Shown here in pieces: positions 1 through 64,000 of a stretch of 64,000 nt of DNA. Both the position numbers and the translations under genes were made by a program. The notes under the pieces are model-generated. The model searched no databases. It saw only the letters and a program-made list of their open reading frames with translations, and was not told where the DNA came from. The DNA comes from Paenarthrobacter sp. GOM3 (GTDB taxonomy: Bacteria; Actinomycetota; Actinomycetes; Actinomycetales; Micrococcaceae): positions 744,001 to 808,000 of the forward strand of contig NZ_CP136562.1 in assembly GCF_018215265.2 (NCBI RefSeq), read 5' to 3'. Each line of letters begins with the position of its first letter. Positions within the stretch are counted from its first letter, which is position 1.

Positions 1-1171
1 TTCCGACCACAGCGGCGGTGAGGGCAGCACCCACTACAACTGCCCCCTCAAGCCAGCGGTCCGGCGTCGTAATGAGGGGCAAAAGCAAGAGCGCGCCGGA
101 GCTGACCGCTAGCCCAGTCGCCAAACCGGGCAACCCCAAGCTCGGACGCACAGCCCAGGTAGCGAGGAATAGGCCGAGGACGTTCGCCACAAACACGTTC
201 AGATAGCCGGTGCAGGCCAGGAAGATTCCGGCGTAAGCCAAGCTCCACGCCACAACCGGGACGACTCGTCCCAGAATGCTGTCCCGGGGAGAAGAAGCAG
301 GTCCGGCAGACAGGGCGGTGCGAAGTTCGCGGACAGGAACGCGCCCGCGCCGCAGGTCCCGGGTCAGCCGGCCGATGCCGCGCAGGTCCGCAATGGCGGT
401 TCGTACGACGTCGACACTTGAGTTTGGGTCCTGGGTCCAGTCGACGGGGACTTCATGAATGCGCAGGCCGGAGCGCTCGGCGATGATCAGCAGCTCAGTG
501 TCGAAAAACCAGGCCTCGTCTTTGACATGGGGGAGTAGCTGGTGGGCCACGTCCGCACGGATAGCTTTGAAGCCGCACTGGGCATCGGAGAAACCGGCCC
601 CCAGGACGGTGCGTAACAGTGAGTTGTAGCTGCGGGCTACCAACTGGTGCCGGGGGCTGCGCGTAACGCGGGATGCCGGTGCCAGGCGAGTGCCGATGGC
701 GAGATCCGAATGGCCTGAAATGAGCGGTGCAAGCAGGGGAGCCACAGCGGCCAGATCCGTGGACAAGTCTGCTTCCATGTAGGCAAGCACAGGCGACGGC
801 GACGCGAGCCAAGCCTGACGGAGTGCGTTTCCGCGTCCCCTTTGCTCAAACCGGACAACAACCACTTCAGGAAGTTCGCGGGCCAGCCTCTCGGCAACCC
901 GCAAGGTGTTGTCCGTGCTGGCGTTGTCCGCAACGGTGATCCGAAAAGCGTGGGGAAAGGTTTCTTTGAGATACCCGTGGAGCCTGCGCAGATTCTCTTC
1001 CAGACAGGCTTCATCATTGAACGCGGGAATCGTGACGTCCAGGACCGGGGTGGGCGCCTGGGTTTCAACGGGGGAGCGCCGGGACCGCTGCGCGGGCTCT
1101 GGCGTCATCGCCAAATTCATGCCGTGGATCGCGTGATGGGATGCGCAGGTCGAAGGATCAGTGAGCGTCAT
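1..1171 (-). CDS. Bifunctional GT2 glycosyltransferase / GtrA-like membrane protein (3' end cut by window)
   Basis: Translation from the ATG at 1171 stays open to the window edge (390 codons), so the C-terminus is missing. Residues about 40-270 read as a DPM1-like GT2 domain: the beta strand LDVTIPAFNDE, the ADNASTDNT nucleotide-sugar loop, an acidic ADLSTD motif in place of the DXD, and a FSDAQCGFKA motif typical of dolichyl/polyprenyl-phosphate sugar synthases. From about residue 300 hydrophobic stretches follow (VVPVVAWSLAYAGIFLA, FVANVLGLFLATWAV, GLAVSSGALLLLPLI) whose spacing resembles a GtrA domain. Family knowledge: such proteins make or flip polyprenyl-linked sugars for cell-envelope glycans. 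The sugar cannot be told from sequence. The start is supported by frame; a later ATG lies at residue 18. Confidence 0.8.
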   Translation of the reverse strand, partial: MTLTDPSTCASHHAIHGMNLAMTPEPAQRSRRSPVETQAPTPVLDVTIPAFNDEACLEENLRRLHGYLKETFPHAFRITVADNASTDNTLRVAERLARELPEVVVVRFEQRGRGNALRQAWLASPSPVLAYMEADLSTDLAAVAPLLAPLISGHSDLAIGTRLAPASRVTRSPRHQLVARSYNSLLRTVLGAGFSDAQCGFKAIRADVAHQLLPHVKDEAWFFDTELLIIAERSGLRIHEVPVDWTQDPNSSVDVVRTAIADLRGIGRLTRDLRRGRVPVRELRTALSAGPASSPRDSILGRVVPVVAWSLAYAGIFLACTGYLNVFVANVLGLFLATWAVRPSLGLPGLATGLAVSSGALLLLPLITTPDRWLEGAVVVGAALTAAVVG

Positions 1172-1248
1172 GTACCCAGCATGCGGCCGCCGATTATGAG
1201 GGCTTTAGGCGGAAGCTGTGACGTCACTGTGAACCATGGGCCGCTCCT

Positions 1249-1298
1249 GTGAAACGGACTCAGCCGGCGTTAAACGGACTCAGCCCGTGTTAAACGGC
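1249..1298. repeat. Short tandem 20-bp repeat
   Basis: Two and a half copies of a 20-bp unit with core AAACGGACTCAGCC lie head to tail (units begin at 1249, 1269 and 1289). They sit between the glycosyltransferase start and a large palindrome, so they could be part of the glycosyltransferase promoter or just a small slippage repeat. Confidence 0.6.
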
Positions 1299-1300
1299 AA

Positions 1301-1366
1301 TGCCGCGCCCGTTACCGCTTTTCGCTCCAGTGGGTACTGGTGCGAACGGCGGCTTCGGGCGCGGCA
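1301..1366 (-). terminator. Long imperfect palindrome, probable terminator of the SLT gene
   Basis: Outer arms TGCCGCGCCCG (1301-1311) and CGGGCGCGGCA (1356-1366) are perfectly complementary. The inner arms TTCGC-N-CCAGT and ACTGG-N-GCGAA continue the stem around a small loop near 1332-1335, with a mismatched middle section. It lies just 3' of the SLT-domain gene. There is no clear U tract, so it may be a non-canonical actinobacterial terminator or an unrelated palindromic element. Confidence 0.45.
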
Positions 1367-1381
1367 GTCAAGCAGTCTGGC

Positions 1382-2224
1382 TTAGTACCAGTTGTTGGCC
1401 AAGTGGAAGGCCAGGGCAGCTGACGGGGATCCGTAGCGTTCCTTGATGTAGTTCAGGCCCCACTTGATCTGGGTCTGGTAGTTGGTTTGCCAGTCCGCAC
1501 CGGCAGAAGCCATTTTGCCGGCCGGAAGCGACTGGACAATACCGTACGCACCGCTGGAAGCGTTGGTGGCAGTGGTCCGCCAGCCTGATTCCTTCTCCCA
1601 CAGTGTGTTCAGGGCGGTCATTTCGCCCGCGCTCCAGCCGTAGCTGCCAAGGATGCTGGCGGCGTAGGCCTTTGCACCGGCGGGATCGTCCACTGCCTTC
1701 GGGGCGGCAGCAGCGGCTGCAGCCTGGGCGGCTGCGGCGGCAGCAGCGGCGTCGGCGGCCTGCTTGGCGGCAGCGTCAGCAGCAGCCTTTTCGGCAGCGG
1801 CTTGATCTGCCGCTGCCTTGTCGGCGGCAGCCTGCGCGGCAGCGGCCTGATCGGCGGCGAGCTTGTCGGTTGCGGCCTTGTCGGCGGCTGCCTTGTCAGC
1901 AGCAGCCCGGTCGGCTGCGCCCTTGGCTGCGGCGGCGTCCATCGAAGCGGAGACTTCAGCGGACTTGTTGGTGCTGACCTGGGCGGCGGCCTGGGTGTCG
2001 GCTACGCGGCTTGCCTCGGGGAGGTTCAACGCTGCGTTTGCGGCGGTTCCGAGCGATGCAACGCCCAGTGCAGCGGCGATGACGCCGGCAACAACAGGCA
2101 TGCGCTTGCCGGACTTGCCGTCACGGGCGGCCTTTTTGAGGACGGTCTGCGACTTGGTCAACTGGGTGTCGTTCTGGTCGCGGTGACGCGCGGAAGGGCG
2201 CGTCTGATCGTTAAATTCAGACAT
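1382..2224 (-). CDS. Secreted SLT/resuscitation-type lytic transglycosylase domain protein with Ala-rich linker
   Basis: 280 residues. A basic N-terminus is followed by a hydrophobic signal or anchor segment at about 43-65 (VVAGVIAAALGVASLGTAA). Residues about 85-185 are an extreme low-complexity linker of AADKAA/AADQAA repeats that should form a charged alanine helix. The last 85 residues are a goose-lysozyme/SLT-like fold (GSYGWSAGEMTAL, WEKESGW with the probable catalytic Glu, GAYGIVQSLP, and a final HLANNWY), as seen in actinobacterial transglycosylase-like proteins. Role: cleavage or remodelling of peptidoglycan outside the cell. A c-di-AMP riboswitch in the leader fits, because ydaO riboswitches in Actinobacteria often precede cell-wall hydrolase genes. 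Confidence 0.85.
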   Translation of the reverse strand: MSEFNDQTRPSARHRDQNDTQLTKSQTVLKKAARDGKSGKRMPVVAGVIAAALGVASLGTAANAALNLPEASRVADTQAAAQVSTNKSAEVSASMDAAAAKGAADRAAADKAAADKAATDKLAADQAAAAQAAADKAAADQAAAEKAAADAAAKQAADAAAAAAAAQAAAAAAAPKAVDDPAGAKAYAASILGSYGWSAGEMTALNTLWEKESGWRTTATNASSGAYGIVQSLPAGKMASAGADWQTNYQTQIKWGLNYIKERYGSPSAALAFHLANNWY

Positions 2225-2235
2225 AGTGATTACCT

Positions 2236-2405
2236 CTCAGCGCCTGCGGAGTTAGCTGTCGGGTTCGGATGAGGTCATCCGGCCGCGCATCACGCTGCGG
2301 CTTCACCCCAAGGGCCGGCAAAAAGCCTGGGCCCGGAGACTCTGGGTCCCCCGTCTCTGCCTCGGAGAAAGATCGGACTCCGGGAAGTGGCAGAGCTCGG
2401 CGCAT
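2236..2405 (-). promoter_or_regulatory. ydaO/yuaA-type c-di-AMP riboswitch
   Basis: On the minus strand the conserved blocks of this class appear in order: GACGGGGGACCCA, then TTGGGGTGAA, then CCGAACCCGACAGCTAAC followed by CGCAGGCG. The closing stem pairs GCGCC (2399-2403) with GGCGC (2240-2244). It ends about 12 nt before the SLT gene start, so the expression platform must overlap the ribosome-binding region or act by early termination. Family knowledge: these RNAs bind c-di-AMP and usually switch cell-wall and osmotic genes off when the ligand is high. Confidence 0.92.
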
Positions 2406-2521
2406 CCCGGATGTGGGCCGGTTAGGGGCAACCCACCCTTTCGACGGTACAGGAGGTTTCCGCAGAAGTCACATTTAGGTAACAGAGATCACGAAGGCGG
2501 TGAGTCGTCTTGCCGGATTCG

Positions 2522-4021
2522 TTACATGCGTTCGGTGTTGGTGGTCGGGAGTCTCAGGGCGAATTCGGTGCGCCCCGGCCTGGAGGTCACTTCAACACTG
2601 CCACCGTGCGCCGCAACGATGGAATCGACAATGGAGAGACCCAGCCCCGAGGTGCCCTCCGACCCCGATCTTGCGGCGTCAGCACGGGCAAATCGGGAGA
2701 AAATGCGGCTCTGGAAGTCCTGCGGAATGCCCGGACCGTTGTCCGTCACAGTCACCACTGCGCTGCCATCCGCTGAGAGCATGACTCCGGTGACCACGGT
2801 CGTTCCCGGGTCGGTGTGCTTGCGGGCGTTCGAGAGCAGGTTCGCCAGGACCTGATGCAATTGCGTGGCGTCGCCACGTACCGTGATGGGCTCCCCGGGA
2901 AGTTGGAGTTGCCAGATGTGGTCCGGTGCCATGACTTTTTCGTCGCTGACGGTCTCGATCACCAACTGGGTGAGGTCCACCTCCGTGACCTTCACGGGCT
3001 GACCCTCGTCCAGCCTTGCCAGCAACAGGAGATCTTCCACCAGGGTGGTCATGCGTTCGGACTGGCTTTGGACGCGGGCCAACGACTTCCTGCCGTCCTC
3101 CGTGAAATTCTCGGTCATCCGCAGCAGCTCCGTATAGCCGCGAATGGCAGTCAGCGGGGTCCGCAGTTCGTGCGAAGCATCCGCCACGAACTGGCGCACC
3201 TTGGTTTCGCTTTCCTGACGGGCCTCCAATGCGCTGGAGACGTTGTTCAGCATCTGGTTCAGCGCATGGCCAACGCTGCCAACTTCCGTCCCAGGATGGG
3301 AGGCCGACGGCGGGACGCGCACCGCAAGGGCCACCTCACCGGCGTCGAGGGGCAGTCTCGATACTTTCGTGGCAACTTCGGACAGCTGCTCCAAGGGCCG
3401 CATGGTGCGCCGGATGATGACGGTACCCGCGAGCCCGATCAGGACCAGGCCGCCAAGGGAAACCAGCACCATGGTCCATACCAGCGAGGCCTCGGCGTTC
3501 TGCTTGTCCGCCAGGGGCAGGCCAGTCACGATGACGTCGCCGTAGGGGTTGTCGACGGCCACCAGACGGTACGCGCCATTGGAGAGCGAGCGGTCCACGG
3601 GCATGTTGTCCGTGGGGAGCGACACCAGGATCTTTTCATCGTCCGCGGACAGTGATACGCGGTTTCCTTGGGCGTCGATGAGTCCTGAACTCCGGACAGT
3701 GGAGCCGTCGATCCGGGCGTTGAGCGTTCCCGCGGCCTGGCCCCGCGCCTCCAGCGGGTCGGGCCTTCCGGACGGGGAAGTGGGGAAGTTCGACGGCGCC
3801 CTGCCGAAGTCATTCGCGCGGCTGGACGCCTGCTCCAACTGCCTGTCGAGCTGCTTGTTGAAGACCGCGTCCATGGAGGCGTAGCTGACGATGCCTACCG
3901 CACCGCAGATCGCCACCAACAGGGCCATGGCCACCAAGACCAATCGGGTACGCAGATGCCAGGTGGACGGGTTGAGCCAACTCCGCCGGGACGTTTTGGC
4001 CACTCCGGAAAGTGTGCTCAA
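2522..4021 (-). CDS. HAMP sensor histidine kinase
   Basis: 499 residues. TM1 at about 25-47, an extracytoplasmic sensor loop of about 130 residues, TM2 at about 181-203, a HAMP linker, and a HisKA dimerisation domain with phospho-acceptor His284 in DASHELRTPLTAIRGY. The HATPase domain shows an N box (NLLSNARKHT), G1 (DNGPGIP) and G2 (GTSGLGLSIV). It autophosphorylates and passes phosphate to the response regulator encoded 3 bp upstream. The pair resembles the TcrYX/MprBA class of actinobacterial systems, but the signal is not evident. The stop is followed within 60 bp by the ydaO leader region. Confidence 0.93.
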   Translation of the reverse strand: MSTLSGVAKTSRRSWLNPSTWHLRTRLVLVAMALLVAICGAVGIVSYASMDAVFNKQLDRQLEQASSRANDFGRAPSNFPTSPSGRPDPLEARGQAAGTLNARIDGSTVRSSGLIDAQGNRVSLSADDEKILVSLPTDNMPVDRSLSNGAYRLVAVDNPYGDVIVTGLPLADKQNAEASLVWTMVLVSLGGLVLIGLAGTVIIRRTMRPLEQLSEVATKVSRLPLDAGEVALAVRVPPSASHPGTEVGSVGHALNQMLNNVSSALEARQESETKVRQFVADASHELRTPLTAIRGYTELLRMTENFTEDGRKSLARVQSQSERMTTLVEDLLLLARLDEGQPVKVTEVDLTQLVIETVSDEKVMAPDHIWQLQLPGEPITVRGDATQLHQVLANLLSNARKHTDPGTTVVTGVMLSADGSAVVTVTDNGPGIPQDFQSRIFSRFARADAARSGSEGTSGLGLSIVDSIVAAHGGSVEVTSRPGRTEFALRLPTTNTERM

Positions 4022-4024
4022 TGG

Positions 4025-4765
4025 CTAGTCCGCTGGCTTGATGACGTACCCGGCACCGCGAACGGTGTGGATCATGGGCGGGTGGTCCGCTTCGATCTTC
4101 TTGCGCAGGTAGGAGATGTAGAGCTCCACGATGTTGGCCTGTCCGCCGAAGTCGTAGTCCCACACGCGGTCGAGGATCTGGGCTTTGCTGACAACCCTTT
4201 TGGGGTTCTCCATGAGGTAGCGCAGAAGTTCGAACTGCGTTGCGGTCAGCGGAATATCCTGCCCGGCCCGTGTCACCTCGCGGGTATCGACGTTCAGGGT
4301 CAGGTCTCCCACCACCAGCTCGGCCGTGTCCATGGCCGCTACCCCGGACCGCTGGACCAGCCGGTGCAGGCGCAGGAGGACTTCTTCCATGCTGAACGGC
4401 TTGGTCACATAGTCGTCGCCGCCGGCAGCCAGGCCCACGATCCTGTCCTGCACGGCGTCCTTGGCGGTGAGGAACAGGGCGGGAACTTCGGGAGCGAAAG
4501 CGCGGACGCGGTTGAGCACTTCGACGCCATCGAATCCAGGCAGCATGACATCAAGCACCAGTACGTCGGGACGGAAATCCTTGGCCAACTTCACGGCGGC
4601 CGGACCGTCGCCTGCTACGGCCACAGACCAGCCTGCCATGCGCAGGCCCATGCTCATGAGCTCGGCGAGGCTGGGTTCGTCATCCACCACCAAAGCCCGG
4701 ATGGGGGAGCCGTCCGGGTGGGAAAGCTGGGGGAGGTTGTTGGTCATGGAGTGCGAGGAGGCCAT
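4025..4765 (-). CDS. OmpR/PhoB-family response regulator
   Basis: 246 residues. The receiver domain (about 23-137) has the acidic pair VVDDE, phospho-acceptor Asp72 in VLVLDVMLPGFDG and the conserved lysine in LTAKD. The C-terminal winged helix (about 150-240) carries TATQFELLRYLMENPKRVVSK and ends VRGAGYVIKP. It is the first gene of a two-gene operon with the histidine kinase (gap 3 bp). The ATG at 4765 has GGAGA eight bases upstream; a second in-frame ATG lies six codons later. Confidence 0.95.
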   Translation of the reverse strand: MASSHSMTNNLPQLSHPDGSPIRALVVDDEPSLAELMSMGLRMAGWSVAVAGDGPAAVKLAKDFRPDVLVLDVMLPGFDGVEVLNRVRAFAPEVPALFLTAKDAVQDRIVGLAAGGDDYVTKPFSMEEVLLRLHRLVQRSGVAAMDTAELVVGDLTLNVDTREVTRAGQDIPLTATQFELLRYLMENPKRVVSKAQILDRVWDYDFGGQANIVELYISYLRKKIEADHPPMIHTVRGAGYVIKPAD

Positions 4766-5040
4766 GGGACAAGTCTCCGTTCTGCTGGTTAGCCAGCGCT
4801 TTGCCCGTCCTGTGAGGACGCTGTGAAGTCAACATTAGCGAGGTGGGAGCCGGCTGCAACCAAGTGTTTCTACGGCTTGTAGCAGATTTGGAGCAAAATA
4901 TTATCGAGGGAGGCCACGGTCGATTGGACAACAACTGTTTCAGATCGTGAGATTCCGCGTGGACGTGGTTGGCGGGAAGCGGGATCCACATCATGCCTCA
5001 TTGGCCGAAGATAATTCACCAAAAGTCCTATATTTCTCCG

Positions 5041-5100
5041 TTGTGCCGAATGAAATGCCGTTCATTTCCAGCACCCCATGAATTGTGATTTACGGCACAA
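5041..5100. promoter_or_regulatory. Nested inverted repeats, candidate operator
   Basis: The outer pair TTGTGCCG/CGGCACAA is perfect (8 bp arms, 44-bp spacer) and the inner pair AATGAA/TTCATT is perfect (6-bp spacer). They lie midway between the response-regulator operon and the winged-helix gene, where a regulator could control either promoter. No binding protein is assigned. Confidence 0.3.
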
Positions 5101-5181
5101 TAGACCCGGACGTCTCAAAATGTGGACGGTTCGGCGCTTTGTTACTTGCGTGTTGCCATTGTTACGTTGCACACTTCCAAT

Positions 5182-5274
5182 GTGAACAAGAACTCAACAG
5201 CACCTGCAGCCGCAGCAACCTGGCCCAGCACACCCGCTGGCCATGATGACCGCTGTTGTCGAATGCAAGCCTAA
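5182..5274 (+). CDS. Possible 30-residue upstream ORF in the leader of the winged-helix gene
   Basis: A GTG at 5182 opens a 30-codon frame ending at TAA 5272-5274. The peptide is Ala/Pro-rich and ends RCCRMQA with adjacent cysteines. It follows promoter-like sequence with hardly any leader. Short Cys-containing upstream ORFs are known in actinobacterial leaders, but codon use here is not convincing and no ribosome-binding site is visible. It may be chance. Confidence 0.18.
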   Translation: MNKNSTAPAAAATWPSTPAGHDDRCCRMQA

Positions 5275-5405
5275 CTTTCCACCCCAAGAAGTTTCAGGCA
5301 TTCGCCCCCTAGCCCAGCGTTGGGCGCCCCTCCCCAAACTCATTGCGGGGACCACCAGCATTCGAAGCCGCGATGACGGCTATTCACTTTTGAGGTAAGC
5401 ACTCC

Positions 5406-6272
5406 ATGTCAGTTGCATCTGGATACGTCCACATCTCCGTCCGTAACGCCAACAAGGCCGCGTCAAACGCAGGGCTGCGCCCCGGGTTCGGCAACCGTCC
5501 GGGCTATTCTCCGGCCCCACAGGGTGCCGGCCAGCAGGCTCCCGGCTACGTCCCGCAGGGTTACAACCCCAACTCCTATGGCCAGCTGCGTGCCGTGCCC
5601 ACCACGGAGCCGGCACCCATGACGGCTCCCACGCCGGTGATTGCCCAGTCCGACCGGCTGCGCCCCGTTGCCAACGACAATGTAGCCCGCGGGTTCGTGC
5701 TTTACATGGGCATCGACGAAGAAACGGCAGCCGCTGCTGGAACTTCCATTGCCAAGCTTGCCCAGGAGATCCGCGCCTATGCGCAGTCCCTGGTGACCGG
5801 CGCCGAGAGCTACGCCGCCGTCGCAGTTGCCCCCGCCGGGGCACCCGGGTCCGCACTCGACGTCGTGCGTTCCACCTTCGGTGACCCCACGGTTGCCTCA
5901 CGGCAGCGCGCCGAAGCTGCCCGCCCCGCGCCGCAACAGGAGTCCCGTCCCTCTGGCGTGCTGATCGACCTCGCCCGCCGTGAAGTTCACCTGGACGGCG
6001 AATCGCTGAACCTGACATTCAAGGAATTCGAGCTCCTCAACTACCTCGTTGAGAACGGCACCCGCACCGTGGGTCGCGACGAACTGCTCGAAGGCCTCTG
6101 GCGTAACGCCGAGGAAGTGCCGAACGAGCGCACCATCGACGTTCACATCCGCCGGCTGCGCTCCAAGCTGGGCCGCCTTGCCAACACCGTTCGCACGGTT
6201 CGCGGCCAGGGCTACCGCTTCTACGAGCACCCCGAAGTTATCGTGTGGGCCGCTCCGGAATACTCCATCTAA
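5406..6272 (+). CDS. Winged-helix DNA-binding protein without receiver domain
   Basis: 288 residues. The C-terminal third (about 175-275) is an OmpR-type winged helix: LIDLARREVHLDGESLNLT, FKEFELLNYLVENGTRTV, and RTIDVHIRRLRSKLG with a final VRTVRGQGYRFYEHP. There is no phospho-receiver; residues 1-90 are Gly/Pro/Gln/Tyr-rich and disordered-looking, and a small helical segment sits at about 100-130 (FVLYMGIDEETAAAAGTSIA). It is therefore a transcription factor of the OmpR DNA-binding class that cannot be controlled by ordinary Asp phosphorylation. A GAGG lies 11 bases before the ATG. It has a long leader and its own terminator, so it is monocistronic. Confidence 0.85.
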   Translation: MSVASGYVHISVRNANKAASNAGLRPGFGNRPGYSPAPQGAGQQAPGYVPQGYNPNSYGQLRAVPTTEPAPMTAPTPVIAQSDRLRPVANDNVARGFVLYMGIDEETAAAAGTSIAKLAQEIRAYAQSLVTGAESYAAVAVAPAGAPGSALDVVRSTFGDPTVASRQRAEAARPAPQQESRPSGVLIDLARREVHLDGESLNLTFKEFELLNYLVENGTRTVGRDELLEGLWRNAEEVPNERTIDVHIRRLRSKLGRLANTVRTVRGQGYRFYEHPEVIVWAAPEYSI

Positions 6273-6288
6273 CCTGCGGTTTCAGCCG

Positions 6289-6320
6289 AAAGCGTCCGCC
6301 CCCTTGGGGCGGGCGCTTTT
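6289..6320 (+). terminator. Rho-independent terminator after the winged-helix gene
   Basis: Stem AAAGCGTCCGCCCC / GGGGCGGGCGCTTT with a CTT-type loop and following T residues, 17 bp after the stop codon. Confidence 0.85.
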
Positions 6321-6340
6321 GCTTTCGATAGGGTTGTTGC

Positions 6341-6865
6341 ATGAGCGACCATCACCTTAAGCGCCTTGTGATCATGCGGCATGCCAAGGCGGACTGGCCG
6401 GTGGGCGTGCCCGATCATGAGCGTCCCTTGGAGGAGCGCGGCCACCGTGAGGCGCCGTTGGCCGGTCAGTGGTTGCTCAAGCACGGGGTTGTTCCCGATT
6501 TCATCCTGTGCTCGTCCGCCCTCAGGACCCGCCAGACGTGCACCTGGGTGTGCAACGAACTGGGGGAGAAAGCTCCGACGCCGAAGCTCGAGGATGGCTT
6601 GTATGCCGCCTCAGCCAACCGCATGTTAACGGTGATCAATCATGTTCCGGACACCGTGACCACGCTGATGGTTATTTCGCATATGCCCGGCGTGCAGGAT
6701 TTGGCCATGCATTTGGCGTCCCGCGATTCGGATCACGACGCCTACATGGATGCCGCCACGCGCTACCCCACCAGTGCGTTGACGGTGTTGGAGACGGAGA
6801 AGTCGTGGGCTGAGCTGGACGGGCAGGACGCCCGGTTGACGCAGTTTAAGGTGCCTCGGCACTAG
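6341..6865 (+). CDS. sixA: SixA-type histidine phosphatase family protein
   Basis: 174 residues of the histidine phosphatase (phosphoglycerate-mutase-like) superfamily. The catalytic signature LVIMRHAKADWP lies near the N-terminus, DHERPLEERG follows, then SSALRTRQT and the second catalytic histidine in MVISHMPGVQDLA. Length and layout match SixA, which removes phosphate from histidine phosphotransfer proteins; the Actinobacteria members have unproven substrates. The 3' end overlaps that of the convergent LysR gene by 20 bp. Confidence 0.85.
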   Translation: MSDHHLKRLVIMRHAKADWPVGVPDHERPLEERGHREAPLAGQWLLKHGVVPDFILCSSALRTRQTCTWVCNELGEKAPTPKLEDGLYAASANRMLTVINHVPDTVTTLMVISHMPGVQDLAMHLASRDSDHDAYMDAATRYPTSALTVLETEKSWAELDGQDARLTQFKVPRH

Positions 6866-7769
6866 GTAGCTGTTCCGCGGCGACTTCCCGCAGCATGCGT
6901 ACGGCCAGGCGGATGTTGGGGCTCGCTGTCATCGTCTTGCGATACACCACTCCCACGGAGCGCTGCTGAACGGGGTTCATCACCGGAATGGCAACAACGC
7001 CTGCGGGGAGTGGCGGCCTGCCAAGCCGTGGAACCAGTGCAACGGCCACCCCCTGCTCCACCATGGCGATGTGCGTGGAAAAGTCGGGGTCGTACACGCG
7101 GATATCAGGCACCCGCCCCAGTCCTGCGAAAATCTGCAGGAGGGCTTCGTTGCAGATTGCGCCCGCCGGGGTGCTGATCCAGGTCTCATCCAGCAGGTCT
7201 TCACGCTCGACGGCGGTTCTCCCCGCCAGCGCGTGGGCGCTGTTGATGAGGACATCGGCCTGGTCCACGCAGAGGTCCTCGTGCACCAGGTTCTCGGGGA
7301 TGACCAAAGGCACGGAGTTCCAGTTGTGGACCACTGCGAGCTCAGCTTCTCCGGAGGCCACCCTCTGCACGGCTTCGCGGGGATCTTCTGCCAGCACAGT
7401 GATGTCCAGGGTGGGGTGGGAGGCTGCCAGTCGCCCCAGCATGGGTCCCACAAGCCCGCGGCAGGCGGTGGAGAATGCCACCATCCTCAGCAGTCCCGTG
7501 GGTTTGGCGGGATCGGCGAGCAGGGTGGCCTGCAATTCCTCGAGCTCGCCCATGATGCGGCGGCCGTAGCCTGCCAGCGCCAGCCCCCGCTCCGTCAGGA
7601 GCACGCCGCGGCCATTGCGTTCCAGTACGGCAACGCCTGTCTGTTTCTCCAGCTTCTTGATCTGCTGGGACACCGCTGACGGGCTGTAGCCCATCACGTC
7701 GGAGGCGGCCACCACCGATCCATGCTGTTCCACGGCAACCAGGGCCCTCAGGGCTGAGATGTCGATCAT
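6846..7769 (-). CDS. LysR-family transcriptional regulator
   Basis: 307 residues. The N-terminal winged helix-turn-helix (about 3-62) contains LRALVAVEQHGSVVAAS and SAVSQQIKKLEKQTGVAVLERNG in the usual LysR positions, followed by a LysR substrate-binding domain (about 90-295). It is divergent from the EamA transporter gene with only about 70 bp between starts, the classic arrangement for a LysR protein that controls its neighbour. The effector is unknown. Its last codons overlap the convergent phosphatase gene. Confidence 0.93.
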   Translation of the reverse strand: MIDISALRALVAVEQHGSVVAASDVMGYSPSAVSQQIKKLEKQTGVAVLERNGRGVLLTERGLALAGYGRRIMGELEELQATLLADPAKPTGLLRMVAFSTACRGLVGPMLGRLAASHPTLDITVLAEDPREAVQRVASGEAELAVVHNWNSVPLVIPENLVHEDLCVDQADVLINSAHALAGRTAVEREDLLDETWISTPAGAICNEALLQIFAGLGRVPDIRVYDPDFSTHIAMVEQGVAVALVPRLGRPPLPAGVVAIPVMNPVQQRSVGVVYRKTMTASPNIRLAVRMLREVAAEQLPSAEAP

Positions 7770-7841
7770 GAAGCAAATCTACGTGGTTCCATGCGGAAAT
7801 CAATGCTGGTGCTTCAGGGTCAGGGGGTCCAGAGTGTAGTT

Positions 7842-8753
7842 GTGAACCTTCGCCACTCTGCCCTCGCCGTCCTGGTAGCCGTCCTCTGGGGCATCAACTT
7901 CGTCGCTATTGACCTCGGTCTGCACTCGAACGGTCGGGACGTGCCGCCGTTGCTCTTCGTCGCCATGCGCTTCCTCCTGGTCGTGTTCCCCTTCATCTTG
8001 TTCATCCGCAAACCCGACGTGGGCTGGAAGGCGATCGTCGGCGTCGGGCTCTTCATGAGCGCCGGCCAGTTCGGGCTCCTGTACCTCGGTATGGCACTTG
8101 GGATGCCAGCTGGGTTGGCCTCGCTGGTCCTCCAGGCGCAGGTGTTGTTCACCATCCTGCTTGCCTCAAGATTCCTGGGCGAAAGGCCCAGCCGCCGCCA
8201 ACTGGCCGGGGTGGTGCTTGGCATCGCAGGGTTGGGGGTGGTGGCGTTGGGGCGCAGTGCAGTGGCCCCGGTGCTGCCGCTCATGATCGTGCTCGCCGCG
8301 GCGTTGTCCTGGGCGGTGGGCAATGTGGTGGCGCGGCATTCGAAGGCCAAGTCCGGGCTTGGCCTGGTGGTGTGGTCCGGCGCGGTGGTGCCCGTTCCGT
8401 TGGCGGGCTTGTCGCTGGTGGTGGACGGCCCGGACACTGTTTGGGCGACACTTTCAGACCTTCAACCGGCCACCATCCTGAGCGCGATCTACACCGCGGT
8501 GTTCGCCTCGCTGGTGGGCTACGGCATCTGGAACCGTCTATTGTCGCTCTACCCGAGTTCCGACGTCGTGCCCTTCACGCTGCTGGTCCCGGTGGTGGGC
8601 ATGACGGCGGCTTGGCTGGTCCTGAACGAGATCCCCACACCCGCCGAAATCCTGGGCGGGCTGATCCTGCTGCTGGGCGTGGCCACCGCAGTACTCGGCG
8701 CCACGCGGAAACGCCCGGACATCCCCGTTGCGGGGCCCGCTTTGCGCGTTTAG
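7842..8753 (+). CDS. EamA-family (DMT) membrane transporter
   Basis: 303 residues from a GTG at 7842 (MNLRHSALAVLVAVLWGINF). An upstream ATG at 7791 is in frame but would leave only 21 bp for the shared promoter with LysR, so I prefer the GTG. About ten hydrophobic helices form two EamA repeats, with LVLQAQVLFTILLASRFLGE near the middle. Such proteins export amino acids or metabolites. The final residues, about VAGPALRV and the stop codon, are encoded by the left arm of a dispersed palindromic repeat (8724-8790), suggesting the repeat inserted here and changed the C-terminus. Confidence 0.85.
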   Translation: MNLRHSALAVLVAVLWGINFVAIDLGLHSNGRDVPPLLFVAMRFLLVVFPFILFIRKPDVGWKAIVGVGLFMSAGQFGLLYLGMALGMPAGLASLVLQAQVLFTILLASRFLGERPSRRQLAGVVLGIAGLGVVALGRSAVAPVLPLMIVLAAALSWAVGNVVARHSKAKSGLGLVVWSGAVVPVPLAGLSLVVDGPDTVWATLSDLQPATILSAIYTAVFASLVGYGIWNRLLSLYPSSDVVPFTLLVPVVGMTAAWLVLNEIPTPAEILGGLILLLGVATAVLGATRKRPDIPVAGPALRV

Positions 8754-8790
8754 CTCCCGCGATAGCGCGCAAAGCGGGCCCCGCAACGGG
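8724..8790. repeat. Dispersed palindromic repeat, copy A
   Basis: Perfect 25-bp inverted arms (8724-8748 and 8766-8790; core CGTTGCGGGGCCCGCT) around a 17-bp centre. It sits between convergent genes and covers the EamA stop codon. As RNA it would form a very stable hairpin and could end transcription from both sides. It is the most symmetrical copy of the six-member family. Confidence 0.92.
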
Positions 8791-8796
8791 AGTGGA

Positions 8797-10275
8797 TCAG
8801 CGCAAGGTGAAGATCGTGCGGTGCCAGTCCTTCTCAGCCAGGCCATCCAGCTCGAACATCACGTGCTTCACCTGGGTGTATTCCTCGAACGAGTAGGCGG
8901 ACATGTCCTTCCCGAAACCTGACTGCTTGAACCCGCCGTGGGGCATCTCGGAGATGATCGGGATGTGGTCATTGACCCAGACGCAGCCTGCCTTGATCTC
9001 GCGGGTGGCACGCAGCGCCCGCTGAAGGTTGTTGGTCCAGGCTGATGCCGCGAGGCCGTAAACGGTGTCGTTGGCCAAGCGGATGCCTTCGTCATCCGTG
9101 TCGAAGGGGATGACAACCAGGACAGGACCGAAAACTTCGTCCTTCACGATTTCCGAATCTGGAGCGGCGTCGACAACAAGCGTGGGCCGGTAGAAGGCGC
9201 CCCTGCCAAGGCTCCCATCGCTTGGGGCGAAGCCGCCCGCCATGATCTTGCTGTAGCCGCGGGCGCGTTCCACCATCCCGGCCACGTGGTCCCGTTGCTT
9301 GAAGGAAACCAGGGGGCCGAGGTCCGCTTCGGTGTCGTCCGGGGCGCCGAGGATAATCGAATCAAAGCGCGCCGAGACCTTGGCCACGAACTCGTCGTAA
9401 ACGCCTCGGTGGACTATGGCCCGCGTGGCTGCCGTGCAGTCCTGGCCAGTGTTGATGAGCGAACCTGCCACAGCGCCGTGCACCGCAGCGTCCACGTTGG
9501 CGTCGTCGAACACCACAAAAGGTGCCTTTCCGCCCAACTCCAGGTGCACGCGTTTGGCGTTGACGGCGGCCGCTTCCAGCACTGTCCGGCCAACAGCGGT
9601 GGACCCCGTGAAGGAGACCATGTCCACATCGGGGTGCCGCATGAGTGCCGCCCCAACCGTGTGGCCTTCGCCCACCACCACGTTCACCACGCCGTCGGGC
9701 AGCCCCGCGTCCGTGAGCGCCTGCGCGAACATCAGCGATGTGAGGGGCGTGATTTCGGCAGGCTTGAGCACAATGGTGTTGCCCGCGGCGATGGCCGGCA
9801 GGATCTTCCACGCCGCCATCTGCAAGGGGTAGTTCCACGGCGCGATGGACCCGACGACGCCGATGGCCTCCCGCCGGATGGACGAGGTGTGCTGTGGAGA
9901 GTATTCCGCGGTGGCTTTGCCTTCGAGGTGCCGGGCGGCGCCTGCGAAGAAGTCGATGTTATCGATGGTGCCGGGAACGTCGAACTCCCGGGTCAAGCGC
10001 AATGGCTTGCCCGTCTGGGAACTCTCTACGCGGGAGAATTCGTCCGCGCGTTCCTCCATGATCCTGGCGAACTTCTGCAGGATTCCGGCGCGCTCGCCCG
10101 GTGCGGTCCGGGACCACGACGGGAAGGCGGCGCGGGCCGCGGCCACGGCCACCTCGAGGTCCGCGAGCGAAGCCAGGCCTACGCTCGCCACCACCTCGGA
10201 GGTGGCCGGATTGATGACGTCGATGCTCTTTCCTGAAGTGCCGGTGAACGGTTGTCCGCTGATGAACTGGTGCAT
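8797..10275 (-). CDS. Aldehyde dehydrogenase, aminobutyraldehyde/betaine-aldehyde type
   Basis: 492 residues, full-length NAD(P)-dependent aldehyde dehydrogenase. It shows the oxyanion Asn148 in APWNYP, cofactor loop FTGSTAVGR (222-230), general base Glu246 in LELGGKAP and catalytic Cys280 in NTGQDCTAATR. GQDCTAATR is characteristic of gamma-aminobutyraldehyde dehydrogenases (PatD/PuuC relatives), so an amine-derived aldehyde is the probable substrate. It shares orientation with the TetR gene and lies back to back with an amidohydrolase, ABC importer and FAD amine-oxidase operon, which suggests it oxidises the aldehyde made by that oxidase. Confidence 0.9.
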   Translation of the reverse strand: MHQFISGQPFTGTSGKSIDVINPATSEVVASVGLASLADLEVAVAAARAAFPSWSRTAPGERAGILQKFARIMEERADEFSRVESSQTGKPLRLTREFDVPGTIDNIDFFAGAARHLEGKATAEYSPQHTSSIRREAIGVVGSIAPWNYPLQMAAWKILPAIAAGNTIVLKPAEITPLTSLMFAQALTDAGLPDGVVNVVVGEGHTVGAALMRHPDVDMVSFTGSTAVGRTVLEAAAVNAKRVHLELGGKAPFVVFDDANVDAAVHGAVAGSLINTGQDCTAATRAIVHRGVYDEFVAKVSARFDSIILGAPDDTEADLGPLVSFKQRDHVAGMVERARGYSKIMAGGFAPSDGSLGRGAFYRPTLVVDAAPDSEIVKDEVFGPVLVVIPFDTDDEGIRLANDTVYGLAASAWTNNLQRALRATREIKAGCVWVNDHIPIISEMPHGGFKQSGFGKDMSAYSFEEYTQVKHVMFELDGLAEKDWHRTIFTLR

Positions 10276-10324
10276 GGTGCCGTGCTTTCCCTGCCGGACG
10301 GCGGTGTCCGGGCAGTGCTGAATG

Positions 10325-10346
10325 AACGACGCCGGAGGGTGTCGTT
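10325..10346. promoter_or_regulatory. Inverted repeat upstream of the aldehyde dehydrogenase
   Basis: AACGACGCC (10325-10333), loop GGAG, GGTGTCGTT (10338-10346), with one G-T pair. It lies in the 109-bp gap between the TetR stop and the aldehyde dehydrogenase start, so it is either an operator for the dehydrogenase or a weak terminator of the TetR gene. Confidence 0.35.
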
Positions 10347-10384
10347 GTGCGGTTGGGTTTCAGTTGCGCTGGGCGCAGGGCCCG

Positions 10385-11062
10385 TTAGGCCTGCTTGCTT
10401 TCGCGTTCGGCGCTGTCCAGGATCGCCGTAAGGCCCGCCTGGAACGCTTTGAGTGAATCGAGGTTTTGCAGCGCTGCGTGGTGTTTCTCAAGGAGTGGAT
10501 GTCCGGTAATGCGGGTGAAGACCCGGGGGTTGATCCAGGGATCGTGGCCTTCGGAATCGGGAAGTCGCTGGATTTCCACAGCGATCCCCGCGCCCAAGGC
10601 CAGGGTGTAGCTTTCGAGTGCTGCGTAGTAGTGCACCACGCGATCCTCTTCCAGCCCTGCGTCGGTGAGGCATTGCAGGACGAACTCGATGGCCTTCAAC
10701 TCGCCGGGGCCGTAGGTGTCCGTGGCGAACGACTCGCTGCCAAGCGATGGGTGCTGCATGAAGACCCTGAGGAGTTCGTCGAGGTAGGCCTCAAGGCGGG
10801 CACGCCAGTTGTGGTCGCGTGCCGAGGCCAGGGTGCGCTCCACCGACATCATGAACAACTGGTCCAGCGCTGCCCGGACGATCGCGTCCCGGTTCCGGAA
10901 ATGCCGGTAGACAGCGGTCGCGTCAACCTCAAGTTCCTGGCCCAGCCTCCGGACGGTCAGCCGCTCGCCGGGTTCCTCGCTGGAAATCCGCAGGACTGCG
11001 TCAATGATGGTGCCGGGGTCCAGGCGCGTTCGGCGGTCCGTCGACTGTGCTGGCTGCACCAT
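10385..11062 (-). CDS. TetR-family regulator of the amine/amide catabolic cluster
   Basis: 225 residues from the ATG at 11062 (MVQPAQSTDRRTRL). The open frame extends 54 codons upstream, but that stretch crosses the promoter and palindrome region and does not look coding. The helix-turn-helix (about 35-56) reads LTVRRLGQELEVDATAVYRHF. The rest is a helical TetR ligand domain with no recognisable ligand. It sits between the aldehyde dehydrogenase (same strand) and the divergent amidohydrolase operon, and a perfect palindrome is present in the divergent promoter region, so it probably represses both sides until an inducer is bound. Confidence 0.88.
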   Translation of the reverse strand: MVQPAQSTDRRTRLDPGTIIDAVLRISSEEPGERLTVRRLGQELEVDATAVYRHFRNRDAIVRAALDQLFMMSVERTLASARDHNWRARLEAYLDELLRVFMQHPSLGSESFATDTYGPGELKAIEFVLQCLTDAGLEEDRVVHYYAALESYTLALGAGIAVEIQRLPDSEGHDPWINPRVFTRITGHPLLEKHHAALQNLDSLKAFQAGLTAILDSAERESKQA

Positions 11063-11161
11063 CAGTTGTCCGCCTTCCACGCGATCCGGGTTGATATTCA
11101 ACCTACATGATTCATGGCTGCCTCCTTCCAAGGACAAGTCAAAGACTTTGTCAGCACTGAT

Positions 11162-11176
11162 GTCAACACTGTTGAC
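11162..11176. promoter_or_regulatory. Candidate TetR operator
   Basis: GTCAACA-C-TGTTGAC, a perfect palindrome with 7-bp arms, 62 bp before the amidohydrolase start and 100 bp before the TetR start. Its position in the divergent promoter region is what an autoregulated TetR operator would have. Confidence 0.55.
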
Positions 11177-11238
11177 TTTAGTGTGATCCGGCTCATAGTG
11201 TGTGCCGAAGAGTTGAATTTCCATGAAAGGACTCGACA

Positions 11239-12936
11239 GTGCACGCAGAGATTTTGTTTGAGAACGGATGGGTTTACACCGGCAACGACGCCGGACCCGT
11301 TCGTGCGGACCTGGCCGTGGCAGCAGGCCGGATCATCGCCGTCGGAAGACCCGAGGACCTCAACGGGACAGTCACCCCCGAGACCCGCAGGGTGGACTTG
11401 GACGGGCAGCTGGTGGTCCCCGGCTTCCAGGATGCGCACATCCACCCCATATTCGCCGGAATCGAGATGCTTCAGTGCGACCTCACCGAGGCTACCAACG
11501 CAGAAGAAGCCGTGGCGCTGGTTGCCCGCTACGCCGCCGCGAACCCCGATACTCCGTGGATCGTAGGCGCCGGTTGGTCCATGGACTTCTTCCCCGGTGG
11601 AACCCCGACGCGGGACCTCCTGGACGCTGTGGTGCCGGACCGGCCGGTGTATCTGGTGAACAGGGACCACCATGGAGCCTGGGCCAACACTGCTGCGTTC
11701 ACAGCGGCGGGGATCACCCGGGAAACCCCGGATCCAGCGGGCGGGCGCCTGGAACGCGAGCCCGACGGCACCCCTGCCGGCACCATCCATGAGGGCGCCA
11801 TGGATCTGTTCAATGACGTCAAGCCTGCGGTGCCCTACGAACTGGCGTACCAGGGACTGCTCGCCTCCCAGCAGCTGTTGCTGTCGCAGGGAATCACGGC
11901 CTGGCAGGATGCCTGGGTGCCCATCCCTGAGGGCGGACATGCCGACCATCTGGACGTCTATGTGGACGCGGCCAAGGCTGGAGACCTCAAAGTCCGGGTC
12001 ACCGCATGCCAGTGGTGGGACCGGACGGCGGGCATGTCGCAGCTGGACCAGATCGTGAAGAGGCGGCAACGCGTCGCTGAATCGAGCGACCCGCTCCTGC
12101 TCAACGCCAACACGGTCAAGGTCATGGTGGACGGTGTGGCGGAGAACTTCACTGCTGCCATGCACCACGTCTACCTGGACCACCACGGCAACCACACGGA
12201 GAACCGGGGCATCGAGTTCTTCGAAACGGGTGAGCTGCAGGAATTCGTCACAGCGATCGACGCCTCCGGCATGCAACTCCACTTCCATGCCTTGGGTGAC
12301 CGTGCGGTGACCGACGCCCTGGACGCACTCCAGGCAGCACGCGACGCCAATGGCTCCAACGATCAGCGCCACCACCTCGCCCACCTCCAAGTGGTCCGCA
12401 GCGAGGACATTCCCCGTTTCGCGGAACTCGGAGCCGCGGCCAATGTGCAGGCACTCTGGGCCTGCCACGAGGAACAGCTGGACACCTTGACCCTGCCGTT
12501 CCTGGAACCAGGCGCAGAGGACAGGCACTACCCCTTCGGCGAACTCGCAGCGGCAGGTGCCCGCCTGGTTGCCGGCAGCGACTGGCCCGTCTCCACGGCA
12601 GACCCCATCGTCGCCATTCACATAGCCGTTAACCGCAGGGCACCGGGGGAGGACCTGCCGGCGCTTGGCCCCGAAACGCAGAAACTCAGCCTCAAGCAGA
12701 TCATGGACGCCTACACCCAGGGCACAGCCTGGATCAACCACCTGGACCCGGACACCGGCACGTTGGAACCCGGCAAACTCGCCGACCTCGCTGTGCTTGA
12801 CGTCAACATTTTCGACGTCCCCGCCGAGGAACTGCACCGGGCGGTGGTGACGCAGACGTGGATTGGGGGCGAATGCGTCTACAACCGTTCAACAGACGCC
12901 ACGGACCAGGACCGGAAGACCCGGGTACTGCAATGA
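11239..12936 (+). CDS. YtcJ/N-substituted formamide deformylase-like amidohydrolase
   Basis: 565 residues, amidohydrolase family 3. Metal ligands are visible as His67 and His69 in GFQDAHIHP, Lys294 in VKVMVDGV, His350 in LHFHALGD, the RHHLAHLQ histidines (about 378-382) and Asp454 in GSDWPVSTADP. Arrangement and length match YtcJ proteins and N-substituted formamide deformylase, an enzyme described from Arthrobacter pascens that releases an amine from an N-formyl amine. It is the first gene of an operon and its stop overlaps the next start (ATGA). The exact amide is not known; the downstream amine oxidase favours an amine product. Confidence 0.85.
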   Translation: MHAEILFENGWVYTGNDAGPVRADLAVAAGRIIAVGRPEDLNGTVTPETRRVDLDGQLVVPGFQDAHIHPIFAGIEMLQCDLTEATNAEEAVALVARYAAANPDTPWIVGAGWSMDFFPGGTPTRDLLDAVVPDRPVYLVNRDHHGAWANTAAFTAAGITRETPDPAGGRLEREPDGTPAGTIHEGAMDLFNDVKPAVPYELAYQGLLASQQLLLSQGITAWQDAWVPIPEGGHADHLDVYVDAAKAGDLKVRVTACQWWDRTAGMSQLDQIVKRRQRVAESSDPLLLNANTVKVMVDGVAENFTAAMHHVYLDHHGNHTENRGIEFFETGELQEFVTAIDASGMQLHFHALGDRAVTDALDALQAARDANGSNDQRHHLAHLQVVRSEDIPRFAELGAAANVQALWACHEEQLDTLTLPFLEPGAEDRHYPFGELAAAGARLVAGSDWPVSTADPIVAIHIAVNRRAPGEDLPALGPETQKLSLKQIMDAYTQGTAWINHLDPDTGTLEPGKLADLAVLDVNIFDVPAEELHRAVVTQTWIGGECVYNRSTDATDQDRKTRVLQ

Positions 12937-14618
12937 GGCCGCAACCAGCGCGGGGTGCGGTGCGACCCAAACAGCGGACGACGCCGTCGCGCATCACAGC
13001 GATCGGTGCCGCCGCCGTCGTGGCCGGCTTGGTCCTGGCCGGCTGCGGTGCCCGGCCGGCCAGCGTGACTGAAGCCGGCGGTGGTCCCAAGTTCACGCTG
13101 TCCGACTCAACGCCAGCACCTGCCAAGGAGATCGACAACTTCACGTGGGCCATGTACGCGGAGCCGTTCTCGCTGGACTATGCCTACGCCTTCGACTACC
13201 CGGACAACACTGTCCTGTCCAACGTCTGCGAGTCGCTCTTCCGCTGGAACGCGGACCTGTCCACCTCGCCCGGACTGGCAACCGGCGTGGAGAACCCGGA
13301 CCCCTTGACGTGGGTCTACACCATCCGGCAAGGCGTGAAATTCCACGACGGCAGCGAGATGACAGCGGATGATGTGGTGGCCTCCCTCAGCCGACACCTG
13401 AACCCCGAGGTGGGCTCCTTCTGGGCCTCCTCCTACCAGAACGTGGAGTCGATCGAAAAGACCGGCGAGTACCAGGTAACGGTAACCACCACGCGGCCGG
13501 ACTACGTGTTCAATGCCTCGTTGGTGGGCGCACCGGGTGTGGTGGAATCCGCCAAAACACTGGAAGCCGCAGGCAAGGACTATGGCAACTCCAGCACCGG
13601 CGTGAACTGCACAGGGCCGTTCAGTTTCGACTCATGGGAGCCCGGCGAAAGCATCACCCTCAAGCGCTTCGACGACTACTGGGATCCGGACCTCAAAGCC
13701 AAGTCCCGGCAGGTCACGTTCACCATGCTTCCGGACGCAACGTCGCGCATCAACGCCTTCCAGACCGGCGAGATCGACGGCGGTTTCGCGATTCCCTCCA
13801 ACGCCATGGACATCCTGAAAGCCAACAAGGACGCAGGATCTGTCTACTTCGGCAAAGACACGTCAGTGCAGAGCATGGTCTTCACCAACCTCGGCGGCAC
13901 CTTCAAGGACGTCAAGGTTCGGAAGGCACTCATGATGGCCATCAACCGGGAAGCCCTGATCAAGGCCGCGGAACAAGGCTACGCAAGCAAGACCGACGCA
14001 CTGACCACCCGCAACGTGTGGAAGGACGCCTCCCAGGAGACCACGGACGAAGCTTTCAACGGATTGCTCGCCACACCCTATGACGTGGCGGAAGCCAAAA
14101 AGCTGGTCAAGGAAGCAGGAGCGGAAGGAAGCAAGTTTGTCTTCGCCACCGCGTCATTGAACGCAGCCTTCGACATCACAGCCCGGGCCATCGCCTCCGC
14201 TGCCAAGGAAATCGGCCTGGACCCGGAAATCCAGACCATGTCCAACGACAAATACACCACCCTCTTCTCCGACCCCGAAGCCCGCAAGAACGTGGACCTG
14301 CTGGTGACCTCCTGGTACCTGTCCAGCACCGAACCCCTGGAAATGTACAGCGTGCTGCGAACCGGCGACTTCAGCAACTACGGCGGCTGGAGCAACCCGG
14401 AATTCGACGAGCTCGTCAACACGGCCTACGGAGTGCAGGATCCCGACGCCCGCAGCAAGCTCACCGGCCAGGCGGCCAGGATCGCCAGCGAAGACGTCGT
14501 CTGGGGTCCGCTCTACGAAACTGTCACCACCATGTGGCTGGGCAAGCGCATCACCGGCGCCGACCCGTCCATCAACTACATGTACTTCCCGTGGGCAGCC
14601 AAGATTGGAGGTCTCTGA
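12933..14618 (+). CDS. Peptide-type ABC transporter substrate-binding lipoprotein
   Basis: 561 residues from the ATG at 12933, which overlaps the amidohydrolase stop. The lipoprotein signal ends VLAGC with lipidated Cys38. The mature part is a cluster C binding protein (SBP_bac_5): DPLTWVYTIRQGVKFHDG and FSFDSWEPGESITLKRFDDYW are family hallmarks. Such proteins deliver peptides, opines, nickel or small organic amides to a DppBC channel. The operon context suggests capture of the amide or amine that the flanking enzymes degrade. Confidence 0.92.
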   Translation: MRPQPARGAVRPKQRTTPSRITAIGAAAVVAGLVLAGCGARPASVTEAGGGPKFTLSDSTPAPAKEIDNFTWAMYAEPFSLDYAYAFDYPDNTVLSNVCESLFRWNADLSTSPGLATGVENPDPLTWVYTIRQGVKFHDGSEMTADDVVASLSRHLNPEVGSFWASSYQNVESIEKTGEYQVTVTTTRPDYVFNASLVGAPGVVESAKTLEAAGKDYGNSSTGVNCTGPFSFDSWEPGESITLKRFDDYWDPDLKAKSRQVTFTMLPDATSRINAFQTGEIDGGFAIPSNAMDILKANKDAGSVYFGKDTSVQSMVFTNLGGTFKDVKVRKALMMAINREALIKAAEQGYASKTDALTTRNVWKDASQETTDEAFNGLLATPYDVAEAKKLVKEAGAEGSKFVFATASLNAAFDITARAIASAAKEIGLDPEIQTMSNDKYTTLFSDPEARKNVDLLVTSWYLSSTEPLEMYSVLRTGDFSNYGGWSNPEFDELVNTAYGVQDPDARSKLTGQAARIASEDVVWGPLYETVTTMWLGKRITGADPSINYMYFPWAAKIGGL

Positions 14619-14619
14619 C

Positions 14620-15642
14620 ATGACCGTTCTGGATCAAGCAATGGCACCCGCGCCACCCCTGAAACCGGTAGGCAAAAGGAGCAGGGCAAACCGTCCGATG
14701 GTCTTCATCGCCAAGAAGGTGCTGGCCCTGCTGGCCACCCTGTTGGTCGCCTCAATGGCCGTGTTCTTCTCGCGTTTCCTGGTTCCGGGTGACCCCGCAC
14801 GCTTCCTGCTCAGGGGCCGCAGCCCCAAGCCCGAGGCCCTCGAAGAGATCACCAGGCAGTTCGGCCTCGACAAGCCGGCCTGGGAACAGTACCTGAACTG
14901 GCTCGGCGGCATCCTCCGCGGCGACTGGGGCCGTTCGCTGACCTACCGGCAGGACGTCTCGGACGTGTTGCTTGGACGGTTACCCACCACCCTTCAACTC
15001 GTTGCGCTCGCCGCGGTGTTCATTACCATCCTGGGCCTGTTCGCGGGCATCGTGGCAAGCCTGAACAAAGGCTTCGGCGACCGTTTCATCCTCATCACCC
15101 TGACCGCGGCCGGAGCCGTGCCGCCCTTCGTTGCGGCCATCGCCCTGGTGGCCCTCTTCTCCGTGGGACTGGGCTGGTTTCCCTCCTTCGGAAGCGGCGA
15201 CGGCGGATGGGACCGGATCTGGCACCTCACCCTCCCGGCGCTCGCCTTGGGTATCACCTACATCGCCATGGTTGCCCGGGTAACCCGCTCCTCGATGAAT
15301 GAGCAGCTGCTCCGCGAGCACGTGGAAGTGGCAACCAGCCGTGGCCTCACCCGCGGCTCGGTGGTGGCACGCCACGTGCTCCGCAACGCACTGGGGCCAA
15401 TCCTCACGGTGAGCGGTGTCCTGGTGGCGGGGTTGCTGGTTTCAAGCGCCATCATCGAACGGACCTTCGGCCTGTCAGGTATCGGCCAGCTCCTGGTGCA
15501 GTCCATCGACAGGCTCGACTTCGCCGTGGTCCAGGCAATCGTCATGGTGGTGGTCACCGCCTTCGTCCTTGTGAACACCGTGGTGGACCTGGTCCAGCCC
15601 CTCATTGATCCGCGTATCGCGGCCGGAACGGAGTCCCGATGA
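14620..15642 (+). CDS. ABC transporter permease, DppB-like
   Basis: 340 residues from the ATG at 14620, preceded by GGAGG at the right spacing. N-terminal transmembrane helix, FLVPGDPARFLLRGR, the extracellular loop and an EAA-type cytoplasmic loop (VEVATSRGLTRGSVVARHVLRNALGP read across about 225-250) identify a DppB/OppB permease. It overlaps the next permease by 4 bp (ATGA). Confidence 0.92.
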   Translation: MTVLDQAMAPAPPLKPVGKRSRANRPMVFIAKKVLALLATLLVASMAVFFSRFLVPGDPARFLLRGRSPKPEALEEITRQFGLDKPAWEQYLNWLGGILRGDWGRSLTYRQDVSDVLLGRLPTTLQLVALAAVFITILGLFAGIVASLNKGFGDRFILITLTAAGAVPPFVAAIALVALFSVGLGWFPSFGSGDGGWDRIWHLTLPALALGITYIAMVARVTRSSMNEQLLREHVEVATSRGLTRGSVVARHVLRNALGPILTVSGVLVAGLLVSSAIIERTFGLSGIGQLLVQSIDRLDFAVVQAIVMVVVTAFVLVNTVVDLVQPLIDPRIAAGTESR

Positions 15643-16496
15643 CCCTGGCGATGCAACTCCCACAGGCGGGTCTTCGCCGTTACGGCAGCCTCCTGTCACC
15701 GATGGCGTGGGCGGCGCTCGCCGTTGCCGCCGCCGTCGTGCTTCTCTCGGTCTTTGCCCCGGTCCTGGCGCCGTACGATCCCGACTATGTGGACCTCAAC
15801 AACGTCCTGGCCGGTCCCGGCGCACAACACCTGCTCGGGACGGACGCGCTGGGCCGGGACCTCCTCAGCCGGCTGATGCACGGCAGCCGGACATCACTGC
15901 TGGGACCCACCATTGTGGTGATCGGATCAACGGTGCTGGGCTTGCTGCTGGGCTTGGTTGCCGGCTGGTCCGAGGGTTGGCTGGGCAAGGTCCTGGGCCG
16001 GCTTTTCGACCTTCTCTTCGCTTTCCCTGCGCTCCTGATGGCCATGCTGGCAATCGCCCTCTTCGGCAAGGGACTCTTTGCCCCCATCCTCGCCATGACC
16101 ATCGCCTACGTGCCCTACGTTGCCAGGCTGGCCCAGTCCCTGGTGGTGGCCGAGCGTGGCCGGCCCTACGTCCAGGCGTACCGGGTCCTCGGATTCCGGA
16201 CACCCTGGGTGGTGCTGGGGCGGGTCCTGCCCAACCTCATTCCCACAGTGGGTGCGCAATCGACGTTGAACTTCGGCTACGTACTGGCCGACCTCGCCGC
16301 GCTCTCCTTCATCGGACTCGGAGTCCAGCCGCCCACCAGCGACTGGGGCGCCATGATCGAGGAATCCCGGGGCGCGCTGCTGGGCGGCTACGTCCTGCCC
16401 GCGTTCTGGCCCGCACTGGTGGTGGTCCTGGTGGTGGTGGCCGTCAACATCATCGGCGAAGAACTTTCAGACCGCATCGGAGGAAAACTGTCATGA
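15639..16496 (+). CDS. ABC transporter permease, DppC-like
   Basis: 285 residues, DppC/OppC family. LLGTDALGRDLLSRLMHG near residue 65 is the OppC N-terminal hallmark and the EAA loop YVQAYRVLGFRTPWVV lies near 175. Five to six transmembrane helices. It overlaps the preceding permease and the following ATPase by 4 bp each, so all are translated together. Confidence 0.92.
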   Translation: MTLAMQLPQAGLRRYGSLLSPMAWAALAVAAAVVLLSVFAPVLAPYDPDYVDLNNVLAGPGAQHLLGTDALGRDLLSRLMHGSRTSLLGPTIVVIGSTVLGLLLGLVAGWSEGWLGKVLGRLFDLLFAFPALLMAMLAIALFGKGLFAPILAMTIAYVPYVARLAQSLVVAERGRPYVQAYRVLGFRTPWVVLGRVLPNLIPTVGAQSTLNFGYVLADLAALSFIGLGVQPPTSDWGAMIEESRGALLGGYVLPAFWPALVVVLVVVAVNIIGEELSDRIGGKLS

Positions 16497-18097
16497 GCCA
16501 GCTCCTGAAGATTCAAGACTTCACCCTCGGCTTCCCGGACAGACCACCCCTCCTGGACAGCGTCACCCTGCACGTGGACGACGGCGAAGCCGTCGCCTTG
16601 GTGGGGGAGTCAGGCTCAGGGAAGTCCCTGACAACCCGGGCCGCCCTGGGGTTGTTCCCCGGAGGCACGCGGTACTCAGGAACCGTGTCCGTTAAGGGTC
16701 TCGATACCCTTACGGCCAGCAAGCAACGCCTTATGGAGCTCCGGCGTGGCCACGCGTCCATGATCTTCCAGGACCCCAGGGCAGGCATCAACCCCGTCCG
16801 GACGGTGGGGGACTTCCTTACCGAGACGCTGCTGCGGTTCGACGGGCTGTCCCGTGCCGAAGCTACCGAACGGGCCGTGAAGCAACTCGAGCAGGTTGGA
16901 CTGCGCCGGGCCAAGGAACTCATGGACCAGCACCCGCACCAGCTCTCGGGCGGGATGCTCCAGCGCGTGATGATTGCCGCGGCGCTGCTCAATTCTCCCG
17001 ACCTCCTGCTGTGCGACGAGCCCACCACTGCCCTGGATGTCACGACCCAGGCAGGAATAGTGCGGCTCCTCCGCGAAGAGCAGCAGTCACGGGGGATGGG
17101 CATGTTGTTCATCACCCACGACCTGAACCTCGCGGCCAGCCTCTGCGAACGCGTCTACGTGCTCCGTCGCGGCAAGGTGGTGGAGCAGGGTCCTACCCGG
17201 ACGGTGTTCCAGATGCCGCAGCAGGAGTACACCCGGGAACTGGTGGAGGCGACGCCCGTCATCGAGTTGGGCGACATCCCCGAACCACAGGCTGGGGCGT
17301 CGGCTTTGCTTAATGTCTCCGGGCTGACCAAGAGCTACGAATTGCCCGGTGGTGAAGTCATTACCGCTTTGGACAACGCACGCTTCAGTCTCCCCGAAGG
17401 CGGATCCCTGGGCGTGGTGGGGGAGTCGGGCTCCGGTAAATCCACCCTGGCCCGCCTTGTGGTGGCACTCGAAACCGCCACCGACGGCGACCTCACACTT
17501 GGCGGTGTACACAGGCCCCGGCGGTCACTCAAAGCCTCCGAGCGCAAGATCCTGGCCAAGGATGTCCAGATCGTCTTCCAGGACCCTTACCTGTCCCTGG
17601 ATCCGCGGATTCCCGTGGGCAACGCTGTGGCCGATGTGTTCCGCCTCCACCAGGGGCAAGGACGCAAGCAAGCCAAGGCCAGCGCCACGGAACTCCTGGG
17701 CAGGGTGGGAATCGGGCCTGAACGGTTGGATGCGCGGCCGCGGGCGCTTTCGGGCGGCCAGCGGCAGCGCGTGGCCCTGGCCAAGGCGCTCGCCGCACGT
17801 CCACGGCTCCTGGTTCTGGACGAAGCCACAAGTGCCCTGGATGTCTCCGTCCAAGCGCAGGTCCTGGAACTCGTGGAAGAACTGCGGGACCAGTTCGGGC
17901 TGACCATCCTGTTCGTCACCCATGACCTGGCAGTGGTCTCGCGCCTATGCTCCCAGCTGCTCGTGATGCATCAGGGACGGATCGTGGAGCAAGGGCCCAC
18001 GGTACGGATCCTGGAAGACCCTGGCGACGACTACACCAAGAACCTCATTGCCTCACGTCCCCGGCCCTTGTGGGACGCCGAGCCGGTCACCGCCTGA
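16493..18097 (+). CDS. Fused double ABC ATPase (DppD-DppF type)
   Basis: 534 residues from the ATG at 16493, overlapping the DppC stop. It has two complete nucleotide-binding domains. First: Walker A GESGSGKSL, signature LSGGMLQRV, Walker B LLLCDEPTTALD. Second (from about 285): GESGSGKSTL, LSGGQRQRVALAKALA, LLVLDEATSALDV. One gene thus replaces separate dppD and dppF and powers the permeases encoded just upstream. Confidence 0.93.
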   Translation: MSQLLKIQDFTLGFPDRPPLLDSVTLHVDDGEAVALVGESGSGKSLTTRAALGLFPGGTRYSGTVSVKGLDTLTASKQRLMELRRGHASMIFQDPRAGINPVRTVGDFLTETLLRFDGLSRAEATERAVKQLEQVGLRRAKELMDQHPHQLSGGMLQRVMIAAALLNSPDLLLCDEPTTALDVTTQAGIVRLLREEQQSRGMGMLFITHDLNLAASLCERVYVLRRGKVVEQGPTRTVFQMPQQEYTRELVEATPVIELGDIPEPQAGASALLNVSGLTKSYELPGGEVITALDNARFSLPEGGSLGVVGESGSGKSTLARLVVALETATDGDLTLGGVHRPRRSLKASERKILAKDVQIVFQDPYLSLDPRIPVGNAVADVFRLHQGQGRKQAKASATELLGRVGIGPERLDARPRALSGGQRQRVALAKALAARPRLLVLDEATSALDVSVQAQVLELVEELRDQFGLTILFVTHDLAVVSRLCSQLLVMHQGRIVEQGPTVRILEDPGDDYTKNLIASRPRPLWDAEPVTA

Positions 18098-18156
18098 GCC
18101 GGTCACTGCCTGAGCAGGCCGGCCAAGAACCTACCCCAGAAACAGGAGAGTTTCCC

Positions 18157-19575
18157 GTGAATACCACCGTTTTCGAACGGAATGTCCCGCAGGCCGACGT
18201 CGTTGCCAATGCGCTGCAGGGTGCCGCCCACCGGCCCTTTTGGATCGACGACATGAAGGACAAAGCAACGCACTACCCACAGCTCGACGGCGATGCTGCC
18301 GCCGACCTGGTGATTGTCGGCGGCGGTTACACCGGGCTCTGGACAGCCCTGCGAGCCAAGGAACGAGACCCTGACCGAACCGTAATCCTGCTCGAAGCCG
18401 AGCGGGTGGCGTGGGCGGCATCGGGACGCAACGGCGGTTTCTGCGAGGCCAGCCTCACCCACGGCCATGAGAACGGCAGGAACCGGTGGCCGGACGAATT
18501 GGACACCCTGGACCGGCTGGGAATGGAGAACCTGGACCGCATGCAGGAGGCCGTGGAGAAATACGCCATGGACTGCGAGTGGGAACGCACCGGCGAACTC
18601 AACGTGGCCGTCGAACCACACCAGGTTGCCTGGCTCCGGCAGGATGATAGTCCCGGGAGCGTCTTCCTGGATCAGGACGCTATCCGGGCCGAGGTCAATT
18701 CACCCACGTACTTGGCGGGCCGTTGGCACAGGGATTCTGTGGCCATGGTCCACCCTTACAAACTCGGACTCGAATTGGCGCGCGTGGTCACGGACTTGGG
18801 CGTCCGGATCCATGAGGGTACCCGCGTCAGGGAGCTCAACGACCACGATCACGGCGTCACCGTCGTCACGGAGCGCGGCAACGTCGAAGCCGGTCAGGTG
18901 GTCCTGGGCACCAACGTGTTTCCGTCGTTGCTCAAGCGCAACCAGCTGATGACCGTGCCCGTGTACGACTATGCGCTCATGACCGAGCCCCTCAACGCCG
19001 AACAGCTGGCATCCATCGGCTGGACCAAGCGCCAAGGCATTGGGGACGTCGCCAACCAGTTCCACTACTACCGGATCACCAAGGACCACCGGATCCTTTT
19101 CGGTGGCTACGATGCCCTCTACTTCTGGGGCCGCCGCGTGGACCAGCGCCACGAGCACCAGCCCGCCACGTGGGAGAAGATCGCATCCCACTTCTTCACC
19201 ACGTTCCCCCAGCTCGAGGGCCTGAAGTTCACGCACAAGTGGGCCGGACCCATCGATTCGAGCACTCAGTTCTGCGCCTTCTTCGGCACCGCCCGCAAGA
19301 ACAGGGTGGCGTACGCGGCCGGCTTCACAGGGCTCGGAGTTGGTGCCACGGCGTTCGCGGCCGACGTCCTCCTGGACTTGTTGGCTGGCTTGGACACTGA
19401 GCGCACGCGCGTGGAAATGGTCAGGAAACGGCCCTTGCCCTTCCCGCCCGAACCGCTGGCTTCCTTGGGCATCAACCTGACCCGATGGTCCATGGACAGG
19501 GCAGACCACAACCAAGGCAAACGGAACCTCATCCTCAAAGCGCTCGACGCCGTGGGGTTGGGTTTCGACTCCTGA
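18157..19575 (+). CDS. FAD-dependent amine/amino-acid oxidase (DAO/PuuB-like)
   Basis: 472 residues from a GTG at 18157 with AGGAGAG upstream. Residues 50-82 are a Rossmann FAD site (LVIVGGGYTGLWTALRAKE), followed by VAWAASGRNGGFCEA, a DAO-family flavin loop. The closest named group is gamma-glutamylputrescine oxidase and other secondary-amine oxidases that make aldehydes from amines. It is the last gene of the operon, 59 bp after the ATPase, and its expected aldehyde product matches the aldehyde dehydrogenase at 8797-10275. Substrate unproven. Confidence 0.88.
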   Translation: MNTTVFERNVPQADVVANALQGAAHRPFWIDDMKDKATHYPQLDGDAAADLVIVGGGYTGLWTALRAKERDPDRTVILLEAERVAWAASGRNGGFCEASLTHGHENGRNRWPDELDTLDRLGMENLDRMQEAVEKYAMDCEWERTGELNVAVEPHQVAWLRQDDSPGSVFLDQDAIRAEVNSPTYLAGRWHRDSVAMVHPYKLGLELARVVTDLGVRIHEGTRVRELNDHDHGVTVVTERGNVEAGQVVLGTNVFPSLLKRNQLMTVPVYDYALMTEPLNAEQLASIGWTKRQGIGDVANQFHYYRITKDHRILFGGYDALYFWGRRVDQRHEHQPATWEKIASHFFTTFPQLEGLKFTHKWAGPIDSSTQFCAFFGTARKNRVAYAAGFTGLGVGATAFAADVLLDLLAGLDTERTRVEMVRKRPLPFPPEPLASLGINLTRWSMDRADHNQGKRNLILKALDAVGLGFDS

Positions 19576-19581
19576 CCCACC

Positions 19582-19644
19582 CGTTGTGAGGCCCGCTTTG
19601 CGCGTTTAGACCACCCGTTAGCGTGCAGAGCGGGCCTCACAACG
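19582..19644. repeat. Dispersed palindromic repeat, copy B
   Basis: Arms of 23 bp (19582-19604 and 19622-19644; core GTTGTGAGGCCCGCTTTGC) with two mismatches and a 17-bp centre. It lies in the gap of a convergent gene pair. Its right end, including the bases after it, is almost identical to copy E. Confidence 0.9.
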
Positions 19645-19650
19645 CAGGGC

Positions 19651-20316
19651 TTAGCGTTTGGGTGCCGGCCTGCGTTGGGAAGAAGAGCTCGACGCCGGTC
19701 GCTTGGCTGCCGCTGCAGGGGTCCGGGGTGCCGCGGGACGCTTGGCGGCAGTGGGGTTGGCGGTTCCGGCGCCTCGTGGAGCCGTCGTAGCCGGGCGTTT
19801 GGCAGGCGTACCAGGACGAGCAACAGTCGTAGCCGGGCGCGGGGTGGGCTTGCGTGGAGCGGGACTTCGCTTGGCTCCGGATGCCGGCCGCTTGGCGGGA
19901 GCAGGTGCCCGCGATCCGAAGGACGGCACCACGGCTCCGAGGAACATCACGGCCAAGGTGCCAACACCTGCCACGGCGGCAAGGTAGAAGTAGATGTCCG
20001 AGTCTTCGGTGCTGACGGCACTTCCCATGGCATTGGCGTCCTGGTTGAACGCCAGCCCCCACATCCGCAGGAAGGCGATGCTGAAGCCAATGAACAGGCT
20101 GGTCCCCACCGCGCCGAGAAGGACCACCAGGTACCTGCGGCGGTTGAAGAGCTGGACGATGCAGGCCAGATAACAAACCAGCACGGCGCCAAGGAAGAGG
20201 TACAGGACCAGTTCCTCAAGGACGACGGCTGCGAGCACCAAGAGCCCGAGGGATACGAAGGCGGCAATGACCGCTAGCTTTCCGCTGTTCCCCATGTGAC
20301 GCATGAGGTTAATCAT
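19651..20316 (-). CDS. Four-helix membrane protein with basic Ala/Pro/Lys/Arg tail
   Basis: 221 residues; I do not recognise the family. Four hydrophobic helices at about 13-35, 38-55, 62-82 and 108-133 are followed by a tail of about 85 residues made almost only of Ala, Pro, Lys, Arg, Thr and Ser, with AKRPA repeated five times. The tail resembles histone-H1-like nucleic-acid-binding or wall-associated basic tails. Alternative starts exist at residues 5 and 8. It stands alone between palindromic repeats B and C. Confidence 0.75.
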   Translation of the reverse strand: MINLMRHMGNSGKLAVIAAFVSLGLLVLAAVVLEELVLYLFLGAVLVCYLACIVQLFNRRRYLVVLLGAVGTSLFIGFSIAFLRMWGLAFNQDANAMGSAVSTEDSDIYFYLAAVAGVGTLAVMFLGAVVPSFGSRAPAPAKRPASGAKRSPAPRKPTPRPATTVARPGTPAKRPATTAPRGAGTANPTAAKRPAAPRTPAAAAKRPASSSSSQRRPAPKR

Positions 20317-20364
20317 CTCCGACCAAGTGGCCGCGCCACGCCGTCGTACATTGCAGTTGGATAC

Positions 20365-20427
20365 CGTTGTGGGGCCCGCTCTACAAGCTTAGGGCGCGCA
20401 ATACCCCTCAAAGCGGGCCTCGCAACG
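20365..20427. repeat. Dispersed palindromic repeat, copy C
   Basis: Conserved arms CGTTGTGGGGCCCGCT (20365-20380) and AGCGGGCCTCGCAACG (20412-20427) with a diverged centre of about 31 bp. It is 3' of the TetR gene and 5' of the basic-tail membrane protein, both on the minus strand. Confidence 0.88.
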
Positions 20428-20436
20428 TGTGCGAGG

Positions 20437-21078
20437 CTACTTGATGACGTAGCCGTGCATGATGGTCATCACAGCGGCGACGCTCTGCTCGCGGGTGCGC
20501 TCGGGGTTGTAGGTTTGCCGGTCGAGCCCCACGACGAAGATCGCACCGAAGATGGCCGCTTCGAGGCTTCCGCGGGCGATCGACTCATCCACTGTGTACC
20601 CCTCAGCGACACGTGCCACCGCCGAGCCAATGACAGCCAGGAGTTCCGCACGGAGTTCCGCGAACACCGCACTCCATTCGCCAGGCGTCCGCCAGTTTTC
20701 ACTGACCCAGAGTCGGGCGAACGACGGGTAGTCGTCCATGAACTCCATCGCCTGGCCCACCATGTTCTTCATGGATTCGAGCGGGTCGCTGCTTTGGCCT
20801 TGAACGTCCTGGAGCCGGACCAGCATGATGTCCACGCCATGCCGCAACAGCTGGGCGATGAGGTCCGACTTGCTGCCGAAGTTGTAATAGACCGTTCCCT
20901 TGGAAACCCCGGCCGCAGCGGCGATTTCGTCAACTGTCACTCCGGCAGCACCGCGTTCGCCGATCAGCTCCATGGATGCTTCGAACAATCGTTGCTTGGT
21001 GGCGTTGGTTCGTTCGGGGCGAAGTTTCTTACCCCCGCCCATCGCGGAATCGGAAGCGAGCGGCTCGGTGGTGCTCAT
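20437..21078 (-). CDS. TetR-family regulator of the YhgE operon
   Basis: 213 residues from the ATG at 21078, which overlaps the YhgE stop (ATGA). The helix-turn-helix at about 48-67 reads VTVDEIAAAAGVSKGTVYYNF. It is the last gene of a three-gene operon (pseudo-ATPase, YhgE, TetR). A strong palindrome at 23994-24011, just ahead of the operon, is the likely binding site, giving negative autoregulation. Confidence 0.92.
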   Translation of the reverse strand: MSTTEPLASDSAMGGGKKLRPERTNATKQRLFEASMELIGERGAAGVTVDEIAAAAGVSKGTVYYNFGSKSDLIAQLLRHGVDIMLVRLQDVQGQSSDPLESMKNMVGQAMEFMDDYPSFARLWVSENWRTPGEWSAVFAELRAELLAVIGSAVARVAEGYTVDESIARGSLEAAIFGAIFVVGLDRQTYNPERTREQSVAAVMTIMHGYVIK

Positions 21079-23111
21079 ACTGCGATCTCCGGCTTCAGGG
21101 TCTTCAGGGTCCACATCTTGTGCTTGCGGACGGCGAGGGTGGACAGCGCCGCTCCCAGCAAAGTGTACCCAAGCAGGCCCAATACAGTGGGCCAGATCAT
21201 GCTGAGCTCACCGCCGTAGATCAGGTGCCGCATGCCGGTGACAACGTAGCCCATCGGCAGGATTTCATGCACCACGTGCAACGGCATCGGGGTGGTCTGC
21301 CACGGGAACGTGCCACCGGAAGACACCAGCTGCAGGACCAGCAGGACCAGCACCACGAACTTGCCGGGCGTTCCCATCAGCGCCACGATCCCCTGGATAA
21401 TCGCGCTGAACGCCATCACCGCGGCCAGCATGAACAGCCACATCCCGATCGGGTGGGCAGGGTTCAAGCCGAGCCCCAAATCCACCACCAGTGTCAGGAT
21501 GGTCGCCTGCAGCACGGAGACAACGAAGAACGGCAGCCAGCCTCCGACGGCGATTTTCCAGGCTGGGGCGTTCGACGCCAGGGCCCGCTGGGTGATGGGC
21601 CGCATGGCCTGGACCAGCATGAACACGCCGATCCAGAGCGCCAACGTCAGGAAGAACGGTGCCAGGCCTGCGCCATAGGAGCCCGCCTTGGCCTGCGAGA
21701 CGTTCTCCACGGCAACCGGATCAGCGATCACCTTGGACACGCTGCTCTTTTGCTCGTCGTTCGGGTTGGGGATATCTCCCGCTCCCTTGGCCAGTTCGGA
21801 GGCCAGGGTGTGCGAACCATCGGAGGCGGTCACTGCACCGCTTGCGAGCTGTCCGGCGCCGTCGTCCAGTTGGCGGGCGCCGTCGTCGAGCTTTACCGCC
21901 CCGTCAAGCGCCGACTGTTGGCCGGCGGCGAGGGTGGCTGCGCCGGTTTGGAGCTGCCCGGCGCCGGCGGCTGCCTTCGAGATGGCGTCCGTGAGCGTCG
22001 GTGTTGCGGCTGCAAGCTTGGAAGCCCCGGCGCTCACTGCGGCCGAGCCGTCAGAGAGTTGCTGGATCTTGGCGGCATCGCCGGAGATCTTCGCCTTGGC
22101 GTCCGTGACCGGGCTTGATGCAGCGGCGGCATCGAAATCGGCCAGGACCTTGTCGGCCTGCTCCTGCGTCAGAACGCCGGACGACACCAGCCGTGCGTTG
22201 GACTCAACAACCCGGGTGCGCAGACCCTTGTCCGCGGCTTCCAGCTGACCCACGACGTCCTGGACTTTCGCGTTCAACTGGGCGTTTCCGGCGGCAACCT
22301 GCGCGGCGCCGTCGGCCAGTTTTTGAGAGTCTGCGGGCAGCGTGGAGGTCTTGTTCTTGAGCTCTGTCAGACCGGAACTCAGCTGGCTGGCCCCGGTGTT
22401 GAGCTGTACCGCACCGTCGCGCAGTTTGGTTTGGCCGGCCACCAGCTGGTCGGCGCCGGTGACCAGTTGGGTAGTGCCGTCATGGAGCGTCGCGGCGCCG
22501 TCGCTGAGTTTGCCGACACCGTCGGCGAGTTGTCCTGCGCCGTCCGCTGCTTTGACGATTGAAGCATGGATGGTGCCGAAACCGGTGAGCAGCTGGTTGG
22601 CTGTTTCTTCGCCCACCTCTTTAGCGACCGTGGAGTGCACCGCGGTGGTGAGTTTGTCCACGATGGTGCTCAGCAAGTAGTTGTTGGCGTCGTTGGTGGT
22701 GACGTGGAGCATGGCCTGGTTGGCGGCGTCGAAGCTGCCGGGGGAGACCAGATTGGCGGAGAAGTCCTTGGGGATGCGCAGCGCGAAGGCGTACTCGCCC
22801 GTTTTGACGCCGGCGTCCGCATCCTCGGCACTGGCCACCTGCTTCCAGTTGAAGACGTGGCCTTCCACCAGGCTGTCGGCCACCTTCTTGCCTGCCTGAA
22901 GTTCGCTGCCGTCCTTGGAGGTGGCACCCGTGTCCTCCACCACCAGGGCGGCGTCGATCTGGTTCAGGTTGCCGTACGGATCCCAGTTTGCGTAGAGGTA
23001 CACGGCGCCGTACAGCAACGGAACCATGGTCAGGGCGAGGATGGTCAGCTTGGGCAGGAGCCCGCCGGTCATGCGCTTGAGTTCGGAGCGGGCGAGCCGC
23101 AGAACAGTCAC
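21075..23111 (-). CDS. YhgE/Pip family membrane protein
   Basis: 678 residues. N-terminal helix at about 18-40 (LTILALTMVPLLYGAVYLYANWDPYG, read across that range) is a YhgE/Pip signature, followed by an extracellular domain of about 450 residues. Within it about 200 residues consist of imperfect heptad-like repeats of the form LxDGxxQLxxGxxxL, predicted to build long paired helices. Five or six C-terminal helices (about 490-660) resemble an ABC-2 type permease. Family knowledge: Pip of Lactococcus is a phage infection protein; others are linked to export. It overlaps the genes on both sides by 4 bp. Confidence 0.93.
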   Translation of the reverse strand: MTVLRLARSELKRMTGGLLPKLTILALTMVPLLYGAVYLYANWDPYGNLNQIDAALVVEDTGATSKDGSELQAGKKVADSLVEGHVFNWKQVASAEDADAGVKTGEYAFALRIPKDFSANLVSPGSFDAANQAMLHVTTNDANNYLLSTIVDKLTTAVHSTVAKEVGEETANQLLTGFGTIHASIVKAADGAGQLADGVGKLSDGAATLHDGTTQLVTGADQLVAGQTKLRDGAVQLNTGASQLSSGLTELKNKTSTLPADSQKLADGAAQVAAGNAQLNAKVQDVVGQLEAADKGLRTRVVESNARLVSSGVLTQEQADKVLADFDAAAASSPVTDAKAKISGDAAKIQQLSDGSAAVSAGASKLAAATPTLTDAISKAAAGAGQLQTGAATLAAGQQSALDGAVKLDDGARQLDDGAGQLASGAVTASDGSHTLASELAKGAGDIPNPNDEQKSSVSKVIADPVAVENVSQAKAGSYGAGLAPFFLTLALWIGVFMLVQAMRPITQRALASNAPAWKIAVGGWLPFFVVSVLQATILTLVVDLGLGLNPAHPIGMWLFMLAAVMAFSAIIQGIVALMGTPGKFVVLVLLVLQLVSSGGTFPWQTTPMPLHVVHEILPMGYVVTGMRHLIYGGELSMIWPTVLGLLGYTLLGAALSTLAVRKHKMWTLKTLKPEIAV

Positions 23112-23950
23112 TTTGCAGTCCTTTGGAGGTTTTGGGTATCAGGTTCGGCGGCGGGTTCGGCCGCTTCGGGTGCGTCGGGTTCCGCTTCGGCGGCGTGCTT
23201 GGCGTGGGGCTCGGGGGCCGGCTGGGGCTCGGGGGCCGGCTGGGGCTGGACGGCTGTCTCCGGCTCGGGGGCCGAGTCCAGCTCAGGGGCTGAGGGGGTG
23301 GGTTTCAGTTCCGGTTCGGGCGGGTGCGAGACTGAGTTGCCGATCACCGCAGCGGCGCCGGTCCAGTTGTCCGGGAGGGCGCCGACGACGGCCACCACGG
23401 CAAGCGGCCGACCGGCGTCGGACGCCAATGCCTGCAAACGAGGCAACCACGCGGCAGGATCGGCACTGTGCCGATCGGGGGAGTCGACCACCAGGAGGTC
23501 GGTGGCAGGATCCGCCAGGGCGAGCGCGGACAGGAGTTCGAGGCGTCGGCCCGCAGGTAGCTGTTCGATCCAGAGGCCGGCGATGTCTTCAAAGCTGTTG
23601 ACCTTCAGCCAGGGCTTGCTCAGGAGAGCGCCCCGGTAGCGACGTGGGATGAGCGAGAGGTCCTCGGTGACGAGGTCGCGAACGCTGAGGTGTTGTTCCG
23701 GCTCGTTGACGCCGGGGGAATCCACCAAGGCGCTCGCGAGGCGGATCTTCTTGGTCTTGGTCGTGTTGTCCCAGCTAAGGACGCCATTGCTGGGCTTCAT
23801 GCGGCCGCTGAGGGCCAACGCCAAAGCTGTCCGCTGGTCTTGGCCCTCGCCGGCGACCAGCAGGAGTTCACCGCGGCTTACGGTGAGGGATGTTGCCGGA
23901 AGGAGATCGCCCCGGCGGCCTTTGATCTGGAGTTGCTGTACGGACAGCAC
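23108..23950 (-). CDS. Degenerate ABC-type ATPase-like protein with Pro/Glu-rich tail
   Basis: 280 residues from a GTG at 23950. Residues 1-210 follow the ABC ATPase fold, but every catalytic motif is eroded: the Walker A position reads GEGQDQRTAL (no Gly-rich loop, Lys to Arg), the signature reads LPAGR in place of LSGGQ, and Walker B reads LLVVDSPD with the catalytic Glu lost. Residues 211-280 form an acidic tail with PEPQPAPEPQPAPEP. It overlaps the YhgE start by 4 bp, the place where a transporter ATPase would be encoded. It is therefore probably a non-hydrolysing partner of the ABC-2-like YhgE protein. Confidence 0.75.
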   Translation of the reverse strand: MLSVQQLQIKGRRGDLLPATSLTVSRGELLLVAGEGQDQRTALALALSGRMKPSNGVLSWDNTTKTKKIRLASALVDSPGVNEPEQHLSVRDLVTEDLSLIPRRYRGALLSKPWLKVNSFEDIAGLWIEQLPAGRRLELLSALALADPATDLLVVDSPDRHSADPAAWLPRLQALASDAGRPLAVVAVVGALPDNWTGAAAVIGNSVSHPPEPELKPTPSAPELDSAPEPETAVQPQPAPEPQPAPEPHAKHAAEAEPDAPEAAEPAAEPDTQNLQRTAK

Positions 23951-23987
23951 AATGAAGCCTTTCGCAGAAATGGTGTCTACGAAAAGT

Positions 23988-25478
23988 CTAACCGAACTGA
24001 CTGGTCAGTTCAAATAGGTTGTAGAGTCCGTACTTCTCGAGCAGGCGCAGCCAGATCTCGCTGATGGTCGGATACGACGGAACCGCGTGCCACAGCCTGT
24101 CCAAGGGGACTTCGCCCACGATCGCAATGGTGGCCGAGTGAAGTAGCTCAGCCACGCCCGGCCCGACGAAGGTTGCTCCAAGGATGACCTTCCGGTCCTC
24201 GTCCACCACCATCTGCGCCCAGCCCTTGTAGTCGGGGGAATGCAACTGGGAGCCGGACACGTTGATGGGCAACTCAACGCCCGTGACGTTCTTTCCCTGC
24301 AAAAGCGCCTGCTCGAGGCTTAGCCCCACGGAAGCAACTTCGGGATCAGTGAACACGACGCTGGGTACGGCGTGGTCGTTGGCCGTGTGGGCCCAAGGAC
24401 TCCATGGCTGCGGGGTGCCCTTGAGCTTGCCGTTGGCCCTGGCGACGATTGCATCCCCTGTAGCGCGGGCCTCGTACTTGCCTTGGTGGGTCAGGAGCAC
24501 CTTGCCGGCGGCATCGCCGGCAGCGTAAAGCCACAGCCCACTGGTGCCATCGCTGGCGGGGCCCTCGACGAGACCACTCGCGTCCGTGGTGAGCTTGAGC
24601 GGTTTGCCGTTCGGTGCTTCGACGCCCACGCTTTCCAAGCCCAGGTTGGCCAAGGACGGGTGCCTTCCGGAAGCGACCAGGAGTTGATCGGCCTGGAGCG
24701 TACCGCCGTCGAGCGTTACTGTCACCGAGCCGTCGTCGTTCTTCTCCACTTTCTCCACGTCGGTGTGGACCCGGACGTCGATCCCGTCGGCGCGAAGGCC
24801 CGCCAGCACAAGGTTGGCCGCTTCCTCCGGGTAGCTGCTCAAGAGACGACCCCGGGCGACGACCGCCACATCGGATCCAAGCCGCGCAAACGCCTGCGCC
24901 ATTTCCACGCCGGCCACCCCACCGCCCAGGACGACGAGGCGTTTGGGGACCTCTTTGGCTGCCGTGGCGCCGCGCGTCGTCCAGAACGGTACGTCCTCCA
25001 GGCCAGCAATTCCCGGGATGGTCGGCGTGGAACCCGTTGCCACCACCACGGCATGGTGTGCCTTCAGTGCGTAGCTGTTGCCATCGAGGCCGTCCACCTG
25101 AACCTCGCGGGGTCCTGTGATTCTGCCGCGCCCACGGATGAGGTCGATGCCGGCGCTGTCCAGCCATTCGACCTGGCTGCTGTCCTCCCAGTTGTTGGTG
25201 AACCAGTCCCGGTGTTTCAGTGCAGCCTCAGCGTCCACCACTCCGGTGACAGCCTCGGACGCGCCGGGGATGACCTGGGCCGCGTGCAGCACATTCCCCG
25301 GGCGGAGGAGCGCTTTGGAGGGAATGCATGCCCAGTAGGAACACTCGCCGCCCACCAACTCGTTCTCCACGATCACCGCCGACAAGCCGCCCCGGACCAC
25401 CCGGTCCGCCACGTTTTCCCCAACGGCGCCTGCGCCGATCACTATTACGTCGTACTCGCGGGAGCTCTCGGCAGTCAT
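23988..25478 (-). CDS. Pyridine nucleotide-disulfide oxidoreductase (FAD/NAD(P))
   Basis: 496 residues, class I flavoprotein disulfide reductase. FAD site VIVIGAGAVGENVADRV (11-27), redox pair Cys46 and Cys51 in GGECSYWACIPSK, a second Rossmann site (VVLGGGVAGVEMAQAF) for NAD(P)H, and a C-terminal dimer domain. The C-x4-C spacing is that of lipoamide dehydrogenase and mercuric reductase, but the intervening residues are SYWA instead of LNVG. In the interface, where those enzymes have HPT, it has YPT. The substrate is thus not clear; soluble transhydrogenase or a quinone/thiol reductase are possible. Its last codons double as a TetR operator. Confidence 0.88.
   Translation of the reverse strand: MTAESSREYDVIVIGAGAVGENVADRVVRGGLSAVIVENELVGGECSYWACIPSKALLRPGNVLHAAQVIPGASEAVTGVVDAEAALKHRDWFTNNWEDSSQVEWLDSAGIDLIRGRGRITGPREVQVDGLDGNSYALKAHHAVVVATGSTPTIPGIAGLEDVPFWTTRGATAAKEVPKRLVVLGGGVAGVEMAQAFARLGSDVAVVARGRLLSSYPEEAANLVLAGLRADGIDVRVHTDVEKVEKNDDGSVTVTLDGGTLQADQLLVASGRHPSLANLGLESVGVEAPNGKPLKLTTDASGLVEGPASDGTSGLWLYAAGDAAGKVLLTHQGKYEARATGDAIVARANGKLKGTPQPWSPWAHTANDHAVPSVVFTDPEVASVGLSLEQALLQGKNVTGVELPINVSGSQLHSPDYKGWAQMVVDEDRKVILGATFVGPGVAELLHSATIAIVGEVPLDRLWHAVPSYPTISEIWLRLLEKYGLYNLFELTSQFG
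23994..24011. promoter_or_regulatory. Candidate TetR operator inside the flavoprotein coding end
   Basis: GAACTGA-N4-TCAGTTC, perfect 7-bp arms, about 45 bp upstream of the YhgE-operon start. The same bases encode ELTSQF, the last residues of the upstream flavoprotein. Sequence and position are typical of a TetR site. Confidence 0.65.
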
Positions 25479-25506
25479 GGGGAAAGCCTACAACTGCACT
25501 CCGGTG

Positions 25507-25568
25507 CGTTGTGAGGCCTGGTGTGCAGGGTTTGGGGGACCTTTGGGGTGCAGAGTGGGCCTGGCAAG
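25507..25568. repeat. Dispersed palindromic repeat, copy D (degenerate)
   Basis: CGTTGTGAGGCCTGGTGTGC at the left and TGCAGAGTGGGCCTGGCAAG at the right keep the family outline with several mismatches. The left 30 bases almost equal those of copy E. It lies between divergent genes, so here it overlaps promoter space. Confidence 0.8.
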
Positions 25569-25632
25569 TGTGGGGTGTCCAAATACTGGGATGTGTGTCT
25601 CAAAATATGGATCTGCTGCCTAGGCTGCAAAC

Positions 25633-26451
25633 ATGAATGATGACCTGAAACCTTTTGTCGACTGGAGTTGGTGCGCGAATAATCGCGGGAGCATTGTCTT
25701 GGCCGATGCCAGGTGGTACCTCGACGGCGCCTCAGGGAAGGACGCCTACGACGCCGGACACATCCCGGGCGCCGCGTTCATGGACTTGGATCGCTGGCTA
25801 TCGGGACCGGCTTCACCTGAGGCTGGAAGGAACCCGCTGCCCGATCCCGAAGTTTTCGCCGAAGGTATGCGGGAATCGGGCATCAGCGATGCCGACACCG
25901 TAATCGCCTACGACGACGCCGGAGGAGTGATCGCGGCCAGACTCGTCTGGATGCTCCGATCCACGGGGCACAAGGCCGCGATCCTCAACGGCGGAATCGC
26001 CAGCTATCCAGGGGATCTCTCGAGGGAGGCGCCAACTCCCTCCAGGGGGCGCTTCACAACACGAGAGTGGCCGGCGCATGTCATTGCCGACATCGCGGAG
26101 GTGTCTTCCGGCGGCAACACCACAGTGGATGCCAGAAACGCTGACCGTTTTGCGGGCAGGCAGGACCCCATCGACCCCCGTCCCGGGCACATTCCTGGAG
26201 CCGTTAGTGTCCCCTGCCGGGAGAATCTGGACCCCACGGGTCGCCTGCTCCCGGAAATGCAGATTCGCGCTAACTTCGAGCGTGCCGGCATCGTGTCCGC
26301 GAATGACACCATTTCCTACTGCGGCTCCGGAGTGACCGCGTGCCACAACGTGCTGACGATGGAGCATGTGGGCATGGGCCAAGGGAAGCTCTTCGTCGGC
26401 GGGTGGTCCCAATACGGGCACGCGACGGACAGGGCTGTCGAGACGGGCTAG
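25633..26451 (+). CDS. Thiosulfate/3-mercaptopyruvate sulfurtransferase
   Basis: 272 residues with two rhodanese domains (about 10-130 and 155-268). The first is inactive (it has YDDAGG where the cysteine loop should be). The second carries catalytic Cys230 in the loop YCGSGVTAC. A CGSGVT loop is that of 3-mercaptopyruvate-type sulfurtransferases rather than CRKGVT thiosulfate enzymes. Role: transfer of sulfane sulfur to thiols or cyanide. It stands alone between two related repeats (D and E). Confidence 0.92.
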   Translation: MNDDLKPFVDWSWCANNRGSIVLADARWYLDGASGKDAYDAGHIPGAAFMDLDRWLSGPASPEAGRNPLPDPEVFAEGMRESGISDADTVIAYDDAGGVIAARLVWMLRSTGHKAAILNGGIASYPGDLSREAPTPSRGRFTTREWPAHVIADIAEVSSGGNTTVDARNADRFAGRQDPIDPRPGHIPGAVSVPCRENLDPTGRLLPEMQIRANFERAGIVSANDTISYCGSGVTACHNVLTMEHVGMGQGKLFVGGWSQYGHATDRAVETG

Positions 26452-26460
26452 GCCAACCGT

Positions 26461-26524
26461 CCGTTGTAAGGCCTGGTGTGCAGGGTTTGGGGGCGCTTTA
26501 GCGTGCAGAGCGGGCCTCGCAACG
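26461..26524. repeat. Dispersed palindromic repeat, copy E
   Basis: CCGTTGTAAGGCCTGGTGTG on the left and TGCAGAGCGGGCCTCGCAAC on the right. It sits between the convergent sulfurtransferase and nanE genes. The left half matches copy D and the right half matches copy B, as if repeats recombine or convert in halves. Confidence 0.88.
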
Positions 26525-26529
26525 CAGGG

Positions 26530-27216
26530 CTACGCGTGCATCGCGCCCTTGAACCAGCCCGTAATCGACGCCGGGTGTGTGATCGCTGTGCCAACAACCA
26601 CGGCGAACGCGCCGGCGTCGAGGGCCTGGCGGGCATGAGCGGGGGTGTGGATCCGGCCCTCGGCGATGAGGGGCTTCCCTAGCTCAGCGGCTGCTATCGA
26701 GGACAGCAATTTCAAGTCCGGGCCATCAGTCTTGGCGCGCTCGCCGGTATAGCCGGACAGCGTGGTTCCGATCAGGTCGGCTCCGGCTTCGACGGCGGCA
26801 ACGGCGTCATCGAACGAGCCGCAATCGGCCATGACCAGAGCATGAGATTCTGCGTGGATACCTGCAACGGTGGCGGAGAGGGACAGCCCATCCGGCCGGG
26901 AACGCCGCGTGCCGTCGATGGCCACAACATGCGCTCCGGCATTCGCCACGGCAAGGGCATGGCGAAGGGTAGGAGTGATGAAAACGCCGTCATGGCCGTC
27001 CTTCCACAGTCCGATGACAGGAACCTCGACGGCGGCACGCGTGAACTGCACGTCGGCCAGCCCCTGGACGCGGATCGCCGCAGCCCCGCCGATGACGGCC
27101 GAAGCCGCCACTTGGCCGGTGGTCCGGGGATCACGCATGGGCTCACCCGGGTAGGCCTGGCAGGAGACAATCAGCTGGGAGCGGAGAGCTTCGAGGTTTT
27201 CGGGGGTGAGGATCAT
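26530..27216 (-). CDS. nanE: N-acylglucosamine-6-phosphate 2-epimerase (NanE)
   Basis: 228 residues from the ATG at 27216 with GGGAGA upstream; the longer open frame is not supported. TIM-barrel NanE motifs: LIVSCQAYPGEPMRDP, SAVIGGAAAIRVQG, VIGLWKDG, ADCGSFDDAVAAVEAGAD, LIGTTLSGYTG and LIAEGRIHTP. It converts N-acetylmannosamine-6-phosphate to N-acetylglucosamine-6-phosphate, the third step of sialic-acid breakdown. It lies 11 bp after nanK in the same operon. Confidence 0.93.
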   Translation of the reverse strand: MILTPENLEALRSQLIVSCQAYPGEPMRDPRTTGQVAASAVIGGAAAIRVQGLADVQFTRAAVEVPVIGLWKDGHDGVFITPTLRHALAVANAGAHVVAIDGTRRSRPDGLSLSATVAGIHAESHALVMADCGSFDDAVAAVEAGADLIGTTLSGYTGERAKTDGPDLKLLSSIAAAELGKPLIAEGRIHTPAHARQALDAGAFAVVVGTAITHPASITGWFKGAMHA

Positions 27217-27227
27217 GAATGTCTCCC

Positions 27228-28211
27228 TTAAAGAAGGACGAGTTTTGCGGCGCCAATAATGGCAGCGGAGTTGCCCAGGGACGCCTTGAGCACGGGGACT
27301 GCAGCCAAGGGTGCCAAGAGTTCCCGGCGCAGGGCAGCTTCCATGGGTTTCCACCAGAGCTCGCCGGCATCGGCCAGACCTCCGGAGATCACCACGGTTT
27401 CTGGGTCAAGGATGTTGATGAGGCCGCCCACGGCCTGGCCGGCTGCGGCAGCACCGGCGTCGACGGCGTGCACAGCGGCGTCGCGGCTGACCGCAAAGGA
27501 GGCACCGCCGTCGAGCGCGTCAGCACCGGAAGCCGCAAGCGCGAACACGCCACGCGTGTCCGCGGCCAAGGAAGCAGAGCCACCGCACAGCAGGTACGAC
27601 TCGTAGATGGCGGGCCCGGAAGCAACAGCCTCAACGTGCCCGGCAGAACCGCAGACGCAAGGCAGCGGGACCCCATCAAACGCAGCGTAAGGCGAAGCGA
27701 AATGCCCCACATGCCCGCCCACAAACCGGTGCCCAAGGACAGGGGCCCCGTCAAGTACGAAACTGCCGCCAACGCCTGTGCCAAAGGCGACCATCAGTGA
27801 GCTGGTCGAACCGGCTGAAGCGCCAAGCCACGCCTCGCCGAGGGCGTGCGCGTGGACGTCATTGACGGCCCGAACAGGGAGGCCGAGACGTGAAGAAAGT
27901 CCGGAAACAAGCGCAGTCCCCGACCACCCCGAAATCGCGTCGGTGGCGGACACCACAACTCCGGAAGAAGCGTCGATGACCCCAGCGGAGCCGACGCCGA
28001 CGCCGGACACTGAGTGCCCGGCGTCGGCAGCGCGCTCCACCAGACCCGCGATCAGCGCTGCGGTGGCGTCGAGGATCGCTTCGCCGCCAGCCCGGTTCAA
28101 CGTCGGAATGGTCTCCGTCATCAAAACTTCGCCAGAAGGGGAAACAACCCCGGCGGCAGTCTTGGTACCGCCGAGGTCAACGCCGATCACGTGGGGTTTG
28201 GAAGCGGTCAT
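27228..28211 (-). CDS. nanK: ROK-family kinase, probable N-acetylmannosamine kinase
   Basis: 327 residues. ATP site VDLGGTKTAAG (11-21), catalytic Asp118 in VNDVHAHALGE, and the ROK zinc motif at 185-194 as CVCGSAGHVE, in which the usual third Cys is His192. The sugar-contacting E of the E-x-GH motif is also replaced (GGHVGH). Its place between nanA-like and nanE genes supports ManNAc as substrate; another amino sugar is possible. Confidence 0.85.
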   Translation of the reverse strand: MTASKPHVIGVDLGGTKTAAGVVSPSGEVLMTETIPTLNRAGGEAILDATAALIAGLVERAADAGHSVSGVGVGSAGVIDASSGVVVSATDAISGWSGTALVSGLSSRLGLPVRAVNDVHAHALGEAWLGASAGSTSSLMVAFGTGVGGSFVLDGAPVLGHRFVGGHVGHFASPYAAFDGVPLPCVCGSAGHVEAVASGPAIYESYLLCGGSASLAADTRGVFALAASGADALDGGASFAVSRDAAVHAVDAGAAAAGQAVGGLINILDPETVVISGGLADAGELWWKPMEAALRRELLAPLAAVPVLKASLGNSAAIIGAAKLVLL

Positions 28212-28217
28212 TGAAAC

Positions 28218-29135
28218 CTAGACCAGCCCGTTGCGTTCCAGGATCGAACGGATCGCAGCGGTCTCGGAATCATTCAGGGAGAGCATGGGCGAGCTCATGG
28301 TGTTGGACTCGATGACGCCCATGACCTGCAGCGCGGTCTTGAACGCGCCGAGACCCGCAGCGCCGCCGGACACACGTCCGTTGGGGGTGTAAACGATCTC
28401 GAAGACGTCGGCCAAGCGATCCTGTTCACGGGCCGCAGCAGCCCAGTCGCCGGCCTGTGCGGCGTCGAACAGGCGGCGGTAGCCGGCCGGGTCAACGTTG
28501 CCGAGGCCCGGAACAACGCCCTGCGCTCCGCCCAGGAGGGCGCCGTCCACCACAACTTCGTGACCGGTGAAGATGTCGAAGTTGGGGATGTCCTTGGCAG
28601 CCAGGAGCAGCTGGCGGAAGGAGACGTCGTCGCCCGAGGAGTCCTTGACGCCGGCAATCACACCGTCGCGTCCCAGACGAACCAAGAGGTCCGTGGGCAG
28701 CTTGAAGTGGGTGCGGACGGGGACGTCGTAGGCGAAGATCGGCTTCTCGATGGCTGCGTGGATGTCGCGGAAATGGGTCTCCGTCTCCGCCGCGTTGCCG
28801 ATTGCGTAGTACATGGAGGTGACCACGATCGCGTCGGCACCAAGATCAACCACCTTGCGCGCTTCCTCGATGACGCGGGTGGTGGTTTGCTCGTTGGCCC
28901 CCACGATCAGCGGAACAGCTCCAGCGTTCGCGTCGGCGATGGTGGAGACCACAAGCTCACGCTCGTCGTTGGTCAGGTAGGGCACTTCGCCGGAGGAGCC
29001 CAGGACGAAAAGGCCGGACACACCGCCGTCGAGCAAGTGCTTGGTGACGTTCTTCAGCGACGCGGTGTCGATGCTGCCGTCGGCGTGGCGGGGGGTGATG
29101 ACCGGGGGAATGACGCCCTGGAATTGAGTGGACAC
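28218..29135 (-). CDS. nanA: DapA/NanA-family lyase, probable N-acetylneuraminate lyase
   Basis: 305 residues from a GTG at 29135 with GGAG upstream. Class I aldolase of the dihydrodipicolinate-synthase superfamily: LFVLGSSGEVPYLTNDER (43-60), Tyr136 in FAYDVPVR and the Schiff-base Lys164 in AGVKDSSGDD. The superfamily also holds dihydrodipicolinate synthase and keto-deoxy sugar aldolases, so NanA is inferred from the nanE and nanK neighbours. It would split sialic acid into pyruvate and ManNAc. Confidence 0.82.
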   Translation of the reverse strand: MSTQFQGVIPPVITPRHADGSIDTASLKNVTKHLLDGGVSGLFVLGSSGEVPYLTNDERELVVSTIADANAGAVPLIVGANEQTTTRVIEEARKVVDLGADAIVVTSMYYAIGNAAETETHFRDIHAAIEKPIFAYDVPVRTHFKLPTDLLVRLGRDGVIAGVKDSSGDDVSFRQLLLAAKDIPNFDIFTGHEVVVDGALLGGAQGVVPGLGNVDPAGYRRLFDAAQAGDWAAAAREQDRLADVFEIVYTPNGRVSGGAAGLGAFKTALQVMGVIESNTMSSPMLSLNDSETAAIRSILERNGLV

Positions 29136-29172
29136 AGAAATCTCCGTTGTTTGTAACTTGTGAAGGGAAAAA

Positions 29173-29988
29173 CTAGATGTGAAGAAGGCTCGGGGCGGCG
29201 CCCAGCAGCTTCTTGGTGTAGTCGTTGCTCGGATTATCAAAGACCTGTGCGGCGGATCCTTGCTCGACGATCTTGCCGAAGTACATGACGCAGATCCGGT
29301 CCGAGACGTAGCGGACAGTCTGGATATCGTGCGAGATGAACACCATGCCGAGGTTCAGTTGGGTCTTCAGGTCGGAGAGCAGGTTCAGGACCTGCGCGCG
29401 GACCGAAACGTCCAGGGCCGACGTCGGTTCGTCCGCCACGATGATGTCCGGGTCCAGGGCCAACGCGCGGGCAATCGCCACGCGCTGGCGCTGGCCACCG
29501 GAAACCTGCGACGGCGTCACTTCGGCCGCCGATTGCGGCAGGCCTACCAGCGCCAACAGTTCCTTGACCTTGGCAGCGCGTGATGACGCGTTGCCGATGC
29601 CGTGGATTTGCAGCGGATCTGTGAGGATGTCCTGGATGGTCATGCGCGGGTTCAGCGCCGTGGCCGGGTCCTGGAAGACCACGGAGACGGAGCGTCCGAA
29701 CTGTTTGCGCATGGCCGCGTTCCGCTTGATGGCGGGCTTTCCGTGGAACAAAACCTTGCCCGACGTCGGCGGCTGGAGTCCCACAAGCACTGAAGCAAGC
29801 GTGGACTTGCCGCAGCCGGACTCACCGACGATGCCGACGGTTTCGCCGCGGCTGATGGTGAAGTCCACGCCGTCCACGGCTTTGACGATGTTCGGACGGA
29901 ACAGGCCGCCGGTCCGTGCATGGTGGTAGACCTTGACGTCTTGGAGTTCGATGACCGGTTTTGTATCTTGTCCGACTGATTCACTCAT
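29173..29988 (-). CDS. ABC transporter ATP-binding protein, DppF-like
   Basis: 271 residues: Walker A GESGCGKSTLASVL, Q loop VFQDPATALNP, signature VSGGQRQRVAIARALA, Walker B IIVADEPTSALDV. Oligopeptide-family C-terminus. It overlaps the fused permease/ATPase by 4 bp and completes a Dpp-type importer encoded by four genes ahead of nanA. Confidence 0.93.
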   Translation of the reverse strand: MSESVGQDTKPVIELQDVKVYHHARTGGLFRPNIVKAVDGVDFTISRGETVGIVGESGCGKSTLASVLVGLQPPTSGKVLFHGKPAIKRNAAMRKQFGRSVSVVFQDPATALNPRMTIQDILTDPLQIHGIGNASSRAAKVKELLALVGLPQSAAEVTPSQVSGGQRQRVAIARALALDPDIIVADEPTSALDVSVRAQVLNLLSDLKTQLNLGMVFISHDIQTVRYVSDRICVMYFGKIVEQGSAAQVFDNPSNDYTKKLLGAAPSLLHI

Positions 29989-32096
29989 TTCGCATCCTCC
30001 TTCAGGTGGCTGGCCCAGTAGTGGTCGGCATCATCACCATTGGCACCGGAAATCGCGGTGAGGACCAGTTTCTGGTGGGGGTCGGCGTCGGCACGCAGTG
30101 AACGTGCCGCGAAGCGGTCGCCCGTGGCGAAGTCGCGGGGTGACGGGACCGTGCCGGGGATCTGGTGCAGGCGGACGGCGTCGGCTTCGATGGAAAGCAC
30201 TGCGCCGAGCAGGCCACGGGTGTACTCGTGGTGGGGATTCTGCAGGAGTTCGGATGCCTGCGCGGATTCCACCACTTGGCCGGCGTACATGACCGTGATC
30301 CGGTGGGCCAGGGACGCCACCAAGGCGAGGTCGTGGCTGACGAAGACCTTGGCGAAGCCGAGCTGTTCGCGAAGCTCGTTGAGCAGATCCACAACCTGCT
30401 TCTGGACGGTGACATCCAAGGCAGTGGTGGGTTCGTCCGCCACCACGATCTTGGGCGAACGGGACAACGCCATGGCTATCAGGACGCGTTGGCGCTGCCC
30501 ACCGGAAAGCTCGTGAGGGTAGCTGGCCAGTGTGCGGACGGGATCAAGCTTGACCATTTCCAGCAGCTCGGCGGGAGTCTTGCGACCCCCACGTTTGGTG
30601 AGCTGCTCCATCTGTTCCTTGATTTTCATGGACGGGTTAAGGGAGCTCAGTGCGTCCTGGTAGACCATCGCGATCTGTTCGCCGCGGAGGCCCACATAGG
30701 CCTTGGGATTGCTGTGCTTGGTGTTCGGATCCAGGAGTTCTTTGCCGTCGAACTTGATGGAGCCGGTGACTTGGGCGGTCTTGGGCAGCAGCCCCATGAC
30801 AGCCAGCGAGGTGATCGACTTGCCGCAACCGGACTCGCCCACCAGGCCCATCGTTTCGCCTTCTCGGACGGTGAAGGACACATTGTCCACGATCGCGATG
30901 TCGCCGAAGCGCCCGGGGAACCGGATGGACAGGTTCTTCACTTCAAGGACGTTGCGTGCTTGTGGAGAAACCTGAGGGAGCCGGTCGGTGCGGGTCGCTT
31001 CGATCCGGGCCAGGAGTTCCAGTTCGCGGTCCAACAGGAGGTGCGGGTTGGCGGCAGCGAGCTTCACATCGGTGAGGACGGCTGAGGCGCCCCCCTCGGA
31101 AGCGACGCCATCAGCGGAAGCCGCCCGGACGCCGTCGAGCTCGTGTTCCTCAACCACCGAGGGCTGGGCCACGGACGTACCAACTTCGGTGTCCACGGCA
31201 ATGACTGCCGCCGAACCGTCGTCGTCCTTTACTACGGGCGCACGGCGGAGCTTCGGGTTCACCATGGCATCCGTGAGGCCCTCAGCAAGGATGTTGAGGG
31301 ACAGCACTGTCAGGAGGATGGTCACACCGGCGAAGGTGGTGGCCCACCAACCGCCGGACAGGACCAGGTTGCGGCCGTAGGAAATCACGTTGCCCCAAGA
31401 AGGCGCGGGGTCCTGGACGCCGGCGCCAAGGAAGGACAGCGAGGCTTCGAGGATGATGGCGTCGGCCACCATGACCGTTGCGAACACCAGCACCGGAGCG
31501 GCAGTGTTGCGGACGATGTGCTTGACCAGGATGTAGAAACGGCCTGCACCGATCACGCGTTCGGCACGGACGTAGTCTTCGCCGTATTGTGCGAGCACGT
31601 TGGCGCGCACCACGCGGGCCAGTTGCGGCGTGTAGATGATGGCGATCGCGATGATGATGGTGGGCACCGAGTTGCCGAACGCTGCCAGCAGCACAGCGGC
31701 CAGGGCGATGCCCGGGAACGCCATCAGGATGTCCATGAGCCGCATGATGATCTCGTTCACGGATTTGCTGGACGTGGCCGCGAAGGAACCAAGGAGCGCA
31801 CCGGCAAGGATGGCCAGGGCAACCGCGCCAAGGCCGATCATCAGCGACGACTGAGCCCCGAACAGGAGGCGCGAGAAGATGTCGCGGCCAAGGCGGTCAG
31901 TGCCGAAGAAGTGCTCGGCGCCCGGCGGCGTGGCCGGAATGAACGTCTCCAGGGGATCGTGCGGTGCGATGACCGGCGCGAAGATGGCCGCGACCACGAT
32001 CAAGATGAGGAAAAGCAGGGCGATACGGGAGCCCCAGGGCAGGGCCTTGAAACGAATGCCCGGGGCACTTAGCCGTTCTGCGAGCTTGCTGCGCAT
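29985..32096 (-). CDS. Fused ABC permease (DppC) and ATPase (DppD)
   Basis: 703 residues. Residues about 1-295 are a DppC permease (GTDRLGRDIFSRLLFGAQ, EAA loop DYVRAERVIGAGRFYI). A charged linker of about 85 residues follows. Residues about 385-703 are a peptide-transporter ATPase (GESGCGKSITSLAVMG, LSGGQRQRVLIAMALS, IVVADEPTTALDV). Such fusions of channel and motor occur in actinobacterial Dpp-like systems. With the DppB, DppF and binding protein genes around it, the system has all parts of an importer. Confidence 0.94.
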   Translation of the reverse strand: MRSKLAERLSAPGIRFKALPWGSRIALLFLILIVVAAIFAPVIAPHDPLETFIPATPPGAEHFFGTDRLGRDIFSRLLFGAQSSLMIGLGAVALAILAGALLGSFAATSSKSVNEIIMRLMDILMAFPGIALAAVLLAAFGNSVPTIIIAIAIIYTPQLARVVRANVLAQYGEDYVRAERVIGAGRFYILVKHIVRNTAAPVLVFATVMVADAIILEASLSFLGAGVQDPAPSWGNVISYGRNLVLSGGWWATTFAGVTILLTVLSLNILAEGLTDAMVNPKLRRAPVVKDDDGSAAVIAVDTEVGTSVAQPSVVEEHELDGVRAASADGVASEGGASAVLTDVKLAAANPHLLLDRELELLARIEATRTDRLPQVSPQARNVLEVKNLSIRFPGRFGDIAIVDNVSFTVREGETMGLVGESGCGKSITSLAVMGLLPKTAQVTGSIKFDGKELLDPNTKHSNPKAYVGLRGEQIAMVYQDALSSLNPSMKIKEQMEQLTKRGGRKTPAELLEMVKLDPVRTLASYPHELSGGQRQRVLIAMALSRSPKIVVADEPTTALDVTVQKQVVDLLNELREQLGFAKVFVSHDLALVASLAHRITVMYAGQVVESAQASELLQNPHHEYTRGLLGAVLSIEADAVRLHQIPGTVPSPRDFATGDRFAARSLRADADPHQKLVLTAISGANGDDADHYWASHLKEDAK

Positions 32097-32099
32097 GAG

Positions 32100-33056
32100 C
32101 TATACCGTCCTGATTCGGGGGTTGATGAGCAGGTAGAGAAGGTCCACCACGATGTTCACCAGAACAAAGGTGACCGAGATGGTGAGCACCACGCCCTGGA
32201 CCAGGTTGACGTCCAGGTTGGTGATGCCGTTGAGGATCAGCTGGCCCATGCCGGGCAGGGCGAAGATCATTTCAATCACGACGGCGCCACCCAGCAGGTA
32301 GCCGACGCGGAGTCCCAGCACGGTCACCGGGGTGACGAGCGCGTTGCGGAGGACATTCTTGGAGACGACTTCGCGGTAGGGCACACCGTTGCCGATGGCG
32401 GTCCGGACGTAGTCGCGGTCCAGTTCTTCAACCATCGAGGTACGGACCACCCGGATCAGCGACGCCGAGACAGGGATGCCGAGCGCCAGGGCCGGGAGGG
32501 CCATCGAGTTGAGCCAACCGCCAAAGCCGGACTCCGGCGTCGCAATTCCACCCGAGGGGAACATCGGGTTCTCACCGAGGGCGAACCACTGGATCAGCAG
32601 GATGCCGAGCCAGAACGACGGGGTGGCGATCGCGGCGATCGAAAAGACACGGACCAACTGGTCCTGCCACTTGTCGCGGTAGAGGGCGCCGAGGATGCCG
32701 AACGCCAGCGACAGCACAATGGCGATGAGTACGCCGAGGAAAGTGAGCTGAAGCGTCAGGGGGAACGCTGAGGCAATCATGGAAGCCACCGACTTGGCCG
32801 GCGGGGTGGTGGTGCCGAGGTCGAACTGCAGGAGCTTGCCGAGGAATCGGAAGTACTGCAGGACCAAGGGGTCGTTCAGGCCATTGTCCTGGCGGTATTG
32901 CTGCTTGGCTTCTTCGCTGGCGCCGTCACCGAGGGCGGAGCTTGCCTGGTCGCCGGGAGCGGCCTGCAGGACGAGGAAGACGAGCAACGTGATGCCCAGG
33001 ATCATCAATGGCAATGCTGCTAGCCTGCGGCCAAGCAGACGCAATATCGTGACCAA
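32100..33056 (-). CDS. ABC transporter permease, DppB-like
   Basis: 318 residues, six transmembrane helices, N-terminal LLGRRLAALPLMILGITLL and EAA loop RDYVRTAIGNGVPYREVV near 235. It precedes the fused permease/ATPase by 3 bp. A palindromic repeat (copy F) separates it from the binding-protein gene. Confidence 0.93.
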   Translation of the reverse strand: MVTILRLLGRRLAALPLMILGITLLVFLVLQAAPGDQASSALGDGASEEAKQQYRQDNGLNDPLVLQYFRFLGKLLQFDLGTTTPPAKSVASMIASAFPLTLQLTFLGVLIAIVLSLAFGILGALYRDKWQDQLVRVFSIAAIATPSFWLGILLIQWFALGENPMFPSGGIATPESGFGGWLNSMALPALALGIPVSASLIRVVRTSMVEELDRDYVRTAIGNGVPYREVVSKNVLRNALVTPVTVLGLRVGYLLGGAVVIEMIFALPGMGQLILNGITNLDVNLVQGVVLTISVTFVLVNIVVDLLYLLINPRIRTV

Positions 33057-33078
33057 TTTGTTCTCCGGTGTGTTTCTG

Positions 33079-33139
33079 GTTGTGGGGCCCGCTCTGCGGG
33101 GTATTTAGGGGTTCAACCCTGCAGAGCGGGCCCCACAAC
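33079..33139. repeat. Dispersed palindromic repeat, copy F, inside the importer operon
   Basis: Perfect 19-bp arms GTTGTGGGGCCCGCTCTGC (33079-33097) and its complement (33121-33139) around a 23-bp centre. It fills the 94-bp gap between the binding-protein stop and the permease start. The hairpin could stabilise the binding-protein mRNA end or reduce read-through into the permease genes. Confidence 0.92.
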
Positions 33140-33150
33140 TTGAAGGGTGC

Positions 33151-34773
33151 TTAGGCAGTTCGTCCGACGCCGACGAATGACAGGCCGGTGGTGGGGAGGG
33201 GCTGGAAGCCGTTGAGCTTCTTTTCGTCCCAAGCGCTGGGAAGCTGGCGGTGGAAGACAGGGTAGAGCGGCACTTCATCAGAGACCATGTCCACGATTTC
33301 GGCCACGATCTTCTTGGCGTCATCGCCCGAGGCCTGCGAGCCCTTGTCCATGAGACCCTGCAGTTTGGTGCGTTCCGGGGTGGTCCAGAAGGCACGCTTG
33401 TCCATCCAGGTGGCGCCCGAGTAGAACCAGCTCAGGAGGAGGTCTGCATCGTTACCGAAGACGGAGGGATCGCCCGGGGCTGCGACTACGGAGTAGTCAC
33501 CCTTGCCAACACGGTCGCTGTACAAGGCGCCGGACTGGAGGCTCTTCACGGTGACCTTGACGCCCGGGATCTTGTTCCAGGATTCGAGGATCAGCGGAGC
33601 GACGTCCTTGACCCAGGCAGTGTCCGTGGTGAGGAGTTCGAACTCAAGGGTGGTGACACCCGCCTGCTTCAGCAGTTCCTCGGCCTTTGACGTATCGAAG
33701 CCGTAGACGTTCTTGGCCTTGACGTAGTCCGGGTGGCCCTCCTGGAAGTAGGAGGTGGCGGCCTTGGCGTTGCCGAACAGTGCCTTCTTGATGATGGCTT
33801 CCTTGTCCAGGCCGTAGTGCAGTGCCTGGCGGACGAGCTTGTTGTCGAACGGTGCCTTGGCGCAGTTGAACATGAGGAACAGCAGGCCGAAGGACTGGAC
33901 AGATTCGACCTTCACCTTGGACTTCAGCCCATCGACGTCCAGGTAGGGAACGTCTTCGATGGCCTGGACGCGGCCGGACTGGACTGCGGTGACGCGGGCT
34001 GCGGCATCAGAGAGCAGCAGCCAGGTCATGCCCTTGGCCAGCGCAGGCTTGGGGCCGTTGTAATCGGAGAAGGCCTCGAAGACGATCTTGTCGTCCTTGA
34101 CTGCGGAGATGAGTTTGTATGGTCCGGAGCCGACTGGCTTGGCGTCGAACGCCTTCAGGTCGGTAGCGAGTGCCTTGGGGACGATCTTGACCACGGAGAT
34201 GCGGGGTCCGAAGCCGGGGAAGGCGTACTTAAGGGTGAATTCCACCGTCTTGGCATCGACAGGCTTGACGTCCTGGATGAAGGGGATGAACTGCGAGAAG
34301 AGCGACTTGTTTGCCGGGTCCATCACGCGGGTGAACGAGAAAGCGACGTCCTCGGTGGTGACGGGGGAGCCGTCGTGGAATTTCGCGCCGTCGCGGATGG
34401 TCACCTGGTAGGTGGTGTCGTTGATCTTTTTGGGATCCGCTGCGGCGAGGGCGTTGTAAGGCTCGCGGGTGGCCGGGTGCAGTTCGATGAGGCCTTCGAA
34501 GATGTGCAGGTTGGCGGCCATCGGTGTTGCGCCCGAGGAGCTCAGCGGGTCGAAGCCTGTGGAGAGCGCGTAGGAAATGCCTGCCTCGATGGTGAGGTCC
34601 TTGTTGACGGCGGCCGTGTTGGTGCCGGTACCGGTGGTGGTGCTGGCAGCGCCGCCGCACGCGGAGAGTGTTGCCGTGAAGGCGGCTGCTGCACCAACTG
34701 CGCCGCTTAGCTTCAGGAAGTTCCGGCGGCTGGCGTCATTGACCAGCGGCAGGCTGTGGATCGTCTTGCTCAT
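33151..34773 (-). CDS. Peptide-type ABC substrate-binding lipoprotein, probably for sialic acid
   Basis: 540 residues from the ATG at 34773. The signal carries a twin-arginine motif ([10 protein letters not shown]) and a lipobox LSAC, so export may use Tat before lipidation. SBP_bac_5 motifs include [17 protein letters not shown]. Dpp-like binding proteins for sialic acid are known (SatA of Haemophilus ducreyi, SiaE of Corynebacterium glutamicum), and the nan genes downstream support that role here. Confidence 0.88.
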
Positions 34774-34804
34774 AGGGTGCCTCACCATTCGCGTTTCGTG
34801 GGTT

Positions 34805-34825
34805 ATCGGATGTAGGACGTCCGAT
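34805..34825. promoter_or_regulatory. Candidate GntR operator in front of the importer operon
   Basis: ATCGGATGT-N3-ACGTCCGAT: 9-bp arms with one mismatch, 32 bp upstream of the binding-protein start. The half-site recurs before the GntR gene at 34979. Confidence 0.55.
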
Positions 34826-34978
34826 GCTCGTATGGAAACTGTAAGGGCGGTCACAACGGAACGTCAAGTGAGAATTGGCGCCTTGGCTTGGTCCGCGCGC
34901 CTTGCGGTTCGCCGGCTACGGCCGGTCCTTGGGGGAAATCTCAGCGAAATCCCTGAACATACTTATCAAGGAGATGGG

Positions 34979-34996
34979 ACATCCGATATTGTATGT
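34979..34996. promoter_or_regulatory. Candidate GntR operator in front of its own gene
   Basis: ACATCCGAT followed by a diverged, partly symmetric second half (TTGTATGT). It shares the ACRTCCGAT half-site with 34805-34825 and lies about 100 bp before the GntR start, consistent with autoregulation. Confidence 0.45.
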
Positions 34997-35093
34997 TGCG
35001 AGTCACTCAATCTGCGGTGGGCACTAAGCTCGCCTCAATATTAACACCGCATCGCCCAGGCTTCCCGGGTGGTGCAGCGGCAAGGAGAAAGCC

Positions 35094-35822
35094 ATGACAA
35101 CTTCCGGTGTAGTTCCGCAGGCGCGGTTCAGTGCACAGGCCCGGCTGCGTGCTTTGCAGTCGGACATTATGGAATTGATCCTCGAGCGCGAGCTTGAGGC
35201 GGGCGATCCGTTGCCGACGGAGAGCGAGCTGTCCGTGGCGCTCGGAGTGGGGCGCAATACGCTGCGCGAATCACTCAAGGTCCTGCAGGCCCTGGGTGTC
35301 ATCGAGATCCGCCATGGCTTCGGCATGTTCGTGGCCCCGAGCAATTTCGACGCCCTCGCCGACGGGCTCACCTTCAGGGGCCGCTTGTCGCTGCGGCACC
35401 AGGGACTCGAGGCGCTGCAACTCGTCGATGTGCGTCAGGCCCTGGAATCTGGCCTGATTGGCTCTTCCATGGACGTCATGACGCCCGAGCAGCTGGCCTT
35501 CATTGAAGAAGCCGTGAAGCAGATGGAAGAACTCGCCGCCGCCGGCGAAAACTTCGTGGCCGCGGATGCCGAATTCCACCGCAGGCTTTTCGAACCGCTC
35601 AACAACGAGCTCCTGATCAACCTCATGGGTGTTTTCTGGAAGGTGTACCGGAAGATCCACGTAGAGATTGGCCCGGGCAACGAGGACCTCAAGAAGACCG
35701 CCGCCATGCACCGCAGCATCTATGCCGCTGTGGCCGCCGGTGACAAGGTATCGGCCTCCGAGCTGCTCAACCGGCACTTCGACGGAATCCGCCGCCGGAT
35801 CGGCGAGGCCGTGGGCGACTGA
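35094..35822 (+). CDS. GntR/FadR-family regulator with FCD domain (NanR-like)
   Basis: 242 residues. The winged helix (about 18-82) reads DPLPTESELSVALGVGRNTLRESLKVLQ, split over that range. The FCD ligand domain (about 105-230) has metal-binding histidines in DAEFHRRLFE, MHRSIYAAV and LNRHFDGI. It is divergent from the importer and nan genes, as sialic-acid regulators of this class often are. It probably represses the cluster until a sialic-acid intermediate binds. Confidence 0.9.
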   Translation: MTTSGVVPQARFSAQARLRALQSDIMELILERELEAGDPLPTESELSVALGVGRNTLRESLKVLQALGVIEIRHGFGMFVAPSNFDALADGLTFRGRLSLRHQGLEALQLVDVRQALESGLIGSSMDVMTPEQLAFIEEAVKQMEELAAAGENFVAADAEFHRRLFEPLNNELLINLMGVFWKVYRKIHVEIGPGNEDLKKTAAMHRSIYAAVAAGDKVSASELLNRHFDGIRRRIGEAVGD

Positions 35823-35842
35823 ACCTCCACGCGCAACGTGAC

Positions 35843-35882
35843 GGGCCGCCGTCGTACTTCACCTGGAGTACGACGGCGGCCC
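35843..35882 (+). terminator. Terminator after the GntR gene
   Basis: GGGCCGCCGTCGTACTTC with its near-perfect complement (35865-35882) and a 4-base loop, followed by TTT. The left arm shares an 18-base core with the terminator after pckG. Confidence 0.85.
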
Positions 35883-35931
35883 TTTCCGTTCTGCGTGTGG
35901 GTCACCCTACGCGGTGGCCCGGACAAAACAA

Positions 35932-35963
35932 AAGACCCGCACCGGCGAACCGGTGCGGGTCTT
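35932..35963 (-). terminator. Terminator of tRNA-Arg
   Basis: AAGACCCGCACCGG and CCGGTGCGGGTCTT around a 4-base loop, with TTTTGTTTTG on the minus-strand 3' side. It is 6 bp after the tRNA. Confidence 0.88.
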
Positions 35964-35969
35964 GATTTG

Positions 35970-36043
<74 letters not shown>

Positions 36044-36162
36044 ATTTCGTGTGATTCTCGGCGGTCTGTTTCTCTGACCCCCTCGAACCTCAATAAACTT
36101 TACAGAAGTTCATGTGAAGTTCCAAATCGAAAAGCTGTAATCTAGGCAACTAGACCGGTCTA

Positions 36163-36178
36163 CGTGACCTTAGTCACT
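36163..36178. promoter_or_regulatory. CRP/GlxR-like box upstream of pckG
   Basis: GTGA-N6-TCAC with the exact spacing of CRP-family sites, about 150 bp before pckG. Gluconeogenic pck genes are often under cAMP-dependent control in Actinobacteria (GlxR in corynebacteria). Confidence 0.4.
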
Positions 36179-36241
36179 TAAATCGCCTTCCCGAAACCCC
36201 TTCCCCCTGATTTCTAGGCGTTTTTGCTTTTCTGAGCCGTA

Positions 36242-36261
36242 GTTGTCCGATGTCTGACAAC
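36242..36261. promoter_or_regulatory. Palindromic operator candidate upstream of pckG
   Basis: GTTGTCCGATGTCTGACAAC, a 20-bp palindrome with one mismatched pair, of the TTGTC...GACAA type bound by GntR-family regulators. It lies 66 bp upstream of the pckG start, close to where the promoter should be. Confidence 0.5.
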
Positions 36262-36327
36262 GGAATGGTCTGGTCCGCGGCCCCTATCGTTTAGGACACA
36301 CCACTGAACCCGAGGAAGGGAACCGCA

Positions 36328-38154
36328 ATGGGCGATCTGGCGCGACTGCCGCTGCTTGAGAAGGCACCTACTACGCATGCACGCCTGCTGGCTTGGGTAG
36401 AGGAAGTTGCCGAGCTGACCCAGCCGGACCGCATCCACTGGGTCGATGGCAGCGAAGCAGAAAACAAGAAACTCACCGACGAACTGGTCGAGGCCGGCAC
36501 GCTCAAGCGGCTGAACCCGGAGACGTTCCCGAATTCGTTCGCGGCATTCTCTGACCCGGCTGACGTTGCCCGTGTGGAAGAGCAGACCTTCATCTGCTCC
36601 GAAAACGAGCGCGACGCAGGCTTTACCAACAACTGGATGGCCCCGGCCGAGATGAAGCAGAAGCTGCGCGGACTGTTCGCCGGCTCCATGCGCGGCCGCA
36701 CCATGTACGTCATTCCATTCGTCATGGGCCACCTGGATGCTGAAGACCCCAAGTTTGGCGTCGAGATCACCGACTCCGCCTACGTTGTTGCCTCCATGCG
36801 CATCATGGCCCGCATCGGCACTGACGTCCTGGACCGCATCACCGAAACCGATGCCTTCTTCGTCCCGGCCCTGCACTCGCTCGGTGCCCCGCTGGAAGCC
36901 GGCCAGGCCGACGTCGCATGGCCCTGCAACCCGGACAAGTGGATTGTCCACTTCCCCGAAGAGCGCTCCATCTGGTCCTTCGGCTCCGGCTACGGCGGAA
37001 ACGCCCTCCTCGGCAAGAAGTGCTACGCCTTGCGTATCGCCTCCGTGATGGCGCGCGACGAAGGCTGGCTGGCCGAGCACATGCTCATCCTCAAGCTGAC
37101 CTCCCCGGAGCAGAAGACTTACTACGTCTCCGCTGCGTTCCCGTCCGCTTGCGGCAAGACCAACCTCGCGTTGCTCGACCCCACCATCAAGGGCTGGAAG
37201 GTGGAGACCCTCGGCGACGACATCACCTGGATGCGCTTCGGTAAGGAAGGCGAGCTCCGCGCCGTCAACCCCGAAGCCGGCCTGTTCGGCGTCGCTCCCG
37301 GCACCGGTTGGGGCACCAACCCCAACGCCATGCGCGCCATCGCCAAGGGCAACAGCATCTTCACCAACGTTGCACTGACCGATGACGGTGGCGTCTGGTG
37401 GGAAGGTATGACCGAGGAAACCCCGGCGCACCTCACCGACTGGCGCGGCGAGTCCTGGACACCGGACTCCGACGCCCCGGCCGCGCACCCGAACTCCCGC
37501 TTCTGCACGCCGATCGACCAGATCGACATGCTGGCCGAAGAGTACTTCAGCCCGGAAGGCGTGGAGCTGTCCGCCATCCTGTTCGGCGGCCGCCGCAAGA
37601 CCACCATTCCGCTGGTAACCGAGGCCCGCAACTGGTCCAACGGCATCTTCATGGGTTCCACGCTGTCCTCGGAAACCACGGCTGCTGCCGCCGGTGCCGT
37701 CGGCGTTGTCCGCCGCGACCCCATGGCCATGCTGCCGTTCATCGGCTACGACGCAGGCGACTACCTGAACCACTGGGTGAACCTGTCCGCCAAGGCCAAC
37801 CCGGAGCGCCTGCCCAAGATCTTCCTGGTCAACTGGTTCCGTCGCACGGCTGAGGGCGGCTTCGCATGGCCTGGCTTCGGTGACAACGCCCGTGTCCTGA
37901 AGTGGGCCATCGAACGCCTCGAAGGCAAGGCTGACGCTGTGGAGACTCCGATCGGCTTCGTACCGACCGGCGAATCCATCGACCTTGAAGGGCTGGACAT
38001 GACCCCGGCCGAGGTCGAGGCGGCCGTGCGCGTCGATCCTGACGAGTGGGCAACCGAACTGGCGTCCATCGAGGAATGGTTCGCCAACTTCGGCGAATCC
38101 CTCCCGGCGGCACTCCAGTCCGAGCTGGACGGACTCAAGACCCGTCTGGGCTAG
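36328..38154 (+). CDS. pckG: Phosphoenolpyruvate carboxykinase (GTP)
   Basis: 608 residues, full length. Characteristic GTP-type PEPCK segments: kinase-1a loop [13 protein letters not shown] (about 269-281, with the reactive Cys), [35 protein letters not shown] and FLVNWFR. It converts oxaloacetate and GTP to PEP and CO2 and feeds gluconeogenesis or drains the citric-acid cycle. Monocistronic, with an ordered leader carrying CRP-like and GntR-like sites and its own terminator. Confidence 0.97.
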
Positions 38155-38187
38155 ACCTCTTAGGAACAACGGCGTTCTTAAGTGAAC

Positions 38188-38235
38188 GACGACGGCCCGT
38201 CACCTTTCGTTGGAAAGGTGGCGGGCCGCCGTCGT
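38188..38235 (+). terminator. Terminator after pckG
   Basis: ACGACGGCCCGTCACCTTTC pairs with GGAAAGGTGGCGGGCCGCCGTCGT (with a bulge) around a 3-base loop, 33 bp after the pckG stop. It shares GGGCCGCCGTCGTACTTC with the terminator at 35843. Confidence 0.8.
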
Positions 38236-38273
38236 ACTTCGCGCGGGAGCTGAACGGTTCGTTCGGCGCGCGG

Positions 38274-38744
38274 TTAAGCCTGTTGGACAGGTGTCCTGAA
38301 CTCCGGACGGAGTCCGATGGATTGAAACACCGGGTTCATCTGGCGCGGATGGGGAAGGGCCGAAATGACCACGGAATCGAGCTCGCGGTAAAAGGCTTCC
38401 CTGGCGCGGGTCATGGCGTGGCGCAGTTCGCACTCGGTGATGAGCGGGCAATTCTTGGTGGGGGACTGGCACTCGGCCGGATCCTGCCGGCTGTCCAGGT
38501 GGCGCAGGACCTCGCCGACAGTGGCACGCCGACCGTGTTCGCTGAGCCGCGAACCGCCGAGCCGGCCACGCTCGACATCGATGAAACCCAAAGCACGGAG
38601 CCGGACCATTGCCTTGCTGACGTGGTTGTATGGCGTCCCCACGGCGTCGGCCACCGCCTGCGTGGTCAACAACATGCCCTCGGGAGCCGCGGCCAACACC
38701 ATGATGGCGCGGAGGCTAACGTCTGCGAACGCGTTGATTTTCAT
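38274..38744 (-). CDS. nsrR: Rrf2-family Fe-S regulator, NsrR-like
   Basis: 156 residues. Winged helix (about 1-65: ADVSLRAIMVLAAAPEGMLL and QAVADAVGTPYNHVSKAMVRL) followed by a cluster-binding loop with Cys92, Cys99 and Cys105 (ECQSPTKNCPLITECEL). NsrR of Streptomyces uses three cysteines with near-equal spacing to hold a [4Fe-4S] nitric-oxide sensor. Other Rrf2 proteins (RsrR, IscR) are possible. Only 24 bp separates it from the upstream gene on the same strand, and that gap contains a palindrome CTCATATGAG (38753-38762) that might be its operator. Confidence 0.85.
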   Translation of the reverse strand: MKINAFADVSLRAIMVLAAAPEGMLLTTQAVADAVGTPYNHVSKAMVRLRALGFIDVERGRLGGSRLSEHGRRATVGEVLRHLDSRQDPAECQSPTKNCPLITECELRHAMTRAREAFYRELDSVVISALPHPRQMNPVFQSIGLRPEFRTPVQQA

Positions 38745-38768
38745 GGGATCAGCTCATATGAGTAGGGT

Positions 38769-39224
38769 CTAGTCCACCCAGATGGATGGCTCGTGGGTAT
38801 CGGGCTCCATGGGACGGAAGGCAAAACCCTCCGCAGTGGGGGAGTACGGGATGATTGCTGCCCGGACTTCGCCGTTCCTGTGTTCGGCGGCACCATGGAT
38901 GCCGTCCGAACCATGGTCCGGCAACGTGACGTCGCTGACAAGGGCCACGGCTTTGAAGTCGTCGCGGCCTTGGCGCAGGAGGTGGTGGATGTCGGTCAGC
39001 ATCTGCCCGGCATCGACGTCGCCATTTTCGTCCGGTTCGCCTGGCGCGATCATCACGATCCGGAATTCACCATCATTCGAGAGCGTAACGCCGAACGGAA
39101 AGAATCCGCCGTTCTGCTGGATGTGCTCCTGCGCGGTCCCCAACGCAGTGCCCAGTGTCTCCCGGAGCTCACGGTCCTGGGTGGATTCTTCTGGCAATGT
39201 TTCGCCAGTGGACTGGTCGGTCAT
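38769..39224 (-). CDS. Conserved hypothetical protein
   Basis: 151 residues; family not recognised. Acidic, cytoplasmic, with no membrane segment. A polar N-terminus (about 1-20) precedes an alpha/beta domain containing QQNGGFFPFGVTLSNDGEFR and VDAGQMLTDIHHLLRQG. It is only 8 bp after the phosphomannomutase stop and 24 bp before the Rrf2 gene, so it is probably co-transcribed with both. Confidence 0.75.
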   Translation of the reverse strand: MTDQSTGETLPEESTQDRELRETLGTALGTAQEHIQQNGGFFPFGVTLSNDGEFRIVMIAPGEPDENGDVDAGQMLTDIHHLLRQGRDDFKAVALVSDVTLPDHGSDGIHGAAEHRNGEVRAAIIPYSPTAEGFAFRPMEPDTHEPSIWVD

Positions 39225-39232
39225 GGCTTGGC

Positions 39233-40651
39233 CTAGGCCCGGACCAGAGCCAGGACGCGGTCGCGGATCTTTTCCATGGTGGGCTGGTCCTTGGCTTCTG
39301 CGTTCAGGCGCAGGAACGGTTCAGTGTTCGAAGGCCGCAGGTTGAACCACCAGCTGCCGTCCTTTGCCGTGAACGTGGAGCCGTCCATGTGGTCGATGTC
39401 CACGTCTTCGGATTCGAAGTCCACGCGGACGCGCTCGACCGCCCCGGCTTTGTCTTCGATCTCGGAGTTGATTTCGCCGGAAGAGACGTAGGGCTCGTAT
39501 TGGCGCCCGAGCTCGGAGAGCGGGCCGTCCTGCTCTCCAAGGGCAGCGAGGACGTGCATTGCAGCGAGCATGCCTGTGTCAGCGTTCCAGAAGTCCCGGA
39601 AGTAGAAGTGCGCGGAGTGCTCCCCGCCGAAGACGGCGCCCTCTTCGGCCATGACCGCCTTGATGAAGGAGTGGCCCACACGGGTGCGTACGGCACGGCC
39701 GCCGTCCTTGGCCACCAGCTCCGGTACGGCCTTGGAGGTGAGGAGGTTGTGGATGATCACGGGGGTTTCCTCGCCTGCTGCCTGCGCACGGGCGATTTCA
39801 CGCCGGGCAACCATGCCGGTGATGGCGGACGGGGAGACGGGCTCGCCCTTCTCGTCGATCACGAAGCAACGGTCAGCGTCACCATCGAATGCCAGGCCGA
39901 TGTCGGCGCCGTGCTTGACCACGGCGGCCTGCAGGTCGCGGAGGTTTTCCGGCTCGAGGGGGTTGGCGGGGTGGTTCGGGAACGAGCCGTCGAGTTCGAA
40001 ATAGAGCGGAACGATGTCGAAAGGCAAGGCAGGGAGCAGTTTATCGCCGAGAACTGCCGGGGTAGTCAGGCCGGCCATGCCATTGCCTGCGTCCACCACG
40101 ATCTTCAGGGGTCGCGAGCCGGAGAGATCTACAAGCTGACGCAGGTATTCGGAGTAGTCCTTCAGGACGTCATGGACACTGATCTCACCGCGGGTTTCGG
40201 CTGCGGGTATGACGCCAGTGTTGAGGTATTCCTCGGCCAGGGCCTGGATTTCCTTCAGGCCTGACTCGGATGAGATGGGCTGCGCGCCGGCTTTGGCCAT
40301 CTTGATGCCGTTGTATTCGGCTGGGTTGTGACTGGCCGTGAAAGTGGCGCCGGCTGCGTTCAGGGCCCCGCAAGCGTAGTAGAGCTCGTCAGTGGAGATC
40401 AGGTCCAGCAATCGGACGTTGGCGCCGCGGGTGGCTGCCCCGTTGGCGAAGGCCTGGCTGAACTCAGGGGAGGAAGGGCGCATGTCGCCGCCCACCAGAA
40501 CGGTCCCGCCTTCAAGGCCCAGGACGTCGATGAACGCAGCGCCTACGGCCTCGACGATTTCAGCCGTGATGGATTCACCCACGATTCCCCGGACGTCATA
40601 CGCCTTGAAGGATGCCGAGAGGTCGAATGTCTTGTTCTGCTCGCTAGTCAC
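39233..40651 (-). CDS. manB: Phosphomannomutase/phosphoglucomutase
   Basis: 472 residues from the GTG at 40651 (AGGA upstream). Alpha-D-phosphohexomutase: catalytic Ser107 in TASHNP, metal loop FDGDADRCF, sugar loop GGEHSAHFYF, and a C-terminal phosphate loop (RPSNTEPFLRL). It interconverts mannose-6-P and mannose-1-P (or the glucose forms), supplying GDP-mannose for glycans. First gene of a probable three-gene operon; divergent from recQ. Confidence 0.93.
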   Translation of the reverse strand: MTSEQNKTFDLSASFKAYDVRGIVGESITAEIVEAVGAAFIDVLGLEGGTVLVGGDMRPSSPEFSQAFANGAATRGANVRLLDLISTDELYYACGALNAAGATFTASHNPAEYNGIKMAKAGAQPISSESGLKEIQALAEEYLNTGVIPAAETRGEISVHDVLKDYSEYLRQLVDLSGSRPLKIVVDAGNGMAGLTTPAVLGDKLLPALPFDIVPLYFELDGSFPNHPANPLEPENLRDLQAAVVKHGADIGLAFDGDADRCFVIDEKGEPVSPSAITGMVARREIARAQAAGEETPVIIHNLLTSKAVPELVAKDGGRAVRTRVGHSFIKAVMAEEGAVFGGEHSAHFYFRDFWNADTGMLAAMHVLAALGEQDGPLSELGRQYEPYVSSGEINSEIEDKAGAVERVRVDFESEDVDIDHMDGSTFTAKDGSWWFNLRPSNTEPFLRLNAEAKDQPTMEKIRDRVLALVRA

Positions 40652-40698
40652 GCGCTCAATCCTACTGTGGCTGGGCAATTGGGCATGAACCGGGCGGA

Positions 40699-40732
40699 GG
40701 GCTATGTGGATAAATCACTATCCACATAGCCC
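40699..40732. promoter_or_regulatory. Perfect 14-bp inverted repeat with paired DnaA-box sequences
   Basis: GGGCTATGTGGATA (40699-40712) and TATCCACATAGCCC (40719-40732) with a 6-bp spacer. The left arm plus two spacer bases reads TTATCCACA on the minus strand, an exact DnaA box; the right arm gives CTATCCACA. It lies between divergent manB and recQ, so it overlaps promoters of both. Confidence 0.6.
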
Positions 40733-40777
40733 GGTCTGCGGGTGATGAGCGTCGGGGGTGGCTGGAATACTGGGGTC

Positions 40778-42943
40778 ATGGCCAACAATTCCCCGAACGC
40801 TGCCGTTTCCGTGCAATCACCTACCGAACAGCAAGCCCTGGCGTGCCTGCGGGAGTTGGTGGGACACCCTGAAGCCCAGTTCCACGACGGCCAGTATGAA
40901 GCCATTGAAGCGTTGGTGGATGCCGGCCGCAGGGCATTGGTGGTCCAGAGGACAGGCTGGGGTAAATCCGCCGTCTACTTCGTGGCGTCCTTGCTCCTAC
41001 GCCGCCGTGGCGCCGGCCCGACGCTGATTGTTTCCCCGCTGCTGGCGCTCATGCGCGACCAGGTGGCTGCAGCCGCCCGGGCAGGGGTGCGCGCCGTGGC
41101 CATCAACTCCGCGAACGCCCTTGAATGGGATACCGTCCTGGCACAGCTGGCCGCCGACGAAGTTGATGTACTCCTGGTTTCACCGGAGCGCCTCACCAAT
41201 CCTTCTTTCCGGGAAAACCAGCTTCCGGAGCTCATTCGCAGGACCGGCCTTTTGGTCATTGACGAAGCCCACTGTATTTCGGACTGGGGTCACGACTTCC
41301 GGCCCGACTACCGGCGCATTGCCGACCTCATTGCCCAATTGCCGGAGTCGGTTCCGGTGCTGGCAACAACGGCAACGGCCAACTCCCGCGTGGTCCACGA
41401 CATCGAGGAACAACTTGGTGCCGGAGTCCTGACCATCCGTGGGGCCCTGGGCAGGGAGTCCCTGCGGCTGGGCGTCCTCACCTTGCCCGACTCCCGGGAC
41501 CGGTTGGGATGGCTGCTGACACATCTTAAGGACATGCCCGGCAGCGGCATCATTTACACGCTCACCGTTTCAGCTGCCGAGGACACAGCCCGGCTCCTCG
41601 CTGAGGCCGGACACAACGTCCTGTCCTACACAGGCCGGACGGACCCTGCAGACCGGGAGCGCGCAGAACAACTGCTCAAGGACAACGAGGTGAAGGCACT
41701 GGTGGCCACATCGGCCCTGGGCATGGGTTTCGACAAGCCGGACCTGGGTTTTGTCATCCACCTTGGCGCGCCGTCATCGCCTGTTGCCTACTACCAGCAG
41801 GTCGGCCGCGCAGGCCGTGGAGCGGCCAACGCAGATGTCCTGCTGCTTCCGGGCTCCGAGGACCGCGAGATCTGGCAGTATTTTGCGACAGCTTCCATGC
41901 CGTCCGCTGAAAAGGCCGATGCTGTGCTTGGTGCCCTCGGGGAAGCAGGCTCCGCTTTGTCCACCGTCGCTCTGGAGGCCCGCGTGGACCTCCGCCGCAC
42001 GCCCTTGGAACTCCTCCTCAAGGTCCTTGCCGTGGACGGGGCAGTTGAACGCGTAGGCGGCGGCTGGAGAGCAACCGGGAGCCCCTGGCATTACGACGCC
42101 GAGCGGTACGCACGTATCGCCGAGGCGCGGGTGGACGAGCAGGACTCCATGGTGATCTACCAGGACACGGCCGGCTGCCGCATGGAGTACATCACCTCCG
42201 TGCTCGACGACGAAACCGCAGCAGCCTGCGGTCGCTGCGACAATTGCGCCGGCCGATGGTTCCCCGTGGACGTGGCAGCCTCGGCAGCCGATGCCGCTGG
42301 CCAGACCCTACGACGCGCCGGTATTGCCGTGGAGCCGCGACTCCAATGGCCCAGCGGCATGGATCGGCTGGGGGTGGCGGTCAAGGGGAAGATCAAGCCA
42401 GATCAAAGCGTCTCAGAAGGCCGGGTCCTGGCCAGGCTGACAGACCTGGGCTGGGGTGGTGCGCTGCGCGAATTGTTTGCCGCTGGTTCCCGGGACCGCG
42501 CCGTGGATCCCGCCATGCTGCAGGCCTGCGTCCAAGTGCTGCGGGAATGGTCGGGAGCCGAAGGCGGAACTCCGTGGAGCGGAGTGGGCCGCCCGGCGGC
42601 CGTGGTCAGCATCCCGTCAAGGAGTAAGCCGCAGCTGGTGGAATCCCTGGCGCAGGGAATAGCCGGCATCGGAAGGATGCCCTACCTGGGCCAGTTGCAG
42701 CCCCAGCACGGTGGGCCAACGGGAGCTCGTGGTGGCAACAGCGCCTACAGGCTTGCCGGCGTCTGGGACCGGCTTGTTGTGGGCCCGGACCTTGCCCAGG
42801 CCCTCGCTGGTACCGGCGGCCAGCCCGTGCTGCTGGTGGACGACCTCATCGATAGCCGCTGGACCATGACGGTTTCGGCCTTGGCCTTGCGCCAAGCCGG
42901 TGTGGGAGCCGTTCTTCCCCTTGCCTTGGCGCAAGCGGGATAG
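40778..42943 (+). CDS. RecQ-type DNA helicase fused to a phosphoribosyltransferase-like domain
   Basis: 721 residues from the ATG at 40778. SF2 helicase: Walker A TGWGKSAVYF (Lys63), DEAHCISDWGHDFRPDY, TTATANSRVV, motif VI QQVGRAGRG. A zinc-binding RQC-like part has CGRCDNC. Residues about 600-721 do not match a RecQ HRDC domain; they end PVLLVDDLIDSRWTMTVS, a PRPP-binding loop of the type I phosphoribosyltransferase fold as in ComF. Family knowledge: RecQ unwinds 3'-5' during repair. The added domain is unexplained and may bind nucleotides or PRPP. Confidence 0.9.
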   Translation: MANNSPNAAVSVQSPTEQQALACLRELVGHPEAQFHDGQYEAIEALVDAGRRALVVQRTGWGKSAVYFVASLLLRRRGAGPTLIVSPLLALMRDQVAAAARAGVRAVAINSANALEWDTVLAQLAADEVDVLLVSPERLTNPSFRENQLPELIRRTGLLVIDEAHCISDWGHDFRPDYRRIADLIAQLPESVPVLATTATANSRVVHDIEEQLGAGVLTIRGALGRESLRLGVLTLPDSRDRLGWLLTHLKDMPGSGIIYTLTVSAAEDTARLLAEAGHNVLSYTGRTDPADRERAEQLLKDNEVKALVATSALGMGFDKPDLGFVIHLGAPSSPVAYYQQVGRAGRGAANADVLLLPGSEDREIWQYFATASMPSAEKADAVLGALGEAGSALSTVALEARVDLRRTPLELLLKVLAVDGAVERVGGGWRATGSPWHYDAERYARIAEARVDEQDSMVIYQDTAGCRMEYITSVLDDETAAACGRCDNCAGRWFPVDVAASAADAAGQTLRRAGIAVEPRLQWPSGMDRLGVAVKGKIKPDQSVSEGRVLARLTDLGWGGALRELFAAGSRDRAVDPAMLQACVQVLREWSGAEGGTPWSGVGRPAAVVSIPSRSKPQLVESLAQGIAGIGRMPYLGQLQPQHGGPTGARGGNSAYRLAGVWDRLVVGPDLAQALAGTGGQPVLLVDDLIDSRWTMTVSALALRQAGVGAVLPLALAQAG

Positions 42944-43057
42944 TCGGGCGGGGTACAAGAACGTCATGTTGTGATCGCTCCCACTGTGCCTCTATAGGAT
43001 CGAGCCAACACGCCAGCGGCCTGTCACGGGCCGTCAGCCAGATCCTGGACCGGAGCC

Positions 43058-44491
43058 ATGAGCACAAACCCCAGCAACACAGAAGTCGACACCTCCAGCG
43101 AAACCAGCTGGCGGCCGCGCCTGGCCCTGTTGGTGGCTGCAACGTTCTTCATGGAGTTCCTCGACGGCACCATCCTCACCACGGCAATTCCCAGCATCGC
43201 CTCCGATTTCCGCGTGGCTCCGGCCGACATCAACATCACCATGACCGCGTACCTGGTGACAGTGGCAATGGGTATCCCACTCAGCAGTTGGTTGGCTGAA
43301 CGGTTCGGCGCTCGCCGGATCTTTTGCCTCGCCATATCTGTGTTCACCATCGCCTCCCTGCTCTGCGCCGTGAGCACTGACCTGTCCATGCTCACCCTCA
43401 GCAGGGTGGCACAGGGCATGGGCGGGGCCATGATGGTCCCCGTCGGCACTCTGGTGGTGTTGCGCGGGACGCCGAAATCCGAGCTCCTCCGAGCCACTGC
43501 GTACTTGGTGTGGCCTGGCCTCCTTGCCCCGGTCCTGGCTCCGATGGTCGGTGGCGCGCTCACTACCTTCTTGTCCTGGCACTGGATCTTCATCATCAAT
43601 GTGCCCCTTGGCCTCGCTGCCTTCATTGCCGCGCTCAGGCTGGTGCCGCGGACCCAGTTCGATTCCCATCGCCGGCTTGACTGGTTTGGGCTCCTGCTGA
43701 CCACACTGGGTGTGGGTGCCCTGGTGGTGGGGTTGGAAACCTTGGGCGGCCACGCGTCCAACGTGCTTGCCATTGTGGTGGTCGCTGCGGGAGTGTTGTC
43801 GCTCGCGGGCGCTGTCTGGTGGATGCGGAAAGCCAGCGTTCCCCTGTTCAACCTCAGCGTTTTCGGGACCAGGACGTTCAGGGCGACCTCCACGGGCGGC
43901 TTCATTTACCGGCTGACCATCAGTTCGGTGCCTTTCCTGTTGCCGCTGATGTTCCAGGATGGCTTTGGCTGGGATCCCCTCAAAGCCGGTGTCATGGTCG
44001 CCGCCGTATTCGTCGGCAATATTGGGATCAAGCCGGCCACGACGCCCCTTATCCGGCGCTTCGGGTTCAAGCCGGTGCTGGTGTTCGCGTCGTTCGCCTC
44101 CGCCGTGACGTTTGCGCTGTGCGCGTTCCTGGATGCCCAAACTCCTGAGCCCATGATTTTCGCTTTGCTGCTTTTCAGCGGAGCTTTCCGTTCCATCGGC
44201 TTCTCCGCGTACGCCTCGGTGCAGTACGCGGACATCGTGCCGGGGCAGCTGCCCTCGGCCAACGCAATCTCTGCCACGCTGGTCCAGTTGGCGGCTGCGG
44301 CCGGGATCGCGGTGGGAGCTTTGTTCCTGCGCCTGTTCGAAACGACGCACCTCCTGGGTGGTGACCAGGTGGCGGCTTACAAGGGGGCGTTCCTTGCGAT
44401 GGCCGTCCTGATGCTGATCAGCACGGTGGACAGCCTGACCCTCCACCGGCACGCGGGCGCGGAAGTGAGCGGCGGAGCGAAGCGCCGTTAA
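43058..44491 (+). CDS. MFS multidrug exporter, DHA2 (EmrB/QacA) type
   Basis: 477 residues, about 14 helices. FMEFLDGTILTTAIPSIA (TM1, with the acidic residue of the D1 motif), LSSWLAERFGARRIF (motif A) and GPG-like LVWPGLLAPVLAPMVGGAL (motif C, typical of antiporters) identify an H+-coupled drug exporter. It is alone, followed by a bidirectional terminator. The substrate is unknown. Confidence 0.9.
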   Translation: MSTNPSNTEVDTSSETSWRPRLALLVAATFFMEFLDGTILTTAIPSIASDFRVAPADINITMTAYLVTVAMGIPLSSWLAERFGARRIFCLAISVFTIASLLCAVSTDLSMLTLSRVAQGMGGAMMVPVGTLVVLRGTPKSELLRATAYLVWPGLLAPVLAPMVGGALTTFLSWHWIFIINVPLGLAAFIAALRLVPRTQFDSHRRLDWFGLLLTTLGVGALVVGLETLGGHASNVLAIVVVAAGVLSLAGAVWWMRKASVPLFNLSVFGTRTFRATSTGGFIYRLTISSVPFLLPLMFQDGFGWDPLKAGVMVAAVFVGNIGIKPATTPLIRRFGFKPVLVFASFASAVTFALCAFLDAQTPEPMIFALLLFSGAFRSIGFSAYASVQYADIVPGQLPSANAISATLVQLAAAAGIAVGALFLRLFETTHLLGGDQVAAYKGAFLAMAVLMLISTVDSLTLHRHAGAEVSGGAKRR

Positions 44492-44498
44492 ACGCAAA

Positions 44499-44524
44499 AG
44501 GTCCCGGTTCGAAAACCGGGACCT
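44499..44524. terminator. Bidirectional terminator
   Basis: AGGTCCCGGTT / AACCGGGACCT around CGAA. It follows the MFS gene by 7 bp and tRNA-Ser by 5 bp and has a short T run on the minus-strand side. Confidence 0.88.
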
Positions 44525-44529
44525 ATTCG

Positions 44530-44617
44530 CGGAGACGGGGGGATTTGAACCCCCGGTGGAGTTGTGCCCCACACTTCATTAGCAGTGAAGCCCATTCGGC
44601 CGCTCTGGCACGTCTCC
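44530..44617 (-). tRNA. tRNA-Ser (anticodon GCT)
   Basis: Class II tRNA: acceptor GGAGACG/CGTCTCC, anticodon stem CTTCA/TGAAG with loop CTGCTAA, long variable arm, T arm GGGGTTCAAATCCCC, discriminator G. The CCA end is not encoded. Confidence 0.96.
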
Positions 44618-44682
44618 CTTTGCTATTGCTAGCCCACCAAGGATACGCAGAACCTGCACTCCAGCGCAAAACCAGCTGTTGG

Positions 44683-46914
44683 TTAGTTGCTTCCGGCCAG
44701 CGAACGCCACAGGAAGTGGTTGCTCCGGGCCTGCAGTGCGGCGGCCTGCCGGTTGTCCGATGCTCCCGCGTGACCGCCCTCCAAGGCCTCGTGGAACCAG
44801 ACATTCGGGATGCCCATGGCTTGCATGCGGGCGGCCATCTTTCGGGCTTGGACGGGGCCTACCCGATCATCGGACGTGGCAGTCCAAATGAAGGTTTCCG
44901 GGTATTCCACGCCGTCATGCAGGAGGTGGTACGGCGAGAACGTGCGGATGAACTCCCACTGTCCAGGCACGTCCGGGTCGCCGTACTCGGCGATCCAGGA
45001 GTACCCCGCGGACAGCTTGGTGTAGCGGCGCATGTCCAGGAGTGGCACCCCGCAGGACACAGCGCCGAACAGTTCCGGGTACTGGGTCAGCATGTTGCCT
45101 ACCAGCAGCCCGCCGTTGGATCCACCCACGCAGCCCAGGCGGCGTCGGCTGGTAACGCCCCGGGAGATGAGGTCCTTCGCGACGGCGGCGAAGTCCTCGT
45201 AGGCGCGGAGGCGGTTCTCCTGGAGCGCCGCGCGGTGCCAGGACGGTCCGTATTCGCCGCCTCCACGGATGTTGGCCACCACGTACACGCCGCCTCGCGA
45301 GTGTGCGCCACCTCCGTCGTCGGACGCTACACCGGAGGTGCGCCGCTCAAGCCACGCCCGCCCGATTGTGCCGCTGTACGCGGGCGTCCGGGAGATCTCG
45401 AACCCGCCGTAGCCGGAGAGCTGGGTGGGGTTCTGGCCGTCCAGGACCAGGTCCTTGGACGCGACCTGGAAGTAGGGGACCTTGGTTCCGTCCGCCGAGA
45501 CGGCGAAGTGTTGCTGGACTTCATAGTCCGCTTCGTTGAAGAACGACGGCGATCGCTTCACCACCACGTGTTGGCTCACCACGCCCCCGTCCGCGCCCGA
45601 GGGCGAAGCAGGGGCGAGTGTTCCACGGGTCAGTGTGGTGGGGGTGGTGAAGCCGGTGGCCACGAGCCAGAAGTCGTTGCCGGCGGCTCCAGGGTCTTCA
45701 TCGTCCACGGCGTAGGCGTTCACGTCGTGGAGCGGAGGGCAGGCGTCCAGGGCGGTTGAAGCCCACGCTTCATCGGAGTCGACAACTGACGGATCCAAAA
45801 CCCGGATTTCGGAGGAGACATCGCGGAGGAGGTTCAGCAGGAGGTAGTCCCTGGTCCAGCTCCAGGACTGCAAGGATGTGTGCTCATCGGGCGAAAACAG
45901 CACCACCAAGGAACGTGAGCCAGCCAGGTAGTCCTCGAAGTTGGCCCCGAGCAAAGACCCTGCAGGGTAGACAACGCCGGCAACATCCCAGTCCTTCTGC
46001 GGCCGGAACAGCAGCCAGTCGCGGTGGGCGCTGATGTTCACGTCGGTGGGTACATCGATGGCCACCCAGGACCCGTCCCGCAGCACCCACGTGCTTCGGT
46101 TGTAGAAGTCGATGTAGTCAACGGCGAAGGTGCGCTCAAAGCCTGGGGTGGAGTCGTGGGCCACCATGGCCAGCATGTGGTCCTCGGGGATTTCGAAGAG
46201 CTGTTCAGCATCGGCCAAGGCCTGGCCGCGGCGAAGCTTGACACCGGTCCGGGCGTAAGAGGAGGTCGTGGCAGGGAGCCCCTCGGCGGTGCTGGACACC
46301 AGCAGGGTGTCGGCATCGAGCCAGCTGACGTTGCCCTTGGCTGTGGGGAGGTCGAAGCCGCCCTCGACGAAGGTGCGCGATTCGACGTCGAACTCGCGGT
46401 GACGGTCCGCGTCGCCGCCGTCGGGGGACAGCGACACCATGGCCAGGCGGTACTCGCTTCCGTCCTGGGGCCGGAGGAAACCAGCTCCATGGAATACCCA
46501 TTCGACGCCCTCCGCAGCGGCAAGCGCATCAACGTCCAGGAGGACGTCCCATTCAGGCGCGTCGGTGAGGTAGCTCTCCCACGTGGTGCGGCGCCAGAGT
46601 CCCTTGGGGTGTTCCTGGTCTTTCCAGAAGTTGTAGTAGTGCTCCCCGCGCTTGGAGACCATGGCGATGCGGTCCGTGGAATCGAGGACCTCAAGGATTC
46701 CGGCTTCGACGGCGGCGTATTCGGCGTCCTCAAGCAGTTCTTCGGTGCGCGCGTTTTGTTCCCGGACCCAAGCCAGCTGCTCTTCGCCGTGGATGTCTTC
46801 GAGCCAGACGTTTTCATCCGTGGGTTCAGGCGCAACCTCTGCGGCGTGGCGCGGACGGGCCGGCGCAGTGTCGTTCTCGGGAAGTGGCGTCTGATCAGCT
46901 GCTGTGGTGGTCAT
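44683..46914 (-). CDS. Prolyl oligopeptidase family (S9) serine peptidase
   Basis: 743 residues from the ATG at 46914. The N-terminal part (about 1-450) is a beta-propeller, and the C-terminal part is an alpha/beta-hydrolase: Ser599 in GGSNGGLLV, Asp at about 682 in TSDDRVGP, His715 in EGGHAG. The DARGGGEYG-like ANIRGGGEYGPSWH segment is diagnostic for prolyl oligopeptidases. No signal peptide, so cytosolic. It cleaves short peptides after proline or basic residues. Divergent from the FAD/NAD(P) gene by 60 bp. Confidence 0.93.
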   Translation of the reverse strand: MTTTAADQTPLPENDTAPARPRHAAEVAPEPTDENVWLEDIHGEEQLAWVREQNARTEELLEDAEYAAVEAGILEVLDSTDRIAMVSKRGEHYYNFWKDQEHPKGLWRRTTWESYLTDAPEWDVLLDVDALAAAEGVEWVFHGAGFLRPQDGSEYRLAMVSLSPDGGDADRHREFDVESRTFVEGGFDLPTAKGNVSWLDADTLLVSSTAEGLPATTSSYARTGVKLRRGQALADAEQLFEIPEDHMLAMVAHDSTPGFERTFAVDYIDFYNRSTWVLRDGSWVAIDVPTDVNISAHRDWLLFRPQKDWDVAGVVYPAGSLLGANFEDYLAGSRSLVVLFSPDEHTSLQSWSWTRDYLLLNLLRDVSSEIRVLDPSVVDSDEAWASTALDACPPLHDVNAYAVDDEDPGAAGNDFWLVATGFTTPTTLTRGTLAPASPSGADGGVVSQHVVVKRSPSFFNEADYEVQQHFAVSADGTKVPYFQVASKDLVLDGQNPTQLSGYGGFEISRTPAYSGTIGRAWLERRTSGVASDDGGGAHSRGGVYVVANIRGGGEYGPSWHRAALQENRLRAYEDFAAVAKDLISRGVTSRRRLGCVGGSNGGLLVGNMLTQYPELFGAVSCGVPLLDMRRYTKLSAGYSWIAEYGDPDVPGQWEFIRTFSPYHLLHDGVEYPETFIWTATSDDRVGPVQARKMAARMQAMGIPNVWFHEALEGGHAGASDNRQAAALQARSNHFLWRSLAGSN

Positions 46915-46974
46915 CGCCCCATCCAAGCAACACTGTTCAACAGTAAGCAAGTCACGCAGAAGTTAGGCTTGAGC

Positions 46975-48939
46975 GTGGCTAAATCCCAAACCAACCGTGT
47001 CGCCCTGCTGGGGGCGGGCCCTCGGGGCACCAGCGTCCTTGAGCGGTTGCTCGCGAATTGGGCCGCTGCGGGCACCCCTGCGCAGCGCGCAGAGGGGACC
47101 ACCCTGCACATTGATGTGGTGGATCCCTTCCCCGCGGGTTCGGGCCACGTTTGGCAGCCGGGGCAGTCCCGGCTCTACCTGATGAACACCCAGTCGTTTT
47201 ATCCGACCCTCATCCCTGAAGATCCCAGGCTCGCTCCGCCGCTGGCAGGTGGTTCGTTCGACCAGTGGCGCGAGGCCCGGCGTCGTGATGGCTTGGGACT
47301 GGACGACGCCGAAAAGGCGGAGCTTGCCACCCTCGAATCGCATGACTTCCCCAGCCGTGCCCTGTATGGGCGGTACTTGCGCCAAACGCTTGACGGGTTG
47401 CTCGAACGGCTGCCCGACGGCGTCGAGGTCACGTTCCATGAGACCTCAGCCGTGGCGGCGCGACCGGTGAAGGACGGAACCAAAAACGCGTTCGACGTCG
47501 AACTCGCCAACGGTGCGATCCTCACCGTCGGCTCCGTGGTCCTCGCACTGGGTCATATCGAGTCCCGGCTAAATCCCGAGCAGAGGTCTTTCAAGAGCGC
47601 CGCGGAGGAGCAAGGGCTGCTCTATTTCCCGCCAGCACCGCCGGCGGACGTCGACTGGGAGGCAGTGCCGGATAACGAGCCGGTGCTGATCCGCGGAATG
47701 GGTTTGAACTTCTTCGACGTCATGGGTCAGCTGACTGAGGGCCGTGGCGGCAAGTTCGTCGAGGCCGGTTCTCCCGGGGCAGGCGTGCTGGAGTATCGGG
47801 CATCGGGCAGGGAACCCAGGATCATTGCTGCCTCCCGGCGTGGCACTCCTTACCGTGCCAAGGCGGGGCTGGCCGGCTACTACCCCAGCAGCATCACCAT
47901 GCGCTACCTGACCGAGGACGCCGTGGACCGGTTCCGTGCGGCCGGAATCCAGCCCGGTTTCGACCACGACCTTTGGCCGCTGCTCCACCGTGATGCACTG
48001 TGGGCGTATTACTCAACGCTGGCCCGTTCACAACCCACGGCGATCAAGGATCCGGCGCAGTTCCTGGCGGACCTCGAGGATGCGCTCCAACCGCACGCGC
48101 ACACCACCGCGAAGTGGGAAATCGACGTGGGTGATCTCGTGGAAAAGCACGTCGTGGCTTCCCGCCGGCTGAATCTTCGCGGACTCGCCGCGCCGCTGGC
48201 CGGACGTACCTTTGCGTCAAGGCGGGAGCTGGACGCGGCAGTCACGGTATACCTGGATGACGATGCGCGGCGATCGGCCCTGGGCGAATCGGACCCCGTG
48301 AAGATGGCAATCGGTGCGCTCCACACCGGCCGGGCGATCCTGAAATCCGTGGTGGCTGATGGTGGCATCACGGACGAATCCTGGTTGGCGGGGCTTCGGG
48401 GCTGGTTCGAATCCTTCGTCGAAGGGCTGGCCAGCGGGGCGCCCGCGCTGCGTTCGGAGCAGCTGGCCGCCTTGGCGCGTGCCGGCGTCGTAAGTTTTGT
48501 TGGGCCGGACCCGAAGTTCAGCGTGGACCGGAGCGCGAAACTGTTCCGGGCGGTTTCGCCGTGGGTGCACGACGCTCCCGTGGAAGCGCGAACCCTGATC
48601 GAGGCGATGTCGCCCGCCAACAGGGTGGGCATCAACCTCTCTCCGCTGCTGGAACAGCTCATGGGTGACGGGCTGGTCCGCACCAAGATCATGATGAGCG
48701 TCGAGGGCACTCCCATGCAGACCACCGGCCTGGACGTTGTGCCGCATCCGTATCGGCCCTTGGCGGCCAACGGGTCGGTCACCGAAAACCTGTACGTGCT
48801 GGGCCTGCAGTTGTCCGCTTCACAGTGGGGCACGGCCATCGCGGCCGAGGCACGGCCCCGGACCGGGCAGGCCTATGCCAGCGGACAGCGGACCCTCCGC
48901 GATGCCGATGAGATTGCGCGTAGCATTCTGGCCCGCTGA
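46975..48939 (+). CDS. Large FAD/NAD(P)-binding protein
   Basis: 654 residues from a GTG at 46975; the frame is open far upstream but that part is antisense to the peptidase gene. The N-terminus has a dinucleotide site of unusual form (VALLGAGPRGTSVLERLL) and a second segment (AILTVGSVVLALGHIES). The layout matches FAD-NAD(P)-binding (HpaC/IucD-like, Pfam NAD_binding_9) proteins of Actinobacteria, whose reactions are mostly unknown. A small palindrome ACTGTT-C-AACAGT lies in the divergent promoter gap (46932-46944). Confidence 0.78.
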   Translation: MAKSQTNRVALLGAGPRGTSVLERLLANWAAAGTPAQRAEGTTLHIDVVDPFPAGSGHVWQPGQSRLYLMNTQSFYPTLIPEDPRLAPPLAGGSFDQWREARRRDGLGLDDAEKAELATLESHDFPSRALYGRYLRQTLDGLLERLPDGVEVTFHETSAVAARPVKDGTKNAFDVELANGAILTVGSVVLALGHIESRLNPEQRSFKSAAEEQGLLYFPPAPPADVDWEAVPDNEPVLIRGMGLNFFDVMGQLTEGRGGKFVEAGSPGAGVLEYRASGREPRIIAASRRGTPYRAKAGLAGYYPSSITMRYLTEDAVDRFRAAGIQPGFDHDLWPLLHRDALWAYYSTLARSQPTAIKDPAQFLADLEDALQPHAHTTAKWEIDVGDLVEKHVVASRRLNLRGLAAPLAGRTFASRRELDAAVTVYLDDDARRSALGESDPVKMAIGALHTGRAILKSVVADGGITDESWLAGLRGWFESFVEGLASGAPALRSEQLAALARAGVVSFVGPDPKFSVDRSAKLFRAVSPWVHDAPVEARTLIEAMSPANRVGINLSPLLEQLMGDGLVRTKIMMSVEGTPMQTTGLDVVPHPYRPLAANGSVTENLYVLGLQLSASQWGTAIAAEARPRTGQAYASGQRTLRDADEIARSILAR

Positions 48940-49017
48940 GGACCCAGGGTTGCAGTGCCGCCCAGCCTTCGTTAGTGTGTGAGCTGCATCACCGAACTGG
49001 TGGTGCGCGCTTTTGAT

Positions 49018-49200
49018 CCGCGGCGGGAGAGCCCTGCCGGTACATCACCACAGGCGCCGTAGGAGCAAACCCTCCCCAGGAATCTCTCAGGCCCATGTAC
49101 CGCCGCGGCGAGGCAACTCTGGAAAGCAGTCCGGAACGCCGGGCTCACCGAAGGTGCAAGCAGGCCCACGCCTGCGGAAACTCTCAGGTCCATCTACAGA
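49018..49200 (+). promoter_or_regulatory. Tandem glycine riboswitch
   Basis: Two aptamers in series. The first (49018-49105) has GGGAGAGCC, GGCGCCGTAGGAGCAA and AATCTCTCAGGC, closed by CCGCGGCGG/CCGCCGCGG. The second (about 49106-49200) has GGCAACTCTGG, CACCGAAGGTGCAAGC and AACTCTCAGGTCCA. These are the gcvT-type glycine riboswitch blocks. It precedes the glycine-transport gene cycA. After the aptamers, AGGAAC (49207-49212) can pair with GTTCCT (49251-49256) right before the start codon, a possible expression platform. Confidence 0.95.
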
Positions 49201-49256
49201 GCGGGGAGGAACCCGAATCTTGTGGCACCCAGTGCCGCCTGAACGATGGAGTTCCT

Positions 49257-50723
49257 TTGACGATTCAGCGCCCACCTTCAACCGGTACCGATTCACCGCA
49301 TCTTGAGCGCCAGCTCAGCAACCGCCACATCCAGCTCATCGCCATCGGCGGAGCAATCGGAACAGGCCTTTTCATGGGATCCGGCAAAACCATCTCCGCC
49401 GCCGGCCCGTCCGTCATCTTCGTGTACATGATCATCGGCTTCATGCTGTTCTTCGTCATGCGTGCCATGGGCGAACTGCTGCTCAGCAACCTGAACTACA
49501 AATCCTTCAGCGACTTCGCAGCTGACCTCCTGGGTCCTTGGGCCGGCTTCTTCACCGGTTGGACGTACTGGTTCTGCTGGGTCATCACGGGAATCGCGGA
49601 CGTCATCGCGATAGCAGGCTACTCGCAGGAGCTGTGGCCTTCCCTTCCGCTCTGGGTGCCGGGGCTGATTACCATCGGCATCCTCCTGCTGCTGAACCTG
49701 GCAACGGTGAAGGCATTCGGCGAAACCGAGTTCTGGTTCGCCCTCATCAAGATCGTCGCCATCGCGGCCCTGATCATTGTTGGCCTGTTCATGATCTTCA
49801 GCGGCTTCCAGTCCGAAGCCGGCCCGGCCAGCTTCACCAACCTCTGGAGCCATGGAGGCTTCTTCCCGAACGAATTCATGGGCTTCGTCGCCGGATTCCA
49901 GATCGCGGTCTTCGCTTTCGTCGGCATCGAACTGGTGGGAACCACTGCGGCTGAGGCCAAGGACCCCGAAAAGAACCTGCCCAAGGCCATCAACTCGATT
50001 CCCATCCGTGTGCTCCTCTTCTACGTGGGCGCCCTGATCATCCTGATGTCCGTCACCCCATGGACCCAGTTCGCTGCCGGTCACAGTCCGTTCATTGCCA
50101 TGTTCTCGCTGGCCGGCCTGGGCGCAGCAGCCACCATCGTCAACCTGGTGGTCCTCACGTCCGCCATGTCCTCGGCCAACTCAGGGATCTACTCCACGTC
50201 CCGCATGGTGTTCGGCCTGGCCCAGGAAGGCGATGCCCCCAAGGTGTTCGGCGCGCTCTCCGGACGCAAAGTACCCCGCAACGCACTGTTCCTGTCCTGC
50301 GTTCTGTTGCTGTCCGGCGTCGTGCTCATGTACGCCGGACAGGACGTCGGTAAGGCGTTCGACATGGTGACCACCGTGTCTGCCGTCTGCTTCGTCTTCG
50401 TGTGGTCGATCATCCTGGCCAGCTACCTGGCCTTCCGGAAGCGCCGCCCCCACCTTCATGAATCTTCGGCGTTCAAAATGCCGGGTGGAGTGGCCATGGT
50501 GTGGGTGGTGTTCACCTTCTTTGCCTTCGTGCTGTGGGCGCTGACCACCCAGCCGGACACCCTGACTGCGTTGCTCGCCACGCCGCTGTGGTTCGTGATC
50601 CTGGGGGTCGCTTGGGCGGTACTCCGACGCCGTCCGGCCCACCTGGCCCGTTACGCGGCTTTCCAAGCCGAGCTGCGCAGTGATGCTGCCAGGGTCCAGG
50701 ACCCGGAGCCGGCAAACAAGTAA
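49257..50723 (+). CDS. cycA: D-serine/D-alanine/glycine permease
   Basis: 488 residues. The start is TTG at 49257 with GGAG 6-9 bases upstream; the longer ATG frame would run through the riboswitch. Very close to CycA: RHIQLIAIGGAIGTGLFMGS, FTGWTYWFCWV, VGIELVGTTAAEAKDPEK and VVLTSAMSSANSG, with 12 helices. Proton-coupled uptake of glycine, D-Ala and D-Ser across the membrane. The tandem glycine riboswitch in front fits this substrate. Confidence 0.96.
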   Translation: MTIQRPPSTGTDSPHLERQLSNRHIQLIAIGGAIGTGLFMGSGKTISAAGPSVIFVYMIIGFMLFFVMRAMGELLLSNLNYKSFSDFAADLLGPWAGFFTGWTYWFCWVITGIADVIAIAGYSQELWPSLPLWVPGLITIGILLLLNLATVKAFGETEFWFALIKIVAIAALIIVGLFMIFSGFQSEAGPASFTNLWSHGGFFPNEFMGFVAGFQIAVFAFVGIELVGTTAAEAKDPEKNLPKAINSIPIRVLLFYVGALIILMSVTPWTQFAAGHSPFIAMFSLAGLGAAATIVNLVVLTSAMSSANSGIYSTSRMVFGLAQEGDAPKVFGALSGRKVPRNALFLSCVLLLSGVVLMYAGQDVGKAFDMVTTVSAVCFVFVWSIILASYLAFRKRRPHLHESSAFKMPGGVAMVWVVFTFFAFVLWALTTQPDTLTALLATPLWFVILGVAWAVLRRRPAHLARYAAFQAELRSDAARVQDPEPANK

Positions 50724-50728
50724 CCACA

Positions 50729-50767
50729 AGACAGGCCCCTCACGAACGAATCGTGAGGGGCCTGTCT
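50729..50767. terminator. Bidirectional terminator
   Basis: AGACAGGCCCCTCACGA and its perfect complement around ACGAA, between the convergent cycA and nuclease genes, with TT at the end. Confidence 0.9.
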
Positions 50768-50790
50768 CTTGGGGTCATGCTACGGGGCGC

Positions 50791-53700
50791 TTAGCCCCTC
50801 AGGCATTTCTGGTACTGCAACCATTCGATGCCGTACCGCAGCCAGCCCACAATGTCGTACCACTTGGAGGGCTTGGTGGGCGGGGTGCACTGCGGCGGGT
50901 TGGGTCCGCTCGCTGCCACCTTGACCAGGGCCTTCACTACCGTTCCGGACTCGACGGCGGTCAGCACCAGGGTGCCTGTACCTGCGGCCGCTGCAGCGGG
51001 CACCTTCACGTTGACGGTCGCCGCACCGGCGGTCACCGGAACGTCCCCGAGTGCCACGGAGGCGCCCTTGGCGTCGACAAAGACCGCCTTCAGCGAGGTG
51101 TTCGCAGGGCTGCCGATGGAGGTCAGGTTCAGCTTGGAGACCGCCAGCGTGATGGATTCGCCAGCCTTGACCTCAGTTGCGGTGGAGTTCGCCACCGCAA
51201 CTGAGCGGCGTGCGAAGTCCGGCGAGACCGGGTTGTGCGTCTGGAGGTACTTGATCCAGGCGTCACGGTCCACCAGGCCCGTGTCCTTCGTGTTGCTGCC
51301 CTCCTTGAAGACCCGGAAGTTGTCACCGCCGGTTGCGAGGAAGCTGAAGGTACCGATCCTGTACTGCTTTGCGGGGTCGATCACAGCGCCATTAACCCAG
51401 ATGCCAGTGATCCGATCGCCTGCTGCACGGGCGGCGTCGTAGGTGTAGTTGACGTTCTTGGACACCCCCAGCTGCTGGTACGGGCGGCTCGGGATGGTGC
51501 CGTCCGGGTTGGTCTGCCACTGCTGCTCCAGAAGCGCCTTGAACTGGGCACCCGTCAGGGACGTGGTCCAGAGGTTGTTCACGAACGGCAGGACCGCGTT
51601 GGCCTCGGCGTAGGTGATGGTTCCGTCCGGCGCGTAGTACAGCTCGTTGCGCAGGCCGCCCGGGTTGACGACGCCGATTTCCGCCGCGCCGAGTTCGGGC
51701 GCCTTGAGCGTGTCCACCAGGGAGTCCGCTACCAGGTTGCCCAGCGTGGACTCGCTCGCGCGATCGTCCCGCTTGGGGGCGCCGCCAGCGGGGTCCGGGG
51801 TGAATGCGGTGGTGATATCAGCGGTCACGGCACCCACAGGCTGGTTTCCGATTTCCGCAGCCTGGGCCAGGGCCTTGTCCACGATGGTTTTCACTGCCGC
51901 CACCCGCGGATAGGCCGCGACGAGGCTTTCAGCGGTTTCGGTGGTCCTGTCCACCACTGCTGCCTTGTAAGCGGTGACCGACTTGGTTGCCGTGTCGACG
52001 GTGAGCGTTACGCTGCCCACGTTCTCGCCATAGTTGCCGGTCTGCACGATCGGGCGGGTCTTGCCGGTGGGTTGGCCGTTGGCGTCCAACACGGGTGCGT
52101 CCCAGGCGTACTCCTTGTGGGTGTGCCCGGTGAAGATAGCCGCTACGTCTGGAGTGGTTTCGTTGACGAGCTTGGCAAACGGACCGCCCGCGGCAACTTC
52201 CTGCTCCAACGTGGCGCCCTCGGGGGTACCGGACGCGGCGCCGTCGTGGTTTTCCACGATGATCAGGTCTGCCAGCTTTTCGGCCTTGATCTTCGCGGCA
52301 ACCCGGTTGATGGCCTCCACGGGATCGCCGAACTCAAGATCGGTGATGCCTGCGGGGGTCACCAGGGAAGGAACTTCCTGGGTGACAGTGCCGATGACCG
52401 CTACCTTCATGCCGTTCAGGTCCAGGACCTTGTACTCCGGCAGGACGGGGGTGGTGGTGCCCTTCTGGTAAACGTTGGCGCCCAGGTAGGCGAACTTTGC
52501 GTTGTTGCCTCCGGCTATAACGCGGTCGCGCAGGTCTGCCCAGCCGCCGTCGAACTCGTGGTTGCCCACAGCGGAAGCCTGCAGTTCAAGCGCGTTCAGG
52601 ACGTCAATGGTGGGCTGGTCCTTCGCCACCGAGGAAGCGAAGAGGGAGGCGCCGATGTTGTCGCCAGCGGAGATGAAGGCAGTCGCACCGGGCGCTGCTG
52701 CCGCACGGAGCTTTTCCACCGTACCCGCGAAGAGCACCGTGTTGGTGTCGATCCGGCCGTGGAAGTCGTTGATGCCCAGGAACTGCAGGTCAACAGTGGC
52801 CGGTGCGTCCGGAGCCAGGTTCAGGCCCACCACCACGGGATCGTGGTCGCTGGCCCGGAACTCGTCCGGGGCATAGTAGTTGGTCACATTGTTGTTATAC
52901 CTGCTGTATTCCAGGGCGACGGACTCCACGGAGTTGATGTTCCAAATGTCGGTTCCCGTGACAACCTTGTGGGCGGCCGGGGACGCCAGGATGTGGTCGA
53001 GGGAGCCCACCATGCCGCCGAAAAGGTAGGAGTGTTTGCCGGTGCCGACCTCAAGGTCGGTGTAGCCTGCGCCGGTGAGGACGTTGATGGGATCTTCCTT
53101 GGAGTAGGCGTTGAAGTCACCGATCAGGAAGACCTTGTCAGTGCCCTTGGAGGCCTGGAGGTCTTTGGAGAAAGCCAGCAGGGATTCGGCCTGCTTGGTG
53201 CGGGCAATGTTGGAGGCGCCCTGGCCCTTGTCGGTATCGTCCGGCGTTGCTGCGGAGCCCTTGGACTTGAAGTGGTTCACGATCGCGATGAATTTCTTGT
53301 CATCGCTGCCGCCGACCTGCTTGAACACCTGAGCCAGTGGCTTACGGGCGCTGGCGAAAGCCACGGTGTCGTTGTGGATGATGGACTCGCCCAAAGGTTC
53401 GGCCGCGGCCTTTTTGTAGATGAATGCGGTGCGGATCATGTCTTCATCGCTCAGCGGGGGAGCGTTCGCAGGCGTGCGCACGTAATCCCACACGCCGGGA
53501 GTCTTGACGTTGAGGGACTCCACCAGCTTGGACAGGGCGTCGTCGCGGTTCTTGCCGAACTGGGCCGAGTTCTCGATCTCTTCGAGGGATACGACGTCGG
53601 CGCCCGACTTGGTAATCGCGGCAACGATCTTGGCCTGCTGGCGCTCGAAGTTCTCCGCGTTGGCAGCACCGCGGGCGTTGCAGCCCTCCTTGACGGTGAT

Positions 53701-55326
53701 CGGGTTGCCGTCGCGGTCGGTGTAGAAAACACAGCCAGCGAGTTGGTCACCCGTGGTGGGGAAGTAGTTCAGCACGTTGAAGGACGCCAGCTTGAGGCTG
53801 CCACCCACGTCCGCAGGACCTTCGGGGCGGGTGGAGGTGAAGCTTGCGGGCTGGACGGACTCAGCGTTTGCCGGGCTCAGCGCCGTGAGCGGCTGGAACT
53901 TCCACGAGTTGTTTCCGTAGCCCAGGATCACGTCGGTCTTGAACGTGGCGGGCGAGCCAACACGTACGGGGTCCGAAGGGGTTAGGTACGGCAATTGCTG
54001 GGCCTTGGTAGCGGCGTCCTTGAGGAAGTTGGTGGACGCGCCGTCGTCGAGCTTGATGCCGCGCAAGGCGTTATCTACCACTACGGCGGCATACTCGGGC
54101 GAGCCGTAGGTTGCCACCGCCGTCGGCTGGACCAGCGGGGACTTACCGGCTGCGAGGCCGATCTCGCCGTACTGGTTCAGGGAGTAGTTGTCAGTAACTG
54201 TGAAGTCGCCCTGGGGTGAGACAAGCATGCCTTCGAGGCTTTCGCGGGCTGCCTCGTTGGCCGGCAACGCGAACGGCGTGGACTTGACCTCGGGTGCCGC
54301 TTCGGTGAGCTTCTTCAGCCCCGCGGCTTCCACTGTGATCTGTGTTTGGTTGGCAAATTCGTTGACCACACCGGTGAGTTCCAGGTAGTCGCCCGGCTGG
54401 ACGGTGGCCGCCGTCGTGGGTGAATAGACGAACAAAGCGTCCGACGCCGTCCTGGCCGCCCCTGCTGTTTCGCCGCCGGTACCGGGCGTCTGGACGTAGT
54501 AGCCGTTGAATCCGCCGGTCGCGTATACGGCGGTGACCTTGCCGCGGGTGCTCACCGTGCTGCCGACCAATGGACTGGCCGTGCCGGTGCCTTGTATTTC
54601 CGCGATGGTCTTGATGCCCGGTTGCGGCCCAGGATCGGTGGGCGGCGTGGTGCCTCCGCCGGAGGCCGTCGGGGTAATGCTCGTACCGAGTCTGAAGTCT
54701 GCTGCGTTGGAGTCGGTGTCAACGCCGTTGGTCCGGTTGAGGCTCTTGACGTCTGAATTACTGGCGGGAGCCGTTGCAGGCGCAGTCTCAAAAGTGTTGG
54801 ACGTTCCGTAACCCAGGAGGTCGGCGATGGCGGCGTTGGCGGTCACTGAACCCGCGGGGAGTGGGGACACGGCGGTGCCCTGTTTCGCCAGGACCAGTGT
54901 CCCGGTGGTTCCGCTCGGGTTCAGGGTTCCGGAAGCCTGAACATCCGGCGTGGGGAGGGCCGGCGCCGCCGAGGATGCGCTGTTGCTGGCCCCTTGGACC
55001 AGGAAGTAGCCCTTGGCCGGGATGCTCCCCGTCAACGGAGTGATTCCCGTTGGTGCTGCGGTAGCGGTGCCCGCCCGGTATTGCAAAGACCAGCCAGCCA
55101 AGCTGACGGGTGCGTCCGAGGAGTTGTAGAGCTCCACGAATTTGTTCTTGAAGGCCGCGCCGCTGCTTCCGCCGCTGAGATAGGCCTCGTTGATGACTAC
55201 CGGCGAGGTGCCCGCCGGCGTGGCGGGATCGTCCGCCGCCATGGCCGGGACGGCCGTCAGCGGGGCTGCAAGCAACCCTGCCGACAAGGCCGTTCCCGCC
55301 AGTAATTTCCAATGGTGTTGGTGCAT
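50791..55326 (-). CDS. Secreted multidomain nuclease / 5'-nucleotidase (ExeM/NucH type)
   Basis: 1511 residues. Signal peptide 1-30 (cleavage after AMA). About 40-165: lamin-tail domain (VVINEAYLSGG, FVELYNSSD). About 238-335: OB-fold of the ExeM/NucH type (GSTVSTRGKVTAVY). About 511-838: endonuclease/exonuclease/phosphatase domain (KLASFNVLNYF, VVSLEEIEN with Glu582, NHFKSKG, IGDFNAY, SDHDPVVVG). About 845-1130: metallophosphatase (INDFHGR, SAGDNIG, GNHEFDGGW, GHTHKEY), then a 5'-nucleotidase C domain (about 1170-1340). The end has Ig-like sequence and a short Cys-flanked tail. It could degrade extracellular DNA to nucleotides and dephosphorylate these for uptake. Confidence 0.93.
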   Translation of the reverse strand: MHQHHWKLLAGTALSAGLLAAPLTAVPAMAADDPATPAGTSPVVINEAYLSGGSSGAAFKNKFVELYNSSDAPVSLAGWSLQYRAGTATAAPTGITPLTGSIPAKGYFLVQGASNSASSAAPALPTPDVQASGTLNPSGTTGTLVLAKQGTAVSPLPAGSVTANAAIADLLGYGTSNTFETAPATAPASNSDVKSLNRTNGVDTDSNAADFRLGTSITPTASGGGTTPPTDPGPQPGIKTIAEIQGTGTASPLVGSTVSTRGKVTAVYATGGFNGYYVQTPGTGGETAGAARTASDALFVYSPTTAATVQPGDYLELTGVVNEFANQTQITVEAAGLKKLTEAAPEVKSTPFALPANEAARESLEGMLVSPQGDFTVTDNYSLNQYGEIGLAAGKSPLVQPTAVATYGSPEYAAVVVDNALRGIKLDDGASTNFLKDAATKAQQLPYLTPSDPVRVGSPATFKTDVILGYGNNSWKFQPLTALSPANAESVQPASFTSTRPEGPADVGGSLKLASFNVLNYFPTTGDQLAGCVFYTDRDGNPITVKEGCNARGAANAENFERQQAKIVAAITKSGADVVSLEEIENSAQFGKNRDDALSKLVESLNVKTPGVWDYVRTPANAPPLSDEDMIRTAFIYKKAAAEPLGESIIHNDTVAFASARKPLAQVFKQVGGSDDKKFIAIVNHFKSKGSAATPDDTDKGQGASNIARTKQAESLLAFSKDLQASKGTDKVFLIGDFNAYSKEDPINVLTGAGYTDLEVGTGKHSYLFGGMVGSLDHILASPAAHKVVTGTDIWNINSVESVALEYSRYNNNVTNYYAPDEFRASDHDPVVVGLNLAPDAPATVDLQFLGINDFHGRIDTNTVLFAGTVEKLRAAAAPGATAFISAGDNIGASLFASSVAKDQPTIDVLNALELQASAVGNHEFDGGWADLRDRVIAGGNNAKFAYLGANVYQKGTTTPVLPEYKVLDLNGMKVAVIGTVTQEVPSLVTPAGITDLEFGDPVEAINRVAAKIKAEKLADLIIVENHDGAASGTPEGATLEQEVAAGGPFAKLVNETTPDVAAIFTGHTHKEYAWDAPVLDANGQPTGKTRPIVQTGNYGENVGSVTLTVDTATKSVTAYKAAVVDRTTETAESLVAAYPRVAAVKTIVDKALAQAAEIGNQPVGAVTADITTAFTPDPAGGAPKRDDRASESTLGNLVADSLVDTLKAPELGAAEIGVVNPGGLRNELYYAPDGTITYAEANAVLPFVNNLWTTSLTGAQFKALLEQQWQTNPDGTIPSRPYQQLGVSKNVNYTYDAARAAGDRITGIWVNGAVIDPAKQYRIGTFSFLATGGDNFRVFKEGSNTKDTGLVDRDAWIKYLQTHNPVSPDFARRSVAVANSTATEVKAGESITLAVSKLNLTSIGSPANTSLKAVFVDAKGASVALGDVPVTAGAATVNVKVPAAAAAGTGTLVLTAVESGTVVKALVKVAASGPNPPQCTPPTKPSKWYDIVGWLRYGIEWLQYQKCLRG

Positions 55327-55505
55327 CCGCTCTAACTTTCATTAGGGAGCCCTGTATGGCCCTGTGGACGACGCCCACCTTCTTGTGAAGTGGGCGCTGT
55401 TCCCGGAAGTTACTCCGGGGTAAAGCTGCCTCAGACGTAGCAGAACACGAACGGATGAATGGGAAGTGGACCAGTGGTGGCCGGAGAGTGCCCGCCACCG
55501 GCCCT

Positions 55506-55997
55506 CTACTTGGCGGCGCCCTTCAGGGTCCCGGACGTAGCTGCGCCGGACGCGCCGCCGATCAGGCAGACGATCTCGCGGTCATCGGCCTTCCACGTAT
55601 CGGTAGTGGGGTAGAAGTAGGTCAGTTCCAGGGTTGATGAATCAAAGGGCACGCCCACGAAGCCTGCGAACTCGGAACTGCAATACTCTTTGGATTGCTT
55701 CTCAACCTCGGACTGGCCCGGGTACGTGTCGGCCACAATGTCCTTGGCCGCATAGGCCTCGAGATCGTGCTCTTGGTCGCAGGGGATGACGGATACGTCC
55801 TTGACCTCAGTACCGGACGGCTCAGCGATGCAGTCACCCACCTTCACTTTGAAGGCATCCGCAACAGAAGACTCGGTAGGTTTGCCGGACTCGTCCCGTT
55901 TGGCATCCCCACTGCTGATCAGCGAACATCCCGCCAGGGCTAAGGACGCCAGGCCCAACAGGGCGGTGGCTTTGATGGTTTGTGAAAGGTGCTGCAA
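55506..55997 (-). CDS. Septum-formation family lipoprotein
   Basis: 163 residues from a TTG at 55997 (GAGGA upstream); the longer open frame ahead of it is not coding. Lipobox LALAGC. The mature domain has VGDCIAEPSG and VIPCDQEHDLEAYA, hallmarks of the Septum_form (septum formation) domain of Actinobacteria, with paired cysteines. It would sit on the outside of the membrane. The role is taken from the family name; there is no division gene nearby. Confidence 0.8.
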   Translation of the reverse strand: MQHLSQTIKATALLGLASLALAGCSLISSGDAKRDESGKPTESSVADAFKVKVGDCIAEPSGTEVKDVSVIPCDQEHDLEAYAAKDIVADTYPGQSEVEKQSKEYCSSEFAGFVGVPFDSSTLELTYFYPTTDTWKADDREIVCLIGGASGAATSGTLKGAAK

Positions 55998-56175
55998 CTC
56001 AGGTCCTCGTTCCCCAGGGACCGCAGGTGGGGATCGTGGTTGCCCAATCTGCGGCCAATCAATGAGGGACCGGTCAAAGCGCCCACGCCGAACGATCCCC
56101 CAGGATCGGCGGTGGGCGGGTGGAGCCGGGCGCCCCTGGGTAGGAGGCGCCGGGCACCACCCGGAAATCAAAAGT

Positions 56176-56961
56176 CTAAGCGGACTGACCCGTGTCCTGG
56201 ATGACCTTGAATACTGCACCGGTGGGATCAATCAGCGTCGCCAGGCGGCCGAACGGTGTTTCTTCCGCGGCATGCATGACCGTTGCTCCCAAGGCGAGGG
56301 CTTGTTCCACCGTGGCGTCGGTGTTCTCAACCGCGAAGTAGACACTCCACATGGACGGTACTTCGTCGGAGAGTACACCAGCGGCATCCATGATGCCCGC
56401 CTTCGCGTTGTCTCCTGCGCCCAAGGTGGTGTAGCGGAACTCCGGGGTATCACTCATGACATTCGTGTCCCAGCCGAAGACTTTTTGGTAGAAAGACACG
56501 GCTGAGTCGTAGTCCGTGGCAAGGAGCTCATGCCACGCCGGTGAACCCGGTTCCGCAGCGACTTCGAAACCCTTCATCTGACCGAACTGCCAGGCGCCGA
56601 TGGATGCGCCCGAGGAATCGCCGTAAATGGCCATGCTGCCTTGCTCCGGAACATCCATGGGTTCCATGTAGACCTGGCCGCCGTTGGCCGCGGCGGCCTG
56701 TGTGGTCGCCTTGATGTCGTCGGTGCGCAGGTAAGTGGACCACAGGTCCGGCATGGCGCCCATGTCAGCCTGCTTCTGCATGATGCCGGCCACCAGCTTC
56801 CCGTCCTTGGATGCGGTGATGTAGCCGCCGTACGTCTCCTCATCACCGGCTTCGTACGTCCAGCCAAAGAGGGCGTTATAAAACTCCTTGGCTTTCTCTG
56901 TATCGGACGTCATCAGATCGATCCAGCACGGTGCGCCGGGTGTGATGTCAGGCGTTGGCAT
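56176..56961 (-). CDS. Two-domain VOC (glyoxalase/bleomycin-resistance) protein
   Basis: 261 residues with two vicinal-oxygen-chelate modules: residues about 6-125 (GAPCWIDLMTSDTEKAKEFY, ALFGWTYE) and about 140-258 (PAWHELLATDYDSAVSFYQ, VFGWDT, LIDPTGAVFKVIQ). Such proteins bind metal and small molecules, and members include antibiotic binding proteins and dioxygenases; the substrate is not clear. No operon partner. Confidence 0.9.
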   Translation of the reverse strand: MPTPDITPGAPCWIDLMTSDTEKAKEFYNALFGWTYEAGDEETYGGYITASKDGKLVAGIMQKQADMGAMPDLWSTYLRTDDIKATTQAAAANGGQVYMEPMDVPEQGSMAIYGDSSGASIGAWQFGQMKGFEVAAEPGSPAWHELLATDYDSAVSFYQKVFGWDTNVMSDTPEFRYTTLGAGDNAKAGIMDAAGVLSDEVPSMWSVYFAVENTDATVEQALALGATVMHAAEETPFGRLATLIDPTGAVFKVIQDTGQSA

Positions 56962-57116
56962 AGGTCAGGCTCCTGTTGTAGTTCCGCGGTAAAGCTGCGG
57001 TTTAGGTCAGAGGTGTGGAGACAGGTAGAACACTATGCGGGGGGTCTGACAGTTTCAATGATGTTCCGGTTGCAGGTTCTCAGTTAGCTCAGACGCGCTG
57101 GGACCGTGGGCACAAA

Positions 57117-57145
57117 AATGCCCCGGGTTTGGAACCCGGGGCATT
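57117..57145 (-). terminator. Terminator of tRNA-Ser
   Basis: AATGCCCCGGGTT / AACCCGGGGCATT around TGG, with a T run (ATTTTTG) on the minus strand, 3 bp after the tRNA CCA. Confidence 0.9.
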
Positions 57146-57148
57146 CAT

Positions 57149-57239
57149 TGGCGGAAGGTAAGGGATTTGAACCCTTGGTACGGGGTTACCGCACACTGGT
57201 TTTCAAGACCAGCTCCTTAGGCCGCTCGGACAACCTTCC
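57149..57239 (-). tRNA. tRNA-Ser (anticodon TGA)
   Basis: Class II tRNA: acceptor GGAAGGT/ACCTTCC, anticodon stem CTGGT/ACCAG with loop CTTGAAA (anticodon TGA), long variable arm, T arm GGGTTCAAATCCC, discriminator G and an encoded CCA (57149-57151). Confidence 0.96.
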
Positions 57240-57341
57240 TCGCCTAGTAGTGTTTCATAGGGAGTTGGCTGTTCCAAAACATCACGTCTGTCCGGTCCCC
57301 GCCCCGGGGCCGACGGACAAGCAAGAAACCGGGAGTTCGTC

Positions 57342-58325
57342 ATGAAAGCCGTCTACATCTCAGAGCCAGGCGGGCCCGAAGTCCTCGAGGTCCGCGACGT
57401 CCCTGCTCCGGTCCCGGGCGAGGGCGAAGTCCTGATCGATGTCGTCGCCGCAGGCCTGAACAGGGCCGATGTCCAGCAGCGACGCGGTTTCTACCCGCCA
57501 CCCCCCGGGGCTTCAGAGATCCCCGGGCTTGAAGTGTCCGGCCGCATCGCCGCCTTCGGCCCCGGCGTCACCAAGGCATTCTCCATAGGGGACAAGGTTG
57601 TTGCCCTTCTTTCCGGCGGCGGCTACGCCCAACAGGTAGCGGTATCCGCCGAGCAAGTGCTCAGGGTTCCCGACGGCGTCGACCTCATCACCGCAGCCGC
57701 GCTGCCCGAGGTTGCCGCCACCGTTTACTCCAACCTGATCATGACCGCCCAACTGCAACCAGGCGAAACGGTGCTCATCCACGGGGCAACGGGCGGCATC
57801 GGCACCATGGCCATCCAGCTGGCCAAGGCCTACGGCGCAAAAGTGGCTGCCACAGCCGGCACGGACGAGAAGGTCGGCACCGCCAAAGCCTTCCTCGGTG
57901 CGGACATCGCCATCAACTACACCGAAGAGGACTTCGCTGAAAGCTTGCGGGCGCAAAACGGTGGCAAAGGCGCGGACGTGATCCTCGACGTCGTCGGTGC
58001 CAAATACCTGCAGCAGAACATCGACGCCCTTGCCGACTACGGCAGGCTCATCGTCATTGGGCTTCAGGGCGGCGCCACTGCGGAAATCAACCTTGGCCAG
58101 CTCCTCAGCAAACGGGCGGCCGTCATCGGAACGGCTCTCCGGCCCCGGTCCGTGGCCGAGAAGGGCATCATCATGTCCGCCGTGCGCGAGTCCGTATGGC
58201 CCATGATCACCGATGGCAGGATCCGACCCCTGGTGGCCAAGTCCTTCCCGCTGGACCAAGTGCAGGACGCGCACCGGTACTTTGACTCCGGTGACCATGT
58301 GGGCAAGGTCCTGCTTCTGCTCTGA
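57342..58325 (+). CDS. NAD(P)H:quinone oxidoreductase (zeta-crystallin/PIG3 type)
   Basis: 327 residues, zinc-less medium-chain reductase. AAGLNRADVQQRRGFYPPPP (about 36-55) is the QOR/PIG3 signature, and the NADPH site is HGATGGIGTMAIQLA (about 147-161). It reduces quinones or enones. It is 29 bp ahead of a PadR-family gene on the same strand. Confidence 0.92.
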   Translation: MKAVYISEPGGPEVLEVRDVPAPVPGEGEVLIDVVAAGLNRADVQQRRGFYPPPPGASEIPGLEVSGRIAAFGPGVTKAFSIGDKVVALLSGGGYAQQVAVSAEQVLRVPDGVDLITAAALPEVAATVYSNLIMTAQLQPGETVLIHGATGGIGTMAIQLAKAYGAKVAATAGTDEKVGTAKAFLGADIAINYTEEDFAESLRAQNGGKGADVILDVVGAKYLQQNIDALADYGRLIVIGLQGGATAEINLGQLLSKRAAVIGTALRPRSVAEKGIIMSAVRESVWPMITDGRIRPLVAKSFPLDQVQDAHRYFDSGDHVGKVLLLL

Positions 58326-58354
58326 CCAGTCAATCCACCGCAGCGAGGAGTCCA

Positions 58355-58897
58355 ATGTCCATCCGGCACAGCCTGCTGGCCCTGCTCCAGGACCAGCCGC
58401 GGTACGGCTATGAGCTGCGGGTCGAATTCGAGGAGCGAACAGGTGCCGCCTGGCCGCTGAACATCGGGCAGGTCTACACCACCCTGGACCGCCTGGAACG
58501 TGACGGCCTGGTCAGCAAGGACGGCGACGACGGCGGAGGCCACGTCGTCTACAGCATCACTGACGCCGGGGCTGAGGAAGTCGTGGCCTGGTTCGCGGGG
58601 GCGGTTGACCGGGGTAGTCCGCCGCGGAACGAGATCGCCATCAAGTTGGCGCTCGCCGTTACCCTTCCTGGCGTGGATGCCTCGGAAGTGATCCAGTCAC
58701 AACGCGAAGTGTCACTCCGTGCCCTGCAGGAACATACGCAGGCCCGTAAGGCAGTCTCCGCCAATCAGCGATCGTCCGATACTGCATGGCTGTTGGTGCT
58801 GGACTCCCTGATTTTCCAGGCCGAAGCCGAGGTGCGATGGCTGGACCTCTGTGAGGCACGGATGGTCCAGGCGCAGGGCAACGGGGGAGCGGTTTAG
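58355..58897 (+). CDS. PadR-family transcriptional regulator
   Basis: 180 residues. The winged helix (about 3-75) reads IRHSLLALLQDQPRYGYEL and IGQVYTTLDRLERDGLV. The C-terminal helices (about 90-170) form the Vir_act_alpha_C dimer domain. PadR proteins sense phenolics or drugs; here it is co-directional with the quinone oxidoreductase and likely controls it. Confidence 0.92.
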   Translation: MSIRHSLLALLQDQPRYGYELRVEFEERTGAAWPLNIGQVYTTLDRLERDGLVSKDGDDGGGHVVYSITDAGAEEVVAWFAGAVDRGSPPRNEIAIKLALAVTLPGVDASEVIQSQREVSLRALQEHTQARKAVSANQRSSDTAWLLVLDSLIFQAEAEVRWLDLCEARMVQAQGNGGAV

Positions 58898-59119
58898 CGT
58901 CTTCCGGTGCGAGGGGCGCGTTTGCTGGGCGTCCAGGAATGGTCGCCCGTCGCATGGCTGTGACCGCTCACCGCGAGCCAGGGTCCCACACACGTGTACG
59001 GCCTTTACTTGTCGGTAGCAGTTGTTACTGTGCTGGAAGGCACGTGGCGAAGCGGGCCCCACCGCGGTTTTCGCCACAACAGCATTTCCCATCACCGCAG
59101 CAGTTCTCAAGGAGGAGAT

Positions 59120-61390
59120 ATGGGCAAGGTTCCTGACCAAACCGGACTCGCGGAAGGACTGGATCCCACACTGCCATCGCCGGCCGTGGATGATTCCGTT
59201 AGTGAGGCTGAAGAGCGTAACTGGACCCCGGCCAAGATTGGGCTCTGGGTGGCGATTTCGCTCCTTGGGGCGGTGGCATGGTTCATGGTCGCGTTGGTCC
59301 GTGGCGAAACAGTGAATGCCATCTGGTTCGTTTTCGCCGCAGTGTGCACGTACTTGATCGGCTACCGGTTCTACTCGAAGGTCATTGAGCGGTACCTGCT
59401 CAAACCGGATGACCGCCGGGCCACTCCTGCTGAGTACAAGGCGGATGGCAAGGACTATGTCCGAACAGACCGGAACGTGCTCTTCGGCCACCACTTCGCT
59501 GCCATTGCAGGCGCCGGCCCGCTGGTAGGACCTGTCATCGCGGCCCAGATGGGTTACCTGCCGGGAACTATCTGGATCATCCTCGGCGTCGTTCTTGCCG
59601 GCGCGGTGCAGGACTATCTGGTGATGTTCTTCTCCATGCGCCGCGGTGGACGGTCCTTGGGTCAAATGGCCCGTGAAGAACTCGGTGTTATTGGCGGTAC
59701 CGCAGCGCTGGTCGCCACGCTGCTGATCATGATCATCATCGTGGCCATCCTCGCGCTCGTGGTGGTCAACGCCCTCGGTGAGAGCCCGTGGGGTGTGTTC
59801 TCCGTGGGCATGACTATCCCCATCGCATTGTTCATGGGCGTTTACCTGCGCTTTATCCGGCCGGGCAAGGTCATGGAAGTGTCCATCATCGGTTTCGTGC
59901 TCCTCATGGCCGCCATCATTGGCGGCGGTGCGGTGGCTGGCACCGAATGGGGCGCGGCCTTCTTCCACCTGGATAAGGTGACCATCGCGTGGGGCCTGAT
60001 CATCTATGGGTTCATCGCCGCGATCCTGCCCGTGTGGCTGCTCCTTGCGCCGCGCGACTACCTGTCGACGTTCATGAAGATCGGCGTGATCGTGATGCTC
60101 GCGCTTGCCATCATCGTGGTCCGTCCGGAAATCACGGTCCCGGCGTTCAGCGAGTTCGCCAGCCGCGAGAACGGGCCGGTCTTCTCCGGTGCACTGTTCC
60201 CGTTCCTGTTCGTGACCATCGCCTGTGGTGCGCTGTCGGGTTTCCACGCGCTCATTTCCTCGGGCACCACCCCCAAACTGATCGAGAAGGAGCGGCAGAC
60301 GCGCTTCATCGGCTACGGCGGCATGCTGATGGAGTCCTTCGTGGCCATCATGGCGCTCGTAGCAGCGATCTCGATCGATCGCGGCATCTACTTCGCCATG
60401 AATGCTCCGTTGGCCCTGACCGGTGGCACTGTTGAAACCGCAGCCACCTGGGTCAACAGCCTGGGCCTGGCGAACGTGAACATCACCCCCGACGTCCTGG
60501 CCCAGACAGCGAAGGACGTGGGCGAGGAGAGCATCATCTCCCGCTCCGGTGGTGCCCCGACGCTGGCTGTTGGCCTGGCGCACATCATGCAGCAGTTCAT
60601 TGGTGGCCCCGGCATGATGGCTTTCTGGTACCACTTCGCCATCATGTTCGAGGCACTTTTCATCCTGACAGCAGTGGATGCGGGTACCCGTGTTGCCCGG
60701 TTCATGCTGCAGGACTCCATCGGCAACTTTGTTCCCAAGTTCAAGGAAGCCTCATGGCGGCCCGGTGCCTGGTTGTGCACGGCGATCATGGTGGCCGCTT
60801 GGGGTGCGGTGCTGATCATGGGTGTCACGGATCCGTTGGGTGGCATCAACACGCTCTTCCCGTTGTTCGGTATCGCCAACCAGCTCCTCGCCGCGATCGC
60901 CTTGGCCGTGTGCATGGCGATTGTAGCCAAACGGGGCACCTTCAAATGGCTGTGGATCGTCGCTGTCCCATTGGCGTTCGCCGCCGTCGTCACCATCACG
61001 GCCAGCTTCCACAAGATCTTCTCGCCCGTCCCGGCCGTAGGCTACTTCGCCAACAACCAGGCGTTCTCCAAGGCCCTGGCTGATGGGAAGACAGAATTCG
61101 GAACGGCCAAATCGGTGGCGGCCATGGAAGCGGTAATCCGGAATACCGCTATCCAGGGGTGGCTGTCCGTGATCTTCGTGGTCTTGAGCATCATCGTGAT
61201 TCTCACCGCCCTCCTGGCCACCTTCAAGGCCATCCGCGCCGGCGGGGGACAGGGGCACGAGGACCCGGCTGTTCCTTCAAAGGTCTTCGCCCCCGCGGGG
61301 CTTATCCCCACTGCGGCGGAGAAGGCTTTGCTCGCCGAATGGAACGCCCTGCCCGCTGGGAAACGCACTGAGAAGGCCGGACACCACTGA
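59120..61390 (+). CDS. cstA: Carbon starvation protein A, peptide/pyruvate transporter
   Basis: 756 residues from the ATG at 59120 (AAGGAGG upstream). About 16-18 helices. CstA signatures: LFGHHFAAIAGAGPLVGPV, GAVQDYLVMFFSMRRGG and SGTTPKLIEKE. Induced by carbon starvation in other bacteria and implicated in peptide and pyruvate uptake. It overlaps the YbdD-type gene by 1 bp. The N-terminal 45 residues are a polar extension. Confidence 0.95.
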   Translation: MGKVPDQTGLAEGLDPTLPSPAVDDSVSEAEERNWTPAKIGLWVAISLLGAVAWFMVALVRGETVNAIWFVFAAVCTYLIGYRFYSKVIERYLLKPDDRRATPAEYKADGKDYVRTDRNVLFGHHFAAIAGAGPLVGPVIAAQMGYLPGTIWIILGVVLAGAVQDYLVMFFSMRRGGRSLGQMAREELGVIGGTAALVATLLIMIIIVAILALVVVNALGESPWGVFSVGMTIPIALFMGVYLRFIRPGKVMEVSIIGFVLLMAAIIGGGAVAGTEWGAAFFHLDKVTIAWGLIIYGFIAAILPVWLLLAPRDYLSTFMKIGVIVMLALAIIVVRPEITVPAFSEFASRENGPVFSGALFPFLFVTIACGALSGFHALISSGTTPKLIEKERQTRFIGYGGMLMESFVAIMALVAAISIDRGIYFAMNAPLALTGGTVETAATWVNSLGLANVNITPDVLAQTAKDVGEESIISRSGGAPTLAVGLAHIMQQFIGGPGMMAFWYHFAIMFEALFILTAVDAGTRVARFMLQDSIGNFVPKFKEASWRPGAWLCTAIMVAAWGAVLIMGVTDPLGGINTLFPLFGIANQLLAAIALAVCMAIVAKRGTFKWLWIVAVPLAFAAVVTITASFHKIFSPVPAVGYFANNQAFSKALADGKTEFGTAKSVAAMEAVIRNTAIQGWLSVIFVVLSIIVILTALLATFKAIRAGGGQGHEDPAVPSKVFAPAGLIPTAAEKALLAEWNALPAGKRTEKAGHH

Positions 61391-61581
61391 TGAACGCCAT
61401 CGCCAAGGGCCTCCGGGGCTTCGCGGCATACATGGGTTCGCTGATGGGTGCTGACGCGTACGCGAAGTACCTTGAGCATTTCGCTGCTACCTGTCATGCC
61501 GGTCCCGCCATGACAGAACGCGAGTTCTGGCGGGACCGGATGGACCGGCAGGACAGCAATCCGCAGGGAAGGTGCTGCTGA
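61390..61581 (+). CDS. YbdD/YjiX family small protein
   Basis: 63 residues. DAYAKYLEHF, EREFWRDRMD and a final GRCC fit the YbdD/YjiX family, which is almost always encoded just after cstA/btsT-type transporters and is thought to assist them. Its ATG overlaps the cstA stop (TGATG). Confidence 0.92.
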   Translation: MNAIAKGLRGFAAYMGSLMGADAYAKYLEHFAATCHAGPAMTEREFWRDRMDRQDSNPQGRCC

Positions 61582-61677
61582 CGCGCAGCGCTGGTGCTTG
61601 CCTGTTTCGCTACGAACGAAGTCCAAAATTGATGACTCGGACCTGGGTTCGCCCGAACCACATGAGAGTATGAACCA

Positions 61678-62328
61678 ATGAGCGATCTGAACGACATTCA
61701 GCCCAAGGATGAGGCTTCGGACGACACCCCTGTGGAGGGCACCATGCTGGACGAGGACGAGGCACAGGCTCCCGGCCATCCGCAGGCTCAAGGGCAATCT
61801 CCGGACGATGCCAAGCCCAGGAGCGGTGGCCTTCACGAACTGGTGGACGAGCCCGCCAAGGTGATGCGGATCGGCACCATGATCCGGCAGCTCCTGGAAG
61901 AAGTTAAGGCAGCACCGTTGGACGATGCTGCCCGCGGACGCCTGGCAGAAATCCATGAACGCTCCATCAAGGAGCTCGAAGATGGGCTTGCGCCGGAACT
62001 CATCGAGGAACTGGAGCGCATCAGCCTTCCGTTCCCGGAGGAAAAGGCGCCTTCCGACGCAGAACTCCGCATCGCCCAAGCCCAGCTGGTGGGCTGGCTT
62101 GAGGGTCTCTTCCATGGGATCCAGGCCGCCATTGCGGCACAGCAAGCCGCCAAAGAACACGCAGCGGCGCAGATGCAGCTTCGGCAGCTCCCACCGGGAA
62201 CCGTCATTGCTCCGGGAATCGTTATCGGGGAAAACGGGCAGCCGCAGCGGGCCGCCGCGCCTGGCGCGCCCGGCGCTCCGCAGGGACGGCCCGAAGATCC
62301 CGACCACGGCCCGGGCCAGTACCTCTGA
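61678..62328 (+). CDS. bpa: Bacterial proteasome activator Bpa
   Basis: 216 residues. An acidic disordered N-terminus (1-50) precedes a four-helix core (about 55-165: VMRIGTMIRQLLEEVKAAPLD, ELEDGLAPELIEELERI). A Gly/Pro/Gln-rich linker leads to the terminal GQYL, the HbYX-type motif by which Bpa (Rv3780, DUF2587) docks on the 20S proteasome and opens its gate without ATP. The proteasome genes are elsewhere. A small perfect palindrome GGTTCG-CC-CGAACC lies 18 bp upstream (61646-61659). Confidence 0.93.
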   Translation: MSDLNDIQPKDEASDDTPVEGTMLDEDEAQAPGHPQAQGQSPDDAKPRSGGLHELVDEPAKVMRIGTMIRQLLEEVKAAPLDDAARGRLAEIHERSIKELEDGLAPELIEELERISLPFPEEKAPSDAELRIAQAQLVGWLEGLFHGIQAAIAAQQAAKEHAAAQMQLRQLPPGTVIAPGIVIGENGQPQRAAAPGAPGAPQGRPEDPDHGPGQYL

Positions 62329-62336
62329 GCCTGGGG

Positions 62337-62783
62337 GTGGGTTTCTTTGGGGCCGTCCGGCAAGGGCGGAAGGACGATGTGGAGCTCGGCAAGGGCCTTT
62401 GGCGCCGCGCCCACGACCGCTTCCATCGGGGATTGGACCGGTACCATCAGGTACTTGAGGGCGTGGACGACGAGCAGTTGTACAACGAACTGGTAGTGAT
62501 CGCCAATGAACTGGCCGGTTTGTCGCCGCGAGTCAGGGCTGTTTGCGTTGAGGCCCAACGACGTTCGCCGAGTGACGGTCTGGACGTTCCGGGGGCGCTT
62601 GCAGGCGTGCACCGTGCGTTGTCGAAGGCCGGGAACTCCTTGGCAACCACGGCAGAGGCGGCGGCAATGTTGCGGCTGGCCGTTGGGCCGGTGCCGGTGG
62701 GTGCGCTTTCCGTCCGTCGTCGCGCGGAGTCCGTTTTCGAGCAGGTCGCTGACGCCGAGCGGGAACTTTCCAAGGACGCATAG
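62337..62783 (+). CDS. Conserved hypothetical helical protein next to bpa
   Basis: 148 residues from a GTG at 62337, 8 bp after the bpa stop, so likely co-translated. Entirely helical, cytoplasmic, with LDRYHQVLEGVDDEQLYNEL and SVFEQVADAERELSK. No known family recognised. Conservation beside bpa would suggest a role with the proteasome activator, but this is inference from position only. Confidence 0.72.
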   Translation: MGFFGAVRQGRKDDVELGKGLWRRAHDRFHRGLDRYHQVLEGVDDEQLYNELVVIANELAGLSPRVRAVCVEAQRRSPSDGLDVPGALAGVHRALSKAGNSLATTAEAAAMLRLAVGPVPVGALSVRRRAESVFEQVADAERELSKDA

Positions 62784-62895
62784 TGTGCAGCGTGCGCAAT
62801 TACAGGCGTGCGCCCTTATTCCTCGAATGCAATAGGTTAAGCGCATAGCTGATCTGCGTAACAATTGGCGCTTTCCAACGTGCCGTGCTGGCAGT

Positions 62896-63744
62896 ATGGC
62901 AAACATGACTTCGTCACCAACACTTACTTTCAACGACGGCAACACCATCCCCCAGCTCGGCTACGGGGTGTGGCAAGTTGAAGACGATGTAGCCGAAAAG
63001 GTGGTGCGCCAGGCTTTCGAGGCTGGGTTCCGCCACATCGATACAGCAAAGATCTACGGCAACGAGGCAGGCGTCGGCCGCGCCATTGCCTCCTCCGGCC
63101 TTTCCGCCGAGGACATCTTCATTACCACCAAGCTGTGGAATGCAGACCAGGGCTACGAGTCCACGTTGGAGGCTTTCGAGGCTTCCATGGATCGCCTCGG
63201 CCTGGAGACGCTGGACCTCTACCTCATCCACTGGCAGCAGCCCAAGCAGGAAAAGTACGTGGATACCTGGAAGGCCCTCATCGAGCTCAAGAAGCGCGGC
63301 CGGGTCAAGTCCATCGGTGTTTCCAACTTCACCAAGGAAGGCCTGCAGCACATCATTGATGAAACCGGCGTTGTACCGGCCATCAACCAGGTGGAGCTGC
63401 ACCCGTTCTTCAACCAGTCCGAGCTGCGCGAGTTCAACGCGTCAAAGGGCATCCTGACCCAGGCTTGGTCCCCTCTGGGCCAGGGTGGCGAGCTGTTGGA
63501 GAGCGCCACCATCGCTGAGATCGCTGCCAAGCACGATGCCACGCCAGCGCAGGTTGTCATCGCCTGGCACCTGGCCATCGGCAACGTCGTGATCCCCAAG
63601 TCCGTCACTGAGTCGCGTATCCGGGAGAACTTCGCTGCCCTGGACGTCACGCTGGATGCCACCGACGTCGAGGCCATCAACGGCCTGGACCGCGGCGCCG
63701 ACGGCCGCATCGGCCCGGACCCGGCAGTCTCCGACTTCGCCTGA
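62896..63744 (+). CDS. Aldo/keto reductase
   Basis: 282 residues, TIM-barrel AKR family 5-like. Catalytic tetrad Asp49 and Tyr54 (FRHIDTAKIYGNE), Lys79 (ITTKLW), His112 (LIHW). The NADPH site is at the C-terminus (VIPKSVTESRIREN). 2,5-diketo-gluconate reductases and general aldehyde reductases have this form. Another ATG at 62905 is possible. It has its own terminator. Confidence 0.95.
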   Translation: MANMTSSPTLTFNDGNTIPQLGYGVWQVEDDVAEKVVRQAFEAGFRHIDTAKIYGNEAGVGRAIASSGLSAEDIFITTKLWNADQGYESTLEAFEASMDRLGLETLDLYLIHWQQPKQEKYVDTWKALIELKKRGRVKSIGVSNFTKEGLQHIIDETGVVPAINQVELHPFFNQSELREFNASKGILTQAWSPLGQGGELLESATIAEIAAKHDATPAQVVIAWHLAIGNVVIPKSVTESRIRENFAALDVTLDATDVEAINGLDRGADGRIGPDPAVSDFA

Positions 63745-63768
63745 CATCCATCTGTCCCCGGACAAGCC

Positions 63769-63801
63769 AAAGGCAGGACGCTCTGGGAGCGTCCTGCCTT
63801 T
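63769..63801 (+). terminator. Terminator after the aldo/keto reductase
   Basis: AAAGGCAGGACGCTC / GAGCGTCCTGCCTTT around TGG, followed by T-rich sequence. Confidence 0.9.
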
Positions 63802-63951
63802 GTCCTTAGCGCATGGGGTCCCTGCGCCCGTCCGTCGGGTTTCCTGTTGCGATGGAGTACAGGGCCTTCCCGCGCTTGCCGGACATTGGTCCGGCAGGCT
63901 GTGCAGCATCCGGCTGTAAAACCCAGCGGGGTGGAAGCCGGTGCGGTTGGG

Positions 63952-64000
63952 TTACATGATGCCGGTGGGTACAAGCAGGGCCCAGGCCAGTGCCGGGGCA
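63952..64000 (-). CDS. C-terminal fragment of a minus-strand membrane protein (cut by window)
   Basis: From the window end, a minus-strand frame reads APALAWALLVPTGIM and then TAA at 63952-63954. The fragment is hydrophobic, as at the end of a transmembrane helix. A hairpin TGCCGGAC-N4-GTCCGGCA lies at 63877-63896, where a terminator of such a gene would be. Too short to identify. Confidence 0.4.
   Translation of the reverse strand, partial: APALAWALLVPTGIM

Follow-up and report, generated by a model that had tools for sequence, protein, structure and literature searches.

A dispersed family of palindromes in soil bacteria is tied to one predicted nuclease gene

The DNA considered here is a stretch of 64,000 nucleotides from Paenarthrobacter sp. 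GOM3 (contig NZ_CP136562.1, positions 744,001 to 808,000), hereafter the window. It carries six related palindromes, all of which had been recognised in an original prediction made from the letters alone. The repeats are real; the unit common to all six is 61 bp long, instead of the 63 bp or so first proposed, and runs GTTG...CAAC, copy D ending with CAAG instead of CAAC. The copies, named A to F and given without strand, and the gene block between the first two are arranged as follows.

8727..8787, copy A, perfectly palindromic, at the 3' end of gene 8797-10275, which is on the minus strand
8788..19582, gene block between A and B, missing in the related genomes G187 and G195, where one palindrome is left at the joint
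19583..19643, copy B, between the converging 3' ends of 17947-19575(+) and 19651-20316(-)
20366..20426, copy C, between minus-strand frames in tandem
25508..25568, copy D, eroded, between the divergent frames 23988-25478(-) and 25633-26451(+)
26463..26523, copy E, between the converging 3' ends of 25633-26451(+) and 26530-27354(-)
33079..33139, copy F, between the minus-strand frames 33151-34854 and 32100-33056

Copies B to F are intergenic. Copy A stands at the 3' end of a gene and overlaps the final 27 nt of the frame 7791-8753(+). A rough gene caller classes copies A and E as tandem, E being convergent in the frame list. Perfect symmetry had been ascribed to both A and F: A is indeed a perfect 25-bp inverted repeat, the arms of F, 29 nt long, being 90% complementary. 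Copy D had been correctly described as eroded and located between divergent genes. When the half-site GTTGYGRGGCCYGCTYTGC is searched with up to 3 mismatches, 13 matches are found in the window, 12 of which correspond to the paired arms of copies A to F; a mean of 0.46 matches is obtained by chance and 0 of 100 shuffles reach 13. As had been noted for the last 30 kb, the segment 33140-64000 holds no further copy, apart from a single half-site with 3 mismatches at 59047. Folded as RNA, copies A to F give -27.5 to -54.7 kcal/mol (z of -3.5 to -10.6), with 0 or 1 of 200 shuffles equally good. Comparison of the window with Rfam at gathering score returns three tRNAs and two riboswitches, none at the copies. 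The riboswitch matches, glycine at 49014-49112 and c-di-AMP at 2229-2388, are both ordinary.

The repeats of the window belong to a family, named R1, for which a covariance model was built from 25 copies. On the own genome, this model gives at E 1 76 both-strand matches corresponding to 38 places, that is 38 copies at 31 sites after merging arrays by hand. Together with matches in 62 of 198 congeneric genomes (at E 1e-6, among the matches listed), these counts bear out the idea of a genome-wide REP/MITE-like family. At the level of the order, R1 is matched in 12 of 39 genomes, own included, and all 12 are from the own genus. Arrays with a period of about 74 bp (61 bp plus about 13) are found at 1218800, 1220015 and 3643510. 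The rough gene caller placed 35 of the 38 copies: 12 lie between convergent genes, 13 between tandem genes, 5 between divergent genes and 5 inside a called frame, of which three fall in a DUF559 frame that was over-extended and two are uncertain. R1 copies are as a rule intergenic, and a stop codon lies 3-12 nt from many of those in the own genome. Inspection of 24 copies by eye revealed no target-site duplication, and no clean pair of filled and empty sites was found among the relatives' junctions compared. As a separate observation, 1.33 Mb of the genome (G000:C1:1403243-2731099) is free of R1 despite the 31 sites known elsewhere; this stretch would be the terminus side if the contig begins at the origin.

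In two descriptions (PMC2817692, PMC3733652), REP elements are 20-40 bp long, carry a GTAG or CGTC tag and have a RAYT partner. Such a partner gene had been expected here. The PF01797 search for a Y1/RAYT transposase found none in the own genome (0/1), the same search being positive in 5 of 14 control genomes. RAYT was therefore rejected as the partner, and R1 does not qualify as a classical REP-RAYT system. Its linked gene encodes instead a predicted nuclease of the DUF559/MTES_1575 family. It is located outside the window (G000:1219107-1220033), specifies a protein of 309 residues and stands between two R1 arrays. R1 is present on both sides of its orthologue, called clade 1, in 23 of 23 loci/genomes, and in 0 of 12 other loci. 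In 22 of 23 cases, the clade-1 gene lies between nag and purH, indicating a stable locus; in G012, which lacks both the clade-1 gene and, in the genus scan, R1, a distance of 120 bp separates the starts of nag and purH. The named close relatives of the gene are found in Paenarthrobacter and Arthrobacter species. R1-rich genomes number 36, of which 22 have a clade-1 gene and 14 do not. Candidate partners other than clade 1 were also considered. Two other DUF559 loci of the own genome (L084, L086) were discarded, their flanks not matching. For the 14 R1-rich genomes that have no clade-1 gene, examination of 36 of 56 DUF559 matches gave one weak R1 match, and other DUF559 genes were rejected as R1 partners there. 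R1 is a dispersed family of soil bacteria, tied to one predicted nuclease gene.

We know of no established role for DUF559/MTES_1575 proteins, which occur in 42 of 296 Actinomycetota genomes at E 1e-20. An NCBIfam search gave no name above cut-off. An AlphaFold model and fold comparison predict an AbiEi-like part joined to an EDxHD/Vsr-like nuclease part, the predicted structure having the fold of the EDxHD catalytic domain; Foldseek alone on the model gave no match at E 0.001. Residues E202, D235, H252 and D262 are invariant and, in our reading, are those of the EDxHD motif, the sequence alignment with 3r3p leaving the His unpaired. Within one collection of open-access papers naming DUF559, titles and opening abstracts contain no link to repeats, and the partnership of repeat and nuclease is apparently undescribed so far.

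R1 copies look old, being shared across species. Conservation at the same loci in all relatives had been proposed as the mark of ordinary terminators; this is partly the case, R1 occupying the six window junctions without exception in G081 and G090, and part of them in G187, G195 and G189. At the copy B junction, there are five tandem copies in G081 and two in G090, and at the copy D junction five in G081. Copies A and B are fused in G187 and G195, the block 8788-19582 being gone, and the gene between D and E (25569-26462) is missing in the same two genomes. G189 holds an extra gene block between copies. It is as if recombination between copies removed or added the blocks 8788-19582 and 25569-26462. 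Gene conversion had been invoked for the likeness of D and E. It was rejected because these copies are tandem neighbours 74 bp apart in G187, where the gene between them is absent, so that a split tandem pair is the simpler account. A short remnant of copy C remains in G195, where the missing copy looks like a deletion. Of 91 matching genomes, 70 gave a reading of junction F, whose types were sorted by eye: 42 carry R1, 7 a CCCAACT palindrome, 13 other hairpins, 7 short spacers (21-51 bp), and 1 is unclear. Since the clade-1 gene is absent from 20 of the 42 that carry R1, it is not required for R1 copies to persist.

The hairpin itself appears maintained. In 94 distinct R1 rows, 89.2% of cells pair as against 86.1% in shuffles, and 157 cells are changed on both sides; 0 of 500 shuffles are as high on either measure. 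The number of pairs with a double change (107 of 500 shuffles) and that of pair types (119 of 500) are within what shuffles give. The 25-copy set gives the same sign more weakly, with 23 of 500 shuffles for paired cells and 9 of 500 for covariation. For these figures, it should be kept in mind that the alignment was fitted to the structure and that most copies were counted on both strands.

Matching flanks recur beyond clade 1. The two flanks match each other at 35 of 37 other DUF559 loci (orthologues included, the loci not being independent), at 17 of another 29 loci, exceeding each of 60 single-base shuffles, part of these matches being tandem repeats and not palindromes, and at 32 of 64 named distant loci, where the match exceeds the 95th percentile of 1155 matched placements, the other half having no matching flanks. 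Neighbouring genes, taken as a control, have matching flanks in only 2 of 139 cases. L174 was left out of the 37-locus comparison, L242 and L284 of the 64-locus one (short flanks), and L148 of row sets A2 and A5 (stop in translation). The palindromes typically lie upstream of the gene, at about -130 to -70 relative to the start, and downstream of it, at 0 to +60 relative to the stop; self-complementarity is greater than in any of 20 shuffles for 46 of 65 flank segments. Among non-hairpin matches, L146 has another sequence and L158 an inverted repeat of 425 bp. In place of long palindromes, the DUF559 genes L168, L169, L171 and L083 have short tandem repeats (about 31-32 bp) in their flanks. 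Palindromes of unlike clades do not match (0 of 1912 pairs reach a score of 15 at a protein score ratio below 0.55), and likeness of protein and palindrome are correlated (Mantel r 0.79, in part from common descent). Different DUF559 clades are thus often paired with different palindromes, of about 50-65 bp.

For clade 2, a palindrome family (R2) was built from the gene flanks. It is present in 42 of 47 clade-2 genomes as against 15 of 151 others, the first figure being partly built in by the derivation from flanks; the exceptions are thus 5 clade-2 genomes without R2 and 15 R2 genomes without clade 2. At least 20 of the 42 have an R2 place that is either farther than 5 kb from the gene or located on a different contig. 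Clade-3 genes are flanked by a third family, CCCAACT...AGTTGGG. One of its flanking palindromes occurs at 9 places in 400 kb in G178 and another at 4 places in 400 kb in G181, two of them at the gene in each case. A related hairpin of G012 occurs at 14 places in 400 kb, where a DUF559 gene was not found.

A further observation concerns the region upstream of DUF559 genes. The motif TGTGGATAAC, one mismatch allowed, stands upstream of the gene in 65 of 140 loci, orthologues included, and 64 of these 65 sites are at -49 to -37 (for instance in L116, L149 and L168, about 46 nt before the start). Over the same 140 loci, controls give 0 sites downstream, 1 inside genes, 2 on the other strand and 1 with the reversed pattern. 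The complement of TGTGGATAAC contains TTATCCACA, which we take to be a DnaA box, and expression of the DUF559 gene may be tied to replication.

How can these data be assembled? The explanation that we consider reasonably probable is a REP-like system, in which a non-HUH DUF559 partner recognises, and probably cuts, its palindrome. In the best reading, R1 would be the dispersed non-coding half of the system and the AbiEi-EDxHD/Vsr-like fusion gene the other half. The flanking of the genes, its clade specificity, the co-occurrence of gene and repeat (counted without regard to phylogeny), the dispersal for three clades, the predicted domain folds and the upkeep of the hairpin are what was observed here. 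Against this reading stand the sharing of copies across species, the lack of visible target-site duplications, the deletion-like loss of copy C in G195, the R1-carrying genomes that have no clade-1 gene, the R2 exceptions, the distant loci and flank matches that do not conform, the two covariation measures that do not exceed shuffles, and the negative Foldseek result.

Alternatively, the palindromes may be host RNA elements under selection, either bidirectional terminators or stabilisers of mRNA 3' ends, the DUF559 gene merely lying between two of them. Proximity to stop codons, the 12 of 35 copies between convergent genes, the conservation of R1 positions among relatives, the unrelated hairpins at junction F in several lineages, and the A and T tracts that adjoin the R2 stem are all in line with such a role. 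However, it fits poorly with the 5 of 35 copies between divergent genes, with arrays of period about 74, and with flanks that match around DUF559 genes, differ by clade and hardly match around neighbouring genes. In contrast with an intrinsic terminator, no T run follows copies A to F on either strand; a terminator scan covering A to E listed none of them, its loop limit of 8 possibly excluding them by itself. The lack of a T run, the tandem arrays and the unrelated hairpins or nothing at junction F, depending on the lineage, make simple terminators unlikely, as the original prediction had suspected, and host RNA elements as a whole are an unlikely explanation. It may also be envisaged that DUF559 is a factor derived from defence or toxin-antitoxin systems, with the palindromes as operators or protective decoys rather than a mobile substrate. 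The AbiEi-like part of the model and the palindrome upstream of the gene point that way, AbiEi antitoxins binding inverted repeats in their own promoter according to PMC7319586. Yet, this would leave the post-stop copies, the tandem arrays and the tens of dispersed copies unexplained, and no AbiEii (DUF1814) toxin gene adjoins the clade-1 gene, flanked by nag/purH in 22 of 23 loci; we regard it as quite improbable. Finally, the idea that the repeats are MITEs belonging to some unrelated transposon family, and linked to DUF559 by shared ancestry and chance insertion, agrees with their inverted repeats, dispersal and patchy presence within part of the genus but is scarcely credible, as many DUF559 genes have matching flanks, with sequences that differ from case to case, and two clades yield the same co-occurrence result; as for an autonomous element with matching ends, the DUF559 gene between R1 copies could itself serve.

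Returning to the REP-like system with a nuclease partner, the DUF559 protein would bind its own palindrome as a dimer, a mode of binding on about 60 bp that would fit both relatives (AbiEi and EDxHD/Vsr). It would cut the bound palindrome as duplex, cruciform or single strand. Repair of the cut from another copy would then produce gain of copies, changes in tandem arrays and an alike flanking pair. Copies settled by stop codons would stay, the transcript hairpin protecting or defining mRNA ends. R1 would in this way be mobilised by its DUF559 partner; movement was not caught in the copies compared. As a broader and more tentative proposal, which we hold possible rather than probable, widespread actinobacterial REP-like systems, selfish or domesticated, may exist, in which AbiEi-EDxHD fusion nucleases would cut long palindromes private to each of them and thus spread, array and homogenise these through homing-type cleavage, not HUH transposition.

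Compared with the REP-RAYT systems, common traits are dispersed intergenic palindromes, a gene flanked by two of them (DUF559 here, in 23 of 23 loci), partner lineages owning distinct palindromes, clustered forms, and arms that stay complementary. On the other hand, the partner would here be an AbiEi-EDxHD endonuclease instead of a Y1/HUH transposase, and the R1 unit, at 61 bp, is longer than those REPs, is tag-free and shows GTTG...CAAC in most copies. Unlike the EDxHD homing endonuclease I-Bth0305I, the DUF559 gene is free-standing, with an AbiEi-like part added, and its proposed target is a palindrome in many copies. Unlike the AbiEi antitoxins of type IV AbiE systems, the AbiEi-like part is fused to a nuclease domain, and the clade-1 locus has no adjacent toxin gene.

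DUF559/MTES_1575 proteins are now tied to specific candidate DNA targets, clade by clade. The occurrence of unrelated hairpins at one junction in different lineages suggests reuse by the host at mRNA ends. Palindromic repeats may have partners besides RAYT; this is relevant to how palindrome families lacking an identified transposase originate and persist, the CGTC REPs of PMC3733652 being one example.
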